Assembly: GCA_902798965.1 (NCBI GenBank)
Contig: CADBYS010000004.1
Span: forward strand, 62,001 to 126,000
Direction: 5' to 3'
From: an uncultured Bacteroidales bacterium
GTDB taxonomy: Bacteria; Bacteroidota; Bacteroidia; Bacteroidales; Paludibacteraceae
DNA: 64,000 nt
The position numbers and the translations under genes are program-made. The notes under the pieces are model-generated. The model made no database searches. It had not been told where the DNA came from and saw nothing but the letters and a program-made list of their open reading frames with translations. Below are positions 1 to 64,000 of the stretch, in pieces (positions within the stretch are counted from its first letter, which is position 1; every line of letters starts with the position of its first letter).

Positions 1-975
1 CACCTTTTGTACCGTCTCGCCAAAGGCTACGATGTTATTGCCGGGCTCCATCTCCATACTGATAAGCAAGGCGTTGGGGATTGACGATTGAGCGATTGAC
101 GATTGACGATTGCTTGACGATTGATTGCTGATTGACGAATTGTAGCAACGGATGAACTGCGAGGGATCAGGCAGTTGGCGCTCGATGCGGGCAATATCCT
201 TCAGGCGCAGCACGCTGCCCGTGAGCGGATCGGTGCGGATGATCTGTTGTCCTATCTCAAACTCGCCGCTATACGGTATATCAATGAGCATACTGCTTCC
301 ATCGGCATTGCCGCCAACGGTACGCAAACCCTGCAAGAGCAGTTGCGCCTGCAGTGCAGCGGGTGTGATGCCATAAGCAGCAAGGCGTTGCAAATCGAGC
401 GTAACGGATATCTGTTCATGCTGCGCGCCAAGGATCTTGAGTTTTCCTATCTCGGGAATATCGCGCAACCGGCGGGTGAGTTGTTCGGCATAGCGCTGCA
501 GTTGCGGCACGCTGCGCTCACTGCTCGTGACCGACAAGAGGATGGATGCCGTATTGCCGAAATCATCAATCAGCACTACCTCCGCTACACCTGTAGGCAG
601 TTGGGTCTTCTTCAGCAGGTTTAGCCCCGCACGTATCTTCGCCCACACCTCGTCCTTGCGCATTACAGAGTTGCGGAGCATGACGTAGCAGTACACTACC
701 CCATCTTCGGTCGTGGAATAGGTGAGTTGCTTATCCACCTCCTCGTAGGAGTTAATGAACTCCTCAAGCGGAAAAGTAACCTGCTGCTCCACATCCTCAG
801 CCGTAGCACCCGGGTAGATTGCCGCCACCACGCCTTGACGTATAGTAAATTGCGGAAACTCATCCTTGCTCATCTGCGGCAATGCCCATATACCGAATAG
901 CGACATCACCCCGAACAGGAAGAAGATGATGCTATGATTGCGCAAAGCGCCTTGTATGTGATCGCGAGCTTGCAA
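1..975 (-). CDS. RND efflux permease (AcrB/MexF-like), N-terminal part, runs off the window
   Basis: Inner-membrane pump subunit of a tripartite RND efflux system; proton-driven export together with the adaptor encoded just upstream. The reading frame is open from a TTG at 975 to base 1, about 325 residues. It begins with a short cytoplasmic segment and TM1 (FFLFGVMSLFGIWAL), then the porter-domain hallmarks: EFPQF, a VVAAIYPGATAEDVEQQV stretch, the EEVDKQLTYSTTEDG region and MEMEPGNNIVAF. TTG is chosen because the only upstream ATG in this frame is followed two codons later by TAA. At about residues 278-299 a Ser/Asn/Gln-rich segment (SSISNQSSSNRQSS) interrupts the place where relatives read straight from an IRYN-type motif into the LLISMEM strand; it is encoded by a heptanucleotide array. 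It lies 34 nt downstream of the adaptor gene. The family call is firm; the substrate is unknown. Confidence 0.9.
   Translation of the reverse strand, partial: MQARDHIQGALRNHSIIFFLFGVMSLFGIWALPQMSKDEFPQFTIRQGVVAAIYPGATAEDVEQQVTFPLEEFINSYEEVDKQLTYSTTEDGVVYCYVMLRNSVMRKDEVWAKIRAGLNLLKKTQLPTGVAEVVLIDDFGNTASILLSVTSSERSVPQLQRYAEQLTRRLRDIPEIGKLKILGAQHEQISVTLDLQRLAAYGITPAALQAQLLLQGLRTVGGNADGSSMLIDIPYSGEFEIGQQIIRTDPLTGSVLRLKDIARIERQLPDPSQFIRCYNSSISNQSSSNRQSSIAQSSIPNALLISMEMEPGNNIVAFGETVQKV
79..142. repeat. Heptanucleotide array, GATTGAC family, inside the RND permease
   Basis: Units read GATTGAC, GATTGAGC, GATTGAC, GATTGAC, GATTGCTTGAC, GATT, GATTGCT, GATTGAC. On the minus strand it encodes a Ser/Asn/Gln-rich insertion in the permease. 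The related GATTGCT family recurs at 58554-58609 and 59114-59155. Confidence 0.9.
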
Positions 976-1016
976 GGTTAAACGGTTAAAATGTTAAGCC
1001 ATTGTATTGTTAAAAT
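976..1016. repeat. Octanucleotide array, GTTAA core, between adaptor and permease
   Basis: GGTTAAAC, GGTTAAAA, TGTTAAGC and a further GTTAAAAT are spaced in steps of eight. The array spans the adaptor stop codon and ends next to the TTG start of the permease. It has the same core as the larger array at 8712-8775. Confidence 0.6.
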
Positions 1017-2029
1017 TCCATGAGAGCATCATGGTAGAGTTTCTGGTAGCCTTTTACTACCACCTTATCGCCTTTGTTTAGTCCGGACAGGACTTGCACG
1101 CCATCGGCCTGGTAGTCGCCTAAAGTGATCCGTCGGCGCTCGGCTCTGCCGTATTGGTTTGCAACCCACACGGCTGCTCCTTCGGGTAGCATCATCACGC
1201 ACTGTTGCGGAATGATCACGGCGCTGCTTACCTGCCGGTCGATTCGGAGCGTTCCTACCATGCCCGGTAGCATGTTCGCCGGCGGATTGACCACCAATGC
1301 TTCAACAGGATAAGTGTGCGTCAGTGCGTTGGCCTGCACGTTGATTTGCGTGATGCAGGCGCGCAAGGTATCAACCTGCAAAGCAGGGATAGCCAGCCGC
1401 GCTGTATCGCCTGTATGCAACTCAGCCACTTCGTTTTCCGGCACAGGAATAACCACCGTAAACCCGCGCATATCCAATAGCGTCATTACCGTTACAGCGG
1501 GAGTAAGATGCTGACCGGTATGCAGGTTGCTGAAGGTTATGGTACCATCCTCGGGTGCATGGAGTTCACACTGCCTTACTTGTTGCTGTGCGGCTGCGAC
1601 AGCAGCTTGAGCTTGGTCGAGTTTGGTTTGCAGCTCGACCATCTGTATATCGGTGATGAGCCCTTTCTGATGCAGAGGCGTAGTGCGACGCATGGCATCC
1701 TGAGCTTGCTTGAGTGCCGCCGTTGTGGAGCGCAAAGCCTGACGCGCATCGGTATCATCCACCCGCAGCAACAAATCGCCTTTCCTGACTTCGGCATTGG
1801 GCTTGACGCATAATTCGGTTATCGTACCACCATAAGGCATACTCAGAGGTATATGCGCCTGCTCTTGCACCGTAGCCATATACGAACGGTTGCATAGTGA
1901 AGAGACCGGATTGACCGTCATCACCTGGCAGCGGACAGGAGGTATTGTCCGCTGCTTCTGTTCGCGGATGATGCACGAACCCAACAACAAGCTGAGCGGC
2001 AACAAGATATATAGCGTTATATGTTTCAT
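1010..2029 (-). CDS. RND efflux periplasmic adaptor (membrane fusion protein), lipoprotein
   Basis: 339 residues. It links the inner-membrane RND pump to an outer-membrane channel. A lipoprotein signal is visible, with LGSC and the lipidated Cys at residue 19. The barrel-sandwich half-motifs flank an alpha-hairpin at about residues 95-165 (heptad-rich, LKQAQDAMRR ... TKLDQAQAAVAAAQQQ), followed by a beta-barrel (IPVPENEVAELHTGDTARLAI) and a membrane-proximal domain with NPPANMLPGMVGTLRI, all typical of the HlyD/MexA group. Its ATG overlaps the coaE stop by 4 nt, so translation is probably coupled. The RND permease follows. No outer-membrane factor gene is in view; it may lie beyond base 1. 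The family assignment is firm, the cargo unknown. Confidence 0.92.
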   Translation of the reverse strand: MKHITLYILLPLSLLLGSCIIREQKQRTIPPVRCQVMTVNPVSSLCNRSYMATVQEQAHIPLSMPYGGTITELCVKPNAEVRKGDLLLRVDDTDARQALRSTTAALKQAQDAMRRTTPLHQKGLITDIQMVELQTKLDQAQAAVAAAQQQVRQCELHAPEDGTITFSNLHTGQHLTPAVTVMTLLDMRGFTVVIPVPENEVAELHTGDTARLAIPALQVDTLRACITQINVQANALTHTYPVEALVVNPPANMLPGMVGTLRIDRQVSSAVIIPQQCVMMLPEGAAVWVANQYGRAERRRITLGDYQADGVQVLSGLNKGDKVVVKGYQKLYHDALMEF

Positions 2030-2628
2030 TGCTCTACAAATCGGATAAGTTGTTCAACTATATGGGCTATGGGTGTTGCATCATCATTAACGAGCTTGAG
2101 GTCGTACGGTTGATGCTGCAAGCTCTCTTCCTCTATTATTTGTGCGTGTATGCGCGCGCGAACCTGCTCCGCATCCATCTGTTGCCCGCGTTTGGCAGCG
2201 CGCAGGAGCACACGCTCTATGCGTTCCTGTTCCGGCGCAGTGATGAGCACCACGGCATCGCATAGTTTCGCCAAACCCGAAGATATCAATATCGCCGACT
2301 CAACAAATCTGACATCTGATTGATGACTGCTTCCTTCCGCCCAGCGGCGTATATCGCGCTCCACAGCAGGATGAACAATAGCATTGAGTCGAGCAAGTTT
2401 GCTCTTGTCGGCAAACACCTGCGCAGCCACCCATTGCGTCTGATACACACCGTTTCGATAAACCTCTTCGCCGAATAGTTCTACCATCTGCCGGCGTACA
2501 TCAGGATCTTCGAGTATTAGTCGCTTAGCCTCGGCATCGCAGTCATACACAGGATAGCCGCGCCGCGCTATACTACGCAGTACGGTCGATTTGCCGCTTC
2601 CTATGCCTCCTGTTACGCCGATGATCAT
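2026..2628 (-). CDS. coaE: Dephospho-CoA kinase
   Basis: 200 residues, normal length. It catalyses the last step of coenzyme A synthesis, ATP-dependent 3'-phosphorylation of dephospho-CoA. The P-loop GVTGGIGSGKST lies at residues 4-15, and the family signatures DCDAEAK (about residue 29) and NAIVHPAVERD (about residue 82) are present. It sits between an MBOAT gene (5 nt upstream) and the efflux adaptor (4 nt overlap) within the minus-strand run. Nothing is missing from the catalytic core. Confidence 0.96.
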   Translation of the reverse strand: MIIGVTGGIGSGKSTVLRSIARRGYPVYDCDAEAKRLILEDPDVRRQMVELFGEEVYRNGVYQTQWVAAQVFADKSKLARLNAIVHPAVERDIRRWAEGSSHQSDVRFVESAILISSGLAKLCDAVVLITAPEQERIERVLLRAAKRGQQMDAEQVRARIHAQIIEEESLQHQPYDLKLVNDDATPIAHIVEQLIRFVEQ

Positions 2629-2633
2629 AATTG

Positions 2634-4394
2634 TTAGAATTGGAAGTAGATGAACGGTTGCATGTCGGCAGTGATGAACTGGTATGCAATGAGCACAGCC
2701 GCAGCCGCGGCCAGAATCATCAACGGCAGTGGCAGTGCCGCAAATGCCAACCTGTACCTACGTTTCAGGCGCGAGGGCAACCAATGGATGATCATTCCCA
2801 TCACGAAGAGGATAACTACATACCGGTATTCCTGCACGAATGGCAGAATGATACTGTTATCCCACGCACAGCCTATCTGCGTAACCATCTGTTTAGCTGT
2901 TTCCCATGCTTCGCGGTTGGCAGTAGCGGGGTCAAGGTTACTGGCAGAGCGGAAGAACAGACGGGTGAACGAGATAAACACGAAGGTCTGCAGTATCGCC
3001 CAAGCATTGTCAATCCACGCGACGAAACGGTTGGTAGCTCGTATGCCCCACAGCCAGCCTACATACCAAATAGATGTGCCTACCCACACAATGAGCACCC
3101 ATACCTCGAGCATGTTCACAAGCGGGTTGACACCATGCGTGAGTTGCCGCGCCACAACCATACCGATAGCCAGCAGCAGCATAAGCACGTAGCGCAGATG
3201 TTCGCTCAGCGCACGCCAGCACTTATTTACAATCATGCCTATGCCGTTAAGCGCACCCCAGATTACGAAGTTCCAACTTGCCCCATGCCACAAGCCGCCG
3301 ATAAGCATGGTAAGGAACGAGTTGAAGTTCGATGAAAGCAGTTTACTTGCCGGACGACCGAACAGCGTACGATTGCCGCCAAGCGGAATATATACGTACG
3401 CTTTCAACCAACGCGAGAGCGACTGATGCCAGCGACGCCAGAACTCCTGAGGGTTACGTGACTTGTACGGCGAGTCGAAGTTCTGCGGCAGATAGAAACC
3501 CATAAGCAACGCCACACCGATAGCGATATCCGTGTAACCCGAGAAATCTGCATACACCTGCATCGAATATGTGAGCAGGGCAAAGAAGTTCTCGAAGCCC
3601 GAGAAGAGCATAGGACTCTGGAACACGCGGTCAATGAAGTTAACAGCCAGGTAGTCGGAAAGGATGATCTTCTTCAGCAGACCGTTCAATATCCAGAACA
3701 CCGCTATGCCAAACTGCCGGCGGGTGAGGAAGAAGGGCTTATATAGTTGCGGCACGAACTCCGAAGCACGGACAATTGGGCCGGCCACAAGTTGCGGGAA
3801 GAACGACACATAGAAACCGAAGTCCAGCAGGTTGCTCACAGGCTGAATCTTCCCGCGGTAGATATCCGCCGCATACGAGATGACCTGGAAGATATAGAAC
3901 GATATACCCACCGGCAAGATAATACGATCAACCAGGAAGCGGCCGTCATGACTGAACCCATTACCTATATAAGCGAAGATGTCGAACACCTGCACCTCCG
4001 TACCGAACAGATCGTTGAAGATGTTCGTAAAGAAATACGCGTACTTGAAGTAGAACAGCAGCGACAGATCGATACACACGCTCAGAATCAGCCACAACTT
4101 GGCTGCTTTCGACTTTTGACTTTCGACTTTTGACTTATATATCCGCTTGCCGATGAGCCAATCGCTTAGCGTGATGAATGCCAGAATGAGCAGAAAGATA
4201 CCTGATGTCTTGTAGTAGAAGAACCACGATGCAGCCATGAGATAGATGTTGCGAGCATGCAATCTGCCACGACTGACGGCTGCTCGCTGCATGATGAGCG
4301 TGAACCCGGCATACACAATAGCGAAGAACGCCCAGAAGTAGAACTGGGTGAACAGCAACGGGTGCATCGGGTCATATGTAAACCACTCAATCAT
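2634..4394 (-). CDS. MBOAT-family O-acyltransferase (AlgI/DltB-like)
   Basis: 586-residue polytopic inner-membrane protein. MBOAT enzymes move acyl groups, usually acetyl, across or at the membrane onto envelope polysaccharides. The family signature GGLWHGASWNFVIWG carries the catalytic His near residue 369, preceded by the FWRRWHQSLSRWLKAYVYIPLGG motif typical of AlgI-like members. Many membrane segments are visible. It overlaps by 8 nt with the upstream SGNH-fold gene; such pairs commonly act together in O-acetylation of a surface glycan. At about residues 85-97 the peptide KSKVESQKSK, encoded by a GACTTTT heptanucleotide array, is inserted into the cytoplasmic loop before the LWLILSVCIDL helix. 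The substrate glycan is unknown. Confidence 0.9.
   Translation of the reverse strand: MIEWFTYDPMHPLLFTQFYFWAFFAIVYAGFTLIMQRAAVSRGRLHARNIYLMAASWFFYYKTSGIFLLILAFITLSDWLIGKRIYKSKVESQKSKAAKLWLILSVCIDLSLLFYFKYAYFFTNIFNDLFGTEVQVFDIFAYIGNGFSHDGRFLVDRIILPVGISFYIFQVISYAADIYRGKIQPVSNLLDFGFYVSFFPQLVAGPIVRASEFVPQLYKPFFLTRRQFGIAVFWILNGLLKKIILSDYLAVNFIDRVFQSPMLFSGFENFFALLTYSMQVYADFSGYTDIAIGVALLMGFYLPQNFDSPYKSRNPQEFWRRWHQSLSRWLKAYVYIPLGGNRTLFGRPASKLLSSNFNSFLTMLIGGLWHGASWNFVIWGALNGIGMIVNKCWRALSEHLRYVLMLLLAIGMVVARQLTHGVNPLVNMLEVWVLIVWVGTSIWYVGWLWGIRATNRFVAWIDNAWAILQTFVFISFTRLFFRSASNLDPATANREAWETAKQMVTQIGCAWDNSIILPFVQEYRYVVILFVMGMIIHWLPSRLKRRYRLAFAALPLPLMILAAAAAVLIAYQFITADMQPFIYFQF
4105..4138. repeat. Heptanucleotide array, GACTTTY family, inside the MBOAT gene
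   Basis: GCTTTC, GACTTTT, GACTTTC, GACTTTT, GACTTAT follow each other at strict 7-nt spacing. Encodes KSKVESQKSK on the minus strand. Same family as 4408, 9119, 56564, 56858 and 60034. Confidence 0.92.
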
Positions 4395-5859
4395 GTATGC
4401 TATCTTGGCTTTCGACTTTTGACTCTTGACTTTCGACTACATAATCGTAGTCTTCCAGCAGTTGTTTGGCGAGTAGGTCGCCTACCTTGCGAGCTCCTGC
4501 TCGCGTGAAGTGTATCATATCGTCACCAGCCAGCCCTACGTCGCGCCAGTGGAACATACTGCCTGCGCCTCCCATCAGGCGGAACAGGGAATAGTACGCT
4601 CCGTTTTCCTCTTCAACCATAGCCGCCAGACACTTGTCGAGATACGGAAGCATGGGATATGACTGCTGTTCGCCATCGATTGTGGTGATCATATCTGCCG
4701 GCCCAATAAACAACAACGAGGCATCGGGCGCTGCCGACATGAGGTACTGAATTTGTTGCCGCATGGCCGCTGTATATCGTTCTACTGCCCCGCGGGAAGA
4801 TAGCGACGGCATAGCATTTCCGCCAAACTGCATGATGACAAGACGAGTGTTCGTTGCGCGGAAGTACGCAGCAAATGGCTCTATGTCCACGGCTGTGAAG
4901 TGCGTACCTGCCGCACCGCGCATAGGGATGTTATCGACCTGCAATCCTGTAGCCGTCTCGAGCGATAGGCCATACACATCTCCCTCTCCGCTAAGCCTGA
5001 GCAGCACATTGCGGCGCAATGTATCCAGTACGATAACCACCTGACGCATCGTGGGTTGCAAACCTAAGGAGTCGGTTGGCGGATCTTGCAGCACGAATCG
5101 CTGCCGTTCAAGCGAATCGGGGATAAGCGCTACGTGTATGCTATCAGAGCACAGAACGCGTATGCGGTCGTAGTTGTAGGTGGGCACTTTCTCACGTAGC
5201 AGTTCAAGGCCGACCTCTATCGGCTCGTTGATACAGGCAACCTGCGACATCGGTCCATAACGGTTGCCGCTCTTCATCCGCATAGCTGAAGGGCCATACG
5301 CCAAGTACCGCTTAACTGCTGTATATGGCAGCGGATGACCGTCCTGCTCTATGCGTTGCTTCACAGTGAATGTAGGTATCGTCTGCACCATGGGCAGTAA
5401 CCCTACTCCACCACCACCAAACCGTTCTTGCAAGCGGTAACGCAGTTGCATGGATATACGGTCTTCCTCAATCTGCGAATCGCCGAGATGTACCACACGC
5501 ACGGATTGACTGCCGGCCTCACTAAGCGCCTGATAGAACAACGGAAGATAGAGTTTGGTTTGAGGTAAAGACTCCGGCAACGTTGTATGACGCGGCCTCG
5601 TTGGCACGGAATCGTTCTTTGCCATGGTTTGTGCCTGTGTAAGAGTATCCGCTACCACCGCAGGCGTATCAACTTCCTCTGCCTCGGCAAGCAGACTATC
5701 TGCCACAGGCTGCGGCAGCGACAACACGGATGCCAATGTTGGGATACGCACCAAGGATGACTTGCCCGCACCAAGCAAGCACACTACCCCAAGGACAGCG
5801 AACGTACAGAGTATGCAAACAAGAATCCTTAACGGTTTCATCTCGTACCAATTATGCAT
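4387..5859 (-). CDS. SGNH/GDSL-fold hydrolase-like protein, probable acetyl-transfer or esterase partner
   Basis: 490 residues if started at the ATG that directly follows the trkH stop; an internal ATG at 5841 (MKPLRILVC) would remove six residues and leave an N-terminal hydrophobic segment (ILVCILCTFAVLGVVCLL) intact. The block I motif HLGDSQIEED places the Asp-Ser pair at residues 127-128, block III is QFGGNA, and the C-terminal D-x-x-H catalytic pair is DMIHFTRAG near residue 450. This is the layout of the peptidoglycan/polysaccharide O-acetylesterase group that accompanies MBOAT genes. The C-terminus (VESQESKVESQDS) is built from a heptanucleotide array lying just before the overlapping MBOAT start. 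The exact reaction is inferred from family and neighbour only. Confidence 0.82.
   Translation of the reverse strand: MHNWYEMKPLRILVCILCTFAVLGVVCLLGAGKSSLVRIPTLASVLSLPQPVADSLLAEAEEVDTPAVVADTLTQAQTMAKNDSVPTRPRHTTLPESLPQTKLYLPLFYQALSEAGSQSVRVVHLGDSQIEEDRISMQLRYRLQERFGGGGVGLLPMVQTIPTFTVKQRIEQDGHPLPYTAVKRYLAYGPSAMRMKSGNRYGPMSQVACINEPIEVGLELLREKVPTYNYDRIRVLCSDSIHVALIPDSLERQRFVLQDPPTDSLGLQPTMRQVVIVLDTLRRNVLLRLSGEGDVYGLSLETATGLQVDNIPMRGAAGTHFTAVDIEPFAAYFRATNTRLVIMQFGGNAMPSLSSRGAVERYTAAMRQQIQYLMSAAPDASLLFIGPADMITTIDGEQQSYPMLPYLDKCLAAMVEEENGAYYSLFRLMGGAGSMFHWRDVGLAGDDMIHFTRAGARKVGDLLAKQLLEDYDYVVESQESKVESQDSIHD
4408..4441. repeat. Heptanucleotide array, GACTTTY family, 3' end of SGNH gene
   Basis: GCTTTC, GACTTTT, GACTCTT, GACTTTC, GACTACA. 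It encodes the hydrophilic C-terminal tail VESQESKVESQ of the SGNH protein and lies just upstream of the MBOAT start codon. Confidence 0.9.
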
Positions 5860-7377
5860 TTATTTGCGCCAAAGTACAGGCGAGAACAATAGCAGCACAG
5901 TGAAGATCTCCAAACGACCGATTAGCATCACAAGCGTCATCACCCACTTTGCCACCAGCGGGAAGTTGGCATAATTACCTGCAGGGCCATATTGCCCAAG
6001 ACTCTCACCCACATTGCCCATTCCGCTCACTGCCGTGGCGAACGCTTCTCCCGGTGAGATGCCGCAAGCGATGAATACAAACGTGGCAAGTATGATGATT
6101 ACGACATAGAAGAACAAGAATGCCATCACATTGTTGGTGACGGTTTGGGAGAGCGGACGGCCATTGAACCGAATAGGCAACACGGCATTCGGATGGATAC
6201 GGCGATACATCTCCGCATAAGCGTTCTTGGCAAAAATAGCAATACGCACCCACTTGATACCGCCGGCCGTACTGCCCGACGCACCGCCTGTGAACATCAT
6301 CAGGAACACAAACACCCAAATCAGTTTTGGCCACAGCATATAATCTGCCGAAGCAAAGCCTGTACTCGTTATCGCTGCACACGTTGTGAAGAAGGCGTTA
6401 CGGAAAGCCCACTCCATGTGTACGGCATAGCCTCGTATCAAATTGTGGTCAAGCAGTCGCGGCAGGTAGTCAGCAGTTTCTATCCACGTGTAATAGACAA
6501 ATAACCCCAACGTAAGCACTACCGTGCAGATAAGTACTGCGCCCACATACCAGCGCGTCTCTTCGTCGTGGTACATCTTTTCGGGTTTGCCCTTCATAAA
6601 ATAGATAATCTGCGCAAAGTTGACACCCGAAAGCAACATGAACGCGGCCACTGTATATTGAATAGCCGGGCTATAAAACATCAGCGAAGTGTTCTTGGTA
6701 GAGAAGCCGCCGGTGGCTATAGTAGCCATAGAGTGGCAAATGGAATCGAACAGATCCATACCGAAGAACTTCAGAACGAGCGTTTCCAACACGGTGAGGA
6801 ACACATATGTACCCCATAGCAATCGGGCTGTGTCGGTTATTCGAGGCGATAGTTTCTCGTAACTTACGCCCGTCACTTCGGCGGCATACAACTGCATACC
6901 GCCCAAACCGAACATGGGCAGTATAGCCACACTGAGCACGATGATACCCATACCTCCCAACCATTGGCAGATAGCTCGCCAAAGCAGTATAGCGTGGGAC
7001 ATGATCTCCACATTTGGAATAACCGTTGCGCCCATTGTGGAGAATCCCGCCATGGTCTCAAACCAACTGTCGGTTACCGTATCCAAAGCACCCGACAGGT
7101 AGAAAGGTAACATACCGAACAGCGAGAACACGATCCACACCAGTGCCACAATCAGATAGCCCTCACGTTCGCTTACCTTACGTTGGGCATTTCTACCTAC
7201 ACGCATGGCTATAGCTCCGGCAATGAGCGTGATGAGCGTGCTCACAGCGAATGCCCCGCCATCGGGGTCGCCATACAAGTACGCAACTACCGTGGGCACT
7301 GCCATGAACAGCGCCTCTATCAGCAGCAACGCACCGTACGTGCGGGATACTATCTTCCAGTTGAATGTTTTTGTCAT
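5860..7377 (-). CDS. trkH: Trk potassium uptake system, membrane subunit TrkH
   Basis: 505 residues. Potassium-translocating subunit of the Trk/Ktr superfamily. The four pore-loop repeats can be read: AGFSTMGATV, ATGGFSTKN, ITSTGFASADY and VSGMGNVGESLG, each with the filter-type Gly. Transmembrane segments surround them. Its start overlaps the trkA stop by 4 nt (trkA lies immediately upstream), so the channel and its cytoplasmic gating subunit are co-translated. Length and order are normal; no insertion array was found in this gene. Confidence 0.95.
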   Translation of the reverse strand: MTKTFNWKIVSRTYGALLLIEALFMAVPTVVAYLYGDPDGGAFAVSTLITLIAGAIAMRVGRNAQRKVSEREGYLIVALVWIVFSLFGMLPFYLSGALDTVTDSWFETMAGFSTMGATVIPNVEIMSHAILLWRAICQWLGGMGIIVLSVAILPMFGLGGMQLYAAEVTGVSYEKLSPRITDTARLLWGTYVFLTVLETLVLKFFGMDLFDSICHSMATIATGGFSTKNTSLMFYSPAIQYTVAAFMLLSGVNFAQIIYFMKGKPEKMYHDEETRWYVGAVLICTVVLTLGLFVYYTWIETADYLPRLLDHNLIRGYAVHMEWAFRNAFFTTCAAITSTGFASADYMLWPKLIWVFVFLMMFTGGASGSTAGGIKWVRIAIFAKNAYAEMYRRIHPNAVLPIRFNGRPLSQTVTNNVMAFLFFYVVIIILATFVFIACGISPGEAFATAVSGMGNVGESLGQYGPAGNYANFPLVAKWVMTLVMLIGRLEIFTVLLLFSPVLWRK

Positions 7378-8708
7378 TTGAAGAACTTTTCTATTCGTTG
7401 CAGTTCGTTACTCTTGCAGAACACCACAACCTGATCACCGGGCAGCAGTTGCGTATCGCCATTCACAAGCAGCGCTTCGCCGGCACGCACCAGTGCACCT
7501 ATATTGCAATCTGCAGGTATGCGCATATTCTTTATCATGTCACGAGTGATGCGGCTGTCTTCGGTCACGAGGAACTCAACAATCTGAGCATCCGCTGTAG
7601 TCAGATTCTGCACATTCTGCACGCTGGCTTTCATCAGCAGACGGTAGATGTAGCTGGCGGCGATGGTCTTCTTGTTAAGCATCGCACCTACCTCCAACTG
7701 CTCGGCCATATTGATATAATCCATGTTCTCTATCTCAGCTATCGTCTTGCGCACGCCAAACCTGCGTGCAGCCAGGCAGGCGAAGATGTTCGCCTCGCTC
7801 CTATCGGTCACAGCCACAAATGCATCGGCATCCTCTATGCCTTCCTCCTTCAATGCCGACATGTCACTGCCGTCGGCATGGATAATCATGGCATCGCCCA
7901 ATTTGACGGATAACTTGTCGCATAACTCGCGGTCGGCCTCCAGCACTTTCACCGTCTTGCCTTCCGGTAGCGACATCACAGCTTTCTGAGCAATCTTGCT
8001 GCCGCCGAAGAAGATGATATTGTTGATCTCCCTTTCGCTCTTGCCGGCTTCCTTTCTGAGCACGGACATATTCTCGCGCGTGCACACGGCATAAATCATA
8101 TCGCCTGCTTCCACGGTGTCCGCACCGCTCGGGATAATCGTATCCAGACCGCGCTTGATTGCTACAATGCGGTAGTTGCCGTGAGCAAAATACCCGGACA
8201 TGAACTGCTTACCTACCATCGGTGCACCTTCGCGGATCTTCACAACGCACAAGTGCAGTTGGCCGTTGCACAGCGTGAGATGATAACGCATCCAGTTCTT
8301 CTTGAGCGACTCGCATATCTCTTGTGCGGCAAGCACCTCGGGATAAATCAAGTGGTTGAGTCCCATCTGCTCAAAGAAACGTTTGTTCTCCGGCAACAGA
8401 TACTCGTAGTTGTCAATACGCGCCAAAGTCTTCTTTGCGCCGAGTTGGTTGGCAATCAGGCAGGCAGTCATGTTCTCCGACTCAGATGGCGTTACAGCGA
8501 CAAACAGATCAACATCCCTCACACCTATTTCTTCCTGGTCGCGGATTGATGTGGGCACACCTACCTTGGTCAGCATATCGTAGTCGGCATCCAGACCTGC
8601 CAGACGCTCTTCGCGCTCGTCCATCAGACTCACATCGATGTTTCCACGCGACAACAACTTCGCCAAGTGCGTACCTACTTCTCCGGCTCCTACTATTACT
8701 ACTCGCAT
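7374..8708 (-). CDS. trkA: Trk potassium uptake system, NAD-binding regulatory subunit TrkA
   Basis: 444 residues with two tandem RCK units, as in full-length TrkA. The first Rossmann motif is VGAGEVGTHLAKLL at residues 5-18, ending in an acidic residue after beta-2 (LMDERE). The second begins near residue 230 (FFGGSKIAQKAV). Each RCK_N is followed by an RCK_C (residues 140-220 and 370-444). It assembles on TrkH and gates potassium uptake in response to nucleotides. It overlaps trkH by 4 nt; upstream is a 51-nt spacer to dxs filled by TTAAC octanucleotides. Confidence 0.95.
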   Translation of the reverse strand: MRVVIVGAGEVGTHLAKLLSRGNIDVSLMDEREERLAGLDADYDMLTKVGVPTSIRDQEEIGVRDVDLFVAVTPSESENMTACLIANQLGAKKTLARIDNYEYLLPENKRFFEQMGLNHLIYPEVLAAQEICESLKKNWMRYHLTLCNGQLHLCVVKIREGAPMVGKQFMSGYFAHGNYRIVAIKRGLDTIIPSGADTVEAGDMIYAVCTRENMSVLRKEAGKSEREINNIIFFGGSKIAQKAVMSLPEGKTVKVLEADRELCDKLSVKLGDAMIIHADGSDMSALKEEGIEDADAFVAVTDRSEANIFACLAARRFGVRKTIAEIENMDYINMAEQLEVGAMLNKKTIAASYIYRLLMKASVQNVQNLTTADAQIVEFLVTEDSRITRDMIKNMRIPADCNIGALVRAGEALLVNGDTQLLPGDQVVVFCKSNELQRIEKFFK

Positions 8709-8711
8709 ATC

Positions 8712-8775
8712 TTAACTATTTAACGACTTAACAATTTAACAGTTTAACGGCTTAACAGTTTAACAACTTAACGCC
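8712..8775. repeat. Octanucleotide array, eight TTAACnnn units, dxs-trkA junction
   Basis: Eight consecutive units with no slippage: TTAAC followed by TAT, GAC, AAT, AGT, GGC, AGT, AAC, GCC. The pentamer is invariant while the other three bases vary freely. The array occupies nearly the whole spacer, enters the 3' end of dxs and provides its stop codon (minus-strand TAA at 8760-8762). Confidence 0.95.
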
Positions 8776-10676
8776 TCTTGCAACGATGCAGCAATGCCCT
8801 CGGCGTCAAGGCGCAATAGATGCATCAGTTCGGCTGTGCTTCCGTGCGTAACAAACTGATCGTTCACACCCAAACGCACTACGCGCACCTTGCTCGTATC
8901 AACCGTTTCCAATACGGCGCTACCCAAACCTCCGCTTATCATACCGTCCTCCACGGTTACGATTGTGTCATAGTCTTCAGCCACTTTGCGCACTGCTTCC
9001 GTATCGAGCGGCTTGAGCCAACGCATATTCCAGTGCCCTACTCCCTTCAGTTCCTCATGATTCTCTATCGCCTCTTCCACCGTATTACCTATCGCCCCGA
9101 TAGAAAGCACACACACACGGCTTTTGACTTTCGACTTTCTACTTTCGACTGCCCCATCTCTCAAGCACACCGCTTTCCCGTATTCCACCGGCGGCAATTC
9201 TCTATCCATACTTCGCCCACGGGGATAACGGATGGCTACAGGTCCTTGCATACCTACTGCCATCTGCATCATCTGCCTCAGATCGGTCGCGGTCATCGGA
9301 GCCATAATCTGCATATTCGGCACGGGGCGCAGGAAAGCCATATCCAGCAATCCGTGATGTGTAGCGCCATCGTTACCCACTATGCCAGCTCGGTCGATGC
9401 AGAACACTACATGCAGTTTGCCTATTGCTACATCGTGAATTATATTATCGTAGGCTCGTTGCAGGAACGAGGAATAGATATTGCAGAAGGGCACCAGACC
9501 TTCTTTTGCCAAACCGGCACTGAACGTCACAGCGTGTCCCTCGGCTATACCGACATCATATACACGCTTAGGGAGTTCCTTCTGCATGATGGTCATAGAG
9601 CAACCGGAAAGCATAGCAGGTGACACACCTACTATGCGATCATCCGTGCGAGCCATCTCCAGCAGCTGCTGGCCGAATACCTCTTGCCACAAGGGGTTAA
9701 TCGCCCCGTTCTTGCCGCTTGCTGACAATCGTTCACCGCTCTCTACATCAAACTCACCGGGCGCATGCCACGTCGTCTGGTCGCTCTCAGCCGGCGCATA
9801 GCCTTTGCCTTTCTGCGTCACGATATGCAGCACTTTCGGACCTTTGTAGTTCTTTATCTCCGACAATATACGCACCAACCCTATCACATCATGACCGTCT
9901 GCCGGACCAAAATAACGGATATTAAGTCCTTGGAAAATATTGCTCGGCTGCTTGGTGAGCGTCGTCTTCAGGTTGTTATGGAAGCGCAACATCTTCGCGC
10001 GCTTGTGCTCGGACATCAGGTGCATCTTCACCAGCAACTGATATCCCCACCAACGCAGTTTGTTGTATCCCGGGGAAGTGGTCAGATCAACCAGATATTG
10101 CGTGAATCCTCCCTTAATGGGGTCAATAGCCATATTGTTGTCGTTGAGGATGATAAGCAGGTTGTTCTTATCCATCGAAGCATTGTTCAACCCCTCGAAT
10201 GCCAGACCTCCGGTCATCGCCCCATCGCCGATAACAGCCACTACCTTGCGGTTATGACCATTGGCCGCCGGCTGTTGGCTGCTCGCCACATCCATTCCCA
10301 ACGCCACAGATATGCTGTTACTCGCATGGCCTGACACGCAGGTATCATACTCGCTCTCGGCGGGTGTCGGGAAAGGTGCCAAACCGCCAAACTGACGGTT
10401 AGTGGGAAAAGCATCGCGTCTGCCTGTAAGAATCTTGTGGGCATAAGCCTGATGACCTACATCCCATATCAGGCGATCATCAGGGGTGTCGAACACATAA
10501 TGCAAGGCAACGGTCAGTTCTATCACACCAAGCGACGAGCCAAGATGACCGGGGTTGTGGCTGAGTTCAGCCACTATGTAATCCCTTAGTTCAGCACATA
10601 CCTCAGGCAATACCTCCTTGGGCAAAGCCTTCAAGTCACGCGGACTATTGATTGTTTTCAGATAACGATAATCCAT
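8760..10676 (-). CDS. dxs: 1-deoxy-D-xylulose-5-phosphate synthase
   Basis: 638 residues from the ATG at 10676 (MDYRYLKTINSPRDLK); the 12-codon upstream extension is not family-like. A thiamin-diphosphate enzyme, it condenses pyruvate and glyceraldehyde-3-phosphate in the first step of the MEP isoprenoid pathway. Visible motifs are DVGHQAYAHKILTGR, the ThDP/Mg motif GDGAMTGGLAFEGLNNA, the pyrimidine domain RFYDVGIAEGHAV-type segment (RVYDVGIAEGHAV), and a C-terminal VEDGMISGGLGS. At about residues 508-519 an in-frame VESRKSKVKSR insertion, from a heptanucleotide array, precedes the VCVLSIG strand of the C-terminal domain, where relatives have only a short turn. It is the first gene of the minus-strand run, with a promoter at 10743-10774. 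The last codons and stop come from the TTAAC array. Confidence 0.96.
   Translation of the reverse strand: MDYRYLKTINSPRDLKALPKEVLPEVCAELRDYIVAELSHNPGHLGSSLGVIELTVALHYVFDTPDDRLIWDVGHQAYAHKILTGRRDAFPTNRQFGGLAPFPTPAESEYDTCVSGHASNSISVALGMDVASSQQPAANGHNRKVVAVIGDGAMTGGLAFEGLNNASMDKNNLLIILNDNNMAIDPIKGGFTQYLVDLTTSPGYNKLRWWGYQLLVKMHLMSEHKRAKMLRFHNNLKTTLTKQPSNIFQGLNIRYFGPADGHDVIGLVRILSEIKNYKGPKVLHIVTQKGKGYAPAESDQTTWHAPGEFDVESGERLSASGKNGAINPLWQEVFGQQLLEMARTDDRIVGVSPAMLSGCSMTIMQKELPKRVYDVGIAEGHAVTFSAGLAKEGLVPFCNIYSSFLQRAYDNIIHDVAIGKLHVVFCIDRAGIVGNDGATHHGLLDMAFLRPVPNMQIMAPMTATDLRQMMQMAVGMQGPVAIRYPRGRSMDRELPPVEYGKAVCLRDGAVESRKSKVKSRVCVLSIGAIGNTVEEAIENHEELKGVGHWNMRWLKPLDTEAVRKVAEDYDTIVTVEDGMISGGLGSAVLETVDTSKVRVVRLGVNDQFVTHGSTAELMHLLRLDAEGIAASLQEALSC
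9119..9153. repeat. Heptanucleotide array, GACTTTY family, inside dxs
   Basis: GGCTTTT, GACTTTC, GACTTTC, TACTTTC, GACTGCC at strict 7-nt spacing. Encodes VESRKSKVKSR on the minus strand, at the boundary before the C-terminal transketolase domain. Confidence 0.9.
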
Positions 10677-10742
10677 ATGTGTATCTTCAATACTGATCAC
10701 GTATGCGCACACTCATACATAGCGCATACACGCAAAAACGTG

Positions 10743-10774
10743 CAAAGTTACAAAAAAATTTTGATATTTGCAAG
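10743..10774 (-). promoter_or_regulatory. Bacteroidetes-type promoter for dxs and the run behind it
   Basis: On the minus strand TAACTTTG (-7; plus-strand CAAAGTTA at 10743-10750) is preceded after 20 nt by a CTTG -33 element (plus CAAG at 10771-10774), one mismatch from TTTG. The leader to the dxs ATG would be about 60 nt. Confidence 0.65.
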
Positions 10775-10809
10775 AATTTTCGTATTTTTTTCACTTTTTT
10801 CTTCAATTA

Positions 10810-10841
10810 TTTGCAAATATCAGATTTTTTTTGTATCTTTG
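10810..10841 (+). promoter_or_regulatory. Bacteroidetes-type promoter, divergent from dxs
   Basis: TTTG at 10810-10813 inside the palindrome ATTTGCAAAT, 20-nt spacer, TATCTTTG at 10834-10841. It lies about 30 nt upstream of the ATG at 10873. Confidence 0.8.
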
Positions 10842-10872
10842 CACACTTTTTTACGATACTACTATCGGCAGA

Positions 10873-11478
10873 ATGAACTCGTATCGCAAATATCTGTTGC
10901 TACTGCTGCTGGCCACAATGGCGGTTGGCATGCATGCGCAGTCGGCAAAAACAACCGACAAACACCCGATCCCCATGCGGGTATCTCTCATCATCAATGC
11001 CGGTATCTGCGATACACGACCGCCGGCACTAGGTTTCACGCTCATGCATGCCGGGCAGTTCGGCTACTACGGCAACTTCATGATCAGTGCCGGGACGATG
11101 CATCTCAAGTCGGACTATCATAGTGCCCCCGATGGCAGTCTGACCGATGGTGAATATGCCGGAGTTATTCCTTTTTATTCCGGCAAACGGGCTTACAACC
11201 GTTTTTCCGGAACGCTTGGAGCAGTATGCCGCATGGGTATTCCCCTATATGCATACCTCGGCGCGGGCTACGGGTACAAAAACGAAACACGCGAACTGCT
11301 TAACCGGCAATGGACGCAAGCCGCTAACAGTCTGGGGCACAGCGGAATAGTCGAAGCAGGACTCATCGGTCATCTGCAAAATTTCACGCTACAAGCCGGT
11401 TATACCTTGTTCATCGGACAAAACAACCGGCTTTTCCACGAAGCAAAGGTTGGCATTGGATTCAAATTCGATAAGTAA
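10873..11478 (+). CDS. Small secreted envelope protein, predicted outer-membrane beta-barrel
   Basis: 201 residues from ATG 10873; the TTG-initiated extension from 10768 runs through the promoter and is rejected. The protein begins with a Sec signal peptide (KYLLLLLLATMAVGMHAQ), then alternating short beta-strands with Gly/Tyr/Phe (LGAGYGYKNETREL, FTLQAGYTLFIGQNN) and ends in a strand closing with GIGFKFDK, which fits a small eight-stranded barrel. I do not recognise a specific family or function. The following lipoprotein gene starts 1 nt after its stop, so the two are likely one transcript. Confidence 0.75.
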   Translation: MNSYRKYLLLLLLATMAVGMHAQSAKTTDKHPIPMRVSLIINAGICDTRPPALGFTLMHAGQFGYYGNFMISAGTMHLKSDYHSAPDGSLTDGEYAGVIPFYSGKRAYNRFSGTLGAVCRMGIPLYAYLGAGYGYKNETRELLNRQWTQAANSLGHSGIVEAGLIGHLQNFTLQAGYTLFIGQNNRLFHEAKVGIGFKFDK

Positions 11479-11479
11479 C

Positions 11480-11956
11480 ATGAAGAAAACCATACTGGTC
11501 ATACTAAGCGTTTTTCTGCTCATTGCTTGCAGAGAAGAAACGATTCCTACAGTCACCGTAGATATATTGCCTGCGGAACTGATAGGGGCAGGCAAAGATA
11601 CCGTTTTCGACATTATTCCCTATCAATATACCAAAGATACACTGGTTATTGACACATTCCGCATCGACACTTTCTTCATCGACACCGTTCGTCTGAATGC
11701 CAATGTTTTATATGCCGGCAATCAGCCGTACGGCCCCTCGTTGCTCGAATACGGCTTTTGCATCAACACCATCCCCGTCCCCGTTTACTTGTCAGCAGCC
11801 TCCAACACCCCGTCAGAAGATTATGGCAATTTCTCATACACAACCATAGTAAGAAGTATCGATACTCTGTACGTCTATGCCTATGCAGTCAATCCATTCG
11901 GCAGCATCCATAGCGCTACGCGCACAGTGTCTCTCCCACTCCTTGATGCACGTTAG
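11480..11956 (+). CDS. Hypothetical lipoprotein
   Basis: 158 residues from ATG 11480 (the preceding 10 codons overlap the upstream gene). Lipoprotein signal with LLIAC, Cys near residue 17. The mature part has a remarkable run of TFRIDTFFIDTVRL type beta repeats (DTLVIDTFRIDTFFIDTVR is Asp-Thr periodic) and a C-terminal Ig-like region with AYAVNPFGSIHS. The pattern resembles extracellular beta-sandwich lipoproteins of Bacteroidetes, but no function can be given. It is probably co-transcribed with the barrel-like protein before it and ends about 150 nt before tRNA-Arg. Confidence 0.75.
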   Translation: MKKTILVILSVFLLIACREETIPTVTVDILPAELIGAGKDTVFDIIPYQYTKDTLVIDTFRIDTFFIDTVRLNANVLYAGNQPYGPSLLEYGFCINTIPVPVYLSAASNTPSEDYGNFSYTTIVRSIDTLYVYAYAVNPFGSIHSATRTVSLPLLDAR

Positions 11957-12031
11957 ACGCAACCATTTGCCATGTGCAGATTAAAAAAATAAGGAATTAA
12001 CATAGGAAAATAACGAAAGAACGAACAAAAA

Positions 12032-12063
12032 TTTGTAAATATAAAAAAAATGTAGTACCTTTG
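12032..12063 (+). promoter_or_regulatory. Promoter of tRNA-Arg
   Basis: TTTG at 12032-12035, 20-nt spacer, TACCTTTG at 12056-12063; the tRNA starts 44 nt further on. Confidence 0.75.
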
Positions 12064-12106
12064 CAGCCGCTTTCGCAAGATAGCAGTGTTCTGAACACAC
12101 AAAATT

Positions 12107-12180
12107 GGTCCATTAGCTCAACTGAATAGAGTACCACACTACGGATGTGGGGGTTGCAGGTTTGAATCCTGCATGGATCA
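12107..12180 (+). tRNA. tRNA-Arg (anticodon ACG)
   Basis: A complete cloverleaf can be drawn by hand. Acceptor GGTCCAT/ATGGATC with one G-T wobble; D-stem GCTC/GAGT; anticodon stem CCACA/TGTGG with loop CTACGGA, giving anticodon ACG; variable GGGTT; T-stem GCAGG/CCTGC with loop TTTGAAT; discriminator A at 12180. CCA is not encoded. The ACG anticodon should be deaminated to ICG and read CGU/CGC/CGA. Odd: the D-loop has GA where GG (18-19) is expected and the T-loop has T where C56 is expected, so the universal G19-C56 pair appears as A19-U56. Confidence 0.93.
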
Positions 12181-12187
12181 CGAAAAC

Positions 12188-12227
12188 AAAGAACGACGTG
12201 AAGGGAAACTGAGCGGAGTTCTTTTTT
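12188..12227 (+). terminator. Possible intrinsic terminator after tRNA-Arg
   Basis: AAAGAAC (12188-12194) can pair with GTTCTTT (12218-12224), and the T-run continues to 12229. The loop is long (23 nt), so this is a weak call. Confidence 0.4.
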
Positions 12228-12240
12228 TTATCAGAGAAGT

Positions 12241-13470
12241 ATGACTACACAGGAGTTACAAAATATCAAGCAACGTTTCGGCATCATAGGCTCGTCGCCT
12301 ATGCTCGACAGAGATATAGAAATAGCCGCACAAGTGGCTGTCACCGACCTGAGCGTGCTTATCACCGGCGAGTCGGGTGTGGGTAAGGAGCATTTCCCGC
12401 AAATCATCCATGCTTGTTCACCGCGCAAACACGCCAAGTACTTTGCCGTCAACTGCGGTGCTATTCCCGAAGGAACGATCGACAGCGAACTGTTCGGTCA
12501 TGTCAAGGGTGCATATACCGACGCTCGCGCCGAGCGCAAGGGATACTTCGAGGAGGCTGACGGAGGCACACTCTTCCTTGATGAGGTCGGCGAACTGCCT
12601 CTGCCAACCCAAGCACGACTGCTGCGCGTACTCGAGACGGGCGAATTCATTCGCATGGGCTCATCCGAAGTGCAAAAGACATCCGTACGCGTCGTTGCGG
12701 CTACCAACCTGGATATGAAACGCGCCGTTGCCGAAGGACGATTCCGCGAAGACCTCTATTTCCGCCTTAATGCCGTAGAGATACGCGTACCCGCACTGCG
12801 CGAACGCAAAGAGGATATCCCTCTCCTGTTCCGCAAGTTCACTTCCGACTTCACCAACCGCTACGCTATGCCGCGCATACAGCTCACGGACGAAGCTACC
12901 AACTTGCTCAAGAACTACTATTGGTACGGCAATGTGCGCCAACTCAAGAACGTTGCCGAGCAAATCTGCGTCCTGGAGAAGACACGCGAGATAACCGCCG
13001 AAACACTCCAACGCTACCTGCCGGCCAACGAGCAAGAACAGCAGCTCACGCTCTTCGGAGCCGGTCAGAACATGGGCAATGATCCTTACATGAACGAGCG
13101 CGAACTGCTATACAAAGTACTCTTCGACATGAAGCGCGATATAGCCGAGCTCAAGCAGCAGATGGCTGCCGCAACAACAGGCAGTGCTATGCCGCAAAGC
13201 ACGAAGATGCCTTCATCCAACATCATGCCCTACGCTGAAAGGCACAACGCACACCTGGATGCCGAAGAACAACTGGCTGAGGAAGTGCACGACAACTACC
13301 CCGCTCAGCCGGAGCCAACCATCAAGGACGAACCCCTTACCATGGGCGATGCCGAAGAAGTGATGATCCGTAAGGCACTCGAGCGCAATGGAGGAAACCG
13401 CAAAGCGGCAGCTACCGAACTCGGAATAAGCGAGCGAACACTGTACCGCAAACTCAAAAGCATCGAATGA
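12241..13470 (+). CDS. Sigma-54-dependent-type AAA+ transcriptional regulator without receiver domain
   Basis: 409 residues. AAA+ domain at about 20-250: Walker A GESGVGKE (43-50), Walker B GGTLFLDEVGELP (about 106), and an arginine-finger region FREDLYFRLNAVEI. A Fis-type helix-turn-helix is at the C-terminus (ALERNGGNRKAAATELGISERTLYRKL, about 380-408), joined by a long variable linker. There is no N-terminal sensory or receiver domain. The loop that normally reads GAFTGA and contacts sigma-54 reads GAYTDA at residues 90-95. Its stop overlaps the lptE start by 4 nt; a sigma-54-type regulator upstream of lptE and secG is a gene order I associate with Bacteroidales. Family call firm; whether it still activates sigma-54 promoters is open. 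Confidence 0.9.
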   Translation: MTTQELQNIKQRFGIIGSSPMLDRDIEIAAQVAVTDLSVLITGESGVGKEHFPQIIHACSPRKHAKYFAVNCGAIPEGTIDSELFGHVKGAYTDARAERKGYFEEADGGTLFLDEVGELPLPTQARLLRVLETGEFIRMGSSEVQKTSVRVVAATNLDMKRAVAEGRFREDLYFRLNAVEIRVPALRERKEDIPLLFRKFTSDFTNRYAMPRIQLTDEATNLLKNYYWYGNVRQLKNVAEQICVLEKTREITAETLQRYLPANEQEQQLTLFGAGQNMGNDPYMNERELLYKVLFDMKRDIAELKQQMAAATTGSAMPQSTKMPSSNIMPYAERHNAHLDAEEQLAEEVHDNYPAQPEPTIKDEPLTMGDAEEVMIRKALERNGGNRKAAATELGISERTLYRKLKSIE

Positions 13471-13985
13471 CACTTCGTAAGATTATATCGTTAATATTCG
13501 CAGGCCTCTTGGTTTGCTCGTTGCCTTCGTGTCTGATCAGTTACCGGTTCAACGGAGCAAGTATCGACTACTCCAAAACACAATCTATCTCCATCGCCGA
13601 CTTCCCCAACAACGCAGCACTCGTCAACCCCAACCTCTCTGCACAACTCTCGGAAAGCATCCGCGATATCTATTCGCGGCAAACAAGATTGCAAATGTTA
13701 CCCAGAAACGGCGACCTCGAAGTGGAAGGAGAGATAACCGACTACGCACTCACACCGATGTCTATCTCGGCGGACTTCCTCGCGGCGGAAACCAAACTCA
13801 CGGTTACCGTCAAAGTCAGATTCACAAACAACAAATCACCTGAGGAGAGTTTCGAGAAGACTTACAGTGCTTTCCAAACATTCGATTCGTCACGTTTGCT
13901 CACCGAAGTACAAGACGAATTGTGCGCCGTGATTACTGCGGAAATTGCGGAAACAATATACAACGATACCGTCGCTAAATGGTAA
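13467..13985 (+). CDS. lptE: LPS-assembly lipoprotein LptE
   Basis: 172 residues. LptE sits in the outer membrane as the plug/partner of LptD during insertion of lipopolysaccharide. A lipoprotein signal is visible (IFAGLLVCSLPSC, Cys about residue 22), followed by the Bacteroidetes LptE pattern YRFNGASIDY, SISIADFPNNAALVNPNLS and a C-terminal IYNDTVAKW. Sequence conservation in LptE is low, so the call rests on this pattern, size and position between a sigma-54-type regulator (4-nt overlap) and secG. Other LPS transport genes are not in the window. Confidence 0.85.
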   Translation: MTLRKIISLIFAGLLVCSLPSCLISYRFNGASIDYSKTQSISIADFPNNAALVNPNLSAQLSESIRDIYSRQTRLQMLPRNGDLEVEGEITDYALTPMSISADFLAAETKLTVTVKVRFTNNKSPEESFEKTYSAFQTFDSSRLLTEVQDELCAVITAEIAETIYNDTVAKW

Positions 13986-14051
13986 AATACGAAACACTAA
14001 TGGCAAAAAGTGACAACTAAAAGACGAAAAGTAAAAAAAAGTGCAGAAATA

Positions 14052-14083
14052 TTTGCATATTTCATTTTTTTTTTGTATCTTTG
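14052..14083 (+). promoter_or_regulatory. Promoter of secG
   Basis: TTTG at 14052-14055 in ATATTTGCATAT, 20-nt spacer, TATCTTTG at 14076-14083, 31 nt before the secG ATG. Confidence 0.82.
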
Positions 14084-14114
14084 TGCCCGCTTTTGAAAAT
14101 TAACAATAAAAAAT

Positions 14115-14444
14115 ATGTACACATTATTTATCACATTGATTATTATCGCCGCTGTTCTGCTGGTACTCTTGGTACTGATTCAGAATAGTAAGGGAGGCGG
14201 TTTGGCAGCAGATTTTGCTGGTGGCAACCAGGTTATGGGTGCCCCGAAGACAGCAGACTTTCTTGAGAAAGCTACATGGACTATGGTTGGCGTTATCGCC
14301 GTACTCAGCATCTTGGCTGTAGGCGTTCACAAAGGCCAGGTACGTGAGGCACTGCAAGAAGGCGAAAGTGCTATCTCCAACCAGGTACAAGACGCTGCTG
14401 CTGAGCAACAAGCCACTACGGCTACGCCGGACTTCGGCGAGTAA
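14115..14444 (+). CDS. secG: Protein translocase subunit SecG
   Basis: 109 residues. Accessory subunit of the SecYEG translocon in the inner membrane. Two transmembrane helices (about residues 2-22 and 53-75) bracket the family loop NSKGGGLAADFAGGNQVMGA, which is diagnostic. The C-terminal tail is Glu/Ala/Gln-rich and variable. It has its own promoter and a hairpin follows at 14474. Confidence 0.95.
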   Translation: MYTLFITLIIIAAVLLVLLVLIQNSKGGGLAADFAGGNQVMGAPKTADFLEKATWTMVGVIAVLSILAVGVHKGQVREALQEGESAISNQVQDAAAEQQATTATPDFGE

Positions 14445-14473
14445 GACCATAACACATACGTTATGGCAAGGAA

Positions 14474-14507
14474 TAGCGGGAACACGACTTTAGGTCGGTT
14501 TCCGCTA
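14474..14507 (+). terminator. Hairpin after secG, likely terminator
   Basis: TAGCGGGAA pairs with TTTCCGCTA, with an inner CGAC/GTCG helix around a TTTAG loop. The downstream sequence is AT-rich but the T-run is broken (AAATTTTATTG). Confidence 0.6.
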
Positions 14508-14526
14508 TAACCTATAAATTTTATTG

Positions 14527-14563
14527 CGCGCATACATGCGTATATGCAGTATGCGTACGCATG
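14527..14563. repeat. Degenerate array of GCGTA/GCATA units before serC
   Basis: GCATACAT, GCGTATAT, GCAGTAT, GCGTACGC, ATGC: about 8-nt spacing with palindromic character, in the serC leader. Weaker than the other arrays; a similar TGCGCACACTCATACATAGC run lies upstream of dxs (about 10705-10735). Confidence 0.45.
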
Positions 14564-14603
14564 CAAGCAACATTCTGCATATTCACAGATCAAATCATAC
14601 CAT

Positions 14604-15683
14604 ATGAAGAAATATAATTTCAACGCAGGTCCGAGCATCCTGCCGCAAGAAGTAATCAAACAAACAGCCGAGGCTGTGCTCGATTTTCAAGGTGAAGGAC
14701 TGTCTGTTCTCGAGATCAGTCACCGAGCCAAGTATTTCCAACCCGTTGTTGATGAGGCAGAAGCCTTGTTCAAGGAACTGCTGAACATCCCCGAGGGCTA
14801 CCGCGTACTCTTCCTCGGTGGCGGAGCAAGCCTGCAATTCTGCATGGTACCCTTCAACATGCTTGAAAAGAAAGCCGCCTACCTCAATACAGGCGTATGG
14901 AGCAAGAAAGCCCTGAAGGAAGCCAAAGGCTTCGGCGAAGCTGTGGAAGTGGCTGCCAGCACCAACTCCATTCCAACGGATTATGAAATCCCGCAGGATG
15001 CCGACTACTTCCATATCACAACCAACAACACCATCTTTGGCACAGAAATCAGCGATAGCAAACTCCGCGAAATCTATGCCAAGAAAGGTAAGGTGGGTCT
15101 GATTGCCGATATGTCGTCCGACATTCTCAGCCGACCGATAGACGTCAGCCAATACGACATTATCTACGGCGGAGCACAAAAAAACCTCGCACCCGCAGGT
15201 GTCACTTTCGTGATTGTCAAAGAGTCGTGCTTGGGCAAGGTAAGCCGTTACATTCCCACCATGCTCGATTACCGCACGCATATCGATGGCGGATCTATGT
15301 TCAACACCCCACCCGTTCTTCCTATCTATACAGCCCTGCTCACACTGCGTTGGCTCAAGGCTAACGGAGGCGTACAATGGATTGAAGCACGCAACAAAGC
15401 CAAAGCCGAGTTGCTCTACAACTGCCTCGACAACTCCAAACTTTTCACGCCCACTATCATGGACAAGGAAGACCGCAGCCGCATGAACATCTGCTTCGTG
15501 CTCAAACCCGGTTACGAAGAGTTGCAAGACGACTTCTTTAAGTTCGCTACCGCGCGCGGCATGGTCGGCATCAAGGGGCATCGACTCGTCGGAGGCTTCC
15601 GTGCATCGTGCTACAACGCCATGGATCTGGAGGGTGTTCAGGCACTCGTGGACTGCATTAACGAATACGAGAAGCTCCACTAA
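14604..15683 (+). CDS. serC: Phosphoserine aminotransferase
   Basis: 359 residues from ATG 14604 ([11 protein letters not shown]); the longer frame from 14544 adds 20 non-conserved residues encoded by the repeat-rich leader. A PLP enzyme, it converts 3-phosphohydroxypyruvate and glutamate to phosphoserine. Visible: the N-terminal FNAGPSILP motif, the GGGASLQF phosphate-binding loop, the PLP lysine in [13 protein letters not shown] (about residue 196), and the C-terminal [16 protein letters not shown]. serA follows after 87 nt, so the two serine-pathway genes form a unit. Confidence 0.97.
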
Positions 15684-15708
15684 AATCTTAAAAATAGTAC
15701 AGGTTTTA

Positions 15709-15748
15709 ACGGGATCATCACGGGACCATCTCCCGATCAAAGCCCGAC
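15709..15748. repeat. CGGGA/TCCCG repeats with hairpin in the serC-serA spacer
   Basis: CGGGA occurs twice and its complement twice (TCCCG, GCCCG); CGGGA-CCATC-TCCCG at 15721-15735 forms a perfect small hairpin. The stretch is bracketed by the near-identical ATCTTAAAAATAG (15686) and ATCTTAAAATTAG (15751). Confidence 0.5.
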
Positions 15749-15770
15749 AATCTTAAAATTAGGAAACTTT

Positions 15771-16691
15771 ATGAAAGTACTGGTTGCAACAGAAAAGCCG
15801 TTCGCCAAAGTGGCAGTCGACGGCATTCGTGAAGTGATTGAAGGAGCAGGATACGAACTTGCCTTGCTCGAGAAATATACCGACAAAGCCCAACTGCTCA
15901 GTGCCGTTGCCGATGCCGATGCACTCATCATCCGCTCCGACATTGTCGATGCCGCAGTCCTCGACGCTGCCAAGCAACTCAAGATTGTGGTACGCGCAGG
16001 AGCTGGCTACGACAATATCGACCTCGAGGCGGCTACTGCACACAACGTAGTGGCTATGAACACCCCGGGACAGAACAGCAACGCCGTTGCCGAATTGGCT
16101 CTCGGACTCATGGTTTATGCCGTGCGTAACCTCTATAACGGCACGAGCGGCACGGAGCTCAAGGGAAAGAAACTCGGCATTCATGCCTTTGGTAATGTGG
16201 GACGTAACGTCGCACGCATCGCGCAAGGCTTTGGCATGCAGGTCTATGCCTACGATGCCTACTGCCCCGACGAGGCGATGTTAGCTGCTAATGTCACACC
16301 CGTTCATTCTGCCGAGGAACTCTATAGCACTTGCGATATTGTCAGTCTGCATATTCCCGCTACGCCAGAGACCAAGCAAAGCATCAATCACGATCTTGTG
16401 AACCGCATGCCAAAAGGCGGAATCCTAGTGAATACTGCCCGCAAAGAAGTCATCGACGAGGATAGTCTTATTGCTCTTATGCTTGAGCGTACCGACCTCA
16501 AGTATATGACCGACATCATGCCTGCTGCTGACAGCAAGTTCCACGAACTGTTTGCAGGGCGATACTTCGCTACACCCAAGAAGATGGGTGCGCAAACTGC
16601 TGAGGCAAATATCAATGCAGGCATTGCTGCCGCACGACAGATAGTGGACTTCATACAGAACGGCAACACACGCTTCCAAGTAAACAAGTAA
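15771..16691 (+). CDS. serA: D-3-phosphoglycerate dehydrogenase, short form
   Basis: 306 residues. It oxidises 3-phosphoglycerate to phosphohydroxypyruvate, the entry to serine synthesis, supplying the SerC substrate. NAD-binding motif GKKLGIHAFGNVGRNVARIA (about residues 130-149; the usual GxGxxG is HAFGNVG). There is no ACT or other regulatory domain. Where most relatives have the catalytic His (PHIGAxT), this protein has PKKMGAQT, with Lys at the position, as in the Lys-type short PGDH group known from Bacteroidetes and Entamoeba. It ends 45 nt before a secreted protein gene. Confidence 0.94.
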   Translation: MKVLVATEKPFAKVAVDGIREVIEGAGYELALLEKYTDKAQLLSAVADADALIIRSDIVDAAVLDAAKQLKIVVRAGAGYDNIDLEAATAHNVVAMNTPGQNSNAVAELALGLMVYAVRNLYNGTSGTELKGKKLGIHAFGNVGRNVARIAQGFGMQVYAYDAYCPDEAMLAANVTPVHSAEELYSTCDIVSLHIPATPETKQSINHDLVNRMPKGGILVNTARKEVIDEDSLIALMLERTDLKYMTDIMPAADSKFHELFAGRYFATPKKMGAQTAEANINAGIAAARQIVDFIQNGNTRFQVNK

Positions 16692-16736
16692 GTTTGAACG
16701 TGAATGGTTTAGAGTAGTTGATAGTTTATTAGATTG

Positions 16737-18071
16737 ATGAGGATTCGGAAAATAATTATACTTATTGTTGTGCTTTGCACTGTGCTCAACGCAAGCGCTT
16801 TGCACGTGCAGCCGGTAGGCACACCCGAACAGGATTGGGTGCTCGTTGAGAATCAAGGCGATACAATCTACGTCTTTGCCGCAGGCATCGACATGCGTCA
16901 TCCTGCCGGCAATACCGATTGGTACAAAGTTGATGGCACACTCTATCAAAGCAACACCGACGAGATCTATCCCGATGATGGAGGTTACTATACGCTGCAA
17001 AATGGTGAGAAGGAGTACTTCTACGTCTTCTCCTACGCCAATTACCGCGCCAATACCGGCGATTGGAATCTCAGCGTTGAGCCTAAGTGCGAGTCAACCA
17101 TCCTCACTCTCTCAGGCACCTTGCCCCCTGCTATCACCTACACCATTCCCGATGGCCGCACACGAACGCTCGAACGCCGTTGTACCATCTCGTACACCGA
17201 CCTCGCATGGAGCGAAGGCAATATGGCGTGGCAAGACTCTGCTGCAACCGACACCTATCTCTTCCCGCAGACAACCTACGTACTACCGGCTATCTACAAA
17301 GCTACGGACATAAGCCTCACAGTCGATGACCTGGCGCAATCATTAGGCCTACCCACGGATTCGGTTTTCACATCCCTCAATGATCCGATTGCCGTCAAGT
17401 GGCACGTGACGAGTCGCACAGAGGTGCGTGGCAAGCAGGGCGAACTGAGCAATGAGCTGGAGCGCCCGACTGATGAATCGACACTCTCAGGCTCGGCACA
17501 ACTGCGCATACAGTTCTATAGCAACCCCACTCCTGCCGCTACATTCTTCCTCTGGCACGTGTATCAAGGCACTCAACTCATCTTCACCCGCAACGACGAG
17601 AACCTCTTCGAGGTCTTCAGCGAACCCGCTGCGTACCGGGTAATAAGCACTGTTTCCGGCAACGTTTGCCCTTGTGAGACTTGCACGCACGACTCAACGG
17701 AGGTTACGGTCAACATCTCCGTTTCCGACCTGCAAGTGCCGAACGTCTTTACCCCCAACGGAGACGGACTGAACGATGAGTTTCGCGTGCAATACCGCTC
17801 AATCAATGAGTTCCATTGCTGGGTGTATAACCGTTGGGGCAGACTTGTCTATGAATGGACGGATCCTGCCAAAGGTTGGGATGGAACCATCAACGGCAAC
17901 CCTGCCCCCGAGGGAGCGTACTTCTACGTCATACGCGCTCGAGGCACGGATGCCGATCCCAAACAGGGTTACAAGACCAAAGCAGCCTATCGTCGCTCAC
18001 AACTCAAATCCGACGATATGGTAGGTATCTACCAACTCTCCGGTGACATCAACCTCATTCGTGGTAAGTAG
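16737..18071 (+). CDS. Secreted protein with gliding-motility/T9SS type B C-terminal domain
   Basis: 444 residues from ATG 16737 (one codon after an in-frame TTG). Signal peptide IIILIVVLCTVLNASA. The last 100 residues before the tail are the CHU_C/type B sorting domain: VPNVFTPNGDGLNDEFRV, YNRWGRLVYE, GWDGTINGNPAPEGAYFYVI. The region from 20 to about 300 consists of beta-rich, PKD/Ig-like sequence with no enzyme motif. It should be exported across the outer membrane by T9SS. It lies between serA and a secreted nuclease gene on the same strand. Function of the passenger is unknown. Confidence 0.88.
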   Translation: MRIRKIIILIVVLCTVLNASALHVQPVGTPEQDWVLVENQGDTIYVFAAGIDMRHPAGNTDWYKVDGTLYQSNTDEIYPDDGGYYTLQNGEKEYFYVFSYANYRANTGDWNLSVEPKCESTILTLSGTLPPAITYTIPDGRTRTLERRCTISYTDLAWSEGNMAWQDSAATDTYLFPQTTYVLPAIYKATDISLTVDDLAQSLGLPTDSVFTSLNDPIAVKWHVTSRTEVRGKQGELSNELERPTDESTLSGSAQLRIQFYSNPTPAATFFLWHVYQGTQLIFTRNDENLFEVFSEPAAYRVISTVSGNVCPCETCTHDSTEVTVNISVSDLQVPNVFTPNGDGLNDEFRVQYRSINEFHCWVYNRWGRLVYEWTDPAKGWDGTINGNPAPEGAYFYVIRARGTDADPKQGYKTKAAYRRSQLKSDDMVGIYQLSGDINLIRGK

Positions 18072-18091
18072 AGTCACACACAGAAATCATA

Positions 18092-19306
18092 ATGCATATG
18101 AAACATATCTCCATCATTCTGTTGAGCCTTGTGCTCACGTTGCCACTCACTGCGCAGCAGATTGACATGCAGGCACATGTCGGGTCGGACGAAGGCCGAG
18201 CTGCCTACTCCACCTACCTCAATGATATGACTGATTACTACGACGGGCCGCATAGCCCCGAGGTATTGACCACACTCACGGGCGATGAACTGTTCGGTAG
18301 ACTCAACGAACTGATGGGACTGACCTGTATGCTCGAAGAGGGCGGTTATTCGTATCAGACACTCCGCTATGAGTATGTCAACGTTGATCGCGACCTTAAT
18401 AACCAGGGCAACATCATAGGCTACTACGACGGCAGTTCGATGGACGGCACGTGGGATGGCGGAAGCACATGGAACCGTGAGCATACCTGGCCACAGTCCA
18501 AAGGCGCAGACAAAAGCATCTCTATGGGGCATGATATGCAAAGCGTTCGTCCTACAAGCACTGCCGTCAATTCCGACCGAGGTAACACCGCGTACGGCGA
18601 AGCAGCGGGATACTACGACCCCGATGAAGTAGCCATCAACAACCCTGCCTACAAGCCTGTAAACATGGGATCGTACCGCGGTGACGCAGCACGTGTCATC
18701 CTCTACGACTACCTCGTATATGGTAAGGTCGGCAACTATCAGAACGATCTGTACAACGGCAATGCACAACTGCTCGACAAACTTGGCGCAAGCGGTGTGT
18801 TCGAGAGCGTGGGCATCATACTCAAGTGGCACATGCAAGACCCTCCGTCGCTCACCGAGATGGTACGTAACGACGGTGGACAAGAGTACCAGGGCAACCG
18901 CAACCCCTTCATCGATTTCCCCGAGATAGCCGTGGAGATTCTTGGCAATCAGGTAACCACATACACTGTAACGACAAGCGACAATCTCAATATGTGGCCG
19001 GCATATCGCCACACCACAGCCAACGGCTTCATCGTCTATCTTACCGACGAGCAGGGCAATCACCCGCAAACTGCCGACTTGACCATCAACGGCACAACTG
19101 CATATCTGTACGATGCCCCCTTAGGTCGACTGAGTGTCACGGCTACCAATGCCGACATCAGCATCTCCATGGGCGATGAGTCTGCTGTTGAGAATACTGC
19201 CGCCGACCACACCGATGCCGCTATCTACGACATTCTCGGTCGCCAAGTCAACCACCTCACCCACGGACAGATTTACATCCGCAACGGACAGAAATTCATC
19301 TATTAA
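18092..19306 (+). CDS. Secreted endonuclease I family nuclease with T9SS-type tail
   Basis: 404 residues (a second ATG at 18098 is equally possible). Signal peptide MKHISIILLSLVLTLPLTA. The endonuclease I (EndA/NucM, beta-beta-alpha-metal) core spans about residues 60-290 with the hallmark WNREHTWPQS (His near residue 132) and DMQSVRPTSTAVNSDRGN. Family members degrade DNA non-specifically with Mg. The C-terminus (AIYDILGRQVNHL ... GQIYIRNGQKFIY) is a short T9SS type A-like sorting domain, so it should be extracellular or surface-bound, possibly for nutrient DNA scavenging. Its stop codon shares a base with the holA start. Confidence 0.88.
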   Translation: MHMKHISIILLSLVLTLPLTAQQIDMQAHVGSDEGRAAYSTYLNDMTDYYDGPHSPEVLTTLTGDELFGRLNELMGLTCMLEEGGYSYQTLRYEYVNVDRDLNNQGNIIGYYDGSSMDGTWDGGSTWNREHTWPQSKGADKSISMGHDMQSVRPTSTAVNSDRGNTAYGEAAGYYDPDEVAINNPAYKPVNMGSYRGDAARVILYDYLVYGKVGNYQNDLYNGNAQLLDKLGASGVFESVGIILKWHMQDPPSLTEMVRNDGGQEYQGNRNPFIDFPEIAVEILGNQVTTYTVTTSDNLNMWPAYRHTTANGFIVYLTDEQGNHPQTADLTINGTTAYLYDAPLGRLSVTATNADISISMGDESAVENTAADHTDAAIYDILGRQVNHLTHGQIYIRNGQKFIY

Positions 19307-20391
19307 TGGCCGCAGGCACGCTCACATACGATCAGGTGCTATTGCAACTCAAGCAGCAGCAATACAAACCCATTTACTTCCTATACGGGGATGAGCCTTA
19401 CTATATCGATAAGGTAACGGATTACATCGACGAGCACGTACTCGACGAAGCCGGCAAAGCCTTCGACCAGGTCATCCTTTACGGCCGCGATATAGCCGAG
19501 GCAGGCATCGGCGAAGCCATCATGCAAGCACGTGGCTTCGCGATGATGGGAGGTTACAAGGTAGTTATCGTACGCGAGGCACAGGCCATCAAGAAGTGGC
19601 AATCGCTCGTGGCGTACGCCGCCAATCCGCAACCGCAATCGATCCTCGTCATTGCCAGCAAATCTGCAACCGCACCCAAATACAAGAACGAACAGGATAA
19701 GGAGAAATCCATTGTTGACCTGCTCAAATCATCACCCCACGCTGCTGTCATGGAGTCCACGCCGCTACGCGACTATCAGGTTGCCGGATGGATAACCCGC
19801 TACATCGACCAATGGAACAAAGAGCAGGCAGCACAAGCCAAAGAGGACAGAGTGACCATTGATCCCCGCGTAACGCAGATCCTGGCGGATAACCTCGGCA
19901 CGAATCTGCAGCAGATTGTCCTCTCGCTCGAGAAGCTTGTCAACGGTCACCCAGCAGGTGTCAACACTATCGATTCCGCCCTCGTCGAGCGAAACATAGG
20001 CATCAGCAAGGATTTCAACGGATTCGAGCTGCAAGACGCGCTCATCAACGGTGACGCGCTCAAAGCCAACCGCATCGTGCGACACTTTGCCTCATCCAAG
20101 GATCACCCTGTACAGAAAGAGTTGCCACTTCTCTTCGGCTTCTTTGCCAACCTGATGATCTATCACTACCTGCCCAATAAGAACGATGAGCGAGCCGTAG
20201 CGGCAGCACTGAAGATCAACCCGTTCCTGGTAAAGAACTACGCCCGCGCTGCCAAACGCTACTCGGCCGGCAAAACATTCCGCATCATCTCCTATTTCCG
20301 CGAGACAGATGCGCGTAGCAAAGGTATAAACACAGGTTCCGCCACAGATATCGATCTGTGGAAGGAACTCATCTATAAAATATTACATTAA
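19306..20391 (+). CDS. holA: DNA polymerase III subunit delta
   Basis: 361 residues. The delta subunit of the clamp loader opens the beta clamp. Family signs: N-terminal YFLYGDEPYYIDKVTDYI, KVVIVREAQ, the AAA-like fold without a P-loop, and C-terminal helices with RYSAGKTFRIISYFRETDARSKG ending in LWKELIYKIL. The start overlaps the preceding nuclease stop by one base, which looks like accidental packing rather than functional coupling. Confidence 0.93.
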   Translation: MAAGTLTYDQVLLQLKQQQYKPIYFLYGDEPYYIDKVTDYIDEHVLDEAGKAFDQVILYGRDIAEAGIGEAIMQARGFAMMGGYKVVIVREAQAIKKWQSLVAYAANPQPQSILVIASKSATAPKYKNEQDKEKSIVDLLKSSPHAAVMESTPLRDYQVAGWITRYIDQWNKEQAAQAKEDRVTIDPRVTQILADNLGTNLQQIVLSLEKLVNGHPAGVNTIDSALVERNIGISKDFNGFELQDALINGDALKANRIVRHFASSKDHPVQKELPLLFGFFANLMIYHYLPNKNDERAVAAALKINPFLVKNYARAAKRYSAGKTFRIISYFRETDARSKGINTGSATDIDLWKELIYKILH

Positions 20392-20444
20392 CCGAGGGAT
20401 AGATTTGTATGCTTGCAACCCTCTAAACAAAATGCTAAAAAACA

Positions 20445-21716
20445 ATGAACTACTTATTCACATCAGAATCGGTGTCAGAAGGACACCCCGACAAAGTCGC
20501 TGATCAGATCAGCGACGCTATTTTGGATAATTTTCTTGCTCTCGACCCGAGCGCGCACGTCGCTTGCGAGACGATGGTTACCACAGGCCAAGTGTTTGTG
20601 GCAGGCGAAGTAACAGCCAAGAAATACATCGATCTGCCGGCTATCATCCGCCGCACAATACATGATATAGGCTACACCAAAGCCGCCTACAAGTTCGAGG
20701 CAGAGAGTTGCGGTATTCTGCAAGCCCTGCACGAGCAGAGCGCAGATATCAACATGGGCGTAAGCCGCAAGTCGAAGATGGCACAAGGTGCCGGCGACCA
20801 GGGAATGATGTTCGGCTACGCATCGTCGGAAACAGACAACTACATGCCCCTCACGCTCGATCTTGCACACACCTTGGTATATACGCTCGCCCGCATCCGC
20901 AAGGAAGGCACGCAGATGACTTATCTCCGTCCGGATGCCAAGAGTCAGGTAACCATGGAGTACGACAGCCACAACCGCCCCGTTCGCATCCAAACTATCG
21001 TTCTATCCACGCAACACGACGAACTGACAGCCGACGGCCGCAAGGTTACGCCCGAACTCATCAAGCAGGATGTAATCAGCATCCTTTTGCCCCGCGTGGC
21101 TACACGCGACGCACGCTATACTGCCCTACTTGAGACGTTCCTGAGCGACCCGCGCACCGAGCTGCTCGTCAATCCCACGGGTAACTTCGTTATCGGTGGG
21201 CCTTACGGCGACACCGGACTTACCGGCAGAAAGATTATCGTGGATACTTACGGTGGTCGTGGCGCACACGGAGGCGGAGCCTTCTCCGGCAAAGACCCCT
21301 CGAAGGTCGATCGTTCGGCTGCCTATGCCGCACGCTACATTGCCAAGAACATGGTGGCAGCCGGCGTGGCTGACGAGGTGCTTGTACAGATCAGTTACGC
21401 CATCGGCGTAGCCAAACCTGTCAGCCTCTACGTCAACACTTACGGCACAAGCCACGTGAAGATGAGCGATGCCGAGATTGCCAAACGCATCGGTCGCTTG
21501 TTTGACCTGCGCCCGGCAGCCATCATCCGCGATCTCAAGCTCACGCAACCGATGTACGAGGAGACAGCTCGCTACGGACATATGGGTCGAACCAACGAGG
21601 TGGTTACCAAATCGTTCATCGATTCCGACGGCAAACCGTTCACCCGTGAAGTGGAACTCTTCACTTGGGAAAAACTCGATCGCGTACAACAAATCAAACA
21701 AGCGTTCGCACTATGA
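20445..21716 (+). CDS. metK: S-adenosylmethionine synthetase
   Basis: 423 residues, somewhat longer than the 380-400 typical of E. coli-like enzymes but normal for this phylum. It makes SAM from methionine and ATP. Signatures: [20 protein letters not shown] at residues 5-24, the hexapeptide [12 protein letters not shown] (about residue 118), and [16 protein letters not shown] with the phosphate-binding Lys (about residue 283). It overlaps lspA by 4 nt. Confidence 0.97.
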
Positions 21717-22255
21717 GCAATACCGCTAAAGCATGGATCATAACCGCCGCAGTGTTGCTACTTGTAGCACTCGATCAGGCACTCAAGCTATATATCCGCA
21801 CCCACTATGCGATGGGCGAGGCACATGAGATTCTGCCGTTCTTCCAACTCTGCTTTGTGGAGAACAACGGTATGGCATTCGGCATACAGTGGCTGCCCAA
21901 GTGGTGTCTAACGGCGTTCCGAATCATCATGGTAGGTATTTTGGGCTGGTATATAGGCTTACTGCTCAAGCGCAACGCACGCACTTCCTACATCACTATG
22001 ATAACGCTCATCACGGCCGGTGCGCTGGGTAACATCATCGATTGTGTGTTCTATGGTAAGCTTTTCGGTTACGAAACATGGTTCTACGGCCGCGTGGTGG
22101 ATATGCTCTATTTCCCGCTTATTCACAATGCCGCCGGCGAAACGCTGTTCTTCCGGCCGGTATTCAACATCGCCGATAGTTACATTACCGTCGCCGTTTT
22201 TGCCATTATCCTCTTCTTCCGCAACGATCTAAACAAGAGCCTGGATAAAGAATGA
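21713..22255 (+). CDS. lspA: Lipoprotein signal peptidase (signal peptidase II)
   Basis: 180 residues from ATG 21713, which overlaps the metK stop; the longer frame runs inside metK and is rejected. Inner-membrane aspartyl protease that cleaves prolipoprotein signal peptides; this window encodes many such substrates. Motifs: [24 protein letters not shown] with the first catalytic Asp, and FNIADSYIT with the second. Four transmembrane helices. The final DKE codons and the TGA are part of a 16-nt repeat array. Confidence 0.95.
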
Positions 22256-22304
22256 AAGGGATAAAGAATGAAAGGGATAAAGAATGAACGGAATAAAGAA
22301 TAAC
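22243..22304. repeat. 16-nt (2 x 8) array at the 3' end of lspA
   Basis: GGATAAAG/AATGAAAG alternates three and a half times: GGATAAAG AATGAAAG, twice, then GGATAAAG AATGAACG, then GAATAAAG AATAAC. It covers the last codons and stop of lspA and runs up to the terminator. Confidence 0.93.
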
Positions 22305-22307
22305 AAG

Positions 22308-22333
22308 TTAGCGAGCCAAGATTGGCTCGCTAA
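22308..22333. terminator. Bidirectional terminator between lspA and the antiporter gene
   Basis: A perfect 12-bp inverted repeat, TTAGCGAGCCAA and TTGGCTCGCTAA, separated by GA; pairing can extend outward through ATAAC/GTTAT with two mismatches. It lies between convergent genes. Confidence 0.8.
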
Positions 22334-22356
22334 TTCGTTATGACACAATCTATTAC

Positions 22357-24225
22357 TCATCTCTTGCCCTGTGGTCGCCTCCATATGTTCAGCAGCCATT
22401 CTTTTACGCTGCTGACGATACGCCATATTGCCGACGGCTGCGGTATATCGGTAAGCAGGAAGTCTTGTCCCTCGGCGTGCGTACGCTGCTCGGGATACAA
22501 CAGCAAGGTACTGTAGTTCGGGAAGAACTCCTTGAGCATCCTCGGCACATTGACGAACAGGGGATTGTAACTCGGCGTAGCATGACGCGCCTGGAGCAGT
22601 ACAAGCATATCATCCGGCTGTATATGTTTGGCTATCTGCAGCACATCTTCCCATCCTGTCAGTTCGCGATACGTGGCCCTGAGGTACTTACCCGGTCGGG
22701 CACACAACGCTTGTATTGGGCGTTTGGTAGCATCGTTGCAATAGAAAATCACGCGCGCACCTATCTGGCTACTTAAGCGACGTATCTGCCCGAAGCATGA
22801 GATGAAGTCACGCTCCTTCTCCGCATATCTGGGTACTGCCACTATCAGTCTGTTGATCGTGTTCAGCGGTTGGTGCTCGTGGTAGATTACCACGGATTTA
22901 CCCGATTGCTCCACTACCTGCCCGGCTTCCTGCCAATCGTTAACGCTCACAAACTCCGGTTCGGGCAACTGACTGAACTTGGCTATCGTTAGCAATGTAT
23001 CCGCACGATGCTCGCCCACCTGCATCACCAGCCAGCGGTCTTCCGTACGCTCACTCTCTAACCTTGCCTCTTCTTGCAACGCCAGTTCCTTCGCAGCATG
23101 CTCCGTAACGAACGATGCGGTAGTACACAGTACCAGAATCATCACAATCGTGCCGTTCAGGATCGTTATATCGAACAGCCCGACCTGATATCCAATCGTC
23201 ACTATCGCCAACGTACCGGCTGCCGTCGCATGCGTCAAGCCGAACATCAGTTCGCGATCCAGCGCCGACATACGGAACGACTTTTGTGCTGCAAACGCAG
23301 CCAACCACTTGCTGGCAAACTTCGTAACAATCATCACGACGGCAATGATAATGGTTGTCCACCCTTCGGCAAACAGCCGCACATCAATCATCATGCCCAC
23401 GCCAAGCAGGAACATCGGCACGAAGATATTGTTGCCCACAAAATTGATACGGCTCATCAGTGGCGACAGGTTGGGCACCCATTTATTCAACGCCACACCG
23501 CAAAGGAACGCTCCGAGGATAGCTTCCAGCCCTGCCCATTGCGCCAAACCCGACGATACAACCAGCATCAGCATTACCATCGCAAAGCTGGCTGCAGTAT
23601 CTTGCTTGTAGCGGAAGAAGAACTGAGCAACCCGCGGGAACACCGCGAATGTCACCACACCAAGCAAGGTAGTCTTGCCCGCCAATGTCCACCAGTACTG
23701 CCATCCGTCCCCCGCCAGCAACTTACTTTTCAGCACAGCCAGCACAAGTAGTGATAGGGTTATTGACAGCATCGTAGCGCCTACTGTCATATTTACCGAT
23801 GCCGATTGCTGAATGCCGTAGCGGTTAACGATAGGATACGTCATCAGCGTGTGACTGCCGAACATAGCGCCAAGCAACGCGCAAGTCTCCCAACCGAAAC
23901 CCATCAACCGAGCTACCAGCAGACCCGAAAAGAATGGAAAGAGGAACGTGTATAGTCCGAACACCACCGCACCGAACCGATACTGGCGGAAATCGTTCAT
24001 GTCAATCTCTATACCCGCTTGCAGCATGATATACAGCATGCCCATCTTACCCAGTATATCGATCGTGCTATTAGCGCCAATCAGCCCCAAACCGTGCTCG
24101 CCTATCAATATACCGACCAGGATGAAGCCCACGATTGCCGGCACGTGTATCTTCCTGCACGCGAGCGGTACCAGCCAGATGATTGCCAGTACCAGGGATA
24201 ATATAACAAACGAGTTCGTTAACAT
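22357..24225 (-). CDS. CPA2-family cation:proton antiporter with C-terminal UspA-like domain
   Basis: 622 residues. Twelve or so transmembrane helices over residues 1-385, with the CPA2 motifs GFILVGILIGEHGLGL, MLYIMLQAGIEIDM and ALLGAMFGSHTLMTYPIV; the stretch WAGLEAILGAFLCGVALN matches the Kef/NhaS domain. The residues from about 405 on are soluble and resemble a universal-stress-protein domain (VVIYHEHQPLNTINRLIVAVPRYAEKE), not RCK. It should exchange Na/K for protons at the inner membrane. The ATG overlaps the stop of the preceding ribbon-helix-helix gene by one base (TAATG), so they are translationally coupled. Ion specificity cannot be read. Confidence 0.92.
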   Translation of the reverse strand: MLTNSFVILSLVLAIIWLVPLACRKIHVPAIVGFILVGILIGEHGLGLIGANSTIDILGKMGMLYIMLQAGIEIDMNDFRQYRFGAVVFGLYTFLFPFFSGLLVARLMGFGWETCALLGAMFGSHTLMTYPIVNRYGIQQSASVNMTVGATMLSITLSLLVLAVLKSKLLAGDGWQYWWTLAGKTTLLGVVTFAVFPRVAQFFFRYKQDTAASFAMVMLMLVVSSGLAQWAGLEAILGAFLCGVALNKWVPNLSPLMSRINFVGNNIFVPMFLLGVGMMIDVRLFAEGWTTIIIAVVMIVTKFASKWLAAFAAQKSFRMSALDRELMFGLTHATAAGTLAIVTIGYQVGLFDITILNGTIVMILVLCTTASFVTEHAAKELALQEEARLESERTEDRWLVMQVGEHRADTLLTIAKFSQLPEPEFVSVNDWQEAGQVVEQSGKSVVIYHEHQPLNTINRLIVAVPRYAEKERDFISCFGQIRRLSSQIGARVIFYCNDATKRPIQALCARPGKYLRATYRELTGWEDVLQIAKHIQPDDMLVLLQARHATPSYNPLFVNVPRMLKEFFPNYSTLLLYPEQRTHAEGQDFLLTDIPQPSAIWRIVSSVKEWLLNIWRRPQGKR

Positions 24226-24434
24226 TAATCGAATAGTGTCGGACTATCCTTGTCTAAGCGCCGAAGAATAGCTTTCAGTAGCGTCTGACGTACCATATCC
24301 GAACGGTTACGGAACTTGTAACGCGTGCAGTAGTGCGTAATCGTGCGCAACTCGCTCTCGTTCAGCAACACCGTAATCGGATGATTACGAGGCTGACGCT
24401 TGAATTTTCCGGATGACGATTTTTTCTGTTTCAT
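24225..24434 (-). CDS. Small basic ribbon-helix-helix-like protein
   Basis: 69 residues from ATG 24434 (MKQKKSSSGKFKRQ); the upstream in-frame extension translates the repeat array and is rejected. A Lys/Arg-rich N-terminus is followed by a predicted beta-strand (HPITVLLNESELRTI) and two helices (HYCTRYKFRNRSDMVRQTLLKAILRRL), which fits an Arc/MetJ-like ribbon-helix-helix DNA-binding fold. Coupled by a one-base overlap to the CPA2 antiporter downstream, so it may regulate that gene; this is inference only. No toxin partner is adjacent. Confidence 0.65.
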   Translation of the reverse strand: MKQKKSSSGKFKRQPRNHPITVLLNESELRTITHYCTRYKFRNRSDMVRQTLLKAILRRLDKDSPTLFD

Positions 24435-24440
24435 TATAAC

Positions 24441-24472
24441 AGCTAACGGCCAATGACCAACGGCTAATGGCC
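24441..24472. repeat. Heptanucleotide array in the spacer before the RHH gene
   Basis: Minus strand: CATTAGC, CGTTGGT, CATTGGC, CGTTAGC, TGTTATA at 7-nt spacing, running from the stop codon of the upstream envelope protein to the ribosome-binding region of the RHH gene. Confidence 0.8.
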
Positions 24473-25233
24473 TAAAACAATACTCCAATGCTTAGCATTC
24501 CCAATACCGCAGTCTGCCCCTCTGACGATACGAATGTATCTCCACCTATGTTGACAGGATGCGCCATCGATGCCATCTGCTGCACTTCCGCTTGCAGACC
24601 TATATGGAAAGCCCCTGTGCGAGAGAAGTGATATCGGTACCCGAACGTCAATCCCGCATTCACTCCGCCGCGTATATCCTTGCCCAAGCCTATGCCGTAA
24701 CCGATGTTCGCACCAAGCATCGGTGCATGTTTTGCTTGCACCAGCGGCAACTCCATCACTATATCTATCGGCAATACACTGTACGTCTTGCCCGGCATCA
24801 TCAGCCCGCGGTAGCCAACCTGCCCGCCTAAGAAGATCTGCCGTTTGCCGACATTGTTCGCTCCTAAACGGAAATCCGCAGCCATCGAGCCGCCCGTCTT
24901 TCCGCCCATACTTGCCAAACCGCCGGCCACATGTATGCCCAGCGACGTGCGCTTCACGTTGCTCATCGACTTCGCCGACTTCTCCTCTTGTTGTGCCTGT
25001 TCCGGCTCATCGGCCTTCAATTCAGTTATCTCCTGTATATCCGACATCGGGAACTGGAATCGCGCGCCGCGACTGTCCTTGACAATTACCACCTCTTCGT
25101 TTTGCAGCACAATCTGTACAACCATCACCCTACCCGAGCGAAAGGTCAAACGATGCATCACGCCTTCCTCTGCCATCATCATCAATGGCAGCAACAGCAT
25201 CATCGCCAGCAAATATGTTCGTATTCTATTCAT
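24472..25233 (-). CDS. Secreted envelope protein, predicted outer-membrane barrel
   Basis: 253 residues. Signal peptide IRTYLLAMMLLLPLMMMAEEG. The mature N-terminal 50 residues (HRLTFRSGRVMVVQIVLQNEEVVIVKDSRG) form an SH3-like strand region ending in DIQEITEL; after an acidic linker the remainder is a beta-barrel pattern rich in Gly/aromatics (GGQVGYRGLMMPGKTYSVLPIDIVMEL, GYRYHFSRTGAFHIGLQAEV) and ends in LGMLSIGVLF with a C-terminal Phe typical of outer-membrane proteins. The promoter at 25352-25383 lies about 110 nt upstream. No functional family is recognised. Confidence 0.72.
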   Translation of the reverse strand: MNRIRTYLLAMMLLLPLMMMAEEGVMHRLTFRSGRVMVVQIVLQNEEVVIVKDSRGARFQFPMSDIQEITELKADEPEQAQQEEKSAKSMSNVKRTSLGIHVAGGLASMGGKTGGSMAADFRLGANNVGKRQIFLGGQVGYRGLMMPGKTYSVLPIDIVMELPLVQAKHAPMLGANIGYGIGLGKDIRGGVNAGLTFGYRYHFSRTGAFHIGLQAEVQQMASMAHPVNIGGDTFVSSEGQTAVLGMLSIGVLF

Positions 25234-25247
25234 TCCTTATTATTTTA

Positions 25248-25318
25248 TCCGTGTCTTTCCGTGAATCTCTGTGTTCGTTTTTTGATCTTCGCATTCGTAT
25301 AATTCGCTTAATTCGTGA
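25248..25318. repeat. Two short-period arrays (10-mers, then 9-mers) in a leader region
   Basis: TCCGTGTCTT, TCCGTGAATC, TCTGTGTTCG (10-nt period) at 25248-25277, then ATTCGTATA, ATTCGCTTA, ATTCGTGAA (9-nt period) at 25292-25318. The 10-mer family is shared with 40784-40850. They lie in the leader between the promoter at 25352 and the gene start at 25233. Confidence 0.75.
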
Positions 25319-25351
25319 ACACAAATAATCCTTCGACACACAATCCGCATA

Positions 25352-25383
25352 CAAAGATACAAAAAAAATCCCACAAATGCAAA
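25352..25383 (-). promoter_or_regulatory. Promoter of the 24472-25233 envelope protein
   Basis: Minus strand TTTG (plus CAAA at 25380-25383), 20-nt spacer, TATCTTTG (plus CAAAGATA at 25352-25359). It overlaps the terminator hairpin of the preceding gene. Confidence 0.75.
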
Positions 25384-25397
25384 TTTTTGTGGGATTT
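25366..25397 (-). terminator. Intrinsic terminator after the 25446-27458 gene
   Basis: TCCCACAAA and TTTGTGGGA form a 9-bp stem with an AT-rich loop, flanked by A-runs on one side and T-runs on the other, so it can act on both strands. Confidence 0.85.
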
Positions 25398-25445
25398 TTT
25401 TTATTTTAGGATAATTTTTCTTCGGTTTTTCACCGAAAACGCCGA

Positions 25446-27458
25446 TTATTCCTCTGCGCCGAGCATATTATAGCGTACTCCGTTGCGTATGATCATCACT
25501 TGTCCGTTGATCAGAACCTTCTGAACGGTTACGTCAGCATTGATGATATCCAGAGCGGTCGGAGTGTAAATAACCTTCATCGGTGAAACGATCTCGCTAT
25601 CCTTCAATGCTGGGATATATACGAACTTCGCATCAGTACCTACTTCAGGAGCAGCCAGTACCAACTCTTCCGGCGACAGGAACTGAATCTTGTCAGCAGC
25701 ATACCAAGCAGCGTTGTTGCCCTCTGCATTATCAGCGATGTTGCAGCCTACGCCTCCCCACTTGCCTTCATAAACATACGCATCATATACGCCATACTTC
25801 TCCTCGGTCATCTCTTGCCAAGTCCAATCAGCGTCAGCGCCTGTGCCCCACGGGTGCTTGATGTACATATGCGTCTCAGCGGGAACATAGTCGCCAATCT
25901 CTACAATGCGGATGTTGTGGATGAAGATCTCTGTACCCTCAGCTACCCAGCCGAAACCAAACACGATCAAGCCGTGACCATCGGCGAGCGCGTCAACAGC
26001 AATCGAATCCGCTACATAGTGAATATCCTGTTCTGCCAGGAACACATTATCATTAGGATAGCTGTGATACCATACTTTCTCATCCGAATCGTTGATTTTG
26101 ATATCCACGCCGCCAAGTTGCGTTGTCGAGAGCAGGTCAAACTCCATACGGTAGTACTTGCCCATCGTCCACTCGAAGCCCGGGTTCAGGAACACCTGGC
26201 TCTGCCAATGATCGCTCTTACCTAGAACCATATGAACAGACAGACGGCCGTTTATCAACTCTGCGCTCGACTGATTATCATCTGCCCATCCGTGAGTTTT
26301 AAAATACGTGTGGTCGATGGCTGCTTTGGTAGGATCGTACAGTCCGTGATCTACTGTATCAGCAGCGTAGGGATCAACAAACTCCTCAGCCTCAATGAAG
26401 TATACTTGCCAAGTGTCAGTACCGTTCTTCGAATATACAGCGTTGGCAGCAGTAATGTTGTAAGCCTTGTTGGCATCATAAACAAAGTCATGCTTGAACT
26501 GATTGTAGATAGCCAAATCTTGCTCGTTCCAGGTAGCGGTTGCATTGCGCTTGTTGGTGCCATTCAACGTGTCAGAAGCAGCGAAAGTAACGTTCTTGTA
26601 GATGACAACCTCGTTCATGTTGGCTGCGGAAGGCAGAGCGGTAGCTACATGCAGTGCAGGAGCCTCTCCACTCGTTACAGTAAGGTCAGCAAAAGCCGAG
26701 ATAGGCTTAAGTTCATACAATCCGTTGTAGATATCCAGTACACCTACCAAACCGGCTTCTACGTGATCACCGGCTTTCAGGCCATAATTATACTTGAAGA
26801 CCAGACCGGCACCTGTGGCATCCTTGATGTAGATGTTCGAACCATCAACACGTACTACATCAAACGCACCCATCGTTACGGTATCGTTCTTGGCAAGAGT
26901 ATAGAGCTCTGCGCAAGAAGTGATGTGACCGTCAGATTCACCTACATAGAGATCCTTGACCTCAATAGTATCACCTGCGTGAGCAAAGCCGAAGTCAAGA
27001 ACGATCACACCATTGCTTGCCTTACCGGCGAGGTTGGTTGCGCCAACAGTGACGGGCGTCTTAGCTGCCAAAGCCACATCTTGCTTGATGAACATCACTG
27101 CAGCGTTGTTGTTACCTGTCGAATCGGCATCAAACATCTTTATGGTAACATTGCTGATGGCGGCGTTAGCGGTAAGAGTAATAGCAAAGTCATATTGCTT
27201 TGCAGGCTCAAGAGCGGTCAGACCGGTGTTAAGTTTCACCTGAGCTTTCCATTGACCAGTGCGGTCGGTAATGATAGCCACTTTTGTAATGCCGGTATTG
27301 GCATCATACACAGCCGTTCCGCCATTGTCAGTCTGCCAGCTGGCATCGCCGAACCATGAATCAACGGTCATCGTAGCAGGATTAATCAGATTCGTTCCTG
27401 CGAACATTGCGGTCGAAGCGATCAGCATCGCCGCTACAAAAGAAAAGATTTTCTTCAT
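25446..27458 (-). CDS. Large secreted protein with two carbohydrate-binding-like repeats and T9SS-type tail
   Basis: 670 residues. Signal peptide KKIFSFVAAMLIASTAMFAG. A beta-sandwich repeat occurs twice (about residues 22-175, around SWFGDASWQTDNGG, and 365-530, around HGWADDNQSS), each with a WQSQV/WKAQV strand and a VIVLDFGFAHAGDTIEVKDL or LIVFGFGWVAEGTEIFIHNI closing strand, like a CBM4/9-type fold. Between them (about 178-270) is an OB-fold-like domain (GAFDVVRVDGSNIYIKDATG). A fourth region (535-630) resembles SusE/F-like starch-binding repeats. The C-terminus QKVLINGQVMIIRNGVRYN is a T9SS-like tag. No enzyme motif is seen; surface glycan binding is inferred. Last gene before a terminator. 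Confidence 0.8.
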   Translation of the reverse strand: MKKIFSFVAAMLIASTAMFAGTNLINPATMTVDSWFGDASWQTDNGGTAVYDANTGITKVAIITDRTGQWKAQVKLNTGLTALEPAKQYDFAITLTANAAISNVTIKMFDADSTGNNNAAVMFIKQDVALAAKTPVTVGATNLAGKASNGVIVLDFGFAHAGDTIEVKDLYVGESDGHITSCAELYTLAKNDTVTMGAFDVVRVDGSNIYIKDATGAGLVFKYNYGLKAGDHVEAGLVGVLDIYNGLYELKPISAFADLTVTSGEAPALHVATALPSAANMNEVVIYKNVTFAASDTLNGTNKRNATATWNEQDLAIYNQFKHDFVYDANKAYNITAANAVYSKNGTDTWQVYFIEAEEFVDPYAADTVDHGLYDPTKAAIDHTYFKTHGWADDNQSSAELINGRLSVHMVLGKSDHWQSQVFLNPGFEWTMGKYYRMEFDLLSTTQLGGVDIKINDSDEKVWYHSYPNDNVFLAEQDIHYVADSIAVDALADGHGLIVFGFGWVAEGTEIFIHNIRIVEIGDYVPAETHMYIKHPWGTGADADWTWQEMTEEKYGVYDAYVYEGKWGGVGCNIADNAEGNNAAWYAADKIQFLSPEELVLAAPEVGTDAKFVYIPALKDSEIVSPMKVIYTPTALDIINADVTVQKVLINGQVMIIRNGVRYNMLGAEE

Positions 27459-27518
27459 GTTTTGATTGTTTTTAATTGGGTTAATAAATATTTTGTCTAT
27501 TTGACTTATACATGCTAT

Positions 27519-27647
27519 TTATCCGACTTGACCGGATCCGCCACCGATACCAAACCCGGCACCATTGGTCGATGCTCCAACAAGTACATGACAATCAGGG
27601 CTGAGAACCATCTGCGTCGTTTGCGGATTCTTATACGTCTTTTTCAT
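27519..27647 (-). CDS. Small Gly-rich peptide gene, 42 residues
   Basis: ATG at 27647 to TAA at 27519-27521, shorter than usual ORF cut-offs. The peptide starts MKKTYKNPQTTQMVLSP, continues DCHVLVGASTNG and ends in a Gly-rich tail (AGFGIGGGSGQVG). The opening resembles short Bacteroidales proteins that begin MKKxYxxP and have a hydrophobic patch before a Gly/Ser-rich, variable tail; I recall such genes next to large secreted proteins, but cannot check this here. There is no signal peptide. It sits alone in the 217-nt gap between two large secreted proteins, in the same direction. Function unknown. Confidence 0.55.
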   Translation of the reverse strand: MKKTYKNPQTTQMVLSPDCHVLVGASTNGAGFGIGGGSGQVG

Positions 27648-27675
27648 TATCGTAAAAATTTAATTGTTCCACATT

Positions 27676-30600
27676 TTATTTCACCACAACACCGGTAATA
27701 GTATAACATTTTCCGTCACGCAGGAAAAACAACTGTCCGTCACGAATTTGCTTAGTCGGCGTAGCAGAACCTTGCGTTTCTTCCGTACCGGTTGCCACGT
27801 ATGGCGAACGGCCTACGCGGGCACATACACTTGCAGGGTTGCTGAATCCAGTCAAACGGAAGTAGCAACGGAAAGCAGGGATAGTAAGCGATGACTGACT
27901 GTTCTCCGAGCAATATGCGCCTATAGAGTGCAATAGATTATCCGTGGCATCCAAATAGAACTCATCGTTGTCGCTGCATGTAATATTAACAAACGTTCCT
28001 ATCATCTCAAGCCCCTTACCATCTCCGGCATCTACAACTATCGCATTGTTAGATGTTGAACTGTTAATCGTTACGCCTGTAAAATCCAATTTGGACAGAT
28101 TTTCTGCACCTAACAGCGTAATCAAATAAGGATAACCTGCCTCTATCGTACTAACCGGAGCATAACGTATGTACATCTCAGTTTCCGACTTCATATGTGC
28201 TTCTGCCAAACGAAGTATCTCACATTCGCCAAACGTTTCTGCTACTTGTTCCGCTGTCATTGAGAATGGGAAGCAAATAGTCTTGAAGTATGTATCAGCG
28301 GTCATCGGGCGAACAATCTCCACATCGCGAATCTTACCGTCATTGGCTACAATCCACGCCGGATCATCCGTATTCGCATCCAATGTAATTGGTATATATG
28401 CCTCTTTCTCTGATGATGCTCCTACTGTATAAGCAAAATCAATTCCGACTACACCTCCTTCATACTTCAACCAGAAGAATCCATTAATCACATCTCCATC
28501 AGAATACGTAAGAGTGGTTGTATGCGAATACGTTTGCGACTCGTTGTCATATGACATACTATGATAAGCATTAGGTTCGTCCGGGTAATTAACTTCCGGA
28601 ACAAAACCGGTCTTCTTATGCAGAGCTTCTAATACATATGTCAGCGTATAATCCGAATTACGCGTGATATTATAGGCTATAGCAATGCCATTCTTACTAC
28701 CATTTCCCCAATATGTTTGCGTCTCCAATTCGGCATTCACAGAAACCGTACAAGTAGCAGTATATCCACCATCAGCAGATGTAGCTATAATATGCGCGAT
28801 TCCTTCAGACTTAGTTGTCACATGACCTACAGAAGATACAGTAGCAACAGATGTATTGTCGGAAGACCACGTGATTGTCTTATTCGTTGCGAATGCCGGT
28901 ACAACCTGAGCAGTCAAGTCAAACTCATCACCCACGGCTACAGAAGCAGTCGTTCGACTGATAGTTACAGATGTTACGGATGCATTATCATCACATTCAA
29001 CTTCATATTCGATATCCGTCAGCTTATCAAATGCTACTTCACCTACACCGCTAATTACGACATATAAGGGGGTTGTCATATACGGCTCAGTAGCCGCAGT
29101 CATAGTCGCTGTCAGCGTGTGATTATTATCTGACAACTCTTGCATTTGACTAATGTTACCTATCTGAATATTATTCGGCCTGTAGAAGTAGGCATTTCCA
29201 AAACCTTGCAACTGCTCATTAGACCTAACAATCAATTGGTAAGTGCTTGCTGCGGAGCGCTTCATAGTAACATAAATAGTGTGACTGCTCTTCTCCATCT
29301 CCGTCATGCAATATACAGTCTTGATTGCACGGAAGTTTGCAGTAAGGTTCATTGTTGAATTAACGGTAGTTGTAAATGTTGCCCTGCTCTCATCATTCGA
29401 CCAACCGGTAAATACATATCCGTCATTGGGAACAGCGGAAAACGTTACTTCTGAACCTGTCTCAACTTCCGTCACAGTTACTCCGTTCTGTTTCACAGTA
29501 GCCGAACCCATTTCTGCATCATTGGCTGATGCCGAAACAGCCTTTGTTGCGGTTGCTTTAACCACTCCAAACAGACGTAATTCGCGCAAACGGATGCAAT
29601 TGCCGGAACGACTCAGCGAATGCATACGTACATACCTGCCGCTACCACTCAATGGAGTATATATTTCACTATTAGCAGAGGCTGTCGTTACAGTTGCCAA
29701 CGTTGTCCACGCATCATCAGCAGACTTATCATCATTAGATGGAGCATCGTCACGAACTTGAATAATGTAGTTAGTGGAATAATCAGCACCCCACAATACA
29801 TCCACTGCTGTCAAATCATAATTGTCCTCCAAGTCCACATACCACCATTCTTCGCTCGCAGGTCTGTCTGCATAAGTAACCCACGCAGTATTGATAGTAC
29901 CGTCATTTACTTTAGCTGCAGTCTCAGCCGAATTACCATCTTCGTATCCTGCCTCACAAGTCTTATTGAGTGCTAAGTTGTCACTCGGAACACAATGGAT
30001 TGTAATTGAATTGGACACCTCACCGAATGTAGCCATAATTACAGCATCACCTAATTTTGCAGGTGTATATACATTTCCCACTATGCTACCAGCATCATTA
30101 GGACTTATCGAATAACTGATGACTGCATCAAAGTCTTGATTCATTTGATCCTTGCCTATAGCGGTTAAGGTAACATTCTCTCCGACTTTAGCGAATATAG
30201 AGGAAGCACTAAGATTAATCTTAGTCAATACCGGATCAGCAATACACTTTCCTCCATAAGTATACTCGAACGTTAAATTAGGCCATGCATTTCCGTCCTT
30301 GCTGGTGGCATACTCAATTATTTGATTATCTACATATATCTTAGTACCGATAGCCGGTTTGTTAGAAGGATTGGTCAATGTGAGAGTGAGGGTTTGTTGA
30401 CCTGCTATTTCGCCAGGGTGAGTGAAGTATGTTGTGATCGCATCACGACCTTCACCTATTTTAATTTTATCAGCTGTTATACCATTTCCACGGAAATACG
30501 TAGCATTATCAGCACCACCCAAAGTTTCGCTTATAGAAATGATAACATTTCCGTCATCATCCGTTTCCCACGTAAAGGCAGCCTCACGATTATCCCCCGC

Positions 30601-31392
30601 TAACATAACCTCAGCACAATACTCTGAATCAAAAATGCCATCTGCATAATAAACAGCAAAATCATAATCATTGCCATTCGAGGTAACCGTCACGTCTGTC
30701 ACTTGTCTAACAAATGCAGACAGATAGATGACCATTCCGGCTCCCTGAGTAGCATACTTGCCGCTTCCAAGTGAGCAAGATAAACCAATATCACTCGGGA
30801 AGGTCATATATATACCTCTCTCGGCGGCAAATCCTGGCTGTTGCACCTCAACAACATTCATCCCGGAAACAGCAGCAACTTTATACTTATTGCTACTATT
30901 TGCAACCCAACTGATTGTGCTCCAATCAATTTCTGTCGGCTCAGGATCATCACTGCCACTTCCAGGTTCGGGATCATCTCCGCCGCCGGCATCACTAGAT
31001 ACCGTGTAATTAAATGAGGAAGATGCACTCGCACCTCCATTATACGCGAAATAGAAATAAATACTCAACTCTTCGCCTATTGAGTAATCTGTTGAGCTCC
31101 AAGAATTAGCCGAAAAGTTTCCTTTGTGTCCATTATTCACAAATACTTGAGGAACCAATCCGACAGTTTTATCAAAATTATCATCGGTATATCCAATTGT
31201 GATAGTTAACGTACCGGAGGAATACCCAACTTGATAATTGACTGTGTAGTTTACCGTTGTTCGGTCCTCATTACTTCCGATACCGTCCAACCACACATTT
31301 GTTGCAGAACCGGTAACTTGTCCTGTCCACTCAGTTGCCCACCCCACCATGCTTGCGCAGAGGAATGCGACAATTGTTAATAGTTTTTTCAT
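27676..31392 (-). CDS. Very large secreted multi-module protein (discoidin, InlB-B-like, Big2) with T9SS-type tail
   Basis: 1238 residues. Signal peptide KKLLTIVAFLCASMVGWAT. Order: module A (21-132), Asp/Pro/Gly linker, module B (155-255), a beta-rich region, an Ig/Big-like domain (KVGENVTLTAIGKDQ), a discoidin/F5-8C domain (NLALNKTCEAGYEDGN ... GRYVRMHSL ... LRELRLFGV), an InlB-B-like repeat (DGYVFTGWSND), a Big2 domain (ITWSSDNTSVATVSSVG), a second module A (about 890-1000), a TYFKTICFPFSM domain and the C-terminal tag KQIRDGQLFFLRDGKCYT. Modules A and B recur in the two genes upstream. No catalytic site is visible. Probable surface adhesin or glycan-binding scaffold. Confidence 0.82.
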   Translation of the reverse strand: MKKLLTIVAFLCASMVGWATEWTGQVTGSATNVWLDGIGSNEDRTTVNYTVNYQVGYSSGTLTITIGYTDDNFDKTVGLVPQVFVNNGHKGNFSANSWSSTDYSIGEELSIYFYFAYNGGASASSSFNYTVSSDAGGGDDPEPGSGSDDPEPTEIDWSTISWVANSSNKYKVAAVSGMNVVEVQQPGFAAERGIYMTFPSDIGLSCSLGSGKYATQGAGMVIYLSAFVRQVTDVTVTSNGNDYDFAVYYADGIFDSEYCAEVMLAGDNREAAFTWETDDDGNVIISISETLGGADNATYFRGNGITADKIKIGEGRDAITTYFTHPGEIAGQQTLTLTLTNPSNKPAIGTKIYVDNQIIEYATSKDGNAWPNLTFEYTYGGKCIADPVLTKINLSASSIFAKVGENVTLTAIGKDQMNQDFDAVISYSISPNDAGSIVGNVYTPAKLGDAVIMATFGEVSNSITIHCVPSDNLALNKTCEAGYEDGNSAETAAKVNDGTINTAWVTYADRPASEEWWYVDLEDNYDLTAVDVLWGADYSTNYIIQVRDDAPSNDDKSADDAWTTLATVTTASANSEIYTPLSGSGRYVRMHSLSRSGNCIRLRELRLFGVVKATATKAVSASANDAEMGSATVKQNGVTVTEVETGSEVTFSAVPNDGYVFTGWSNDESRATFTTTVNSTMNLTANFRAIKTVYCMTEMEKSSHTIYVTMKRSAASTYQLIVRSNEQLQGFGNAYFYRPNNIQIGNISQMQELSDNNHTLTATMTAATEPYMTTPLYVVISGVGEVAFDKLTDIEYEVECDDNASVTSVTISRTTASVAVGDEFDLTAQVVPAFATNKTITWSSDNTSVATVSSVGHVTTKSEGIAHIIATSADGGYTATCTVSVNAELETQTYWGNGSKNGIAIAYNITRNSDYTLTYVLEALHKKTGFVPEVNYPDEPNAYHSMSYDNESQTYSHTTTLTYSDGDVINGFFWLKYEGGVVGIDFAYTVGASSEKEAYIPITLDANTDDPAWIVANDGKIRDVEIVRPMTADTYFKTICFPFSMTAEQVAETFGECEILRLAEAHMKSETEMYIRYAPVSTIEAGYPYLITLLGAENLSKLDFTGVTINSSTSNNAIVVDAGDGKGLEMIGTFVNITCSDNDEFYLDATDNLLHSIGAYCSENSQSSLTIPAFRCYFRLTGFSNPASVCARVGRSPYVATGTEETQGSATPTKQIRDGQLFFLRDGKCYTITGVVVK

Positions 31393-31469
31393 TGTATAAT
31401 GATTTTAGTTAATTCTTATTAGTCTTAGAGTCTGATTAGATATGCTTGAGATATGGTGTTGCCCATTAT

Positions 31470-31513
31470 AATCACTAACCAATATCTAACCAATCTTTAA
31501 CGAATCTCTAACG
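31470..31513. repeat. Undecanucleotide array, four units
   Basis: AATCACTAACC, AATATCTAACC, AATCTTTAACG, AATCTCTAACG: exact 11-nt spacing, core AAT...TAAC. It lies upstream of the 27676-31392 gene. Confidence 0.85.
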
Positions 31514-31577
31514 ATTTTACCTATTTTTTCGTATTGAGTCATGCAAAAAGACTCTCGATAGATATAAAAATTTGCAT

Positions 31578-31641
31578 TGGCACTTTTGGCACTATTGGCA
31601 CTTTCTACCATCATAGTGCCAAAAGTGCCAATAGTGCCATG
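31578..31641. repeat. Nonamer array with inverted half; strong hairpin, probable terminator of the 31650-32564 gene
   Basis: TGGCACTTT, TGGCACTAT, TGGCACTTT, an 11-nt spacer, then AGTGCCAAA, AGTGCCAAT, AGTGCCATG. The two halves pair over about 27 bp with two mismatches; on the minus strand a T-rich run (AATTTTTATA) follows the stem. Confidence 0.88.
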
Positions 31642-31649
31642 TCATTTTT

Positions 31650-32564
31650 TTATTCGGCAACTGCACCGAGCAGATTGTAGCGCACACCGTCCTTGATGAT
31701 CACCACTTGCCCGTTCACAATCATCTTCTGCGCCTTCTGCGCAGCCGTCACGCTCTCCACACCGGAACCGGGATTGCCCGGATCGTCGTTGGAAGCACCA
31801 ACCGTATAGCCTGTTATATCTACCCGTGCTGCACCGCCTGCATACGCCACATAGAAGAAAGTATCATTCAGCGTCGCGCCATCCTCGTAGGTAGCTGTTG
31901 TGGTCAGTTGCGCATGCTTGTCGGAAGCCGGCATTGTGATGAACGAGCCTTCCAAACAGATCTGCGGAACAGCCCCTACGATATCTGCCTCCCATGTGAT
32001 GTCGAAGGTCAGTGTAGCATTGGCATTGCGCGTGATCGACCAGTTGAATGCTACTTGTGTGCCGTTCACCTCTACTGACTGTACGCCATGATATGTAGCC
32101 GGAGTCAAGTCACCGGGATCATCGCCAGGTTCATCACCGGGATCATCGCCGGGTTCATCGCCACCTGTCTCTCCCTGCCCATCGGCAAAGAACACGGTAA
32201 AGTCATAATCCACTCCTCCGGCTACGACCTTTACGGCCGTCTCCTTCTGCGTGAACGCGCTCAAGTACAGCACCATTCCTGCACCTTCGATCACATACTT
32301 ACCGTCCGGCAGATCGCACGAAGCGATACCTGCAGGGAAATTGGTATAAATACCATCCTCGGCAGCAAATCCCGGGTGTTGTATGTTCACCACTGTTTGC
32401 CCGAACGCCGCAGCGACCTTGTACTTGTTGGCATACACGCCACCTCCGGCGCCATCGCCTAACCATTCATAACTATCCCAATTGATAGCCACCATCGACG
32501 TGCACATCATCAGTGCCATTACCAGGGCTAAGCCCTTAACTACATTTGTTTTCATATCTTTCAA
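31650..32564 (-). CDS. Secreted two-module protein (B + A) with T9SS-type tail
   Basis: 304 residues (MKTNVV three codons in is an alternative start). Signal peptide VKGLALVMALMMCTSMVA. Module B covers about 27-130 (WLGDGAGGGVYANKYKVA, HPGFAAEDGIY, EGAGMVLYLSAF, YDFTVFFADG), followed by an acidic Asp/Pro/Gly repeat linker (DEPGDDPGDEPGDDPGD) and module A at about 155-268 (SITRNANATLTF, VPQICLEGSF, FFYVAYAGGAARVD, YTVGAS). The C-terminus QKMIVNGQVVIIKDGVRYN is a T9SS-like tag. It is a minimal version of the neighbouring giant protein. No known domain name fits the modules. Confidence 0.8.
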   Translation of the reverse strand: MKDMKTNVVKGLALVMALMMCTSMVAINWDSYEWLGDGAGGGVYANKYKVAAAFGQTVVNIQHPGFAAEDGIYTNFPAGIASCDLPDGKYVIEGAGMVLYLSAFTQKETAVKVVAGGVDYDFTVFFADGQGETGGDEPGDDPGDEPGDDPGDLTPATYHGVQSVEVNGTQVAFNWSITRNANATLTFDITWEADIVGAVPQICLEGSFITMPASDKHAQLTTTATYEDGATLNDTFFYVAYAGGAARVDITGYTVGASNDDPGNPGSGVESVTAAQKAQKMIVNGQVVIIKDGVRYNLLGAVAE

Positions 32565-32620
32565 ATTTTATCTTTTGTAAGCGTAAGCGGTAATCATCCG
32601 CCTACGCCTTTGCGTATACG

Positions 32621-35600
32621 TTAACGTACGCGTATACCCTGAATGGTATAGGTCTTTCCGTCACGCACGATATACAGCGCGCCGTTCTCGATATACTTGC
32701 TTGCAGCACCTTCGCTCAGTGTGTTCTCCACACCCGTTCCGCTCGCTGCTTTGTAGAAGTATACATTGTCGATGAACAGCTCTCCACCATCCGGCGTTGC
32801 GTTCATAAACTTGAACTGGAAGATATTGCTCCAAACAATTTCCTTTCCGTCATAAGCACTCAGCGGTACATCAACACCCGTCCAAGCGTTAGCTGTCAAT
32901 TGAGCCGTGTACGTACCTTCATGCCCCGGGCTGATAGGTGTCAGAGAGATGCTCGTCAGGTTCGCCGTATAGAAGTCTGCATGCAAGTACTCCATATCCG
33001 TAGCATCCACTGCCGGAGTCAACTCCCAACCGAGGTAGTTCATGTTAGTGCAATAGAACACATTATCGCCTTCGGCCAATTGTCCGAAAACAACTTGTGT
33101 GCTCTGTCCCCAACCACCGATACCAATAGCCGGAGCTTCATCCAGTTCGTCGCAGAATACGGCAACAGCCGTCTTACCTGTGAAGCTCGGCTTGGGAGCC
33201 GCAGCCGGAGCAATCTGGGTCGTCAGTTGCACTGCAACAGGCTCAGCCTCATTACCGGCCTCATCGGCTGCAATAACATGGAGCGTATATTCGGTATTTG
33301 GAACCAAACCGCTGACATTTATAGAGACATTTGCGCCGCTTGCTCCGCCGCCTTTACCTACTTCGACCAAACCGTTCATCACTACAAACGATACAACACC
33401 TGAGTTGTCATTAGCGCTGACTGTCAGCACGCCGCCGAAATAGTTAGTGGAAGCCACACTTGCTGTTACATTGGTCGGATCCTCTTCGTCGACCAACGCA
33501 GTTTCGCGATAGAAATATATGTTATCCACCGATATATGCTCACCTACCAGGCCACCGGCTTGATAACCTTCAATTGCATATTGGAACAATCTTGTCCAGT
33601 TGTGAGCACCAAAGTCAGCAAGGGTAAAGTCAAATGAGTTCCACTGTTCGGCTGCAAGAGTAAGCGTCTTGCTCGTACCGTTGACTGCATCGTCGCCTAC
33701 AGTAATCAGACGGAACGTAACCGATCCGGCTGCAGAAGCGTAAACATCGATATGTAATTTCTCCATCGAAGCCACAGATGTTTCGGCAAACTGCACTCCA
33801 ATCATACCGTTGCGATAGAGGTCATAGTGGAGGTAGTGGTCACCATTGATGTCCTCTTGGGTCATATTCGGGTTGTCCCACCAGCCCTCGTTGTAGCTGT
33901 TAAGCGCTGCAGGAGCAAACTCATAAGCGTCGCTGTAGAGACTCTTAACCTGAGCAGCAGGCCATGTCGGAACAGGAGCAGAAGCGGTGGGTACACTATG
34001 GTGCTCTTCCGTCGTTACTGCTACCACCTTGCTGTTAGCCGACTCATTGTTAGCGGCATCAATTGCCGTGATAGTGAAGCTATATGCCGTAGCAGCTGTC
34101 AAACCGGTTATGGTAATCTTACCGTCCACTGCCGACAGACGTGCATCAATCTCGTGTGTTGCATCTACCACATGGAACTTAGCAACTTCCTCATTGTCTG
34201 TTGCATTCACGTTGATAACTGCCGTATTCCAAGTCTTGCTTGCCAGCGATGCATCCACCATCACAGGAGCTTCGGTATCGCCCGAAGGAACCCACGCATG
34301 ACCGAACACTTGGAACTCAAAGATCTTCATGCCCCACTGGGTACCGGCCTTAGTGCTCCAGAAGCGTACATAACGCACTTTCTGGTTGTTGTCCAGTTGG
34401 GTGCTCAATTTATCGGTTCGGCCGTTTATGCCGGCAGCACCTACATAATTGTAACCTACTGCCCATGTGGTGTTATCTGTCGAGAAGTCGACGTGGTACT
34501 CTTGCGAGCATGCGCCTTCGAAATGAATAGTGATCAGATCGATGGTGTATAATCCGCCCAAGTCAACCGTGAACCAGGCATCAAACGTACGCGCTTCTTC
34601 GCTTCCTTCTGTTCCGTTGGTTGCAGAGCCTTGATATACACTGCCGTCTTTGCCGTCAACAGCAAAGAACGCATTCGTGCCGTTAGGTGCAAAGTCCGAC
34701 TGAGCAATGACCTTGTTGTCGTTGTCAATATTCGTGCTCAGTGCCAGATTGCTTCCTTCGTAACCGAAGATCTCAATCGCTGACGAACGAACATCACCGG
34801 ACTTAGCAACTATACTTGCATTTCCAACCTTGGCAGGTACATACTTACCGGCAACAACCGCACCGGCATCCGAAGGAGTAATCTCATACTCAAACTCAGC
34901 TTCCATCACAGCGTTGTTCTGATCCTTGGCAACCACCGTCAGGTCGACGCCTTCACCCACCTTGGCAACACCGGGAGCACTCAGCTCAATGCTGGTCAGT
35001 ATACTCGTACCGGGCAGTAATACCTGGAACTCGTAGAATGATTGTCCATAAGTGGTCGCACGCTCTATACCTTGATACTCAATATAACGGGCGGTAACAT
35101 TGTTCGCCAACGTTATCTCCTGCCATCCGGCTTGTGTCAGATTCGTCTCGGTGTAGAGATCCGACCAGTTCTCGCCGTCGTTCGAATAAACCAACTTGTA
35201 CTGCTTGCAATACGCACCTTCCCACAAGATCTTTATTGTATTGAAGATACGGCGTTTACCCATATCGAGCGTCCAGGTCTCGTCATCAGTAGAAGCAGAT
35301 TCCCAGCGTGTACCTTCATTGCCGTCAATAGCGGCAGAGGCTGTACCCGAAGAGGCTGTAGCACTTGAGCCGTTGGATGCGAGAGCGAAGTTAACATCAT
35401 AAACCTCAGTAGGTTCGGGATCTTCGTCACCCGTACCGCTTCCACCGGCCGTGCCATCGGCATAATATACGGTGAACGTATATGTCACGTCACTGCATAC
35501 TACAGTAAACTCATTCTCCAATGCAGTAAATGCATCGAGATGGAAGAACATTCCGGCCCCTTCGGTCTCATACTGCGATGCCTGCAACGATACAGCGCCA

Positions 35601-35824
35601 AAAGCTGCAGAAGGCATCACTACGTGAATCGAAGGATGGCTATTACGGTTTTGCAGATTGTTGATAAACCCCGGACTTGGTAGTTCAGGTGATACAACTG
35701 CTTTGTACTTGTCGGTGTAGCCTTCACCTACCCCGTTTCCAAGCCAAGCCACGCCACTCCAGTCAATGGCGAAGCTCAACATACTTGCGCATAATAGCGC
35801 AGCAATCATTGTAAGTTTTTTCAT
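32621..35824 (-). CDS. Large secreted protein with module B, two discoidin domains and FN3-like domains, T9SS-type tail
   Basis: 1067 residues. Signal peptide KKLTMIAALLCASMLSFA. Module B at about 20-128 (VAWLGNGVGEGYTDKYKAV, EGAGMFFHLDAF, YTFTVYYADG), acidic linker, discoidin/F5-8C domain 1 (about 150-280; RWESASTDDETWTLDMG, EYQGIERATTYGQSFYEFQV), a Big-like domain, discoidin domain 2 (about 360-510; AWFTVDLGGLYTIDLITIHF), then FN3-like domains (TAATAYSFTITAIDAANN and NTEYTLHVIAADEAGNE) alternating with two beta-sandwich domains, and the tag SKYIENGALYIVRDGKTYT. No catalytic motif. Lies 24 nt downstream of the GH30 gene, so it may be read with the glucan locus. Confidence 0.82.
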   Translation of the reverse strand: MKKLTMIAALLCASMLSFAIDWSGVAWLGNGVGEGYTDKYKAVVSPELPSPGFINNLQNRNSHPSIHVVMPSAAFGAVSLQASQYETEGAGMFFHLDAFTALENEFTVVCSDVTYTFTVYYADGTAGGSGTGDEDPEPTEVYDVNFALASNGSSATASSGTASAAIDGNEGTRWESASTDDETWTLDMGKRRIFNTIKILWEGAYCKQYKLVYSNDGENWSDLYTETNLTQAGWQEITLANNVTARYIEYQGIERATTYGQSFYEFQVLLPGTSILTSIELSAPGVAKVGEGVDLTVVAKDQNNAVMEAEFEYEITPSDAGAVVAGKYVPAKVGNASIVAKSGDVRSSAIEIFGYEGSNLALSTNIDNDNKVIAQSDFAPNGTNAFFAVDGKDGSVYQGSATNGTEGSEEARTFDAWFTVDLGGLYTIDLITIHFEGACSQEYHVDFSTDNTTWAVGYNYVGAAGINGRTDKLSTQLDNNQKVRYVRFWSTKAGTQWGMKIFEFQVFGHAWVPSGDTEAPVMVDASLASKTWNTAVINVNATDNEEVAKFHVVDATHEIDARLSAVDGKITITGLTAATAYSFTITAIDAANNESANSKVVAVTTEEHHSVPTASAPVPTWPAAQVKSLYSDAYEFAPAALNSYNEGWWDNPNMTQEDINGDHYLHYDLYRNGMIGVQFAETSVASMEKLHIDVYASAAGSVTFRLITVGDDAVNGTSKTLTLAAEQWNSFDFTLADFGAHNWTRLFQYAIEGYQAGGLVGEHISVDNIYFYRETALVDEEDPTNVTASVASTNYFGGVLTVSANDNSGVVSFVVMNGLVEVGKGGGASGANVSINVSGLVPNTEYTLHVIAADEAGNEAEPVAVQLTTQIAPAAAPKPSFTGKTAVAVFCDELDEAPAIGIGGWGQSTQVVFGQLAEGDNVFYCTNMNYLGWELTPAVDATDMEYLHADFYTANLTSISLTPISPGHEGTYTAQLTANAWTGVDVPLSAYDGKEIVWSNIFQFKFMNATPDGGELFIDNVYFYKAASGTGVENTLSEGAASKYIENGALYIVRDGKTYTIQGIRVR

Positions 35825-35848
35825 TGTTTTAATATTTTGGTTAATTGG

Positions 35849-37465
35849 TTAGTTTGTTTTCACTTCTATCGTTTCAACGCAATTTGCCGGCAGATGGATC
35901 GTTGCAAAGTACTCGCCCAACTGCAGGTTGAACGACTGCGGCTCTTGCGCCTTGTTAAGCATGTTAATGGCATAACTGCCGTCGGTTTTCTTTACCGCAC
36001 AAACATGCAGATCAGGATTCTCTGCCAATATCCGTACTCCTACTACCTTATCCCCCGGACGCATACTCCGCGAGAAGTGCCGGAAGGCATAGTGATACGG
36101 GGTGAAGTAAATGATATCGTTGTTGTAATCGACCATCACCTGTGCGCCGCAATGATTCAACACGTGCGTTGGTCCGCCTATAGAATCCAGCACGCAGTTC
36201 CAGTCGATATATCCGGTCATCCAATGGTTCACGCCATCGATGATATATTGCGCATATCGGTGTACGGGCGAATATTTCGGGTGCCACTCCGGCCACCAGG
36301 GCGTGGAATAGGCCCAATCAGTCGCATTTTCTCCCCACCAGAAAGCATCGTTGTTGAACCATCCGGACTCCTGATAGCCGTCATAATCGCTCACACCCGG
36401 CCACCCCGGTCTGCCCAGGTTATCGATGCATCCTTCGGTGTGCATCAGAATCTTATCGGGATACAAGGCGTGCAACGAATCCAGAATATCCGGGAAGCAC
36501 GAGACAGTCGATCCATACCAGTGCAACGCCGTTCCTGCTGTGTACTTGCGTGCCTCGGGATTGTTGTCGTACACCGCGGCGGTGTACCGGTCTGCCTCGA
36601 AGGTATTCTGGTCGAAGCAGAAGATCTTCACATCCGGGAAGTCTTGCGCCAACTTCGGTCCGAGATGCTCGCCGATGAACGTAGCCTCCGCTTCCGGCGA
36701 CAGATCCATGCTTTCCCACGATCCGTCATTACCCATCGGTTCGTTCTCCGGCGTTACAGCCCAGAACTCCACACCGGCATCTCTGTATGCCTGCAAGTAC
36801 TTGGCAAAGTACCGCGCAAACGCATCGTAATACTTCGGCAGCAATGCTCCGCCACGGCGGTTCTGCTTGTCGAAGAACAGGTTGTTATCCTTCATCCAGG
36901 CGGGTGCAGTCCAGGGCGAGCCCATGAGCCGCCATGTCTTATCTTTCTGTCCGGCTTTCATGGCTGCCACCTCGGTGATGAACTGATACATATCGAACTG
37001 CTCATCTTTCACCTGCGGATAAGCTGCCTGCCGCCAGCCGTCCTGATGCACTGCCAGCGAGAAGTGCTCCAGCGCCTCATCGCCCGGCACGTCATCGTAG
37101 CTGTAATGTCCCTGCAAGGTGAAGTCACTCGAACCGATCACCGTTCGCGTAGCCGAGAAGTTTGCGCCCTCTTCCCCAAACAGTTCGCTTATCACCATCT
37201 TTCTCTCTTCAGGTGTCAGGCACGCCAGCACGAACGCCGAACTCTCGGTGATCGACGCGCCAAAGCCGTCGATCGTCTGCCGCTCATCCGTCGGATCAAC
37301 GGTCACCAGCGGCATCGGCGACTGCCCTTTGCGGAACGTGATAGCCTCCTTCAAGGCATACTTGTCGCCCGCCTCGCTTGTCACGCGCACCTCTGTGGTC
37401 TTTACTTTACTGCAGCAACCTGCCATAAGCAATGCTGCAAACGGGAGAATGATCAATCGTTTCAT
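35849..37465 (-). CDS. GH30 family glycoside hydrolase, lipoprotein
   Basis: 538 residues. Lipoprotein signal ILPFAALLMAGCC (Cys about 17). The TIM barrel carries the family motifs IDGFGASITESSA, WSAPAWM-type SPWTAPAWMKD, VTPENEPMG with the acid/base Glu near 242 and LMHTEGC with the nucleophile Glu near 344, followed by the small beta-domain ending in LPANCVETIEV. GH30 members include beta-1,6-glucanases and beta-glucosylceramidases; in a beta-1,3-glucan locus cleavage of beta-1,6 branches of laminarin is the likely role. The subfamily cannot be fixed by eye. Probably attached to the outer membrane or in the periplasm. It lies 5 nt downstream of the phosphorylase gene. Confidence 0.9.
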   Translation of the reverse strand: MKRLIILPFAALLMAGCCSKVKTTEVRVTSEAGDKYALKEAITFRKGQSPMPLVTVDPTDERQTIDGFGASITESSAFVLACLTPEERKMVISELFGEEGANFSATRTVIGSSDFTLQGHYSYDDVPGDEALEHFSLAVHQDGWRQAAYPQVKDEQFDMYQFITEVAAMKAGQKDKTWRLMGSPWTAPAWMKDNNLFFDKQNRRGGALLPKYYDAFARYFAKYLQAYRDAGVEFWAVTPENEPMGNDGSWESMDLSPEAEATFIGEHLGPKLAQDFPDVKIFCFDQNTFEADRYTAAVYDNNPEARKYTAGTALHWYGSTVSCFPDILDSLHALYPDKILMHTEGCIDNLGRPGWPGVSDYDGYQESGWFNNDAFWWGENATDWAYSTPWWPEWHPKYSPVHRYAQYIIDGVNHWMTGYIDWNCVLDSIGGPTHVLNHCGAQVMVDYNNDIIYFTPYHYAFRHFSRSMRPGDKVVGVRILAENPDLHVCAVKKTDGSYAINMLNKAQEPQSFNLQLGEYFATIHLPANCVETIEVKTN

Positions 37466-37470
37466 AGCAA

Positions 37471-40400
37471 TCAGAGTTTAATCTTTACGTCCATCTGCTT
37501 CACTTGGCCGTCGCGGGCAAAGATATGTGCCGCTTGGTCAGCGGGTATATCCAAGCCTTCGCTCTTGTCTGCCAGATGATACACGAACTTCGTGCCGCAA
37601 TACGTGAACGACAACTGTCCGTCCATGAAGTCTTGCTCACGCAACATCAGCGGGTCGATATGTATCGCGCCATCCTTCACCTCTATGCCCAGCTCAAACC
37701 AGCGCGAGAGGATATCTTCCTTGACCTGTCCGGTCAAACCCGGCTGCTGCACACCTGCCATTATCGGCGTGTGGCTGTACGCATCGAACGGGAATGAGCC
37801 GTATTGCTCCGGACTCTTGTGCAAGCCCAAGCCTTCCTTTATAGCGCGGTAGTGTGCTATCAACCGCGCAATAGTCGAAAGACCGCTGTCGCTCAAAGAA
37901 GAAAGACCACTACGTTCAAAGCCGGAAGTAATTAGGCTTTTATCTTTTAGTGAAACGGTCTTTTCTCTTTCGACTCTAATATTCTCCCCCACCGCCAGCA
38001 GCAACTTACTTACCATGTGCCAGTATATCGAGCCCAAGCCCTCGTACTTGTAGAACGTGCCGCTACGGCCGGTGAAGGCGTGGTGGTTGAATACCTGCTC
38101 GTACAGATCCTTGAGTTCCTCGGGCAACTCGTTGGCATTGCGGTACTTGGCATCGAAATGCAACCCGCCTTCGCAGTCTTGCCTGATAGCCGAACCGATA
38201 TACTTCTTTACCTCCGGCCGTTCGGCTGCCTCGGCAGGGATATTGTTCATCTCGAGGAACGACTTTCTGCGCCGGTTCGGATACAACATATAACTCTGCT
38301 GATCCTCCCGATACAGTTCAGACTTACGCATCGCATCCAGCAGGTCAGCTGCCTGCTCACCGCTCAGGTAACGCGCCGACAGCACAGCCACCTGCCCCTC
38401 GAGCATCTCATACAGCGAGGTGACATCAATTCTGTCATCCGTAAACTTCACCAGATTATACGCGTCGTACAAGCCGTCCTCGCGATGGTTGGCTTTGATT
38501 GTCCAACCGGTCATAGCCAACATAGCATCCAGGAACTCGCAGATCTTCGCTGCATCCAGTTCTACTTGCTTGCCGCTGAAGCCTTCATACGCCGCCTTGC
38601 GGTAATGCTCACCGGCAATACCCTCTCCATCCGCATAGATGCGCATGATCTGCTCCAGCTTCATGGATTTCAGTTTCTTCGTATCCGCCAAAGGAATACC
38701 AGCTGCCATGATCTCCATCATCAGCAGTACGACTTCCTCATGAACGGCATACGTCGTATCGCCTGCCTCGGCAAACAACTCTTTGAGCACTTGCATGAAG
38801 CGATGCATATAGCAAACCGTCACTACTGACGCACCGTTACCAACCAGCGCATTGTTCGCATCGTTCCACTCCGGTCGCAAGGTGTTCATCCATATACCTG
38901 CGCCGGGTATGTGGTTCGACAGCTTGGCGAGCAAGGTGATCAGCAGTTTCTCTGCGCCGGTCACGAGCAGCGGCTGATCGTCCTTGGCCATCAGCAGTTT
39001 GGCATCCTGACCGTACTCCTTCACCTTGGCAAGGATACGCTCATGCGCCGCTTGGTCGAACCAAATCGTATCCTTCGGGTTCTTTACAATCTCGGCATAA
39101 CTCTTGATTCTGTAGGGCACAGCCGCGAACGCGAACTCGCGCATGCCGAGCATCTCTATCAGTGCCTTCGGGTCATGTTCCTTGCTCAGCTCGAGCAACT
39201 TGCTCAGATAGATGATCTGATGATCGCCCCAGTAACCGATGTTCGACCACGGGTCGTCGGGATTGATCACCTCCCACTCTATGCCCTCGTTGGTGATGCG
39301 GTAAGGGTTGTAGCCATCCGCCGTTGTGGCATTGAGGAACTTGGCAATGATACCGTTCGTATATTCGGGGTACGAAGCCGACAAAGCTTCCCAGTTTTGG
39401 AATATATCGCGCCAGTTGCCCTGATAAGCTATCAGCGGATTGCCTTCCTTGTCCCTAACGCGGATATCGAAGTTGTTCCACGGGCGTGAGGGATCGCCAT
39501 GGCGACGCGAGAAGGTCAGAGGCAAGTACTCCATAAACAAGCGGTGGAGTTGATGATCCATGCAGTCGATAATCCTATTCTCCAGCTCATCGCGTTTCAT
39601 CAGTTCGGGCAGCGACTGCAGCATCGCTTTGTACTGCTCGTACAGCGGCTTGTTGAAGATGCTCACGTGGTGCGCAAACGCACGGGTGTTGATCGTATAA
39701 TCGTCGGCATAGTACCCACCGCGCATCGTGTTGAACAGCACATTTGCGAAGTGCCGTGCATCCTGCGCCTCGTCGCCCGTGGTTTGAATGCCGTCGTTGT
39801 GCGCCACAATAGCACGGATATTGGCCGTCGTCGCACGCAAAGCATCCAACACTTGCTGCTTATGATCGGGCTTGCTTATCTCTGCCAGCATCGCGCGAAC
39901 ATCGCAGGCATCTTTCTCTACGTCCATCACGATCATCCACTCTTGGCTTTCCTTTACCTGCATATTCATCGCTTTGTACAGCAGGTACGCGCCCTGCACA
40001 CCTTTCGATTCGGACTCAGGATGGATCTTACCGCCATGACGGAACGTATCCAACTGCATGGATGAGGTGAGCAAATTAAAGTCCTCGGTATCGATACTGT
40101 ACACCGTATTGCAGGTCAAGCTCTCGCTGGGCTCCGCCTTATCCACCATGATGGCTTCCATGCGGTACAAGGCAAGCTTCGTCCCTTCCACCTGCTCGAT
40201 CTTCTTGTAGCCGTCCACCAGCGTCGAATACACATTCTGCGTCTGGCGGTTAACCCCCGACGGCAAAATATTCTGCACACCGTCGATGAGTTCGAACTCC
40301 TGCGGCAACGGAGCAATATTCTCTATATGCGCCTTGCGAACCCAGCCAAAGCGGTCAGCCGGTTGCCATATATATCGGAACAGAAGTCCGCACGTGAAAT

Positions 40401-40764
40401 TCGCTTCCTCGATAAGAATCGCATTACCCGTTACAGACTTGCATATACGGCGCTCGATCTTATAGATGGCATCGTTGTTGTGGCTGAAGGGTTCCCACAC
40501 AAGCGTACGATCCTCAATAGGTACGCGCACGAGCGTACGGGAACCTGTATAAGGATAGTTCTGCGTTATCTTGTCGTCGGTGTAGTAGGGGAAGAGCGCA
40601 AAGTCGGGACTGCGACGTCCGCACGTCAATCCTCCTGTGGATGACATATACATCCATAGGTCACTATCCGAAGCCAGGGAGATAAAGAACGGCTGCATGC
40701 GGTCGTAGTTCCGGATCTCATACCACTTCTCACCTTCGAGAGTTATATATTTACCTTGTACCAT
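37471..40764 (-). CDS. Large GH94/GH149-type phosphorylase, probable beta-1,3-oligoglucan phosphorylase
   Basis: 1097 residues from ATG 40764 (MVQGKYITLEGEKWYEI); the 17-codon upstream extension comes from the repeat spacer. No signal peptide, so cytoplasmic. The N-terminal beta-sandwich (DLWMYMSSTGGLTCGRRSPDFALFPYYTDD) and a helical (alpha/alpha)6 domain with RPEWNDANN (candidate catalytic Asp about 635) belong to the GH94 clan. The length and the laminarin context point to GH149 (beta-1,3-oligoglucan phosphorylase, about 1,100 residues) rather than an 800-residue cellobiose phosphorylase; GH161 is another option. It would split oligosaccharides to glucose-1-phosphate. Residues about 933-962 (SLKDKSLITSGFERSGLSS) are an array-encoded insertion in an otherwise conserved helix pair. 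Confidence 0.82.
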   Translation of the reverse strand: MVQGKYITLEGEKWYEIRNYDRMQPFFISLASDSDLWMYMSSTGGLTCGRRSPDFALFPYYTDDKITQNYPYTGSRTLVRVPIEDRTLVWEPFSHNNDAIYKIERRICKSVTGNAILIEEANFTCGLLFRYIWQPADRFGWVRKAHIENIAPLPQEFELIDGVQNILPSGVNRQTQNVYSTLVDGYKKIEQVEGTKLALYRMEAIMVDKAEPSESLTCNTVYSIDTEDFNLLTSSMQLDTFRHGGKIHPESESKGVQGAYLLYKAMNMQVKESQEWMIVMDVEKDACDVRAMLAEISKPDHKQQVLDALRATTANIRAIVAHNDGIQTTGDEAQDARHFANVLFNTMRGGYYADDYTINTRAFAHHVSIFNKPLYEQYKAMLQSLPELMKRDELENRIIDCMDHQLHRLFMEYLPLTFSRRHGDPSRPWNNFDIRVRDKEGNPLIAYQGNWRDIFQNWEALSASYPEYTNGIIAKFLNATTADGYNPYRITNEGIEWEVINPDDPWSNIGYWGDHQIIYLSKLLELSKEHDPKALIEMLGMREFAFAAVPYRIKSYAEIVKNPKDTIWFDQAAHERILAKVKEYGQDAKLLMAKDDQPLLVTGAEKLLITLLAKLSNHIPGAGIWMNTLRPEWNDANNALVGNGASVVTVCYMHRFMQVLKELFAEAGDTTYAVHEEVVLLMMEIMAAGIPLADTKKLKSMKLEQIMRIYADGEGIAGEHYRKAAYEGFSGKQVELDAAKICEFLDAMLAMTGWTIKANHREDGLYDAYNLVKFTDDRIDVTSLYEMLEGQVAVLSARYLSGEQAADLLDAMRKSELYREDQQSYMLYPNRRRKSFLEMNNIPAEAAERPEVKKYIGSAIRQDCEGGLHFDAKYRNANELPEELKDLYEQVFNHHAFTGRSGTFYKYEGLGSIYWHMVSKLLLAVGENIRVEREKTVSLKDKSLITSGFERSGLSSLSDSGLSTIARLIAHYRAIKEGLGLHKSPEQYGSFPFDAYSHTPIMAGVQQPGLTGQVKEDILSRWFELGIEVKDGAIHIDPLMLREQDFMDGQLSFTYCGTKFVYHLADKSEGLDIPADQAAHIFARDGQVKQMDVKIKL
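37877..37965. repeat. 24-nt family array with inverted part, inside the phosphorylase gene
   Basis: GAAAGACCGCTGTCGCTCAA (unit at 37877-37900) is repeated as GAAAGACCACTACGTTCAAA (37901-37924), then the complement of the same unit appears (CTTTTATCTTTTAGTGAAAC, GGTCTTTTCTC). The family recurs at 47603-47674, 50244-50292 and 55986-56014. Confidence 0.82.
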
Positions 40765-40783
40765 AATGATAATATTTATTCTA

Positions 40784-40850
40784 CACGGAGTTTCACGGAT
40801 TCTCACGGAACCCATTGTATCCGTGTCTTTCCGTGTTTTTCCGTGTTCGT
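40784..40850. repeat. Decanucleotide array with inverted half filling the MFS-phosphorylase spacer
   Basis: CACGGAGTTT, CACGGATTCT, CACGGAACCC, 7-nt spacer, CCGTGTCTTT, CCGTGTTTTT, CCGTGTTCGT. Three direct units then three inverted units; the last base abuts the transporter stop codon at 40851. Confidence 0.93.
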
Positions 40851-42203
40851 TTACCCATTTCTCCGTGCATCCAGTTCAGCTTTCATCTGTGCCATGGTGG
40901 CGTTATCGAGATTATAGAACAACATCACGAGTGCACACGAAGCATACAGCACACCCGGTATAACGCTCACGAGCAGACGTATACCCATCATCGCCGTGTC
41001 TGACTGTATCTCAGCGTTCGCCACGAAATGCGTCACGCTCAGCAGCCAACCTGCAGCCGCTGCACCAATAGCCCAGCCGAGTTTCTGCGCCAGCACCGAT
41101 GCCGAGAAGCAGAGTCCAGTTGTCCGGCGATTGAACTTCCACTCGCCATAGTCGGCTACGTCCGCCAGCATAGTCCACAGCAGCGGCACAGCCGGAGCAT
41201 ACGCCATCTTAGCCAATATATTAAAGGTATATACCAGCGGCAGGTTATCGCCCGCCACAAAGATCAGCGCAAAGAACACACCCGATACTACGCTCGACAA
41301 GATATATACCGTCTTGTTGCCGAACTTCTTTGCCAGCGGTTTGGATGCCGGCAGGGCTACGATCAGCGCTATCGTACCAAGCACATTGAACAACTGCACA
41401 TTCTCCGCATCGTGGATATAATACTTGAAGTAATAGGCTATCGCAGCATTCTGCATGGCGAACATGATGAATGAAACGATCCCCACGCAGGTCAGCACGA
41501 TCCACGCCTTGTTCATGAACAGGTACTTGAAGTCCTTCATTACATTGTTGTCCTGCTTCTCGGGCTGCGGTACGCGCTCTCTGGTCGTACCGAAAGCAAT
41601 GAGGAAGAACGCTATACTCAGCACGCCGAACAATGCTACCGTATATTGGTAGCCTTGCGCCTGATTCACCACACCATCGTTACCTATAGCGCCCAGCCAT
41701 TTAACGAGATACAGGGCAGCACCGGTCACCACAAACTGACCTATATACGCTGCAATGAATCGGTAAGTGTTCAGTCCCGCACGCTCGCTCGAGTCGTCGG
41801 TCATCACCGCTGACAACGAGCTGTACGGGAGGTTGACAAACGCGTACGCCGTGCGCAGCAACAGACAGGTGATCAGCGCATAAGCAAACTTACCGTTCAG
41901 TCCGAACTCCGGAGTCGTGAATGCCAGCACAGCCAATATGGCGTAGGGTACAGATCCGAACAGCAGGTACGGACGGAACTTACCCCAACGGCTGCTCGTG
42001 CGGTCGGAGATGATACCTACTACAGGATCCATTATTGCATCCCATATACTGCCCACAAACATGATTACGCCCGCCAATGCCGGCGACAGACCGTAGATGT
42101 CGGTATAAAAGATCAACAACCAAAAACCCACCAAGTCCCACACGAAGTGCGACGCGGTATCACCTAAACTGTAACCCAGTTTTTCTTTAACACTAAGTTT
42201 CAT
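40851..42203 (-). CDS. GPH-family (MelB-like) sugar:cation symporter
   Basis: 450 residues from ATG 42203 (MKLSVKEKLGYSLGD, the usual start of this family); a 26-codon upstream extension is repeat sequence. Twelve transmembrane segments. Family motifs: GYSLGDTASHFVWD, the IWDAIMDPVVGIISDRTSSRWGKFRPYLLFG loop, and PLLWTMLADVADYGEWKFNRRTTG. It should carry small glucan oligosaccharides or their products over the inner membrane, feeding the cytoplasmic phosphorylase encoded directly downstream. Specificity is inferred from context. Confidence 0.93.
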   Translation of the reverse strand: MKLSVKEKLGYSLGDTASHFVWDLVGFWLLIFYTDIYGLSPALAGVIMFVGSIWDAIMDPVVGIISDRTSSRWGKFRPYLLFGSVPYAILAVLAFTTPEFGLNGKFAYALITCLLLRTAYAFVNLPYSSLSAVMTDDSSERAGLNTYRFIAAYIGQFVVTGAALYLVKWLGAIGNDGVVNQAQGYQYTVALFGVLSIAFFLIAFGTTRERVPQPEKQDNNVMKDFKYLFMNKAWIVLTCVGIVSFIMFAMQNAAIAYYFKYYIHDAENVQLFNVLGTIALIVALPASKPLAKKFGNKTVYILSSVVSGVFFALIFVAGDNLPLVYTFNILAKMAYAPAVPLLWTMLADVADYGEWKFNRRTTGLCFSASVLAQKLGWAIGAAAAGWLLSVTHFVANAEIQSDTAMMGIRLLVSVIPGVLYASCALVMLFYNLDNATMAQMKAELDARRNG

Positions 42204-42241
42204 ATTTTCAAAAGTGCTAATATAATTTTTCTTTTTGAGTG

Positions 42242-42308
42242 CGGAATCTACGGAATTATCGGAAATATTGATTACTATCACTTCCGTGAGTTCCGTCTAT
42301 TCCGTACT
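42242..42308. repeat. Nonamer array with inverted half, unit A, upstream of the transporter
   Basis: CGGAATCTA, CGGAATTAT, CGGAAATAT, a 13-nt spacer, TTCCGTGAG, TTCCGTCTA, TTCCGTACT. It can fold on itself. It belongs to the same element as 42780-42894 on the other side of the GxxExxY gene. Confidence 0.92.
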
Positions 42309-42315
42309 CAATTAT

Positions 42316-42738
42316 TCATTCTTCATCTTCGTCAACATTGTTAAGTCTTCGTTCTATCTCAACCCCATATGGGCATCCGAAATTAACTAATAATCCTAAT
42401 CTAAAATTAGTTGCTTTCAAATAATTTCGAATTTGTCCACGGTGACTATCTTCCAATTCTGATATAGCTTTCAGCTCTACAATTATCTTATCATAGCAAA
42501 CAAAATCTGCTACATATTTCTTTTGTAATATCACTCCATCATATTCAATCTCCAATTCCTTTTCCCTTTGATACGGTATCCCTCTTCTTTGAAATTCTAT
42601 CTCAAGTGCCTCTTGATAGACTGCTTCTAAGAATCCATCTCCCAACACACTATAAACATGAAATATAGCCCCTCTAATTTTATAGGTCTCCTGTTGGTAT
42701 ATCAAATTACTATTGTCTAATTGCTTTGTTAAATCCAT
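42316..42738 (-). CDS. GxxExxY protein
   Basis: 140 residues. The family name motif is present as GDGFLEAVYQEAL (about residues 31-43), followed by EYDGVILQKKYVADFVCYDKIIVELKAI, which is a PD-(D/E)xK nuclease-like core (D...ExK), then a C-terminal LGLLVNFG. The biochemical role of GxxExxY proteins is not settled; they occur in many copies in Bacteroidetes genomes. The gene is visibly more AT-rich than its neighbours, has no link to glucan use, and is bracketed by copies of the same nonamer repeat element, which suggests insertion as a cassette into the locus. Confidence 0.9.
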   Translation of the reverse strand: MDLTKQLDNSNLIYQQETYKIRGAIFHVYSVLGDGFLEAVYQEALEIEFQRRGIPYQREKELEIEYDGVILQKKYVADFVCYDKIIVELKAISELEDSHRGQIRNYLKATNFRLGLLVNFGCPYGVEIERRLNNVDEDEE

Positions 42739-42779
42739 TACAAATAATTTATTGACAATATTTTTTTCTATCTCCTTCT

Positions 42780-42894
42780 TTCCGTGAGTTCCGACAATTC
42801 CGTACTCATTAATTTTTCTCTTCGAGTGCGGAAACTACCGAATCTACGGAAATACTGATTCTCCTTCTTCCGTGAGTTCCGACAATTCCGTACT
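42780..42894. repeat. Nonamer element, one half unit plus one full unit, overlapping the GH16 3' end
   Basis: Half unit: TTCCGTGAG, TTCCGACAA, TTCCGTACT (42780-42806). Full unit: CGGAAACTA, CCGAATCTA, CGGAAATAC (42829-42855), spacer, TTCCGTGAG, TTCCGACAA, TTCCGTACT (42868-42894). The last part encodes the GH16 C-terminal tail. Confidence 0.92.
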
Positions 42895-43899
42895 CATTAA
42901 TTTTTCTCTTTGTTTATATACCCTGATATAATCCACGTACATCTTCACCGGACTGCCATCCTCGGGCAGGGCGGTGACGGGGTCGAGCAGCGACTTGTCA
43001 ATCACGTCGGAGTACTTCTCGGGATTCGGCATATCGGGGAAGAACCCGCCAACCGACAAGTTCAGCACCAGATAGAACGGATGGTTGAAGTAATGCCCGG
43101 GCTCATTCACTTCCTTGCCGCGTAGCGACAACTCGAAGTACGGCTTTGCATCGGGATACTTGTCCAAATCCAGATACATTGCTATCGAGTCCTCACTCCA
43201 ATCCAGCGTAAACAGATGGAAGTCGCCTTGCACGGGATAATCCCACGTATGGAACTGTCCCACGTTCGGGTACGCACCGTTGTTCCAGCTCTCGCCCCAG
43301 TGGCACGCGCCGTTGAAGTACCGATCCTGCGTACCTTCGGCAATACCGTTCTTGTGTCCCATCTCACATATATCTATCTCGCCGCACTTAGGCCACACAA
43401 CTCTGCCCTGTGCCTCGAGCACTGCTGCCATGTTATCTACCGAATCGTCATCGCCGAGATTCGTAGCCAGATTGTTGCCAAGCATCCAGAACGCCGGCCA
43501 CAAACCGTTGGCTGTCAGCGGGAACGCAATGCGTGCCTCCACTATGCCGTACTCCACGGTCACCTTGTCCTGCGTGTTCAGCCTGCCTGAGGTAGCCGGA
43601 CGATACCCCTGCTTACCCTCCGCCGTGGTGTAGTAGTAATCTTCACGTTGTGCGCTGAGCACCAGGCAACCCTCGCCGCTCACAGGATGCTTCTCAACCG
43701 TCACGTTCTTCGGGGCATAGTACTGCAACTCGGCATTGCCACCACCGCGGGCATTATCATCCACATTCCAGTAGTCGGCATTCAACTCAGTAGCCTCAAA
43801 GTCATCCTCCCAAACCAGTGTGTATTGCGGCTGCTTCGGCGCGCAGGCCACAAGCATTGCTGCACAAGCGAGGATAAGATAGGATTTGTTAGATTTCAT
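42844..43899 (-). CDS. GH16 family beta-glucanase, lipoprotein (first of three)
   Basis: 351 residues. Lipoprotein signal ILACAAMLVACAPK. The jelly-roll carries the catalytic motif GEIDICEMG (nucleophile and acid/base Glu about 173 and 178) and the laminarinase-type strands LVWEDDFEATELNADYW, NGLWPAFWMLG and YVDYIRVYKQ. Endo-beta-1,3(4)-glucanase is the likely activity. The native domain ends at VYKQ; the remaining residues (REKLMSTELSELTEEG) are translated from the nonamer element, so the 3' end was rewritten by the repeat insertion. It is separated from the second GH16 by an octanucleotide array. Confidence 0.93.
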   Translation of the reverse strand: MKSNKSYLILACAAMLVACAPKQPQYTLVWEDDFEATELNADYWNVDDNARGGGNAELQYYAPKNVTVEKHPVSGEGCLVLSAQREDYYYTTAEGKQGYRPATSGRLNTQDKVTVEYGIVEARIAFPLTANGLWPAFWMLGNNLATNLGDDDSVDNMAAVLEAQGRVVWPKCGEIDICEMGHKNGIAEGTQDRYFNGACHWGESWNNGAYPNVGQFHTWDYPVQGDFHLFTLDWSEDSIAMYLDLDKYPDAKPYFELSLRGKEVNEPGHYFNHPFYLVLNLSVGGFFPDMPNPEKYSDVIDKSLLDPVTALPEDGSPVKMYVDYIRVYKQREKLMSTELSELTEEGESVFP

Positions 43900-43910
43900 T
43901 GTTTCTTTTT

Positions 43911-43966
43911 CGATTTATCGGGATTTCGAAATATCGATTTATCGAATTATCGATATATCGAATTAT
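43911..43966. repeat. Octanucleotide array, seven CG-AT units, between two GH16 genes
   Basis: CGATTTAT, CGGGATTT, CGAAATAT, CGATTTAT, CGAATTAT, CGATATAT, CGAATTAT: exact 8-nt spacing. It fills the gap and reaches the stop codon of the second GH16 gene at 43963. Confidence 0.94.
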
Positions 43967-44991
43967 TGAATACTATTGCCTTGCATATCGTAGGTCTGCC
44001 CGCCACGCTGTATCAGCAGTTGTCCGTCGCGCAGAATCTTTGTCGGTTTCACGCCATCGGCCTCTACTTGCTCCACAGCTGTCGGTTCGGCTTCAATCTC
44101 CTCGCTCGGCACATTGCTCACAAACGACTCATTCGCATCTCCACGCTGGTAGATGCGAATCCAATCGATATACATCGACCGCGGACCGTTAGCCAGTGCC
44201 GTTATCTGGTTTACCGTGAATATACCCGGGAAGTTGCCGCCTACAGCCAAGTTGGCAATCAGGAAGTTCGGCTTGCCGAAGATCACCTGCCTGTTGTAGT
44301 TCGCATCATCGTTAGGCTCCAGGTTGGCGTGGAAATACGGCTGCAAGCCGGGATGCGAGTCATGATCCATGAACATATCTATCGAGGTCGGCGTCCAGTA
44401 CATCGTAATGATATGGAAGGTATCCTCTACCGAATACGACCACGTTACACTATTCGCCTCGCTCCACACAGCGTCCCACTTTGCGCCTACATGCATCGCG
44501 CCGTTGAAATACCGGTCTTGCGTGCCGGCGGCAAAAGCATTCTGATGCCCCAACTCAATAATATCCGTTTCGCCGCAACGCGGCCAACCTACCTGGTCGT
44601 AGTTATTACCCATCTGCCAGAATGCCGGCCACAAGCCGTTAGCCGTCTGCGGGAACTTGATGCGCGCCTCAATCTTGCCGTAGGTGTAGTATAGTTTGCC
44701 TTTCGTGTTCACACGACCGGAGGTGCAGTCACGATTGCCATACGACTCCTTCGTAGCTGTCAGGATCAGGCAGTGCTTGCCGGTCGTAGGCTCCACGCCC
44801 ATCGAAACGCCGCGGTCGCAGTAGTACTGCAACTCGTTGTTGCCGCCGCCGTCACCGTTCGTCTCTATGTTCCAGCAGGCAGGCAGGCTGCTGCCCGTGA
44901 AATCCATGTTCCATACCAGGCTGTAGCCGTCATCAGCCGCCAACAGCGGCAAGGTAATCATTGTAAGAATCAACGTGTAAAGTTTACGCAT
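43963..44991 (-). CDS. GH16 family beta-glucanase with T9SS-type tail (second of three)
   Basis: 342 residues. Signal peptide RKLYTLILTMITLPLLA without a lipobox. Catalytic motif GETDIIELG (Glu about 139 and 144), with LVWNMDFTGSSLPACW, NGLWPAFWQMG and YIDWIRIYQ strands. The C-terminal extension after a Glu-rich linker is TKILRDGQLLIQRGGQTYD, matching the tags of the secreted proteins at 25-36 kb. It is thus predicted to leave the cell by T9SS, unlike the two lipoprotein GH16 enzymes. Endo-beta-1,3(4)-glucanase activity is inferred from the family. Confidence 0.93.
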   Translation of the reverse strand: MRKLYTLILTMITLPLLAADDGYSLVWNMDFTGSSLPACWNIETNGDGGGNNELQYYCDRGVSMGVEPTTGKHCLILTATKESYGNRDCTSGRVNTKGKLYYTYGKIEARIKFPQTANGLWPAFWQMGNNYDQVGWPRCGETDIIELGHQNAFAAGTQDRYFNGAMHVGAKWDAVWSEANSVTWSYSVEDTFHIITMYWTPTSIDMFMDHDSHPGLQPYFHANLEPNDDANYNRQVIFGKPNFLIANLAVGGNFPGIFTVNQITALANGPRSMYIDWIRIYQRGDANESFVSNVPSEEIEAEPTAVEQVEADGVKPTKILRDGQLLIQRGGQTYDMQGNSIQ

Positions 44992-45018
44992 AAGCCTTAA
45001 ATTTTTAAGTTGATAGTA

Positions 45019-46311
45019 TTATAATTCATCCGCTGCAGAAACCTTGAATCCCGATATATTACAGCTGCCGCTGTACAGTTGCAGCCGCAGGGTGTGCTTC
45101 CCCTTGGCTACAGGCATCGATATAGTCGCAGCCTGCCAAGCCTCCGCATCGCCGGTGCGCGGCATACTCAGGTAGTTCACGAACTTGCCGTCCAGATATA
45201 CCGCCAATATACAATCGCCATAACTCGAGTAACGCACCGCGAGCGACTGACGTTCTTTGTAACTGTACACCTGATAGTCCATATACTTCTCCGGACTCAT
45301 ATTCACCACTTTCAGTCCCGCAAGATCAGCATTCGAAGTAACGTACTCATCCGTGTTCGCACGCACCTGTATGCTGTTATCCGATACTTCTATATACTCG
45401 CCCGCATGTATCCAGCGGTTGAGCGAGAGATAGCACTTCTTGTCAAACGGCGAGAAGCGGGTATATATCTTCCCCAAGTCCGTCAGTGCCGGTGTATCGT
45501 CGTGCGTGAGCAGTTGCATGTACGGTGCGGTGTTCACGGGCTTGTTGGTGCGCGGGATGAACCACGCATAACGCTCCACCTTATCGTTCTGCTCCAGGTA
45601 GTTCAGCGCGTTGCACATGTACGACATCTGTACATCCACCGACCCGGGCACGGGATCCCACGCACAGAACTCGGTGAGCCAGATAGGTTTGCCGTACTTC
45701 TCGAACATCTCCACGAAGCTCTTCAACCCGCCTGCCGAAGCCATATAGCAGTGGATCGATATAGCATACACATCATTGATGTCCACCCCGGGTTGTGCAA
45801 AGAACTCATCCAACCACTTGATCGGGTCGCTGTAGCCCGACAACGTGCCGTAGTTCATCGCCGGCGAGACGAGCTTGAGGTTCAGTTCTTTCGCCAGCGC
45901 CACAACAGGTTGCCATATAGCCGCCGCCTCGGCGGGTGTTAGCCGTGCCTGATCGGTCAGGTTGGGCTCGTTGAATGCCAACAGATACTTCGTTTTCGGG
46001 TGAGCCGCCACATACGCACGGATATTGTCGGCATTATAATTCCCGTTCCAACACATGGGGCAGTAATCCATATCGTTGTTGTCGAACCACAAGGCAGCAT
46101 TATCGCTCGCCGTATTGCCCCAGTTGTAGTCCCAGGATATGTACGGCGAGAGCAGCGGCAGATCTTCCAAGTTCGTGAAGTTAAACGCCACACCTCGCTT
46201 GGCAGACTTACCCATACTCAGTATGCCCAGCTGCTCCTCCGGCGGGTTAACCGCACAACCGGCAACCATCGTTGCCAGCAACAACATTGCTATCAGATTA
46301 CGTTTCCTCAT
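45019..46311 (-). CDS. GH128-like endo-beta-1,3-glucanase lipoprotein with C-terminal binding domain
   Basis: 430 residues. Lipoprotein signal IAMLLLATMVAGCAV. The barrel begins KRGVAFNFTNLEDLPLL and shows WDYNWGNTA, YLLAFNEPNL (acid/base Glu about 114), VYAISIHCYM and PIWLTEFCAWD (nucleophile Glu about 211), the pattern of the Asl1-like/GH128 catalytic core. Residues from about 300 form a beta-sandwich (YIEVSDNSIQVRAN ... KGKHTLRLQLYSGSCNISGFKV) like a CBM6-type module. GH128 enzymes are endo-beta-1,3-glucanases, in line with the neighbours. Confidence 0.88.
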   Translation of the reverse strand: MRKRNLIAMLLLATMVAGCAVNPPEEQLGILSMGKSAKRGVAFNFTNLEDLPLLSPYISWDYNWGNTASDNAALWFDNNDMDYCPMCWNGNYNADNIRAYVAAHPKTKYLLAFNEPNLTDQARLTPAEAAAIWQPVVALAKELNLKLVSPAMNYGTLSGYSDPIKWLDEFFAQPGVDINDVYAISIHCYMASAGGLKSFVEMFEKYGKPIWLTEFCAWDPVPGSVDVQMSYMCNALNYLEQNDKVERYAWFIPRTNKPVNTAPYMQLLTHDDTPALTDLGKIYTRFSPFDKKCYLSLNRWIHAGEYIEVSDNSIQVRANTDEYVTSNADLAGLKVVNMSPEKYMDYQVYSYKERQSLAVRYSSYGDCILAVYLDGKFVNYLSMPRTGDAEAWQAATISMPVAKGKHTLRLQLYSGSCNISGFKVSAADEL

Positions 46312-46342
46312 TGCTGTATTCTATTGGGATTATTTATTCCGC

Positions 46343-47602
46343 TTACTCTACTTCCTGTCGTTGATATACGCGAATCCAATCCACCTTCATCAGTCTCGGT
46401 TCGTTCCATATATCCTTGATCGTGCCGCCCAGAGTACCACCGATAGCCATGTTCACGATGAAGTAGTTCGGACGGTTGAACGGCCAGTACTCATCGTCGT
46501 CAATGACCTCTTCCACCTGCTCGGAATACACGTTGCCATCCACATAGAAGCGAATCACATCTTTGCCGTTCTTCTCCTCCTGTGTCCACTCTACGCCATA
46601 GGTATGGAACTGATTCTCTATGTTCTCGCCCCAATAGGCCTTGCTGCTCTTGCTGCCGCTGCGGTCTTTCAAGGTGTGCAGCGTACCCAGGATGCGGTTA
46701 GGCACATTACCTACGTACTCCATGATATCTATCTCTCCGCAGTTCGGCCAGTTGCCTCTGCCACCCAGTGTCCAGAACGCCGGCCACAGACCACCACCGG
46801 ATGGCAGCGAGATGCTCGCTTCCAGTTTGCCGTATGTAAACTCTTTCTTTCCCTTGCTCATGATGCGTGCCGAGGTGTACTCCGCCCCCTCATAATCCTC
46901 CTTGCGGGCTTCAATCACCAGACAACCGTCCTCCACACGCAGGTTCTCTGCTCTGCCCGTGTAGTATTGCGCTTCCTGGTTGCCCCAGCCGCCTGCACCT
47001 TGTTGTATCGTCCATACCGACTCATCCAGTGCCGAGCCGTTGAACTCGTCCGACCACACTAAGGTGTACTCGCCCCACGTGTGCTCCACTACCACCAGTG
47101 CCGTAGTTGATTCCACACTCGTAGCCAACGTGATCGTGGCATTGCCTGCCTTGTGCGCGGTTACCAGACCACTCTGCGTCACCGTGGCTATCTCGTCATT
47201 ACTGCTCGACCACGTCACATCCAGGTCAAACGCATTGCCGTAGCTCAGTTGGCTGCTCTCGCCTCTCTTGAGCGACACCTGTGCAGGCGTGATACGCAAT
47301 GCCGCGCCATCCGAACCCGTCACAAACACCTCACATGTAGCCGACTCCGTGGCGGTCTTCACCGTAACGATCGTCTTTCCGATGGCTTTCGCTTCCACCA
47401 CACCGAAAAATACGGTTGCTACATCCGGGTTACTCGATATCCACTCGGCATTTGTCGTGTTACCCGCTACTGTGAGCGACTGTATATCGCCGGGTTTCAT
47501 CTGCAGCACGGTAGGACTAACCTGCAGTTTTACGCTCTGCCCGCCGCAACCCATGCACACCAGTGCCACAATCACCGACAGCAATACTTGTACTTTCTTC
47601 AT
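46343..47602 (-). CDS. GH16 family beta-glucanase with two N-terminal Ig-like (Big2) domains, lipoprotein (third of three)
   Basis: 419 residues. Lipoprotein signal LLSVIVALVCMGCGG. Two Big2 domains (about 23-95, WISSNPDVATVFFGVVEAKA, and 97-170, TWSSSNDEIATVTQSGLVTA) are followed by the GH16 jelly-roll with LVWSDEFNGSALDESVW, GGLWPAFWTLGG and the catalytic GEIDIMEYVG (Glu about 287 and 292), ending in KVDWIRVYQRQEVE. The Ig-like stalk probably lifts the enzyme off the cell surface. Upstream is a 24-nt repeat array. Confidence 0.94.
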   Translation of the reverse strand: MKKVQVLLSVIVALVCMGCGGQSVKLQVSPTVLQMKPGDIQSLTVAGNTTNAEWISSNPDVATVFFGVVEAKAIGKTIVTVKTATESATCEVFVTGSDGAALRITPAQVSLKRGESSQLSYGNAFDLDVTWSSSNDEIATVTQSGLVTAHKAGNATITLATSVESTTALVVVEHTWGEYTLVWSDEFNGSALDESVWTIQQGAGGWGNQEAQYYTGRAENLRVEDGCLVIEARKEDYEGAEYTSARIMSKGKKEFTYGKLEASISLPSGGGLWPAFWTLGGRGNWPNCGEIDIMEYVGNVPNRILGTLHTLKDRSGSKSSKAYWGENIENQFHTYGVEWTQEEKNGKDVIRFYVDGNVYSEQVEEVIDDDEYWPFNRPNYFIVNMAIGGTLGGTIKDIWNEPRLMKVDWIRVYQRQEVE

Positions 47603-47674
47603 ATGTTTTATCTTTTAGCGCCAGCGGTCTTTTGTCTTTGAGCACCAGCGGTCTTTTATCTTTTAATGCTGCGC
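47603..47674. repeat. Three 24-nt units in the leader of the third GH16 gene
   Basis: Units at 47603-47626, 47627-47650 and 47651-47674 share the frame GTCTTTTATCTTTTAGCGCC with variable bases. They lie between the surface-binding protein and GH16 genes. Same family as 37877, 50244 and 55986. Confidence 0.92.
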
Positions 47675-47713
47675 AATGGGGAGGTTTCAATCTCCCCAAA
47701 GCTATGTGCTATG

Positions 47714-48655
47714 TTACTCCTTCTCGTAGAAGTAGATAGCATCCATGTTCAGCTGTGCACCAGCTGCATTTCCTGATAATGCGCAGAGGATATTGATATC
47801 TGCACCCACCTCAACAGAAGCGATTGTGCTTGCGAACGACGCCATCGGAACATCAAATCCGTGCCAAGCGCCATCACGCTCGAAGTCACCGATAACCTCA
47901 CCGGCCTCGATGGTTGCTGTACCGATAGCGAACGATGTAGCAGCCGTGCCGAAGGTGTAGAACTGGTGGTTACCCGGGGTGGTAGACTTCATACCAAGGT
48001 GCAGGAAGATCTTGTCGGGGTTAGCCACGATAGCTTCTTTCAACGCGCTGATAGCCGCTAAGGATTCCGCTTTAGCGATGTTGAAGCCCAGACCCGACCA
48101 GCCGTCAGGAGCAACTACGGTCAAAGATACATAACCCTCGGTGTTGCCGAAGTAGTTCTTGCCTGTGCCATCACCGGCTTTATACGTCTCACCGGAAGCC
48201 CATACATACAGGTGGTTCTGCTCGTCGTCAACACGCAGGTCACCTGCGATGAGCGATGCGTTAGCCTCAGCCGTTACACCATCCAATACAATCGGCCAAA
48301 TACGTTTAGCGGAGATCTTGGCACCTTCACCACCTTGCTGACCACCGTCTTTCTTAACGGCTACAACGCAGGTCTTCGTCACACCCTTAGCGGTGGCGGA
48401 AATGATAGCGTTACCCTCAGCCTTGGCGGTTACCAAGCCGGCATTAACTGTAGCAACAGCCTCGTTGCTTGATGTCCAGGTCTCAACGGTTACGTTTGCT
48501 TGCAGTTGGTGAGTCTCACCTACCTTCATCTGAATAGCGGTTTCGGTCAATTCCAGTGCGTCACCGCCGGTCGGTTGGTTCTGCGGATTACAAGCCGAGA
48601 AACCTACAAATGCCAATGCTGCCATAGCAGCTGCAAAAAATTTGTTTGCTTTCAT
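47714..48655 (-). CDS. Surface glycan-binding protein of the glucan locus, lipoprotein
   Basis: 313 residues. Lipoprotein signal FAAAMAALAFVGFSACNP. A Big2 domain (about 35-115; EAVATVNAGLVTAKAEGN) precedes a beta-sandwich of about 180 residues (RIWPIVLDGVTAEANASLIAGDLRVDDEQNHLYVWASG ... NMDAIYFYEKE). A lipoprotein of unknown fold directly after susD, with an Ig-like stem and a C-terminal binding domain, is the usual position of the surface glycan-binding protein (SusE/SGBP) in such loci. The ligand, beta-1,3-glucan, is inferred from neighbours. Confidence 0.8.
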   Translation of the reverse strand: MKANKFFAAAMAALAFVGFSACNPQNQPTGGDALELTETAIQMKVGETHQLQANVTVETWTSSNEAVATVNAGLVTAKAEGNAIISATAKGVTKTCVVAVKKDGGQQGGEGAKISAKRIWPIVLDGVTAEANASLIAGDLRVDDEQNHLYVWASGETYKAGDGTGKNYFGNTEGYVSLTVVAPDGWSGLGFNIAKAESLAAISALKEAIVANPDKIFLHLGMKSTTPGNHQFYTFGTAATSFAIGTATIEAGEVIGDFERDGAWHGFDVPMASFASTIASVEVGADINILCALSGNAAGAQLNMDAIYFYEKE

Positions 48656-48685
48656 TTTGATAAATTTAATGGTTTTTGATTGTTA

Positions 48686-50317
48686 TTAGTTGTAATATGG
48701 ATTTTGTTCCATTTTTTCAGGGTTCAAGAGTATCTCGTCGTACGGGATAGGCATAATCTCATGTTTGCCTTTCTTGAATCCCTCACCCAAAGCCACTTGC
48801 GCCTTGTATTCTGCCGATTCGCCGGCCTCGTAGGCAGCAATCGTCTCGGCAGCTATGCCCCAGCGTACGATATCGAACCAGCGGTGACCTTCCATCGCCA
48901 GCTCGCAGCGGCGCTCATGACGCAACGCAGCATCATCGGCCACACTGATCTCCGCCAAGCCTACGCGCGCACGTACCATGTTGATGTAATCCTTGGCAGT
49001 GGCAGCATCGCCTGCGCCCAGGCAAGCCTCTGCATACATTAGCAGCAAGTCGGCATAACGTATCTGACGGTTGTTCAGCGGTCCACGGCTGGCGTGCAAA
49101 CCCCACTGACCAAAGCCGCAGCCCGAGTACGTCGAGTCACGGTACATGCCGTACTTGTTATTGAGCATCTTATTGCCCAGATAGATCTCCTCGGCTTTGT
49201 TCTCCATCTTCGCCTCATCGGGTACGAGGATAGCTACGTCCCTGCGCGGGTCGCCTGCCTCAAACTCGTTGTACAGGTTCTGCGATGGGTGGTCGAAGCC
49301 CCAACCGCCGCCGATCAGCGACGAGCGGCTGCGCATCAGTATCTGCGTGAACGAACCTGCCGTAAAGCCGTAGCCCTCACCATAGTCACCCCAAGGTACC
49401 TCGGCATACTGGATCTCGAAGATCGACTCCTTGCCGTTCTCGCCTACCAGCGTGAAGTTGTCCTCATAGTCGGCGCACAGGTCATACTCGCCCGAGTCAA
49501 TCACTTTCTTTGCCCAGGTCTTGGCGTCGGCATAGCACTCGGCAGCGCTCTTACTCAGTCCGTATGCCTGCCAGTACGGTGATGCCATATACAGGTTCAC
49601 TTTCGCCAACATAGCCTGCGCCGCACCTTTCGTAGCACGGCCGGCATCAGCGGCAGCATACTCGCTCTTCAGCCACAGGCCTTTCTCGGCTTCTGTCAGG
49701 TCGGCCAGTATCTGCTTGTACATAGCATCCACCGTTGCGCGAGGCTCAGCCCACTTGTCCGAACTGTCCACAACCTCCAGCGGCATAGGCACGCCGGCAA
49801 ACACGCGCAGCAGACGGAAGTAATAGTACGCACGCAGGTAATAGGCCTCAGCCAGCAGACGAGCTTTCATCTCGGCGGTGAAGTTATCATCGATGCCTAC
49901 CTGCATACCGCCTACATATTTCAGCGCTAAGTTACAACGGGCTACGCCTTGGTATTGCGCACGGTAGTACGCCAACAGCAGGCCGTTACCCGATGTGGTA
50001 CGCCAGTTCTCGAAGTCGTAGGCATCAGCCATATCCGTCGTGCTGCCACCGCCTTTCAGGGCATCGTCGCTGACTATATCACCCAGAAACCACTCCGAGA
50101 AGTACGTGCCGCTATATTCCCACATCAGCGGTACATAGCAAGCCGTAACATTCTGCGTAGCTGCCTCCGTGGAGATATAGAAATCCTCCAAGAGGTCAGT
50201 GCCCGGCTCTATCTCCGTCAAATACTCCTTGCAACCGGTGAAGAAGACCGCTGCGCTCAAAGTCAAAAGACCGCTGACGCTCAAAGTCAAAAGCCTATTT
50301 ACAATATTCTTTTTCAT
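48686..50317 (-). CDS. SusD/RagB-family glycan-binding outer-membrane lipoprotein
   Basis: 543 residues. It forms the lid over the SusC barrel and captures oligosaccharides. TPR-like helical scaffold: GCKEYLTEIEPGTDLLEDFY after the lipid Cys (about 29), YLRAYYYFRLLRVFAGVPM, the NRQIRYADLLLMYAEACL motif and the HERRCELAMEGHRWFDIVRW signature, ending EILLNPEKMEQNPYYN. All are classic RagB/SusD features. The hydrophobic core of the signal peptide (NRLLTLSVSGLLTLSAAVFF) is made of two 24-nt repeat units. SusC lies 18 nt upstream. Confidence 0.96.
   Translation of the reverse strand: MKKNIVNRLLTLSVSGLLTLSAAVFFTGCKEYLTEIEPGTDLLEDFYISTEAATQNVTACYVPLMWEYSGTYFSEWFLGDIVSDDALKGGGSTTDMADAYDFENWRTTSGNGLLLAYYRAQYQGVARCNLALKYVGGMQVGIDDNFTAEMKARLLAEAYYLRAYYYFRLLRVFAGVPMPLEVVDSSDKWAEPRATVDAMYKQILADLTEAEKGLWLKSEYAAADAGRATKGAAQAMLAKVNLYMASPYWQAYGLSKSAAECYADAKTWAKKVIDSGEYDLCADYEDNFTLVGENGKESIFEIQYAEVPWGDYGEGYGFTAGSFTQILMRSRSSLIGGGWGFDHPSQNLYNEFEAGDPRRDVAILVPDEAKMENKAEEIYLGNKMLNNKYGMYRDSTYSGCGFGQWGLHASRGPLNNRQIRYADLLLMYAEACLGAGDAATAKDYINMVRARVGLAEISVADDAALRHERRCELAMEGHRWFDIVRWGIAAETIAAYEAGESAEYKAQVALGEGFKKGKHEIMPIPYDEILLNPEKMEQNPYYN
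50244..50292. repeat. Two 24-nt units forming the SusD signal peptide core
   Basis: AAGACCGCTGCGCTCAAAGT and AAGACCGCTGACGCTCAAAG, 23-24 nt apart. Minus-strand translation gives LLTLSVSG and LLTLSAAV, the hydrophobic part of the lipoprotein signal. Confidence 0.88.
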
Positions 50318-50335
50318 GATTGTGTCCTCCTCTAA

Positions 50336-53300
50336 TTAAAAAAAGTTTGCATTAAGACCAAAGGTAAACGTACGGCTCTGCGGATAGTTGCCGTAATCCA
50401 CGCCACCGCCTACCTCAGGATCGTAGCCCGAGTACTTGGTGATGGTGAATAGGTTCGTAGCCGATACATAGAAACGCAGGCGGCTGATATGTGCCTTCTT
50501 CGTCAAACTCTCCGGCAGGGTGTAGCCGATCTGTGCGTTCTTGAGTCGCAGATAGGCGCCACTTTCCAGGAAACGGGTTGAGTTATCCATGTTCGTCGGT
50601 GAGCCCAGCGGGTTAGGAATCGAACCGCTGCGATTCTCCAGCTCCATGGGGTTCAGCACGCCGGTGTTCATCATTGCGTTCTTCACTACGTCGGTGTAAC
50701 CTACCCACACATTATCCTTCATGTAGCTTGCCAGCGCGTTGCTCGAACCGTCACCTTCCAGACGCTCACGCAGGGCGTTGTAGATCTGGTTGCCCCATAC
50801 GCCCTGGAAGAACAGCTGTACATCCACGCCGTAGAAGTCAGCACCCAAGTTGAAGCCATAGGTCAGCTTCGGGAACGCCGAACCGATCATTACGGCATCG
50901 TTGTCGTCAATCAGTCCGTCGCCGTTCTGATCCTTGTACTTGGCATCACCGGCATGCAGTCCTGCCATGTTCGGCACGTGGGCTGCTACCTCCTCGTCGG
51001 ACATATATACGCCCTCGTACTCATAGCCCCAGAAGGCGTTCAGAGGCATATTCACATCAGTCTTGGTGCGATCGCCCCACAGCGGTGAACCGCCATTGAG
51101 CTTCGTCAGGCGGTTCTCGAGGTAACTCAGGTTACCGCCGATGTTGTAATGCACCTTACCTACCTGATTCTCGTGATTCAGGGTCAACTCAAATCCTTCG
51201 TTGCGGATGTTACCCACGTTCTTAACCATCGTGTAGCGGTTACCTACGTGTGCCGGAGCGTTCACGGGCAGCAGGGCATCCAGGGTGTTACGCTGGAAGT
51301 AGTCGATAGCACCGCTCAGTTTACCGTTCCAGAAGCTGAAATCAACACCCGCATCCCACTGCTCGTTGGTCTCCCACTTGCCGTTCAGGTCGATCTGGGT
51401 GAGCACCGTAGCACCGAACGTAGCGGCGTCCTGCACGTTACCCAGCGGATAACCGTAGAACACCTTGTCGCCCGAACCCATCGTGGCCTGGAAGGCGTTG
51501 GAGTTCACACCATCGTTACCTACCTGGCCGTAGCCGGCACGGAACTTCAGGTTATCCAGCCAGCGCAGCTCCAGATTACGCATGAACGGCTCTTCGCTCA
51601 ATCGCCAAGCCAATGCCAGCGAGGGGAAGAATCCCCACGGCTGCTTGGTGAACTTACTCGAAGCGTCAGCACGGAAGTTGGCGGTGATCATATAGCGGCT
51701 GTCGTAGCTGTAGAACACACGGCCGAGGAACGACAACCGGCGTACGCGGGCTGCACTATCGCCGCCGAGCTTATCTTCCGTCGTCTTCGATGCCAGCCAG
51801 TTGCTCGGAATAGGATTCAGGATGTTCGCACCCGAAGCACTCAAGATATACTCGTTGTACTCCGACCAGGTCTGTCCGGCCATCACCGAGAAGTTGTGCT
51901 TGCCTATCTGCTTCGAGTAGGTCAGCGTTGTTTCTTCCAGTATCTGGCAGTAGCGTCCCATCAGGGTGCTCAGGAAGTTATCCTCGCTGTAGTTGTACGA
52001 CGTATATGTATTCGGATACGTAAAACCTTTGTTGCGGGCTATATTGTAATCAACAGAGACTGACGGGCGCAGCACCAAGCCATCTACAGGTTTGATCTCT
52101 AAATAGATATCACCTACCGCACGCTCAGATTTCGAGCTCGGCTCGGTGTTATAAACCATCTGATAGGGGTTGGTCACGTTCTTGAAGTTCGAGCCTGCCG
52201 AGTAGCGGTCGGACAGGTCGTCGCCGTACGCGTTCGTCGCACCTTTGGGATAATATACGGGATCCCACTGACCCATCGCCATGGCTGCCGACAGAACCGA
52301 CGCACCGGCAGACGAACTGTTGTTCATCGCGTTGCGGGCGTCTTGAGTCATCAGCGTGAAGTGCTCGCCGATCTTCAGCCATTTGAATATATTGTAATCG
52401 GAGTTCAAGCGCAAGGTAAAGCGGTTGTAGTTACTGCCGATGATCGTACCTTCCTGACCGAAGTACGAGGTCGATAAGGCATAGTGACCTTTGTCGCTGC
52501 CGCCGTCGAACGACAGGTTGTAGTTGTGCATGAATGCATTGGGTTTGAATACGGCGTCCTGCCAGTCAGTCTCCTGATGTGAGTAGTCGAAGTTATTCGG
52601 GTAGAACTTCGACGTACCGAGTTTGTAGTCCTGCAGCCACGACATGAATCCGTCCTTGTAGTACGCTGCTATCTCCTCAGCACCGTTACGCATAGCGCCT
52701 ATGCGCAGCTCGGTCTCTACCTGGTCTTTACCGTTCATCAAGTCAAGTTTCTTCCAGCGGTTTTGTATACCCCAGTAGGCATCGAAGCTGACGTTCACCT
52801 TTCCTTCGCCACCGGTCTTGGTGGTGATCAGGATCACACCGTTCGCACCGCGGCTACCGTAGATGGCGGTTGCCGAGGCGTCCTTCAGGATCTCCATCGA
52901 AGCGATATCGTTCGGCGACAGGAACTTGATATCCGTGGTGATCACACCGTCCACTACGTACAGCGGGTCATTGCCGCCCATAGCCGAACCTATACCACGA
53001 ATACGTATCGTAGCCGCCTCGCCCGGCTGACCGCTACCGGTCGTAACCGTCACACCGGCTGCCCTACCCTGCAAGGCCTGATCGATACCCGCAGCGGGGG
53101 TCTTCAAGAGCTCTTCCGCCTTCACTGACGTGATGGCACCGGTCAAGTCACTCTTCTTCATCGTACCGTAACCGATGGCTACTACCTCCTCCAGCATCAC
53201 GTTGTCAGGCTGCAGCGTGATCTTCATCGGAGCGGCTGTAGCGGCTACCTCCTGAGGTTTGTAACCCATGTACGACACCTGCAGGATATCACCGACTTTG

Positions 53301-53485
53301 GCTTGGATCTCAAAGTTGCCGTCGAAGTCGGTGATCGTTCCGTTGGTCGTACCTTTCACCATGATATTTGCACCGATAACGGGATCAGGTTCACCTTCAG
53401 CCCAGACCACACCCGTGATCATCTGACCGTGAACCATCACCGTGGCAAATAGCATTGCGCAAAACAAAGCGATTTGTTTTTTCAT
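50336..53485 (-). CDS. SusC/RagA-family TonB-dependent outer-membrane transporter
   Basis: 1049 residues. Imports oligosaccharides captured by SusD. Signal peptide KKQIALFCAMLFATVMVHG, carboxypeptidase-D-like domain (ITGVVWAEGEPDPVIGANIMVKGTTNGTITDFDGNFEI, about 22-100), TonB box/plug (LEEVVAIGYGTMKKSDLTGAI, then PLYVVDGVI and ASATAIYGSRGANGVILITTK), and a 22-stranded barrel to the C-terminal GLNANFF. Full length with no array insertion. Its own promoter at 53557-53588 makes it the likely first gene of a long transcript through SusD and the enzymes. Confidence 0.97.
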   Translation of the reverse strand: MKKQIALFCAMLFATVMVHGQMITGVVWAEGEPDPVIGANIMVKGTTNGTITDFDGNFEIQAKVGDILQVSYMGYKPQEVAATAAPMKITLQPDNVMLEEVVAIGYGTMKKSDLTGAITSVKAEELLKTPAAGIDQALQGRAAGVTVTTGSGQPGEAATIRIRGIGSAMGGNDPLYVVDGVITTDIKFLSPNDIASMEILKDASATAIYGSRGANGVILITTKTGGEGKVNVSFDAYWGIQNRWKKLDLMNGKDQVETELRIGAMRNGAEEIAAYYKDGFMSWLQDYKLGTSKFYPNNFDYSHQETDWQDAVFKPNAFMHNYNLSFDGGSDKGHYALSTSYFGQEGTIIGSNYNRFTLRLNSDYNIFKWLKIGEHFTLMTQDARNAMNNSSSAGASVLSAAMAMGQWDPVYYPKGATNAYGDDLSDRYSAGSNFKNVTNPYQMVYNTEPSSKSERAVGDIYLEIKPVDGLVLRPSVSVDYNIARNKGFTYPNTYTSYNYSEDNFLSTLMGRYCQILEETTLTYSKQIGKHNFSVMAGQTWSEYNEYILSASGANILNPIPSNWLASKTTEDKLGGDSAARVRRLSFLGRVFYSYDSRYMITANFRADASSKFTKQPWGFFPSLALAWRLSEEPFMRNLELRWLDNLKFRAGYGQVGNDGVNSNAFQATMGSGDKVFYGYPLGNVQDAATFGATVLTQIDLNGKWETNEQWDAGVDFSFWNGKLSGAIDYFQRNTLDALLPVNAPAHVGNRYTMVKNVGNIRNEGFELTLNHENQVGKVHYNIGGNLSYLENRLTKLNGGSPLWGDRTKTDVNMPLNAFWGYEYEGVYMSDEEVAAHVPNMAGLHAGDAKYKDQNGDGLIDDNDAVMIGSAFPKLTYGFNLGADFYGVDVQLFFQGVWGNQIYNALRERLEGDGSSNALASYMKDNVWVGYTDVVKNAMMNTGVLNPMELENRSGSIPNPLGSPTNMDNSTRFLESGAYLRLKNAQIGYTLPESLTKKAHISRLRFYVSATNLFTITKYSGYDPEVGGGVDYGNYPQSRTFTFGLNANFF

Positions 53486-53556
53486 GTGACTATTTATTTT
53501 TATTGTTTTATTAGAATTGACTATCGTGCGGTATTAGTAAGAACAGGAATACTCTA

Positions 53557-53588
53557 CAAAGTTACGAAAATTTTCGGATATTTGCAAA
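53557..53588 (-). promoter_or_regulatory. Promoter of the SusC-SusD transcript
   Basis: Minus strand TTTG (plus CAAA at 53585-53588) within the palindrome ATATTTGCAAATAT, 20-nt spacer, TAACTTTG (plus CAAAGTTA at 53557-53564), leader about 65 nt. Confidence 0.82.
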
Positions 53589-53626
53589 TATTAGTATCCT
53601 TTTTTTCACAAATCGCGCATTTTTTT

Positions 53627-56600
53627 TCATTTTTCATGCAAAATGCCCGTTTTTTGTCCTAAAACGGAGTAATAATTTCCGTCTTTTAGGATATATATCC
53701 TACCCTCCACCATCACCTTCTGACATCTGCTATCAGATATCTGACTTCCGGCATCTGAATTCTGATATCCGACATCTGTCGTTTCGCTGTTGCAACTTCC
53801 CGAGCCATACACCTCTATCTCGTACAGCGACGAGCCGTAATTCGTTTTTCTCGCCTTGCACAGCAATCGCACATATCTGCCCGTGCTGCCTTCCTGCAGG
53901 TGAATCACCTGCGTACCGCCCTTAGCAGCCGTTGTGGCGTAAGCTACAGTATAATCATCGCCATCGCCACTGAGCATCAGGTCGTAGGCTGTGGCGTATG
54001 CGGCTTCCCACACGAGGCGTATGGAATCGAGCATATAGCAGTGTTCCAGATCGATCTCCACCCACTCATTATCCTGATGTGCCGAACCCCAGCGGGTTGT
54101 CATATTGCCATCGTTGATGCCACGGGGCAGTGTACCGGCATTCTCGTACGATGAGGCGGTAACGGGCTTATCCAGCGCCAGGTTCATCCCTTCGTACGCT
54201 CGCACATGTACGGTAGCTTCTGCCGTCAGGCCGTGACACTCGAAGCTCAGCGTCGTGTCGCACACATACGTGCCGCGGAACGTATAGTAACACGTCTCGG
54301 CAGCATAGCCGAACTGATTCACGGCATTCACTGCAAACTCTCTGCTCTCGCCTATGGGTATCGTCACTTCCTCGGGTGTTACGGTCACGTCGCTCACCTT
54401 CTCGCCTTCCAGCACAATGAGCGTCAATGTGGCTGTCACGCCGCTTACCGTGGCGCTCAGCACTACTTCTCCGGCCTCACGTACCGTCACGCGGTTGCCC
54501 TGCAATGTAGCTGCGCCGCTCACGACGGCATAGGTTCCTGTGGCAGGCAGCTCATCGCCCTGCACATTGAATGCTTTCACGCTCAGCATCGTCGATTCGC
54601 CTTCGGTCAGCACGGTATCGTTTGCCGCCAACGCTACCGCGAACACGGCCTGTGCATCGCCGGTCAGCGGTCGGCCGTACGCCTCTATCTCGTACAGCGA
54701 CGTGCCGTACTGCGTAGCGCGTTCTATGCCGGTCAGGCGCAGGTATCGTCCGCGGGCTGTCAAGCCCTGTGCTGTCATCTGTTGCGCCAGTTCGATACGC
54801 TCCTTGCCGCCCGCGCTTGTCAAAACTATCGTCTGCAAGGAGGTAGTATCGTCACCCAGACCGATGCTGTACTTCGATGCGTACGCCGTTTCCCAGCGCA
54901 GGATAAGATGATCGATATAGCAGGTCTGCGTCAGATCGATGGTTATATACTCATTATCCCGATGCGCGGAGCCCCAGCGCGTCGTCACATCGCCGTCGTT
55001 GATGCCTATGGGCGTGCAACCCTCATTCTCATACGACGAGGCACTGACCGGTTTACCCTGCGCCAGGTTCGGATATGGCAGATCCCACGCCATCGCATCC
55101 GCCTCGGCAGTCACCTCTTCGTCGGCTATGATCTGTACGTTCCTCGATTGTGTACCGGTGGCCAGCGTTAGTCCTGCGCCAACGGTAATAGTCGTATCTA
55201 TTGCGCCGAAGAAGTGTACGCTCAGCGGTGCACTGCCGGCATTATATACGGCATAGGTCGTCACGCCGGTCACTGTATCTCTGTATGCGCAAGCCAGCGG
55301 ATGGTCACTCAGTATATCGTAACGCTTCTCGCCCAAGGCTCTATGACTGTGCGTCAGCCAGTAGGTTATACCGCCGGTGTCGGGGTTCTTGGCGAGCGGC
55401 TTGCCCATCCTGTCCATCCTGTCCCACACGCGTGCAGCCGAGTCGGCATCGAACAGCGACAGATAACTCAGGCACACGTTGCCCAAGCCCGACTCATCAC
55501 CCAGGCCGCCTTGTGCGGCTTCGTAGTCGCCTATCTCCTTGCCGCTATACATCTCGGTATAATCCCAGCGCGTGAATGCCAGATCCTCGCTGAAGAAGTT
55601 CGACAGCACAGGCGATATAGGCAGCCACTGTATCGAGTGCATCCATACGGGATCGCCCGAGAACCACGTCCACCAGCCTACGCCCTGCATCGTCAGGTTG
55701 CAGCAGTAGGGGTGTTGGTACTTCGTGTAGTCGATGTTCGTTCGGTGGCGATCAAACCAGTATTCCGCAGCCGCACGGGTCTCCAACGTATAACCGAAGA
55801 TACCCGCCTTGAGCATCTGCTCGTCACCTAAGGCTGCGCCGAGCATCCATACGCCGCCCCAGCCTTGTATCGCCTCGCTCGTCGATTCCTGTCCGTTGCC
55901 GTTGCCGCCGTTGCCCATGCCGCCCGCAAACGAGTGCCCGCAATACGGATCGAGCGTGCGGAACCAAGGTTCAAGAACGCCATGCTCGTCTTTTAGCGAA
56001 GCGGTCTCTCTTTCCCAATTCGCATAGTCGCGTGCCACCTCCCGTGCCATCGCTCCGTACTGCTCGCGGAAGTCCGCATCGAGCATACACAGCACGGCTG
56101 CTGCATACACAAAGTATCCATAGTGAAAATGATGATCGTTGAATGTATCGCTATCGTACGAGCAGTCGAAGCCCACCATAGCTCCCCAACGCGGGTAGTG
56201 GGCGAAGTAGAACCGCGGCTCACCGGGGGTATAGGTCAGCCAGTCAATGAGGGTGTTCTTCAGCCGCTGCTTGGCCAGACGGAACGTAGTTGTATCGCCC
56301 ATCTGCAGGGCAAAGGTCATATAGTGCATCATCTGCGTCAAGCCCTTGCCGCCCCAATAGGTATCGCCGCCAAACGTGCCGCGAGCCGCATAGTCGGCAT
56401 TGAGTTCCTGCATACGCGTCGCACTGAATCCTTCCGCCCACGCCAACGGCTGCGGGAAGAACGGCAAGATGCCATGTACCGTATAGTTGAATGCAAAATC
56501 ATTACCTTCCATCACCTTCATCGTTCCCCGCGGACTCAAGTACTCGGCTACGATCTGATTGTTGCTTTCGACTTTCGACTTTTGACTTTCGACTCTATAG

Positions 56601-57466
56601 TGATGCGGCAAAAATCCCATCAGCACAGCCGATGTACTGCTCACCGTTCCCGTTTGTATATCCTCGGTCGTCACGCTGAATGTGGTGCTCAACTCAGCTC
56701 GTGCCGCACTATACTCATAATCTACACGCGTAGCACGCGGCACGCGTTGCGCATATTGTGCCACCTTGGCGGCATTCACACCCTCGTTCACCAAACCCAC
56801 CACCGTCCACTGCTTGCCGCGTGCCTGCATCTGCTGCACACTGAACCCCAACTCTTGGCTTTCGACTATCGACTTTTGACTTTCGACTTGTATTCCCATC
56901 GCCTCCACCCACACGATCGGTGAGCCGTGCATCGCAGTCACGCGCACCCACGCATCGCCGTCCTGCATAATGAACGACATCATAAAGTCCGACCAGCTAT
57001 CCACCAGCGCCTCCGTGAACGCTGCCCGTTTGCCGGTCTGCGCGTTCGTGAAGGTCAGCCTGAGCGGCGTATCCCACTTTACTTCGCAGCCTGTCGGCTC
57101 CCAGTAAGTCGGGTAACCGATATCCACCCCCTGCTCCGTGGCTTCCACCCATCCCGGGTAGAACCAGATCTTCCCTGTCCACTCGTTCACCAACGCGTAT
57201 GTCCACCATTCGTTGCTCGGCAACGCAAGCGTTCCCTGGCTTGTGCCATTGGGGTTACCCAAGCGCTGCAACAGCGAGTCGGGCAGATACAACCTGCGGT
57301 GCTCCATCTGATATGCCTGACTACCGCCACGTTCAGCCGTGCGGCTCGCACTCAATGGTGCAAACGACGCATACGAACCGCTACCTACCCGCACAACCTG
57401 CTGGGCATGTAGGGGGGCTAATAACAGGGCAATGATGCCGATGAACAGTAGTAGTGTTTTTCGCAT
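53627..57466 (-). CDS. GH81 endo-beta-1,3-glucanase with two discoidin domains and T9SS-type tail
   Basis: 1279 residues from ATG 57466 (MRKTLLLFIGIIALLL, signal peptide); the 69-codon extension crosses the promoter and is rejected. GH81 core at about 30-750: LPSNEWWTYAL, SDTFNDHHFHYGYF with the catalytic Asp (about 439) and GQESTSEAIQGWGG with Glu (about 524). Then discoidin domain 1 (NLAQGKPVSASSYENEG), a Big-like pair, discoidin domain 2 (NLALDKPVTASSYENAG) and the tag QKVMVEGRIYILKDGNYYS. Four repeat arrays are translated in this one protein: VESQKSIVESQ (about 195), VESQKSKVES (about 292), RETASLKDE (about 488) and NSDAGSQISDSR near the C-terminus. Secreted enzyme that opens the locus; own promoter. 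Confidence 0.95.
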   Translation of the reverse strand: MRKTLLLFIGIIALLLAPLHAQQVVRVGSGSYASFAPLSASRTAERGGSQAYQMEHRRLYLPDSLLQRLGNPNGTSQGTLALPSNEWWTYALVNEWTGKIWFYPGWVEATEQGVDIGYPTYWEPTGCEVKWDTPLRLTFTNAQTGKRAAFTEALVDSWSDFMMSFIMQDGDAWVRVTAMHGSPIVWVEAMGIQVESQKSIVESQELGFSVQQMQARGKQWTVVGLVNEGVNAAKVAQYAQRVPRATRVDYEYSAARAELSTTFSVTTEDIQTGTVSSTSAVLMGFLPHHYRVESQKSKVESNNQIVAEYLSPRGTMKVMEGNDFAFNYTVHGILPFFPQPLAWAEGFSATRMQELNADYAARGTFGGDTYWGGKGLTQMMHYMTFALQMGDTTTFRLAKQRLKNTLIDWLTYTPGEPRFYFAHYPRWGAMVGFDCSYDSDTFNDHHFHYGYFVYAAAVLCMLDADFREQYGAMAREVARDYANWERETASLKDEHGVLEPWFRTLDPYCGHSFAGGMGNGGNGNGQESTSEAIQGWGGVWMLGAALGDEQMLKAGIFGYTLETRAAAEYWFDRHRTNIDYTKYQHPYCCNLTMQGVGWWTWFSGDPVWMHSIQWLPISPVLSNFFSEDLAFTRWDYTEMYSGKEIGDYEAAQGGLGDESGLGNVCLSYLSLFDADSAARVWDRMDRMGKPLAKNPDTGGITYWLTHSHRALGEKRYDILSDHPLACAYRDTVTGVTTYAVYNAGSAPLSVHFFGAIDTTITVGAGLTLATGTQSRNVQIIADEEVTAEADAMAWDLPYPNLAQGKPVSASSYENEGCTPIGINDGDVTTRWGSAHRDNEYITIDLTQTCYIDHLILRWETAYASKYSIGLGDDTTSLQTIVLTSAGGKERIELAQQMTAQGLTARGRYLRLTGIERATQYGTSLYEIEAYGRPLTGDAQAVFAVALAANDTVLTEGESTMLSVKAFNVQGDELPATGTYAVVSGAATLQGNRVTVREAGEVVLSATVSGVTATLTLIVLEGEKVSDVTVTPEEVTIPIGESREFAVNAVNQFGYAAETCYYTFRGTYVCDTTLSFECHGLTAEATVHVRAYEGMNLALDKPVTASSYENAGTLPRGINDGNMTTRWGSAHQDNEWVEIDLEHCYMLDSIRLVWEAAYATAYDLMLSGDGDDYTVAYATTAAKGGTQVIHLQEGSTGRYVRLLCKARKTNYGSSLYEIEVYGSGSCNSETTDVGYQNSDAGSQISDSRCQKVMVEGRIYILKDGNYYSVLGQKTGILHEK
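53723..53778. repeat. Eight heptanucleotides, ATATCTG family, GH81 C-terminus
   Basis: ACATCTG, CTATCAG, ATATCTG, ACTTCCG, GCATCTG, AATTCTG, ATATCCG, ACATCTG with no slippage. Encodes the linker just before the T9SS-like tag. Confidence 0.93.
55986..56014. repeat. Single 24-nt-family unit inside GH81
   Basis: CGTCTTTTAGCGAAGCGGTC plus TCTCTTTC matches the unit at 47603-47674. Encodes ERETASLKDEHG on the minus strand. Confidence 0.7.
56564..56597. repeat. Heptanucleotide array, GACTTTY family, inside GH81
   Basis: GCTTTC, GACTTTC, GACTTTT, GACTTTC, GACTCTA. Encodes RVESQKSKVES. Confidence 0.93.
56858..56891. repeat. Heptanucleotide array, GACTTTY family, inside GH81 (second copy)
   Basis: GCTTTC, GACTATC, GACTTTT, GACTTTC, GACTTGT. 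Encodes VESQKSIVESQ. Confidence 0.93.
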
Positions 57467-57493
57467 ATCAAGTGAAATGGATGAAATTGACTG

Positions 57494-57525
57494 CAAAGTT
57501 ACATAAATAAATTTATATATGCAAA
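57494..57525 (-). promoter_or_regulatory. Promoter of the GH81 gene
   Basis: Minus strand TTTG (plus CAAA at 57522-57525), 20-nt spacer, TAACTTTG (plus CAAAGTTA at 57494-57501), 28 nt before the ATG at 57466. Confidence 0.8.
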
Positions 57526-57572
57526 TCCATTCACCTGTTTGTGAAATGTTGTGAAAGTTATTTTCGGCGAAA

Positions 57573-60494
57573 TTACGCGTTTGACGTAATTTTTGTGAGG
57601 TGGTCTTTGAGGTTGGCTTGGGCATCCAAGTCCATTTTGCAGCGCATGCGATAGCGTAGCATCTCCACGCCACGGGTACTCATTCCGAGCAGCGGTGCCA
57701 TCTCCTTGGTGAGCATACCCATTCGGATATAGATGCACAGTTTACGCTCCTGTTTATTCATCCACGGATACATCTCCGTCAGGCGTTTGCAGAATCCTGC
57801 ATTCACTTCATCGTAGTTCTCCTCGAATCGTTGCCAGTCAATGCTGTCGTCGCGGTTATCCTGTTCCATGTGTTGACGTAAGGCTTGCAGTCGCTCGTCG
57901 GCTTTCTTCACATTATGCCCCTGCAACTCACGGATCGCCTTGTTCAGCTCTTCCGTTACAAACACAAACTCCTCTTGCCTGTTTGCCTCGTCGTGCAATA
58001 TACGCGTCAGTTCCTGACTCTTGGCCTGCAGTCGCATCTGCGTCTTGTCGTTCTCGAGTTGCAGGATGCGCAGCTGCTGCTCGTGCAGCATACGGCGCTT
58101 GGAGCGGTCAACGCGTACATACAGCACGTACCCTACTCCTGTCAGCCATAAGACAATAATCAGCACAAACAAGGTGCGCGCCCACCATGTTCTGTACCAC
58201 GGTGGCAGAATACTGAATGTCCACGCCTGACGAACCTGCTCAGGCGACAAGCCGTCGGATGTTGTGCGGCAAATGACTTCCAGAGTGTAACGTCCTTCCC
58301 GGAGCATAGAGCACTCGTAGTACGCACGGGTGTCGAATGGCGTGAACTCCTTGTCGCGGGGCGAGAGGCGGTAAGCGTATTGCGTGTTCGCTGCCGGCAC
58401 ACGGTTAATGGCGCAGCGGAAGAGCAACGAGTGCTCGGCATATGGCAGCACAAACAGCTCGCCATTCGTCCTGCGGCAGCCCGGCGACTCACCGTACACC
58501 ACTTCACCTTCCATGTTCATCACGCTCACCTCGCGCAGGTATATGGTCGGCCTGATTGCTGATTGCTGACCGCTGATGCCTGACGGCTTATGGCTGATAG
58601 CTGACGGCTGCAACCGGCAATAGCCCTGCAGCGTGCCGATGATATAGCTGCCATCGTTCTCGTACAGATTCTCAAACCCGCCAACAAAATCCGTTGCACC
58701 GCTGTACAGGGGTTGCTCGGGATGGTAACTGTCGCCCTCGCGCATACGTATGTATAATGTACCGTCGCGCACATACAGTATATTCCCATGGGAATCTTGA
58801 TAGGTCAGCGAGTAGAAATCCTCTCCTCCTAATTGTGCAACGAATGTCGAATCATGGCGCAGCACGCCGTCGTCACCTACCACGCGGCAGTAGTCACGGC
58901 TACTGATCAGTATATCCTTGCCCAGGCGGCTTATGTTAATCCAATTATGTGCTGCGTTGTATGCGTGCACCGGTTGCTCATGCAGGGTGTAGGCATCTTG
59001 CCAGTTCAGACGAACAACACCCGAGATCCCCACTGCCCATATCACACCCGTGCCGTCAATCTGCCAGCGGAAAGCGGTGTCATCGAATCCCTTCACCTTC
59101 GTAACCGTCCACTGATTGCTGACTGCTGATCGCTGACCACTGATCGATGAGCGCTCAACCACCCTGAACCCCGAGTAACAGCCGGCAATAATCCTTCCGT
59201 CGGGCAGCTGCTGCACTTTCCAGAACCCCTCATCGGTGCTTAGGGGCTGCACGCGCCCGTCGCTGACCACAAACAGTCCCCTGTTATGGCAGCAGAACAC
59301 CGTGCCGTCAATATCACTAAGGCTCCACACCTGCCCCATACTGCCCTCCACCAGCCGCATGGGCGCATCCACACTCGTGCACATGTACAATCCCTGGTTC
59401 GTGGCGTAGTAATACCGCGTCTGCCGGCCTTCGCCTGCGCGCAGCACGGCATAACCCGTGCCGATGTTCGTCTGCGGATCGCTAAAATACTGCTTGAGCG
59501 ATGCCAGCTGCACGTAATCTATTCCCTGATCCAAACCTACCCATAGATTGTCGTCCGAATCGAAAGTCATGCTTAGTATCGTGTTGTTCTGCAATCCCTC
59601 CTTGCGGGATATATACCGGCAACCCTTACCTTCGGTATTCACTACCGCTATGCCTTGCAGCACGGTGCCCAGAGCAATCGTCTCTCCACGGACGGCAAAG
59701 GTATAGAGCTGGTTCTTCTTGATAAACGTATCCGCATCCGTGCGGAACGGTGCTATACGCGTACCGTCATACACAAATAATCCGCCCAGATCGGTGGCTA
59801 TGAGCAATCGCTCGGCATCCAGTGTCTGAATACAACGCACCTCATAGCCGCGCAGTATATCCGAGCCGTGAATGCGGTTCATCCGTGTGCCGGTGAGCAG
59901 GTACAAGCCGTTATCCGTGCCTACATATATCGCTTCCCCCACCTCCTCGGCGCAGAACACGCGGCTGTCCACCTTGATCGTTCGCACATCTCTGAGCCAC
60001 ACGCTATCCTCCTCTACTCCTTCACTCCTTATCGATTTTCGACTTTCGACTATTGCGGTAATAATCTGATGCCGGGCAAAGAAATACACCTGATTGCCTA
60101 CTATCTCTATATCCCAAATCTCGCCGTAGTTCGGCTCTATCTCATCGGACATAAGCGACGTATAGCGCATACCGCCGGTTGACGTAGGTGTGAACACCCC
60201 AAAATCGTTCGTCGCACCGATGAACACAGCGCGGTTATCCACCTGAGCTATGCTGCGAGGCAGATTGCCGTAGTACATGCCGTACACGCGCCACTGCGAG
60301 CCGTCGTACTCCAGCAGACCGTAGTTGTTGGCGGCATACAGCCAGCCGTTGGCAGTCGTTACCAACTGCCAGTTCTGCGTTCCTGCTGCGTAATCCGCAA
60401 CGGCGTAGTTCGTCACCGGCACATTCCATCCGGCATACACAGCCGTGCTTATCAAAAGCTCAGCCAACAGAAGTATGTACTGTAATCGCTTCAT
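57573..60494 (-). CDS. Membrane-spanning propeller regulator with Y_Y_Y domain and LuxR-like HTH, likely regulator of the glucan locus
   Basis: 973 residues from ATG 60494 (MKRLQYILLLAELL, signal peptide). A periplasmic two-component-type beta-propeller (residues 25-640; repeats such as DSDDNLWVGLDQGIDYV and GNQVYFFARHQI) and a Y_Y_Y domain (NTQYAYRLSPRDKEF, about 670-760) precede one membrane helix (LFVLIIVLWLTGVGYVLYV, about 768-790), a coiled coil (LQLENDKTQMRLQAKSQEL) and a C-terminal LuxR-like helix-turn-helix (WMNKQERKLCIYIRMGMLTKEMAPLLGMSTRGVEMLRYR). There is no kinase or receiver, so signal reception and DNA binding are in one protein. It lies directly upstream of the GH81 gene. Three array insertions sit between propeller blades. 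Confidence 0.88.
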   Translation of the reverse strand: MKRLQYILLLAELLISTAVYAGWNVPVTNYAVADYAAGTQNWQLVTTANGWLYAANNYGLLEYDGSQWRVYGMYYGNLPRSIAQVDNRAVFIGATNDFGVFTPTSTGGMRYTSLMSDEIEPNYGEIWDIEIVGNQVYFFARHQIITAIVESRKSIRSEGVEEDSVWLRDVRTIKVDSRVFCAEEVGEAIYVGTDNGLYLLTGTRMNRIHGSDILRGYEVRCIQTLDAERLLIATDLGGLFVYDGTRIAPFRTDADTFIKKNQLYTFAVRGETIALGTVLQGIAVVNTEGKGCRYISRKEGLQNNTILSMTFDSDDNLWVGLDQGIDYVQLASLKQYFSDPQTNIGTGYAVLRAGEGRQTRYYYATNQGLYMCTSVDAPMRLVEGSMGQVWSLSDIDGTVFCCHNRGLFVVSDGRVQPLSTDEGFWKVQQLPDGRIIAGCYSGFRVVERSSISGQRSAVSNQWTVTKVKGFDDTAFRWQIDGTGVIWAVGISGVVRLNWQDAYTLHEQPVHAYNAAHNWINISRLGKDILISSRDYCRVVGDDGVLRHDSTFVAQLGGEDFYSLTYQDSHGNILYVRDGTLYIRMREGDSYHPEQPLYSGATDFVGGFENLYENDGSYIIGTLQGYCRLQPSAISHKPSGISGQQSAIRPTIYLREVSVMNMEGEVVYGESPGCRRTNGELFVLPYAEHSLLFRCAINRVPAANTQYAYRLSPRDKEFTPFDTRAYYECSMLREGRYTLEVICRTTSDGLSPEQVRQAWTFSILPPWYRTWWARTLFVLIIVLWLTGVGYVLYVRVDRSKRRMLHEQQLRILQLENDKTQMRLQAKSQELTRILHDEANRQEEFVFVTEELNKAIRELQGHNVKKADERLQALRQHMEQDNRDDSIDWQRFEENYDEVNAGFCKRLTEMYPWMNKQERKLCIYIRMGMLTKEMAPLLGMSTRGVEMLRYRMRCKMDLDAQANLKDHLTKITSNA
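58554..58609. repeat. Eight heptanucleotides, GATTGCT family, inside the regulator
   Basis: GATTGCT, GATTGCT, GACCGCT, GATGCCT, GACGGCT, TATGGCT, GATAGCT, GACGGCT without slippage. Encodes SAISHKPSGISGQQSAI at the propeller/Y_Y_Y border. Confidence 0.95.
59114..59155. repeat. Six heptanucleotides, GATTGCT family, inside the regulator
   Basis: GATTGCT, GACTGCT, GATCGCT, GACCACT, GATCGAT, GAGCGCT. Encodes SSISGQRSAVSNQ between propeller strands. Confidence 0.94.
60034..60054. repeat. Short GACTTTY heptanucleotide array inside the regulator
   Basis: GATTTTC, GACTTTC, GACTATT. Encodes VESRKSIRSEG in a propeller loop. Confidence 0.85.
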
Positions 60495-60525
60495 CAACCC
60501 ATCCAACGGGTTTTACAGATTATTG

Positions 60526-62199
60526 CTAAACCAGCTTCTTGTAATGAATACGTTTGGGAGTGAGGGCATCTTCGCCAAGGCGCAGACGCTTGTTGGCTTC
60601 GTAGTCGCTGTAGTCGCCCTCGAACCAATACACCTTGCTGTCGCCCTCGAATGCCAGGATATGCGTGCATATACGATCCAGGAACCAGCGGTCGTGCGAG
60701 ATAACCACGGCGCAGCCGGCGAAGTTCTCCAAGCCTTCCTCCAGCGCACGCAGGGTATTGACATCTATATCGTTGGTCGGCTCGTCCAATAGCAGCACGT
60801 TCGCCTCGCTCTTCAAGGTAAGCGCCAGGTGCAAGCGGTTACGCTCGCCGCCCGACAGCACGCCGCACTTCTTCTCCTGGTCAGCGCCCGTGAAGTTGAA
60901 CCGGCTCAGGTACGCACGCGCATTCACCTCTCTGCCGCCCACGCGGATGAACTCCGTGCCGTTGGCGATGGTCTCATATACGGTCTTGTTCGGGTCGATG
61001 TTCGAGTGCACCTGATCCACATACCCCACCTTCACCGTTTCGCCTACCGCGAACGTGCCTTTGTCGGGCTTCTCCATGCCCATGATCATGCGGAACAGGG
61101 TCGTCTTGCCTGCGCCGTTCGGACCAATGATTCCCACTATGCCGTTAGGCGGCAGCATGAAGTTCAGATCCTCCATGAGCAGCTTGTCGCCAAACGCCTT
61201 GCTTACGCCCTCGGCATTGATCACCTTGTTGCCCAGACGCGGACCGTTGGGTATGAAGATCTCCAGTTTCTCCTCGCGTTCCTTCTGCTCCTCGTTGAGC
61301 ATCTTATCATACGCCCCCAGACGTGCTTTCGACTTGGCTTGACGGGCTTTCGGAGCCATTCGTACCCACTCCAACTCGCGCTCCAGTGTCTTGCGGCGCT
61401 TGCTGGCCTGCTTCTCCTCCATCGCCATGCGCGTGGTCTTCTGCTCCAGCCATGACGAGTAGTTACCCTTCCAGGGTATTCCCTCGCCGCGGTCGAGCTC
61501 GAGTATCCATCCGGCTACGTTATCCAGGAAGTAACGGTCGTGCGTGATGCAGATCACCGTACCCGGGTACTGATGCAGGTGTTGCTCCAGCCAATCGATG
61601 CTCTCGGCATCCAGGTGGTTGGTGGGCTCGTCCAGCAGCAGCACGTCGGGCTGTTGCAGCAGCAATCGGCACAACGCTACGCGGCGACGCTCACCTCCCG
61701 ACAGGTGCTGCACATTTTCATCATCGTCCGGGCAACGCAGCGCATCCATCGCGCGGTCGAGGCGCTGGTCGATGTTCCAGGCATCCACGGCATCGAGCTT
61801 GTCCTGCAGCTCGGCCTGACGCGCCAGCAGCTTGTCGAAATCGGCATCGGGCTCTGCAAACGCCATGTTGATCTCATCGAACTCGCGCAGCATATCCATG
61901 ATAGGTTGCACACCCTCCTGCACGCACTCGCGAACGGTCTTCGAGGGGTCGAGCTGCGGGTCTTGCTCCAGGTAGCCGACCGAATAGCCGGGCGAGAACA
62001 CTACCTCGCCCTGGTAGTTCTTGTCGATGCCGGCAATGATCTTCAGCAGCGTGGATTTACCCGCGCCGTTCAAGCCGATGATGCCTATCTTCGCGCCATA
62101 GAAGAAGCTCAGGTAGATATTGTTCAACACTTTTTTTTGCGGCGAGAAGCTCTTACTCACGCCCACCATCGAAAAGATGATCTTCTTGTCGTCAGCCAT
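60526..62199 (-). CDS. ettA: Energy-dependent translational throttle protein EttA (ABC-F)
   Basis: 557 residues, family-typical. A soluble ABC-F ATPase that binds the ribosomal E site and gates entry into elongation by ATP/ADP ratio. Two ABC domains: Walker A GLNGAGKST (about 39) and GPNGAGKTT (about 353), signatures LSGGERRRVALCRLLLQ and LSGGERNRLHLAL, Walker B LLLDEPTNHLDAESIDWLE and LLLDEPTNDIDVNTL, and between them the arm/linker with KQASKRRKTLERELEWVRMAP. The EKLEIFIPNGPRLGNKVI segment is EttA-specific. Separate from the glucan locus. Confidence 0.96.
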   Translation of the reverse strand: MADDKKIIFSMVGVSKSFSPQKKVLNNIYLSFFYGAKIGIIGLNGAGKSTLLKIIAGIDKNYQGEVVFSPGYSVGYLEQDPQLDPSKTVRECVQEGVQPIMDMLREFDEINMAFAEPDADFDKLLARQAELQDKLDAVDAWNIDQRLDRAMDALRCPDDDENVQHLSGGERRRVALCRLLLQQPDVLLLDEPTNHLDAESIDWLEQHLHQYPGTVICITHDRYFLDNVAGWILELDRGEGIPWKGNYSSWLEQKTTRMAMEEKQASKRRKTLERELEWVRMAPKARQAKSKARLGAYDKMLNEEQKEREEKLEIFIPNGPRLGNKVINAEGVSKAFGDKLLMEDLNFMLPPNGIVGIIGPNGAGKTTLFRMIMGMEKPDKGTFAVGETVKVGYVDQVHSNIDPNKTVYETIANGTEFIRVGGREVNARAYLSRFNFTGADQEKKCGVLSGGERNRLHLALTLKSEANVLLLDEPTNDIDVNTLRALEEGLENFAGCAVVISHDRWFLDRICTHILAFEGDSKVYWFEGDYSDYEANKRLRLGEDALTPKRIHYKKLV

Positions 62200-62224
62200 A
62201 ATATATATTCTTTGTAATTAGTCT

Positions 62225-63427
62225 TTAATTGTTGCCCTCGATAGCGTTATATGCCTCCAGCGCCTTGCGCAGCACGATCATCGCCTTGCGCAGGTCTTCC
62301 TTGTTCAGCACGTACGCCATGCGCACCTGCTGCCTGCCATCCTCGGGGTTGGTATAGAAGCCCGTACCCGGAGCCATCATTACCGTTGCGCCCTCGTACG
62401 AGAAGTCCGTCAGGCACCACTTGCAGAACTTCTCCACGTCATCCACCGGCAACTGCACCATCACATAGAACGCGCCGGTCGGTGCGGGAGCGAACACGCC
62501 GGGAATCTGGTTGAGCTGGTCGATCAGGTAGTTCCTTCGACCCAGATACTCGTCATATACCTCTTGCATATACTCTTCGGGCGTGCTCAGGGACGCTTCG
62601 GCTACTATCTGCCCGAACAGCGGCGGACTCAATCGCGCCTGACAGAACTTCATCACCGCCTCGCGCACCTCTTTGTTCTTTGTTATCAGCGCACCGATAC
62701 GGATGCCACACTCCGAGTAACGCTTCGACACACTGTCCACCAGTATCACATTCTGCTCTATGCCCTCCAGGTGGCACGCCGAGATGTACGGCGACTTGGT
62801 GTAGATAAACTCACGATACACCTCGTCGGATATCAGGTACAGCTTGTATTTCTTTACCAGATCGCGTATCTGCCGCATCTCCTGCTTGGTGTACAGGTAG
62901 CCTGTCGGGTTGTTGGGGTTGCAAATCAGTATCGCGCGTGTCTTGTCTGTTATCTGCTTCTCAAACTCCTCCACCGGCGGCAGCTTGAAGCCGTCCTCTA
63001 TGTGCGTCTTCACGGATTTCACTACCGCGCCGCAGGAGATGGCAAATGCCATATAGTTCGCATAACTCGGGTCGGTGACGATGATCTCATCGCCCGGATT
63101 CAGGCAGCTCATGTACGCAAACATGATCGCCTCCGAGCCGCCCGATGTGATGATGATCTCGTCCGGCGAGAGGTCGATGCCGTAGTCCGCATAGTAACTG
63201 ACCATCTTCGTACGCAAGGATTTCAGTCCCTGCGAGGGCGAATACGACAGTATATCCTGTTGGAAGTTTTTCACTGCCTCCAACGCTTGCGGCGGAGTGG
63301 CTATATCCGGCTGACCGATATTCAGGTGATACACATGTACCCCCACCCGTTTGGCCTCATCGGCATACTTCGCCAACTTCCTGATCGGCGATTCCGGCAT
63401 ACTTTGCGCACGAACACTTATTTCCAT
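62225..63427 (-). CDS. Class I/II pyridoxal-phosphate aminotransferase, aspartate aminotransferase-like
   Basis: 400 residues. Fold type I aminotransferase. Motifs: YHLNIGQPDIATPP near the N-terminus, ITSGGSEAIMFAYMS, the CNPNNPTGYLYT signature, ISDEVYREFIY, and the PLP lysine in VDSVSKRYSECGIRIG (about residue 238), with the C-terminal carboxylate-binding Arg in RQQVRMAYV. Aspartate, alanine or related amino acid activity; specificity cannot be read. It has its own promoter at 63548-63579 and a GTGAACC array in the leader. Confidence 0.92.
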   Translation of the reverse strand: MEISVRAQSMPESPIRKLAKYADEAKRVGVHVYHLNIGQPDIATPPQALEAVKNFQQDILSYSPSQGLKSLRTKMVSYYADYGIDLSPDEIIITSGGSEAIMFAYMSCLNPGDEIIVTDPSYANYMAFAISCGAVVKSVKTHIEDGFKLPPVEEFEKQITDKTRAILICNPNNPTGYLYTKQEMRQIRDLVKKYKLYLISDEVYREFIYTKSPYISACHLEGIEQNVILVDSVSKRYSECGIRIGALITKNKEVREAVMKFCQARLSPPLFGQIVAEASLSTPEEYMQEVYDEYLGRRNYLIDQLNQIPGVFAPAPTGAFYVMVQLPVDDVEKFCKWCLTDFSYEGATVMMAPGTGFYTNPEDGRQQVRMAYVLNKEDLRKAMIVLRKALEAYNAIEGNN

Positions 63428-63457
63428 ATGTTTGCGTTTGTTTTGTTTGCTTTATTT

Positions 63458-63520
63458 AGTGAACCTATGTAGTTGTGAACCTATATTTTTAGTGAACCTG
63501 TATAGTTAGTGAACCTATTT
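63458..63520. repeat. GTGAACC array with 16-17-nt period in the aminotransferase leader
   Basis: AGTGAACCTATGTAGT, TGTGAACCTATATTTTT, AGTGAACCTGTATAGTT, AGTGAACCTATTTCGC: four units, 16 or 17 nt each (about twice the octanucleotide period). Confidence 0.88.
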
Positions 63521-63547
63521 CGCACTTCTTATTTTTGATTCAGCCTA

Positions 63548-63579
63548 CAAAGATAATAAAAATTTTTCACATTTGCAAA
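63548..63579 (-). promoter_or_regulatory. Promoter of the aminotransferase gene
   Basis: Minus strand TTTG (plus CAAA at 63576-63579, in ATTTGCAAAT), 20-nt spacer, TATCTTTG (plus CAAAGATA at 63548-63555). The leader of about 115 nt contains the GTGAACC array. Confidence 0.8.
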
Positions 63580-63656
63580 TATTCGCTGAATATTTTTGCA
63601 TTTTTCTGCAATCTTTCACTTTTTGCCACCTTCCCGCAACTTTTTTTTCGGAAAAA

Positions 63657-63688
63657 TTTGGAAATATCAAAAATTTTTCGTATCTTTG
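63657..63688 (+). promoter_or_regulatory. Promoter of the plus-strand unit at the right edge
   Basis: TTTG at 63657-63660, 20-nt spacer, TATCTTTG at 63681-63688, 25 nt before the ATG at 63714. Confidence 0.78.
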
Positions 63689-63713
63689 TGAGCTAAAATA
63701 ATGATATACCTCT

Positions 63714-63959
63714 ATGCCCCCTATCCAACAAAAAAAAGCCGCTGCTGAGTTTGCCGCGTTCTGGCAACCGCTCTTCGAGCGCTTCAATATCCATATCGAT
63801 TTCGCTTATCGCACTTTCCGTTGGGATTCCGAAGCCGACATCAAAGCCCACCAAGACAACGATCGTGCTGTGATGGCTGCTTATGGCTTCTCACCCAAAC
63901 TCTCCGAAGCCGAGTGCGTAGCAGAACTATTCAAGATGTACCAAGAATTGACAAAGTGA
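63714..63959 (+). CDS. Small hypothetical protein
   Basis: 81 residues, no signal peptide or membrane segment. Mostly helical by composition (KKAAAEFAAFWQPLFERF, CVAELFKMYQELTK). The promoter at 63657-63688 and a 1-nt overlap with another start codon (TGATG) support it as a real gene and first of an operon. No family is recognised. Confidence 0.65.
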   Translation: MPPIQQKKAAAEFAAFWQPLFERFNIHIDFAYRTFRWDSEADIKAHQDNDRAVMAAYGFSPKLSEAECVAELFKMYQELTK

Positions 63960-64000
63960 TGATAAGTGCTGACTACAACGCCGGTCTGACGCCCGGCGCA
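63959..64000 (+). CDS. Start of a further gene, cut by the window edge
   Basis: ATG at 63959 overlaps the preceding TGA by one base and stays open to the end of the window (14 codons, MISADYNAGLTPGA). Too short to identify; supported only by the overlap arrangement. Confidence 0.4.
   Translation, partial: MISADYNAGLTPGA

Follow-up and report, generated by a model that had tools for sequence, protein, structure and literature searches.

The 64,000-nucleotide stretch analysed here (the window) is dotted with short tandem arrays whose units combine a fixed core with a variable remainder, raising the question of what these arrays are and what produces them. A first-pass annotation had read them as a single system with a freely changing core and period, which would call for either a dedicated generating activity or a binding protein that selects for the spacing of the cores.

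Arrays of the window and their classes

Tandem arrays of period up to 24 nt, called with TRF and merged, were counted in the window and in Markov shuffles of order 1, 3 and 5 (15 each). The window holds 23 arrays of score at least 40 against shuffle means of 1.1–2.2, and 14 of score at least 50 against 0.1–0.4; at a score of at least 30 there are 47 against 7.9–11.7, so that 17–25% of the weak arrays may be due to chance. Far exceeding composition-matched shuffles, the arrays are real, and chance or composition is ruled out as their source. An assembly artefact is also unlikely, since separate genomes carry arrays at matching sites and the AGTCRAA word is present, among the matches listed in a 21-mer scan, in RefSeq records whose titles name Flavobacterium and Maribacter strains; these loci were picked for holding the 21-mer and are uninformative on frequency.

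Several individually named arrays hold up (Table 1): those at 8712 (7.8 TTAACnnn octamers), 43910 (7.8 octamers), 58552 (8.4 heptamers) and 31470 (3.9 undecamers). The nonamers at 31577 (3.1 copies) and the decamers at 40784 (2.6 copies; score 38, weak alone) are likewise present, but each forms one arm of an inverted pair with a strong hairpin. Other arrays are ordinary protein repeats, with 32110–32162 encoding PGDDPGDE-type repeats and 55893–55924 a Gly/Asn run.

Table 1. Tandem arrays of the window, their gene context and the same sites in congeners (G numbers denote genomes). Genes were called with our own codon-score caller, and start positions are approximate.
Positions	Array	Context	Same site in congeners
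79–135	heptads, GATTGAC / GTCAATC word	in frame, AcrB-type transporter gene (1–975, -, open at window edge)	different long array in G007; short array-less sequence in G106
4106–4136	AGTCRAA x4 block	in frame, MBOAT gene (2634–4394, -); encodes KSKVESQKSKA	TTTGTGA heptads in G106; 10 nt without array in G094 and G098
4405–4438	AGTCRAA block	near 3' end of gene 4387–5859 (-), sub-threshold GDSL-lipase match; encodes VESQESKVES	same word in G094 and G007; related degenerate word in G106
8711–8773	octamers TTAACNNN, 7.8 copies	covers dxs stop codon and spacer to next gene	heptads TTTAGTG and CTCAACN (G001, G007), TATCAGT (G098), CTTTCAC (G106)
9121–9150	AGTCRAA x4 block	in frame, dxs (8760–10712, -), about residues 521–531, between Transket_pyr (to 499) and Transketolase_C (from 530) matches, near interdomain linker	no insertion in G094; related block in G098
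22243–22301	16-mers GGATAAAGAATGAAAG	over stop codon	
31470–31512	11-mers AATCTCTAACC; second class of array	299-nt intergenic region	
31577–31639	inverted nonamers TGGCACTNN x3 / AGTGCCANN x3	long hairpin (z -7.9), 11 nt 3' of gene 31650–32564 (-)	
40784–40847	inverted decamers CACGGNNNNN / TCCGTGNNNN	hairpin (z -5.8), 3' of gene 40851–42281 (-)	
43910–43971	octamers TCGAWWTA	overlaps 3' end of gene 43963–44991 (-)	
47606–47665	24-mers, dispersed family (GACCGCT...CGCTCAAAG type)	intergenic	
50244–50293	24-mers, same dispersed family	in frame, about residues 9–25 of protein 48686–50317 (-)	
56565–56594	AGTCRAA x4 block	in frame, GH81-type gene (53627–57673, -)	
56859–56889	AGTCRAA x4 block	second copy in the same GH81-type gene	
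58552–58610	CTGANNN heptads, 8.4 units	in frame, gene 57573–60506 (-)	CTGAYRR (G098), CTGAYWT (G001), no array (G106)
59109–59150	CTGANNN heptads	second array in the same gene	just 15–21 nt in G106, G007 and G001
63455–63518	17-mers TTAGTGAACCTATATAG	intergenic	

The reading as one system had merged heptads, 11-mers, 23–24-mers and inverted 9/10-mer hairpins, each of which behaves as a class of its own. The main class is heptamers: 161 arrays of period 7, 14 or 21 were found in 1.18 Mb, their units tandem and dispersed over the genome. In departure from the mainly noncoding location of bacterial heptamer repeats, 93 of the 161 lie in coding sequence; 47 are flush with a stop codon, 23 of which abut a start as well; 8 abut a start alone, 12 are interior and 1 falls elsewhere. 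Coding sequence is still under-used, as 84% of random 35-mers fall within it. Heptad blocks in some species adjoin the 3' end of rnpB. Intergenic interiors hold 34 of the 45 arrays of period 11 or 22. The four-unit pattern also occurs on 31 stretches of viral contigs. Among the 87 words, TCA/TGA and CAA/TTG are over-represented (z 3.9 and 3.5, respectively).

Size and variable columns of the heptad blocks

Many of the heptad arrays form discrete modules scattered over the genome, each about 30 nt long or close to four heptads. Over 1.88 Mb drawn from 28 congeneric genomes (656 of 1,875 kb from G000), the excess of lag-7 block lengths over one shuffle is highest at 30–33 nt (48+36); period 12 declines from the shortest sizes, as does period 9 save for a small bump at 24–25 nt. 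Coding blocks of 30, 31 and 32 nt number 18, 13 and 16. Blocks of at least 18 nt contain four whole heptads in 119 cases, three in 77, five in 29 and six in 12, with 42 in the two-heptad class, which spans only 18–20 nt. Noncoding blocks display a broad mode at 25–34 nt and a second group at 17–19 nt. The steady fall of array number with copy number expected of ordinary microsatellite slippage is thus replaced by a mode near four heptads, accompanied by this second noncoding group.

The commonest word of G000 illustrates the module, being a discrete unit of four AGTCRAA heptads followed by AGC. Within 656 kb of this genome, 21 of the 27 AGTCRAA runs of at least 20 nt measure 29–31 nt (16 in coding sequence and 5 noncoding) and 20 of the 27 read AGTC...AAG, alongside 11 shorter runs of 13–19 nt; AGC terminates 22 of 24 discrete copies. 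The whole genome contains 136 AGTCRAA windows with at most one mismatch, against none for the reversed pattern. Each genome has a small vocabulary of degenerate words, which in G000 includes AGTCRAA, AGACRAA, CYTTTCA and AYBGCTG among others. Size is clearly defined for AGTCRAA and NTTRGCT and spread for AGACRAA and CYTTTCA; the reversed-word control is unclean for KAATTYT, CTMAACN and AAAYNAC.

The description of a fixed core with a variable remainder is borne out, differences being confined to too few columns in 19 of 42 testable heptad arrays (of the 161; p<0.05, uniform null), with p values that are optimistic because this null ignores shared unit descent and some top rows contain phase slips. 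Each word has its typical variable columns. Scored in families of at least four elements, with a maximum of eight per genome, 11 of 19 hot columns have letters that combine freely across units (Hw/Ht near 1), while the other 8 give 0.31–0.77, more like local expansion. Variant order across the 24 AGTCRAA copies looks random and lends no support to exact copying of one master 30-mer. As that set allowed at most two changes outside column 5, the scarcity of changes at those positions is in part a product of the selection; under a looser rule the hot column scores 0.40 and no other exceeds 0.16.

Turnover and origin of the modules

Comparison of congeners shows that the same tolerant sites, in frame inside genes or at stop/start junctions, gain, lose or swap modules between related species (direction unpolarised), with different words at orthologous sites. 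One junction reads TAATG in G046 and TAA-30 nt-ATG in G015; another reads GAATGA in G015 and GAATAA-heptads-ATG, 30 nt longer, in G046. These junctions hold other words in a UBA2764 contig and in G018. Arrays of the 96%-identical pair G017/G067 differ by whole units (7, 16 and 2 x 11 nt), and G001 and G007 differ by 49 nt (7 x 7). Inside genes the net gain is often smaller than the block (12–36 nt), indicating that some sequence was replaced and that the empty site is blurred.

These observations lead us to favour, tentatively and at somewhat less than even chances, an origin by copying from the genome's own heptad pool followed by selection. A new module would be copied in roughly one step from the pool of heptad arrays as gaps or breaks are repaired, through either short template switching or filler synthesis, and selection would keep only insertions sparing frame, stop and start. 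Continued exchange of units between blocks and pool would account for the sharing of words. The blocks would be passengers rather than regulatory sites, supplying proteins with short polar segments (such as VESQKSKVES) and operons with spacers. The size mode around 30 nt, the fixed length and ends of AGTCRAA, the 30-nt junction differences, word replacement, the 11 freely assorting columns and array placement all argue for pool copying. It accommodates less well the noncoding 17–19-nt group, as slippage would give such sizes, the shorter AGTCRAA runs and the 8 columns of lower Hw/Ht. Pool copying also predicts occasional repeated variant order, whereas the order seen looks random; random pasting would leave ends less sharp than those of the modules, in-gene net gains fall below block size, and several words show a size spread or an unclean control.

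Replication slippage, by which heptads would arise locally, grow unit by unit and mutate while selection sets their size and place, appears rather unlikely, even though the whole-unit changes in G017/G067 are what slippage produces between close relatives. The 49-nt difference between G001 and G007, the 17–19-nt noncoding group and the lower within-element variation of 8 hot columns point the same way. However, the mode near four heptads is visible in noncoding DNA too, dozens of unlinked loci share word, start and end, and 11 hot columns have Hw/Ht near 1, although descent from a single local seed should keep it low. Plain slippage is therefore insufficient, in agreement with the first-pass annotation, and MutS_V matches in 30 of 31 genomes indicate no general loss of mismatch repair. 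A polymerase-footprint idea for heptads goes back to Mrazek et al. 2007, as cited in PMC4679880 and PMC4692102.

A dedicated template-directed polymerase, whether a telomerase-like reverse transcriptase such as DRT10 or another enzyme, could make heptad concatemers that are then built into the genome, an explanation we consider improbable. It would suit the defined length and ends of AGTCRAA, the word-typical degenerate columns with free letters and a lexicon that differs between species. From an A-B-A' template DRT10 synthesises tandem-repeat DNA, realigning on a short core, but it is a defence reverse transcriptase whose products the available text does not describe as chromosomal inserts (PMC12632851). 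Moreover, RVT_1 has no match in G007 or in G000, despite the 136 AGTCRAA windows of the latter, and is found in 8 of 31 genomes; G000 is about 90% complete, and a divergent reverse transcriptase or one in the missing 10% could escape. Ku has no match in any of the 31 genomes, and Y1_Tnp matches occur in 14 of 31. Cas1, considered as a source of off-target CRISPR-integrase spacers of about 30 nt, has no match in G000 and is present in 5 of 31 genomes. No dedicated generating enzyme was thus found, and gene presence across the 31 genomes supports none of mismatch-repair loss, Ku end joining, Cas1 or reverse transcriptase as a common cause.

Selected binding sites, in which a nucleoid or regulatory protein would read cores spaced 7–11 bp, are very unlikely for heptads: core columns are conserved while others vary, but more than half of the arrays lie inside genes, including the in-frame blocks of dxs, MBOAT and GH81-type genes, orthologous sites swap words and periods, and each genome has many different words. 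For the 11-mers, with their intergenic placement and a period near the helical turn, this reading may still hold.

REP-like elements moved by a Y1 (RAYT-type) transposase are the least credible source, for although the blocks are dispersed, about 30 nt long and often flush with gene 3' ends, and Y1_Tnp matches pass the cut-off in 10 of the 14 genomes (two marginal matches in G000), the words tend to avoid the self-complementarity of hairpin-forming elements (self-complementary 4-mers in 27 of 87 words against 34.5, sd 3.7, shuffled), the inspected Y1 gene adjoins its own unrelated hairpin repeats, and array-bearing G001 and G015 have no Y1 match. Rickettsia palindromic elements are small repeats that also sit in frame in protein genes, but they are palindromic and several times longer; the words described here are not palindromic.

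Relation to known heptamer repeats

The blocks share with known heptamer repeats their dispersed 7-nt tandem units, degenerate columns around a fixed core and a four-unit preference, broad in noncoding DNA. The closest counterparts are the GGGNATC/GGGGAYT heptamers of Xanthomonas and Nostoc, which show a 'clear preference for four units' linked to a G-quadruplex need (Rehm et al. 2015, PMC4692102). As reported there, these too are degenerate, dispersed on both strands, near or over stop codons and variable among close relatives, yet represent one G-rich word type over-represented in noncoding DNA. Here, in contrast, there are many words, over half of the arrays are in coding sequence and words are replaced at the same site. 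AGTCRAA, AATTMAA, AGCYAAN, CTMAACN and most others lack a G-tract; the AACCCRT group (8 of 161 arrays) has, by sequence, GGG on one strand.

The noted likeness to cyanobacterial heptamers is supported. The Nostoc trnL intron P6b repeats, Class I TDNGATT and Class II NNTGAGT, likewise have degenerate words and repeated same-site word replacement; they are confined to one paired stem of an RNA (Kaasalainen et al. 2015, PMC4476775), whereas the present repeats are genome-wide and unpaired. The supposition that no such repeats had been described in Bacteroidales was not quite right, as TAACTGA repeats are reported from Beggiatoaceae and cyanobacteria, and TAACTGA and other heptamer arrays from five Bacteroidetes including Paludibacter; sets in the Beggiatoaceae genome comprise two to six units (MacGregor 2015, PMC4679880). 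Both systems consist of tandem heptamers near gene boundaries, and an array of G098 contains a TAACTGA unit. The available account of TAACTGA (PMC4679880) concerns one word, mostly just upstream of starts and with a proposed translational role, in contrast to the many words and coding-sequence insertions found here.

The genomes of this rumen bacterium and its relatives are thus peppered with inserts of about 30 letters, made of about four similar heptads whose words differ by species. For one heptamer repeat, four-unit preference was previously linked to G-quadruplexes; since a similar size is seen here in many words, most without G-tracts, in genes and spacers alike, the number four may need another cause. 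With more than 100 species and fast turnover, the genus offers many natural before/after pairs, and the inserts visibly contribute short in-frame insertions to conserved proteins. A more speculative and doubtful extension is that a widespread, unrecognised bacterial activity uses degenerate templates to write short four-heptad DNA, which it then places at breaks or gene boundaries. If so, the GGGNATC repeats of Xanthomonas and Nostoc, TDNGATT of Nostoc, TAACTGA of Beggiatoa and the words of Bacteroidota would be products of one process, which would supply both new in-frame peptides and operon spacers.

Array abundance and classes

The window holds 23 merged arrays at a TRF score of at least 40; Markov shuffles of order 1, 3 and 5, 15 of each, average 1.1 to 2.2. 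The arrays exceed shuffled sequence of the same composition, as the first-pass annotation supposed. At score 30, chance is expected to supply 17–25% of the window arrays, and ordinary protein repeats account for some others. The same annotation proposed one system with a period set by locus; once protein repeats are removed, the arrays instead separate into classes with different habits. In 1.18 Mb of the genome holding the window (G000) and 25 congeners, arrays of period 7, 14 or 21 (n=161) lie in coding sequence (93), flush with a stop codon (47, of which 23 are also flush with a start codon), flush with a start codon only (8), in intergenic interiors (12) or elsewhere (1). Those of period 11 or 22 (n=45) occupy mainly intergenic interiors (34), with 7 stop-flush and 4 in coding sequence; random 35-mers fall 84% in coding sequence and 10.7% in intergenic interiors. 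The 11-mer word usually differs between loci, and one 11-mer array shows a two-unit difference between congeners G017 and G067. All eight G000 octamers are noncoding; a link between octamers and context fails to generalise, as coding sequence holds 10 of 33 octamer and 16-mer arrays in the larger set.

At score 50, contigs C1 and C2 of the G000 draft (2.85 Mb, 51 contigs) carry 19 arrays per 100 kb; the window itself occupies positions 62001–126000 of contig C4. Densities per 100 kb are 0 to 50 in 19 congeners (8–20 kb sampled each), 12 to 41 in five further congeners and 0 to 6.8 in seven genomes of other families (22–60 kb each). Congener G018, with 17 arrays in 11 kb (stretch L221; ∼153 per 100 kb), stands far above the other sampled congeners. 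The inverted nonamer and decamer arrays of the window are perhaps terminators made of repeats, and the layout around the Y1_Tnp-like gene is REPtron-like.

Coordinates of repeats and repeat-bearing genes
Feature	Location	Description
Protein repeats	window 32110, 55893	Ordinary protein repeats
Nonamers	window 31577–31639	Inverted array pair, long periodic hairpin directly 3′ of gene
Decamers	window 40784–40847	Inverted array pair, long periodic hairpin directly 3′ of gene
24-mers	window 47606–47665	Dispersed GACCGCT...CGCTCAAAG family; short matches in several congeners
24-mers	window 50244–50293	Same family and matches; encodes part of N-terminal, signal-like segment of protein 48686–50317
Short stretches	window 63641–63697, 63842–63960	Many matches across congener genomes
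Gene with in-frame heptad blocks	window 57573–60506	No Pfam match
Y1_Tnp-like gene (L013)	G000:C1:80515–81797	∼345 codons; three 36-nt hairpin repeats on each side
11-mer arrays	G000:C2:74226–74289; L214:8886–8973	Examples of the 11-mer class

Size, words and variable columns of heptad blocks

Heptad blocks are typically inserts of about 30 nt made of about four similar 7-nt words. The length spectrum of lag-7 blocks (1.88 Mb, 28 genomes) shows its highest excess at 30–33 nt; period 12 declines with length, as mostly does period 9. The peak is sharp in coding sequence (18, 13 and 16 blocks of 30, 31 and 32 nt) and broad in noncoding DNA (25–34 nt), where a second group occurs at 17–19 nt. Blocks of at least 18 nt with two to six whole heptads number 42, 77, 119, 29 and 12, the two-heptad class being truncated below by the 18-nt minimum.

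In 656 kb of G000, its commonest word, AGTCRAA, forms 27 runs of 20 nt or more, of which 21 measure 29–31 nt and 20 have the ends AGTC...AAG, together with 11 shorter runs (13–19 nt); the reversed word gives two runs in total. Exclusion of 10 of 34 matched windows, located within longer arrays, leaves 24 discrete copies (16 sense, 2 antisense, 6 noncoding), 22 with an AGC end. In G015, every one of the 13 NTTRGCT runs of at least 20 nt reaches at least 29 nt (control, one short run). Run sizes scatter more for AGACRAA and CYTTTCA; with KAATTYT, CTMAACN and AAAYNAC, reversing the word does not give a clean control of run size.

Each genome has its own word set. Among the matches listed, the labels of named contigs bearing AGTCRAA mainly read Paludibacteraceae, uncultured Bacteroidales or Flavobacterium, and by these neighbours G000 would be a Paludibacteraceae-like rumen bacterium; the exact four-unit pattern also occurs on 31 stretches of viral contigs (L322–L352). 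Of 96 AGTCRAA units, 24 have A in column 5; under a looser count, this column has a diversity of 0.40, all other columns showing at most 0.16. The spread in A count between elements does not exceed that of freely assorting letters (variance 0.58 vs 0.73 shuffled). Across 12 families of at least four elements each, 19 columns have a diversity of at least 0.30; within-element variation makes up at least 0.85 of the total in 11 of these and 0.31–0.77 in the remaining 8.

Turnover at gene junctions and within genes

Orthologous array sites in five congeners (mostly 66–87% DNA identity; window sites before 43910 and after 56859) carry the same word, a different word or none. The alignment of homologous loci that the first-pass annotation proposed reveals array loss or gain, word replacement and whole-unit changes between genomes. 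In the G046/G015 pair (87% identity, ∼33 kb of alignment), both flanks could be placed for 22 rows with a period of 7, 14 or 21 (7 from G046, 15 from G015); scored by eye, with one site counted from both sides and a few flanks poorly aligned, one is common but shortened, one is partly common, and the rest are missing or replaced by another word. Two junctions are clean: TAATG vs TAA-GGTGAAAGGTGAAAAGTGAAAGTTGAAAGG-ATG, and GAATGA vs GAATAA-heptads-ATG (+30 nt). A UBA2764 contig has a different word at the first, as does G018 at the second. At 96% identity, G017 and G067 arrays differ by whole units.

Blocks of at least 24 nt in noncoding DNA between codirectional genes number 87: the stop is no more than 5 nt away in 34 of them, the start no more than 5 nt away in 25, and both lie no more than 8 nt away in 24; blocks of at least 20 nt occupy 20 of 168 codirectional spacers of 25–45 nt. 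Two of 30 rnpB loci contain a heptad array (L251 in G019, L252 in G023), and eight have an array of period 7–9, 14 or 16 about 25 nt or less from the 3′ end. RNase P RNA matches in the genus span 260 to 520 nt.

Besides the unassigned gene in the table, in-frame blocks occur in window genes for an AcrB-type transporter, MBOAT, dxs, a sub-threshold GDSL match and a GH81-type protein (twice). The DXS insert (∼residues 521–531), located between the Transket_pyr match (to 499) and the Transketolase_C match (from 530), is absent in G094 and has a related counterpart in G098; at many of 30 congener dxs loci, heptad arrays lie inside or next to the gene, and their words vary. AGTCRAA windows in coding sequence use all three frames (21:9:5, n=35; all genomes examined, counting the overlapping windows that longer arrays give), most commonly encoding VESQKSKVES or a near-identical peptide. 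Over all frames, 93 coding arrays contain 72 stop triplets on the sense strand and 267 on the opposite strand, as expected if selection removes arrays with stops.

Origin of the blocks

Unit-by-unit growth from local seeds is disfavoured, because the size mode, the shared ends and the shared words speak against it. Parts of Rehm et al. 2015 (PMC4692102) describe GGGNATC repeats with a four-unit preference, degenerate columns and closeness to stops, and tie the unit number to quadruplex formation. The link as set out there cannot extend to the present words without G-tracts. Most words have none, but the AACCCRT group, with 8 of the 161 arrays, carries them. Related heptamers appear in sections of MacGregor 2015 (PMC4679880) and Kaasalainen et al. 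2015 (PMC4476775), and bacterial satellite families derived from heptamers and hexamers in part of a prokaryote satellite survey; our searches of the open-access literature turned up no description of four-heptad blocks that sit in frame and undergo word replacement in Bacteroidales. As to the dedicated generating enzyme suggested initially, none of four candidates accounts for the arrays across 31 genomes: RVT_1 occurs in 8 and Cas1 in 5, neither being found in G000, Y1_Tnp in 14 (10 above cut-off, with one strong match, in G043) and Ku in 0. MutS_V is present in 30 of the 31.

The likeliest origin is pool copying, in which repair synthesis would copy about four heptads out of the genome's own pool, a step that we infer, and the copied blocks would be retained where harmless.
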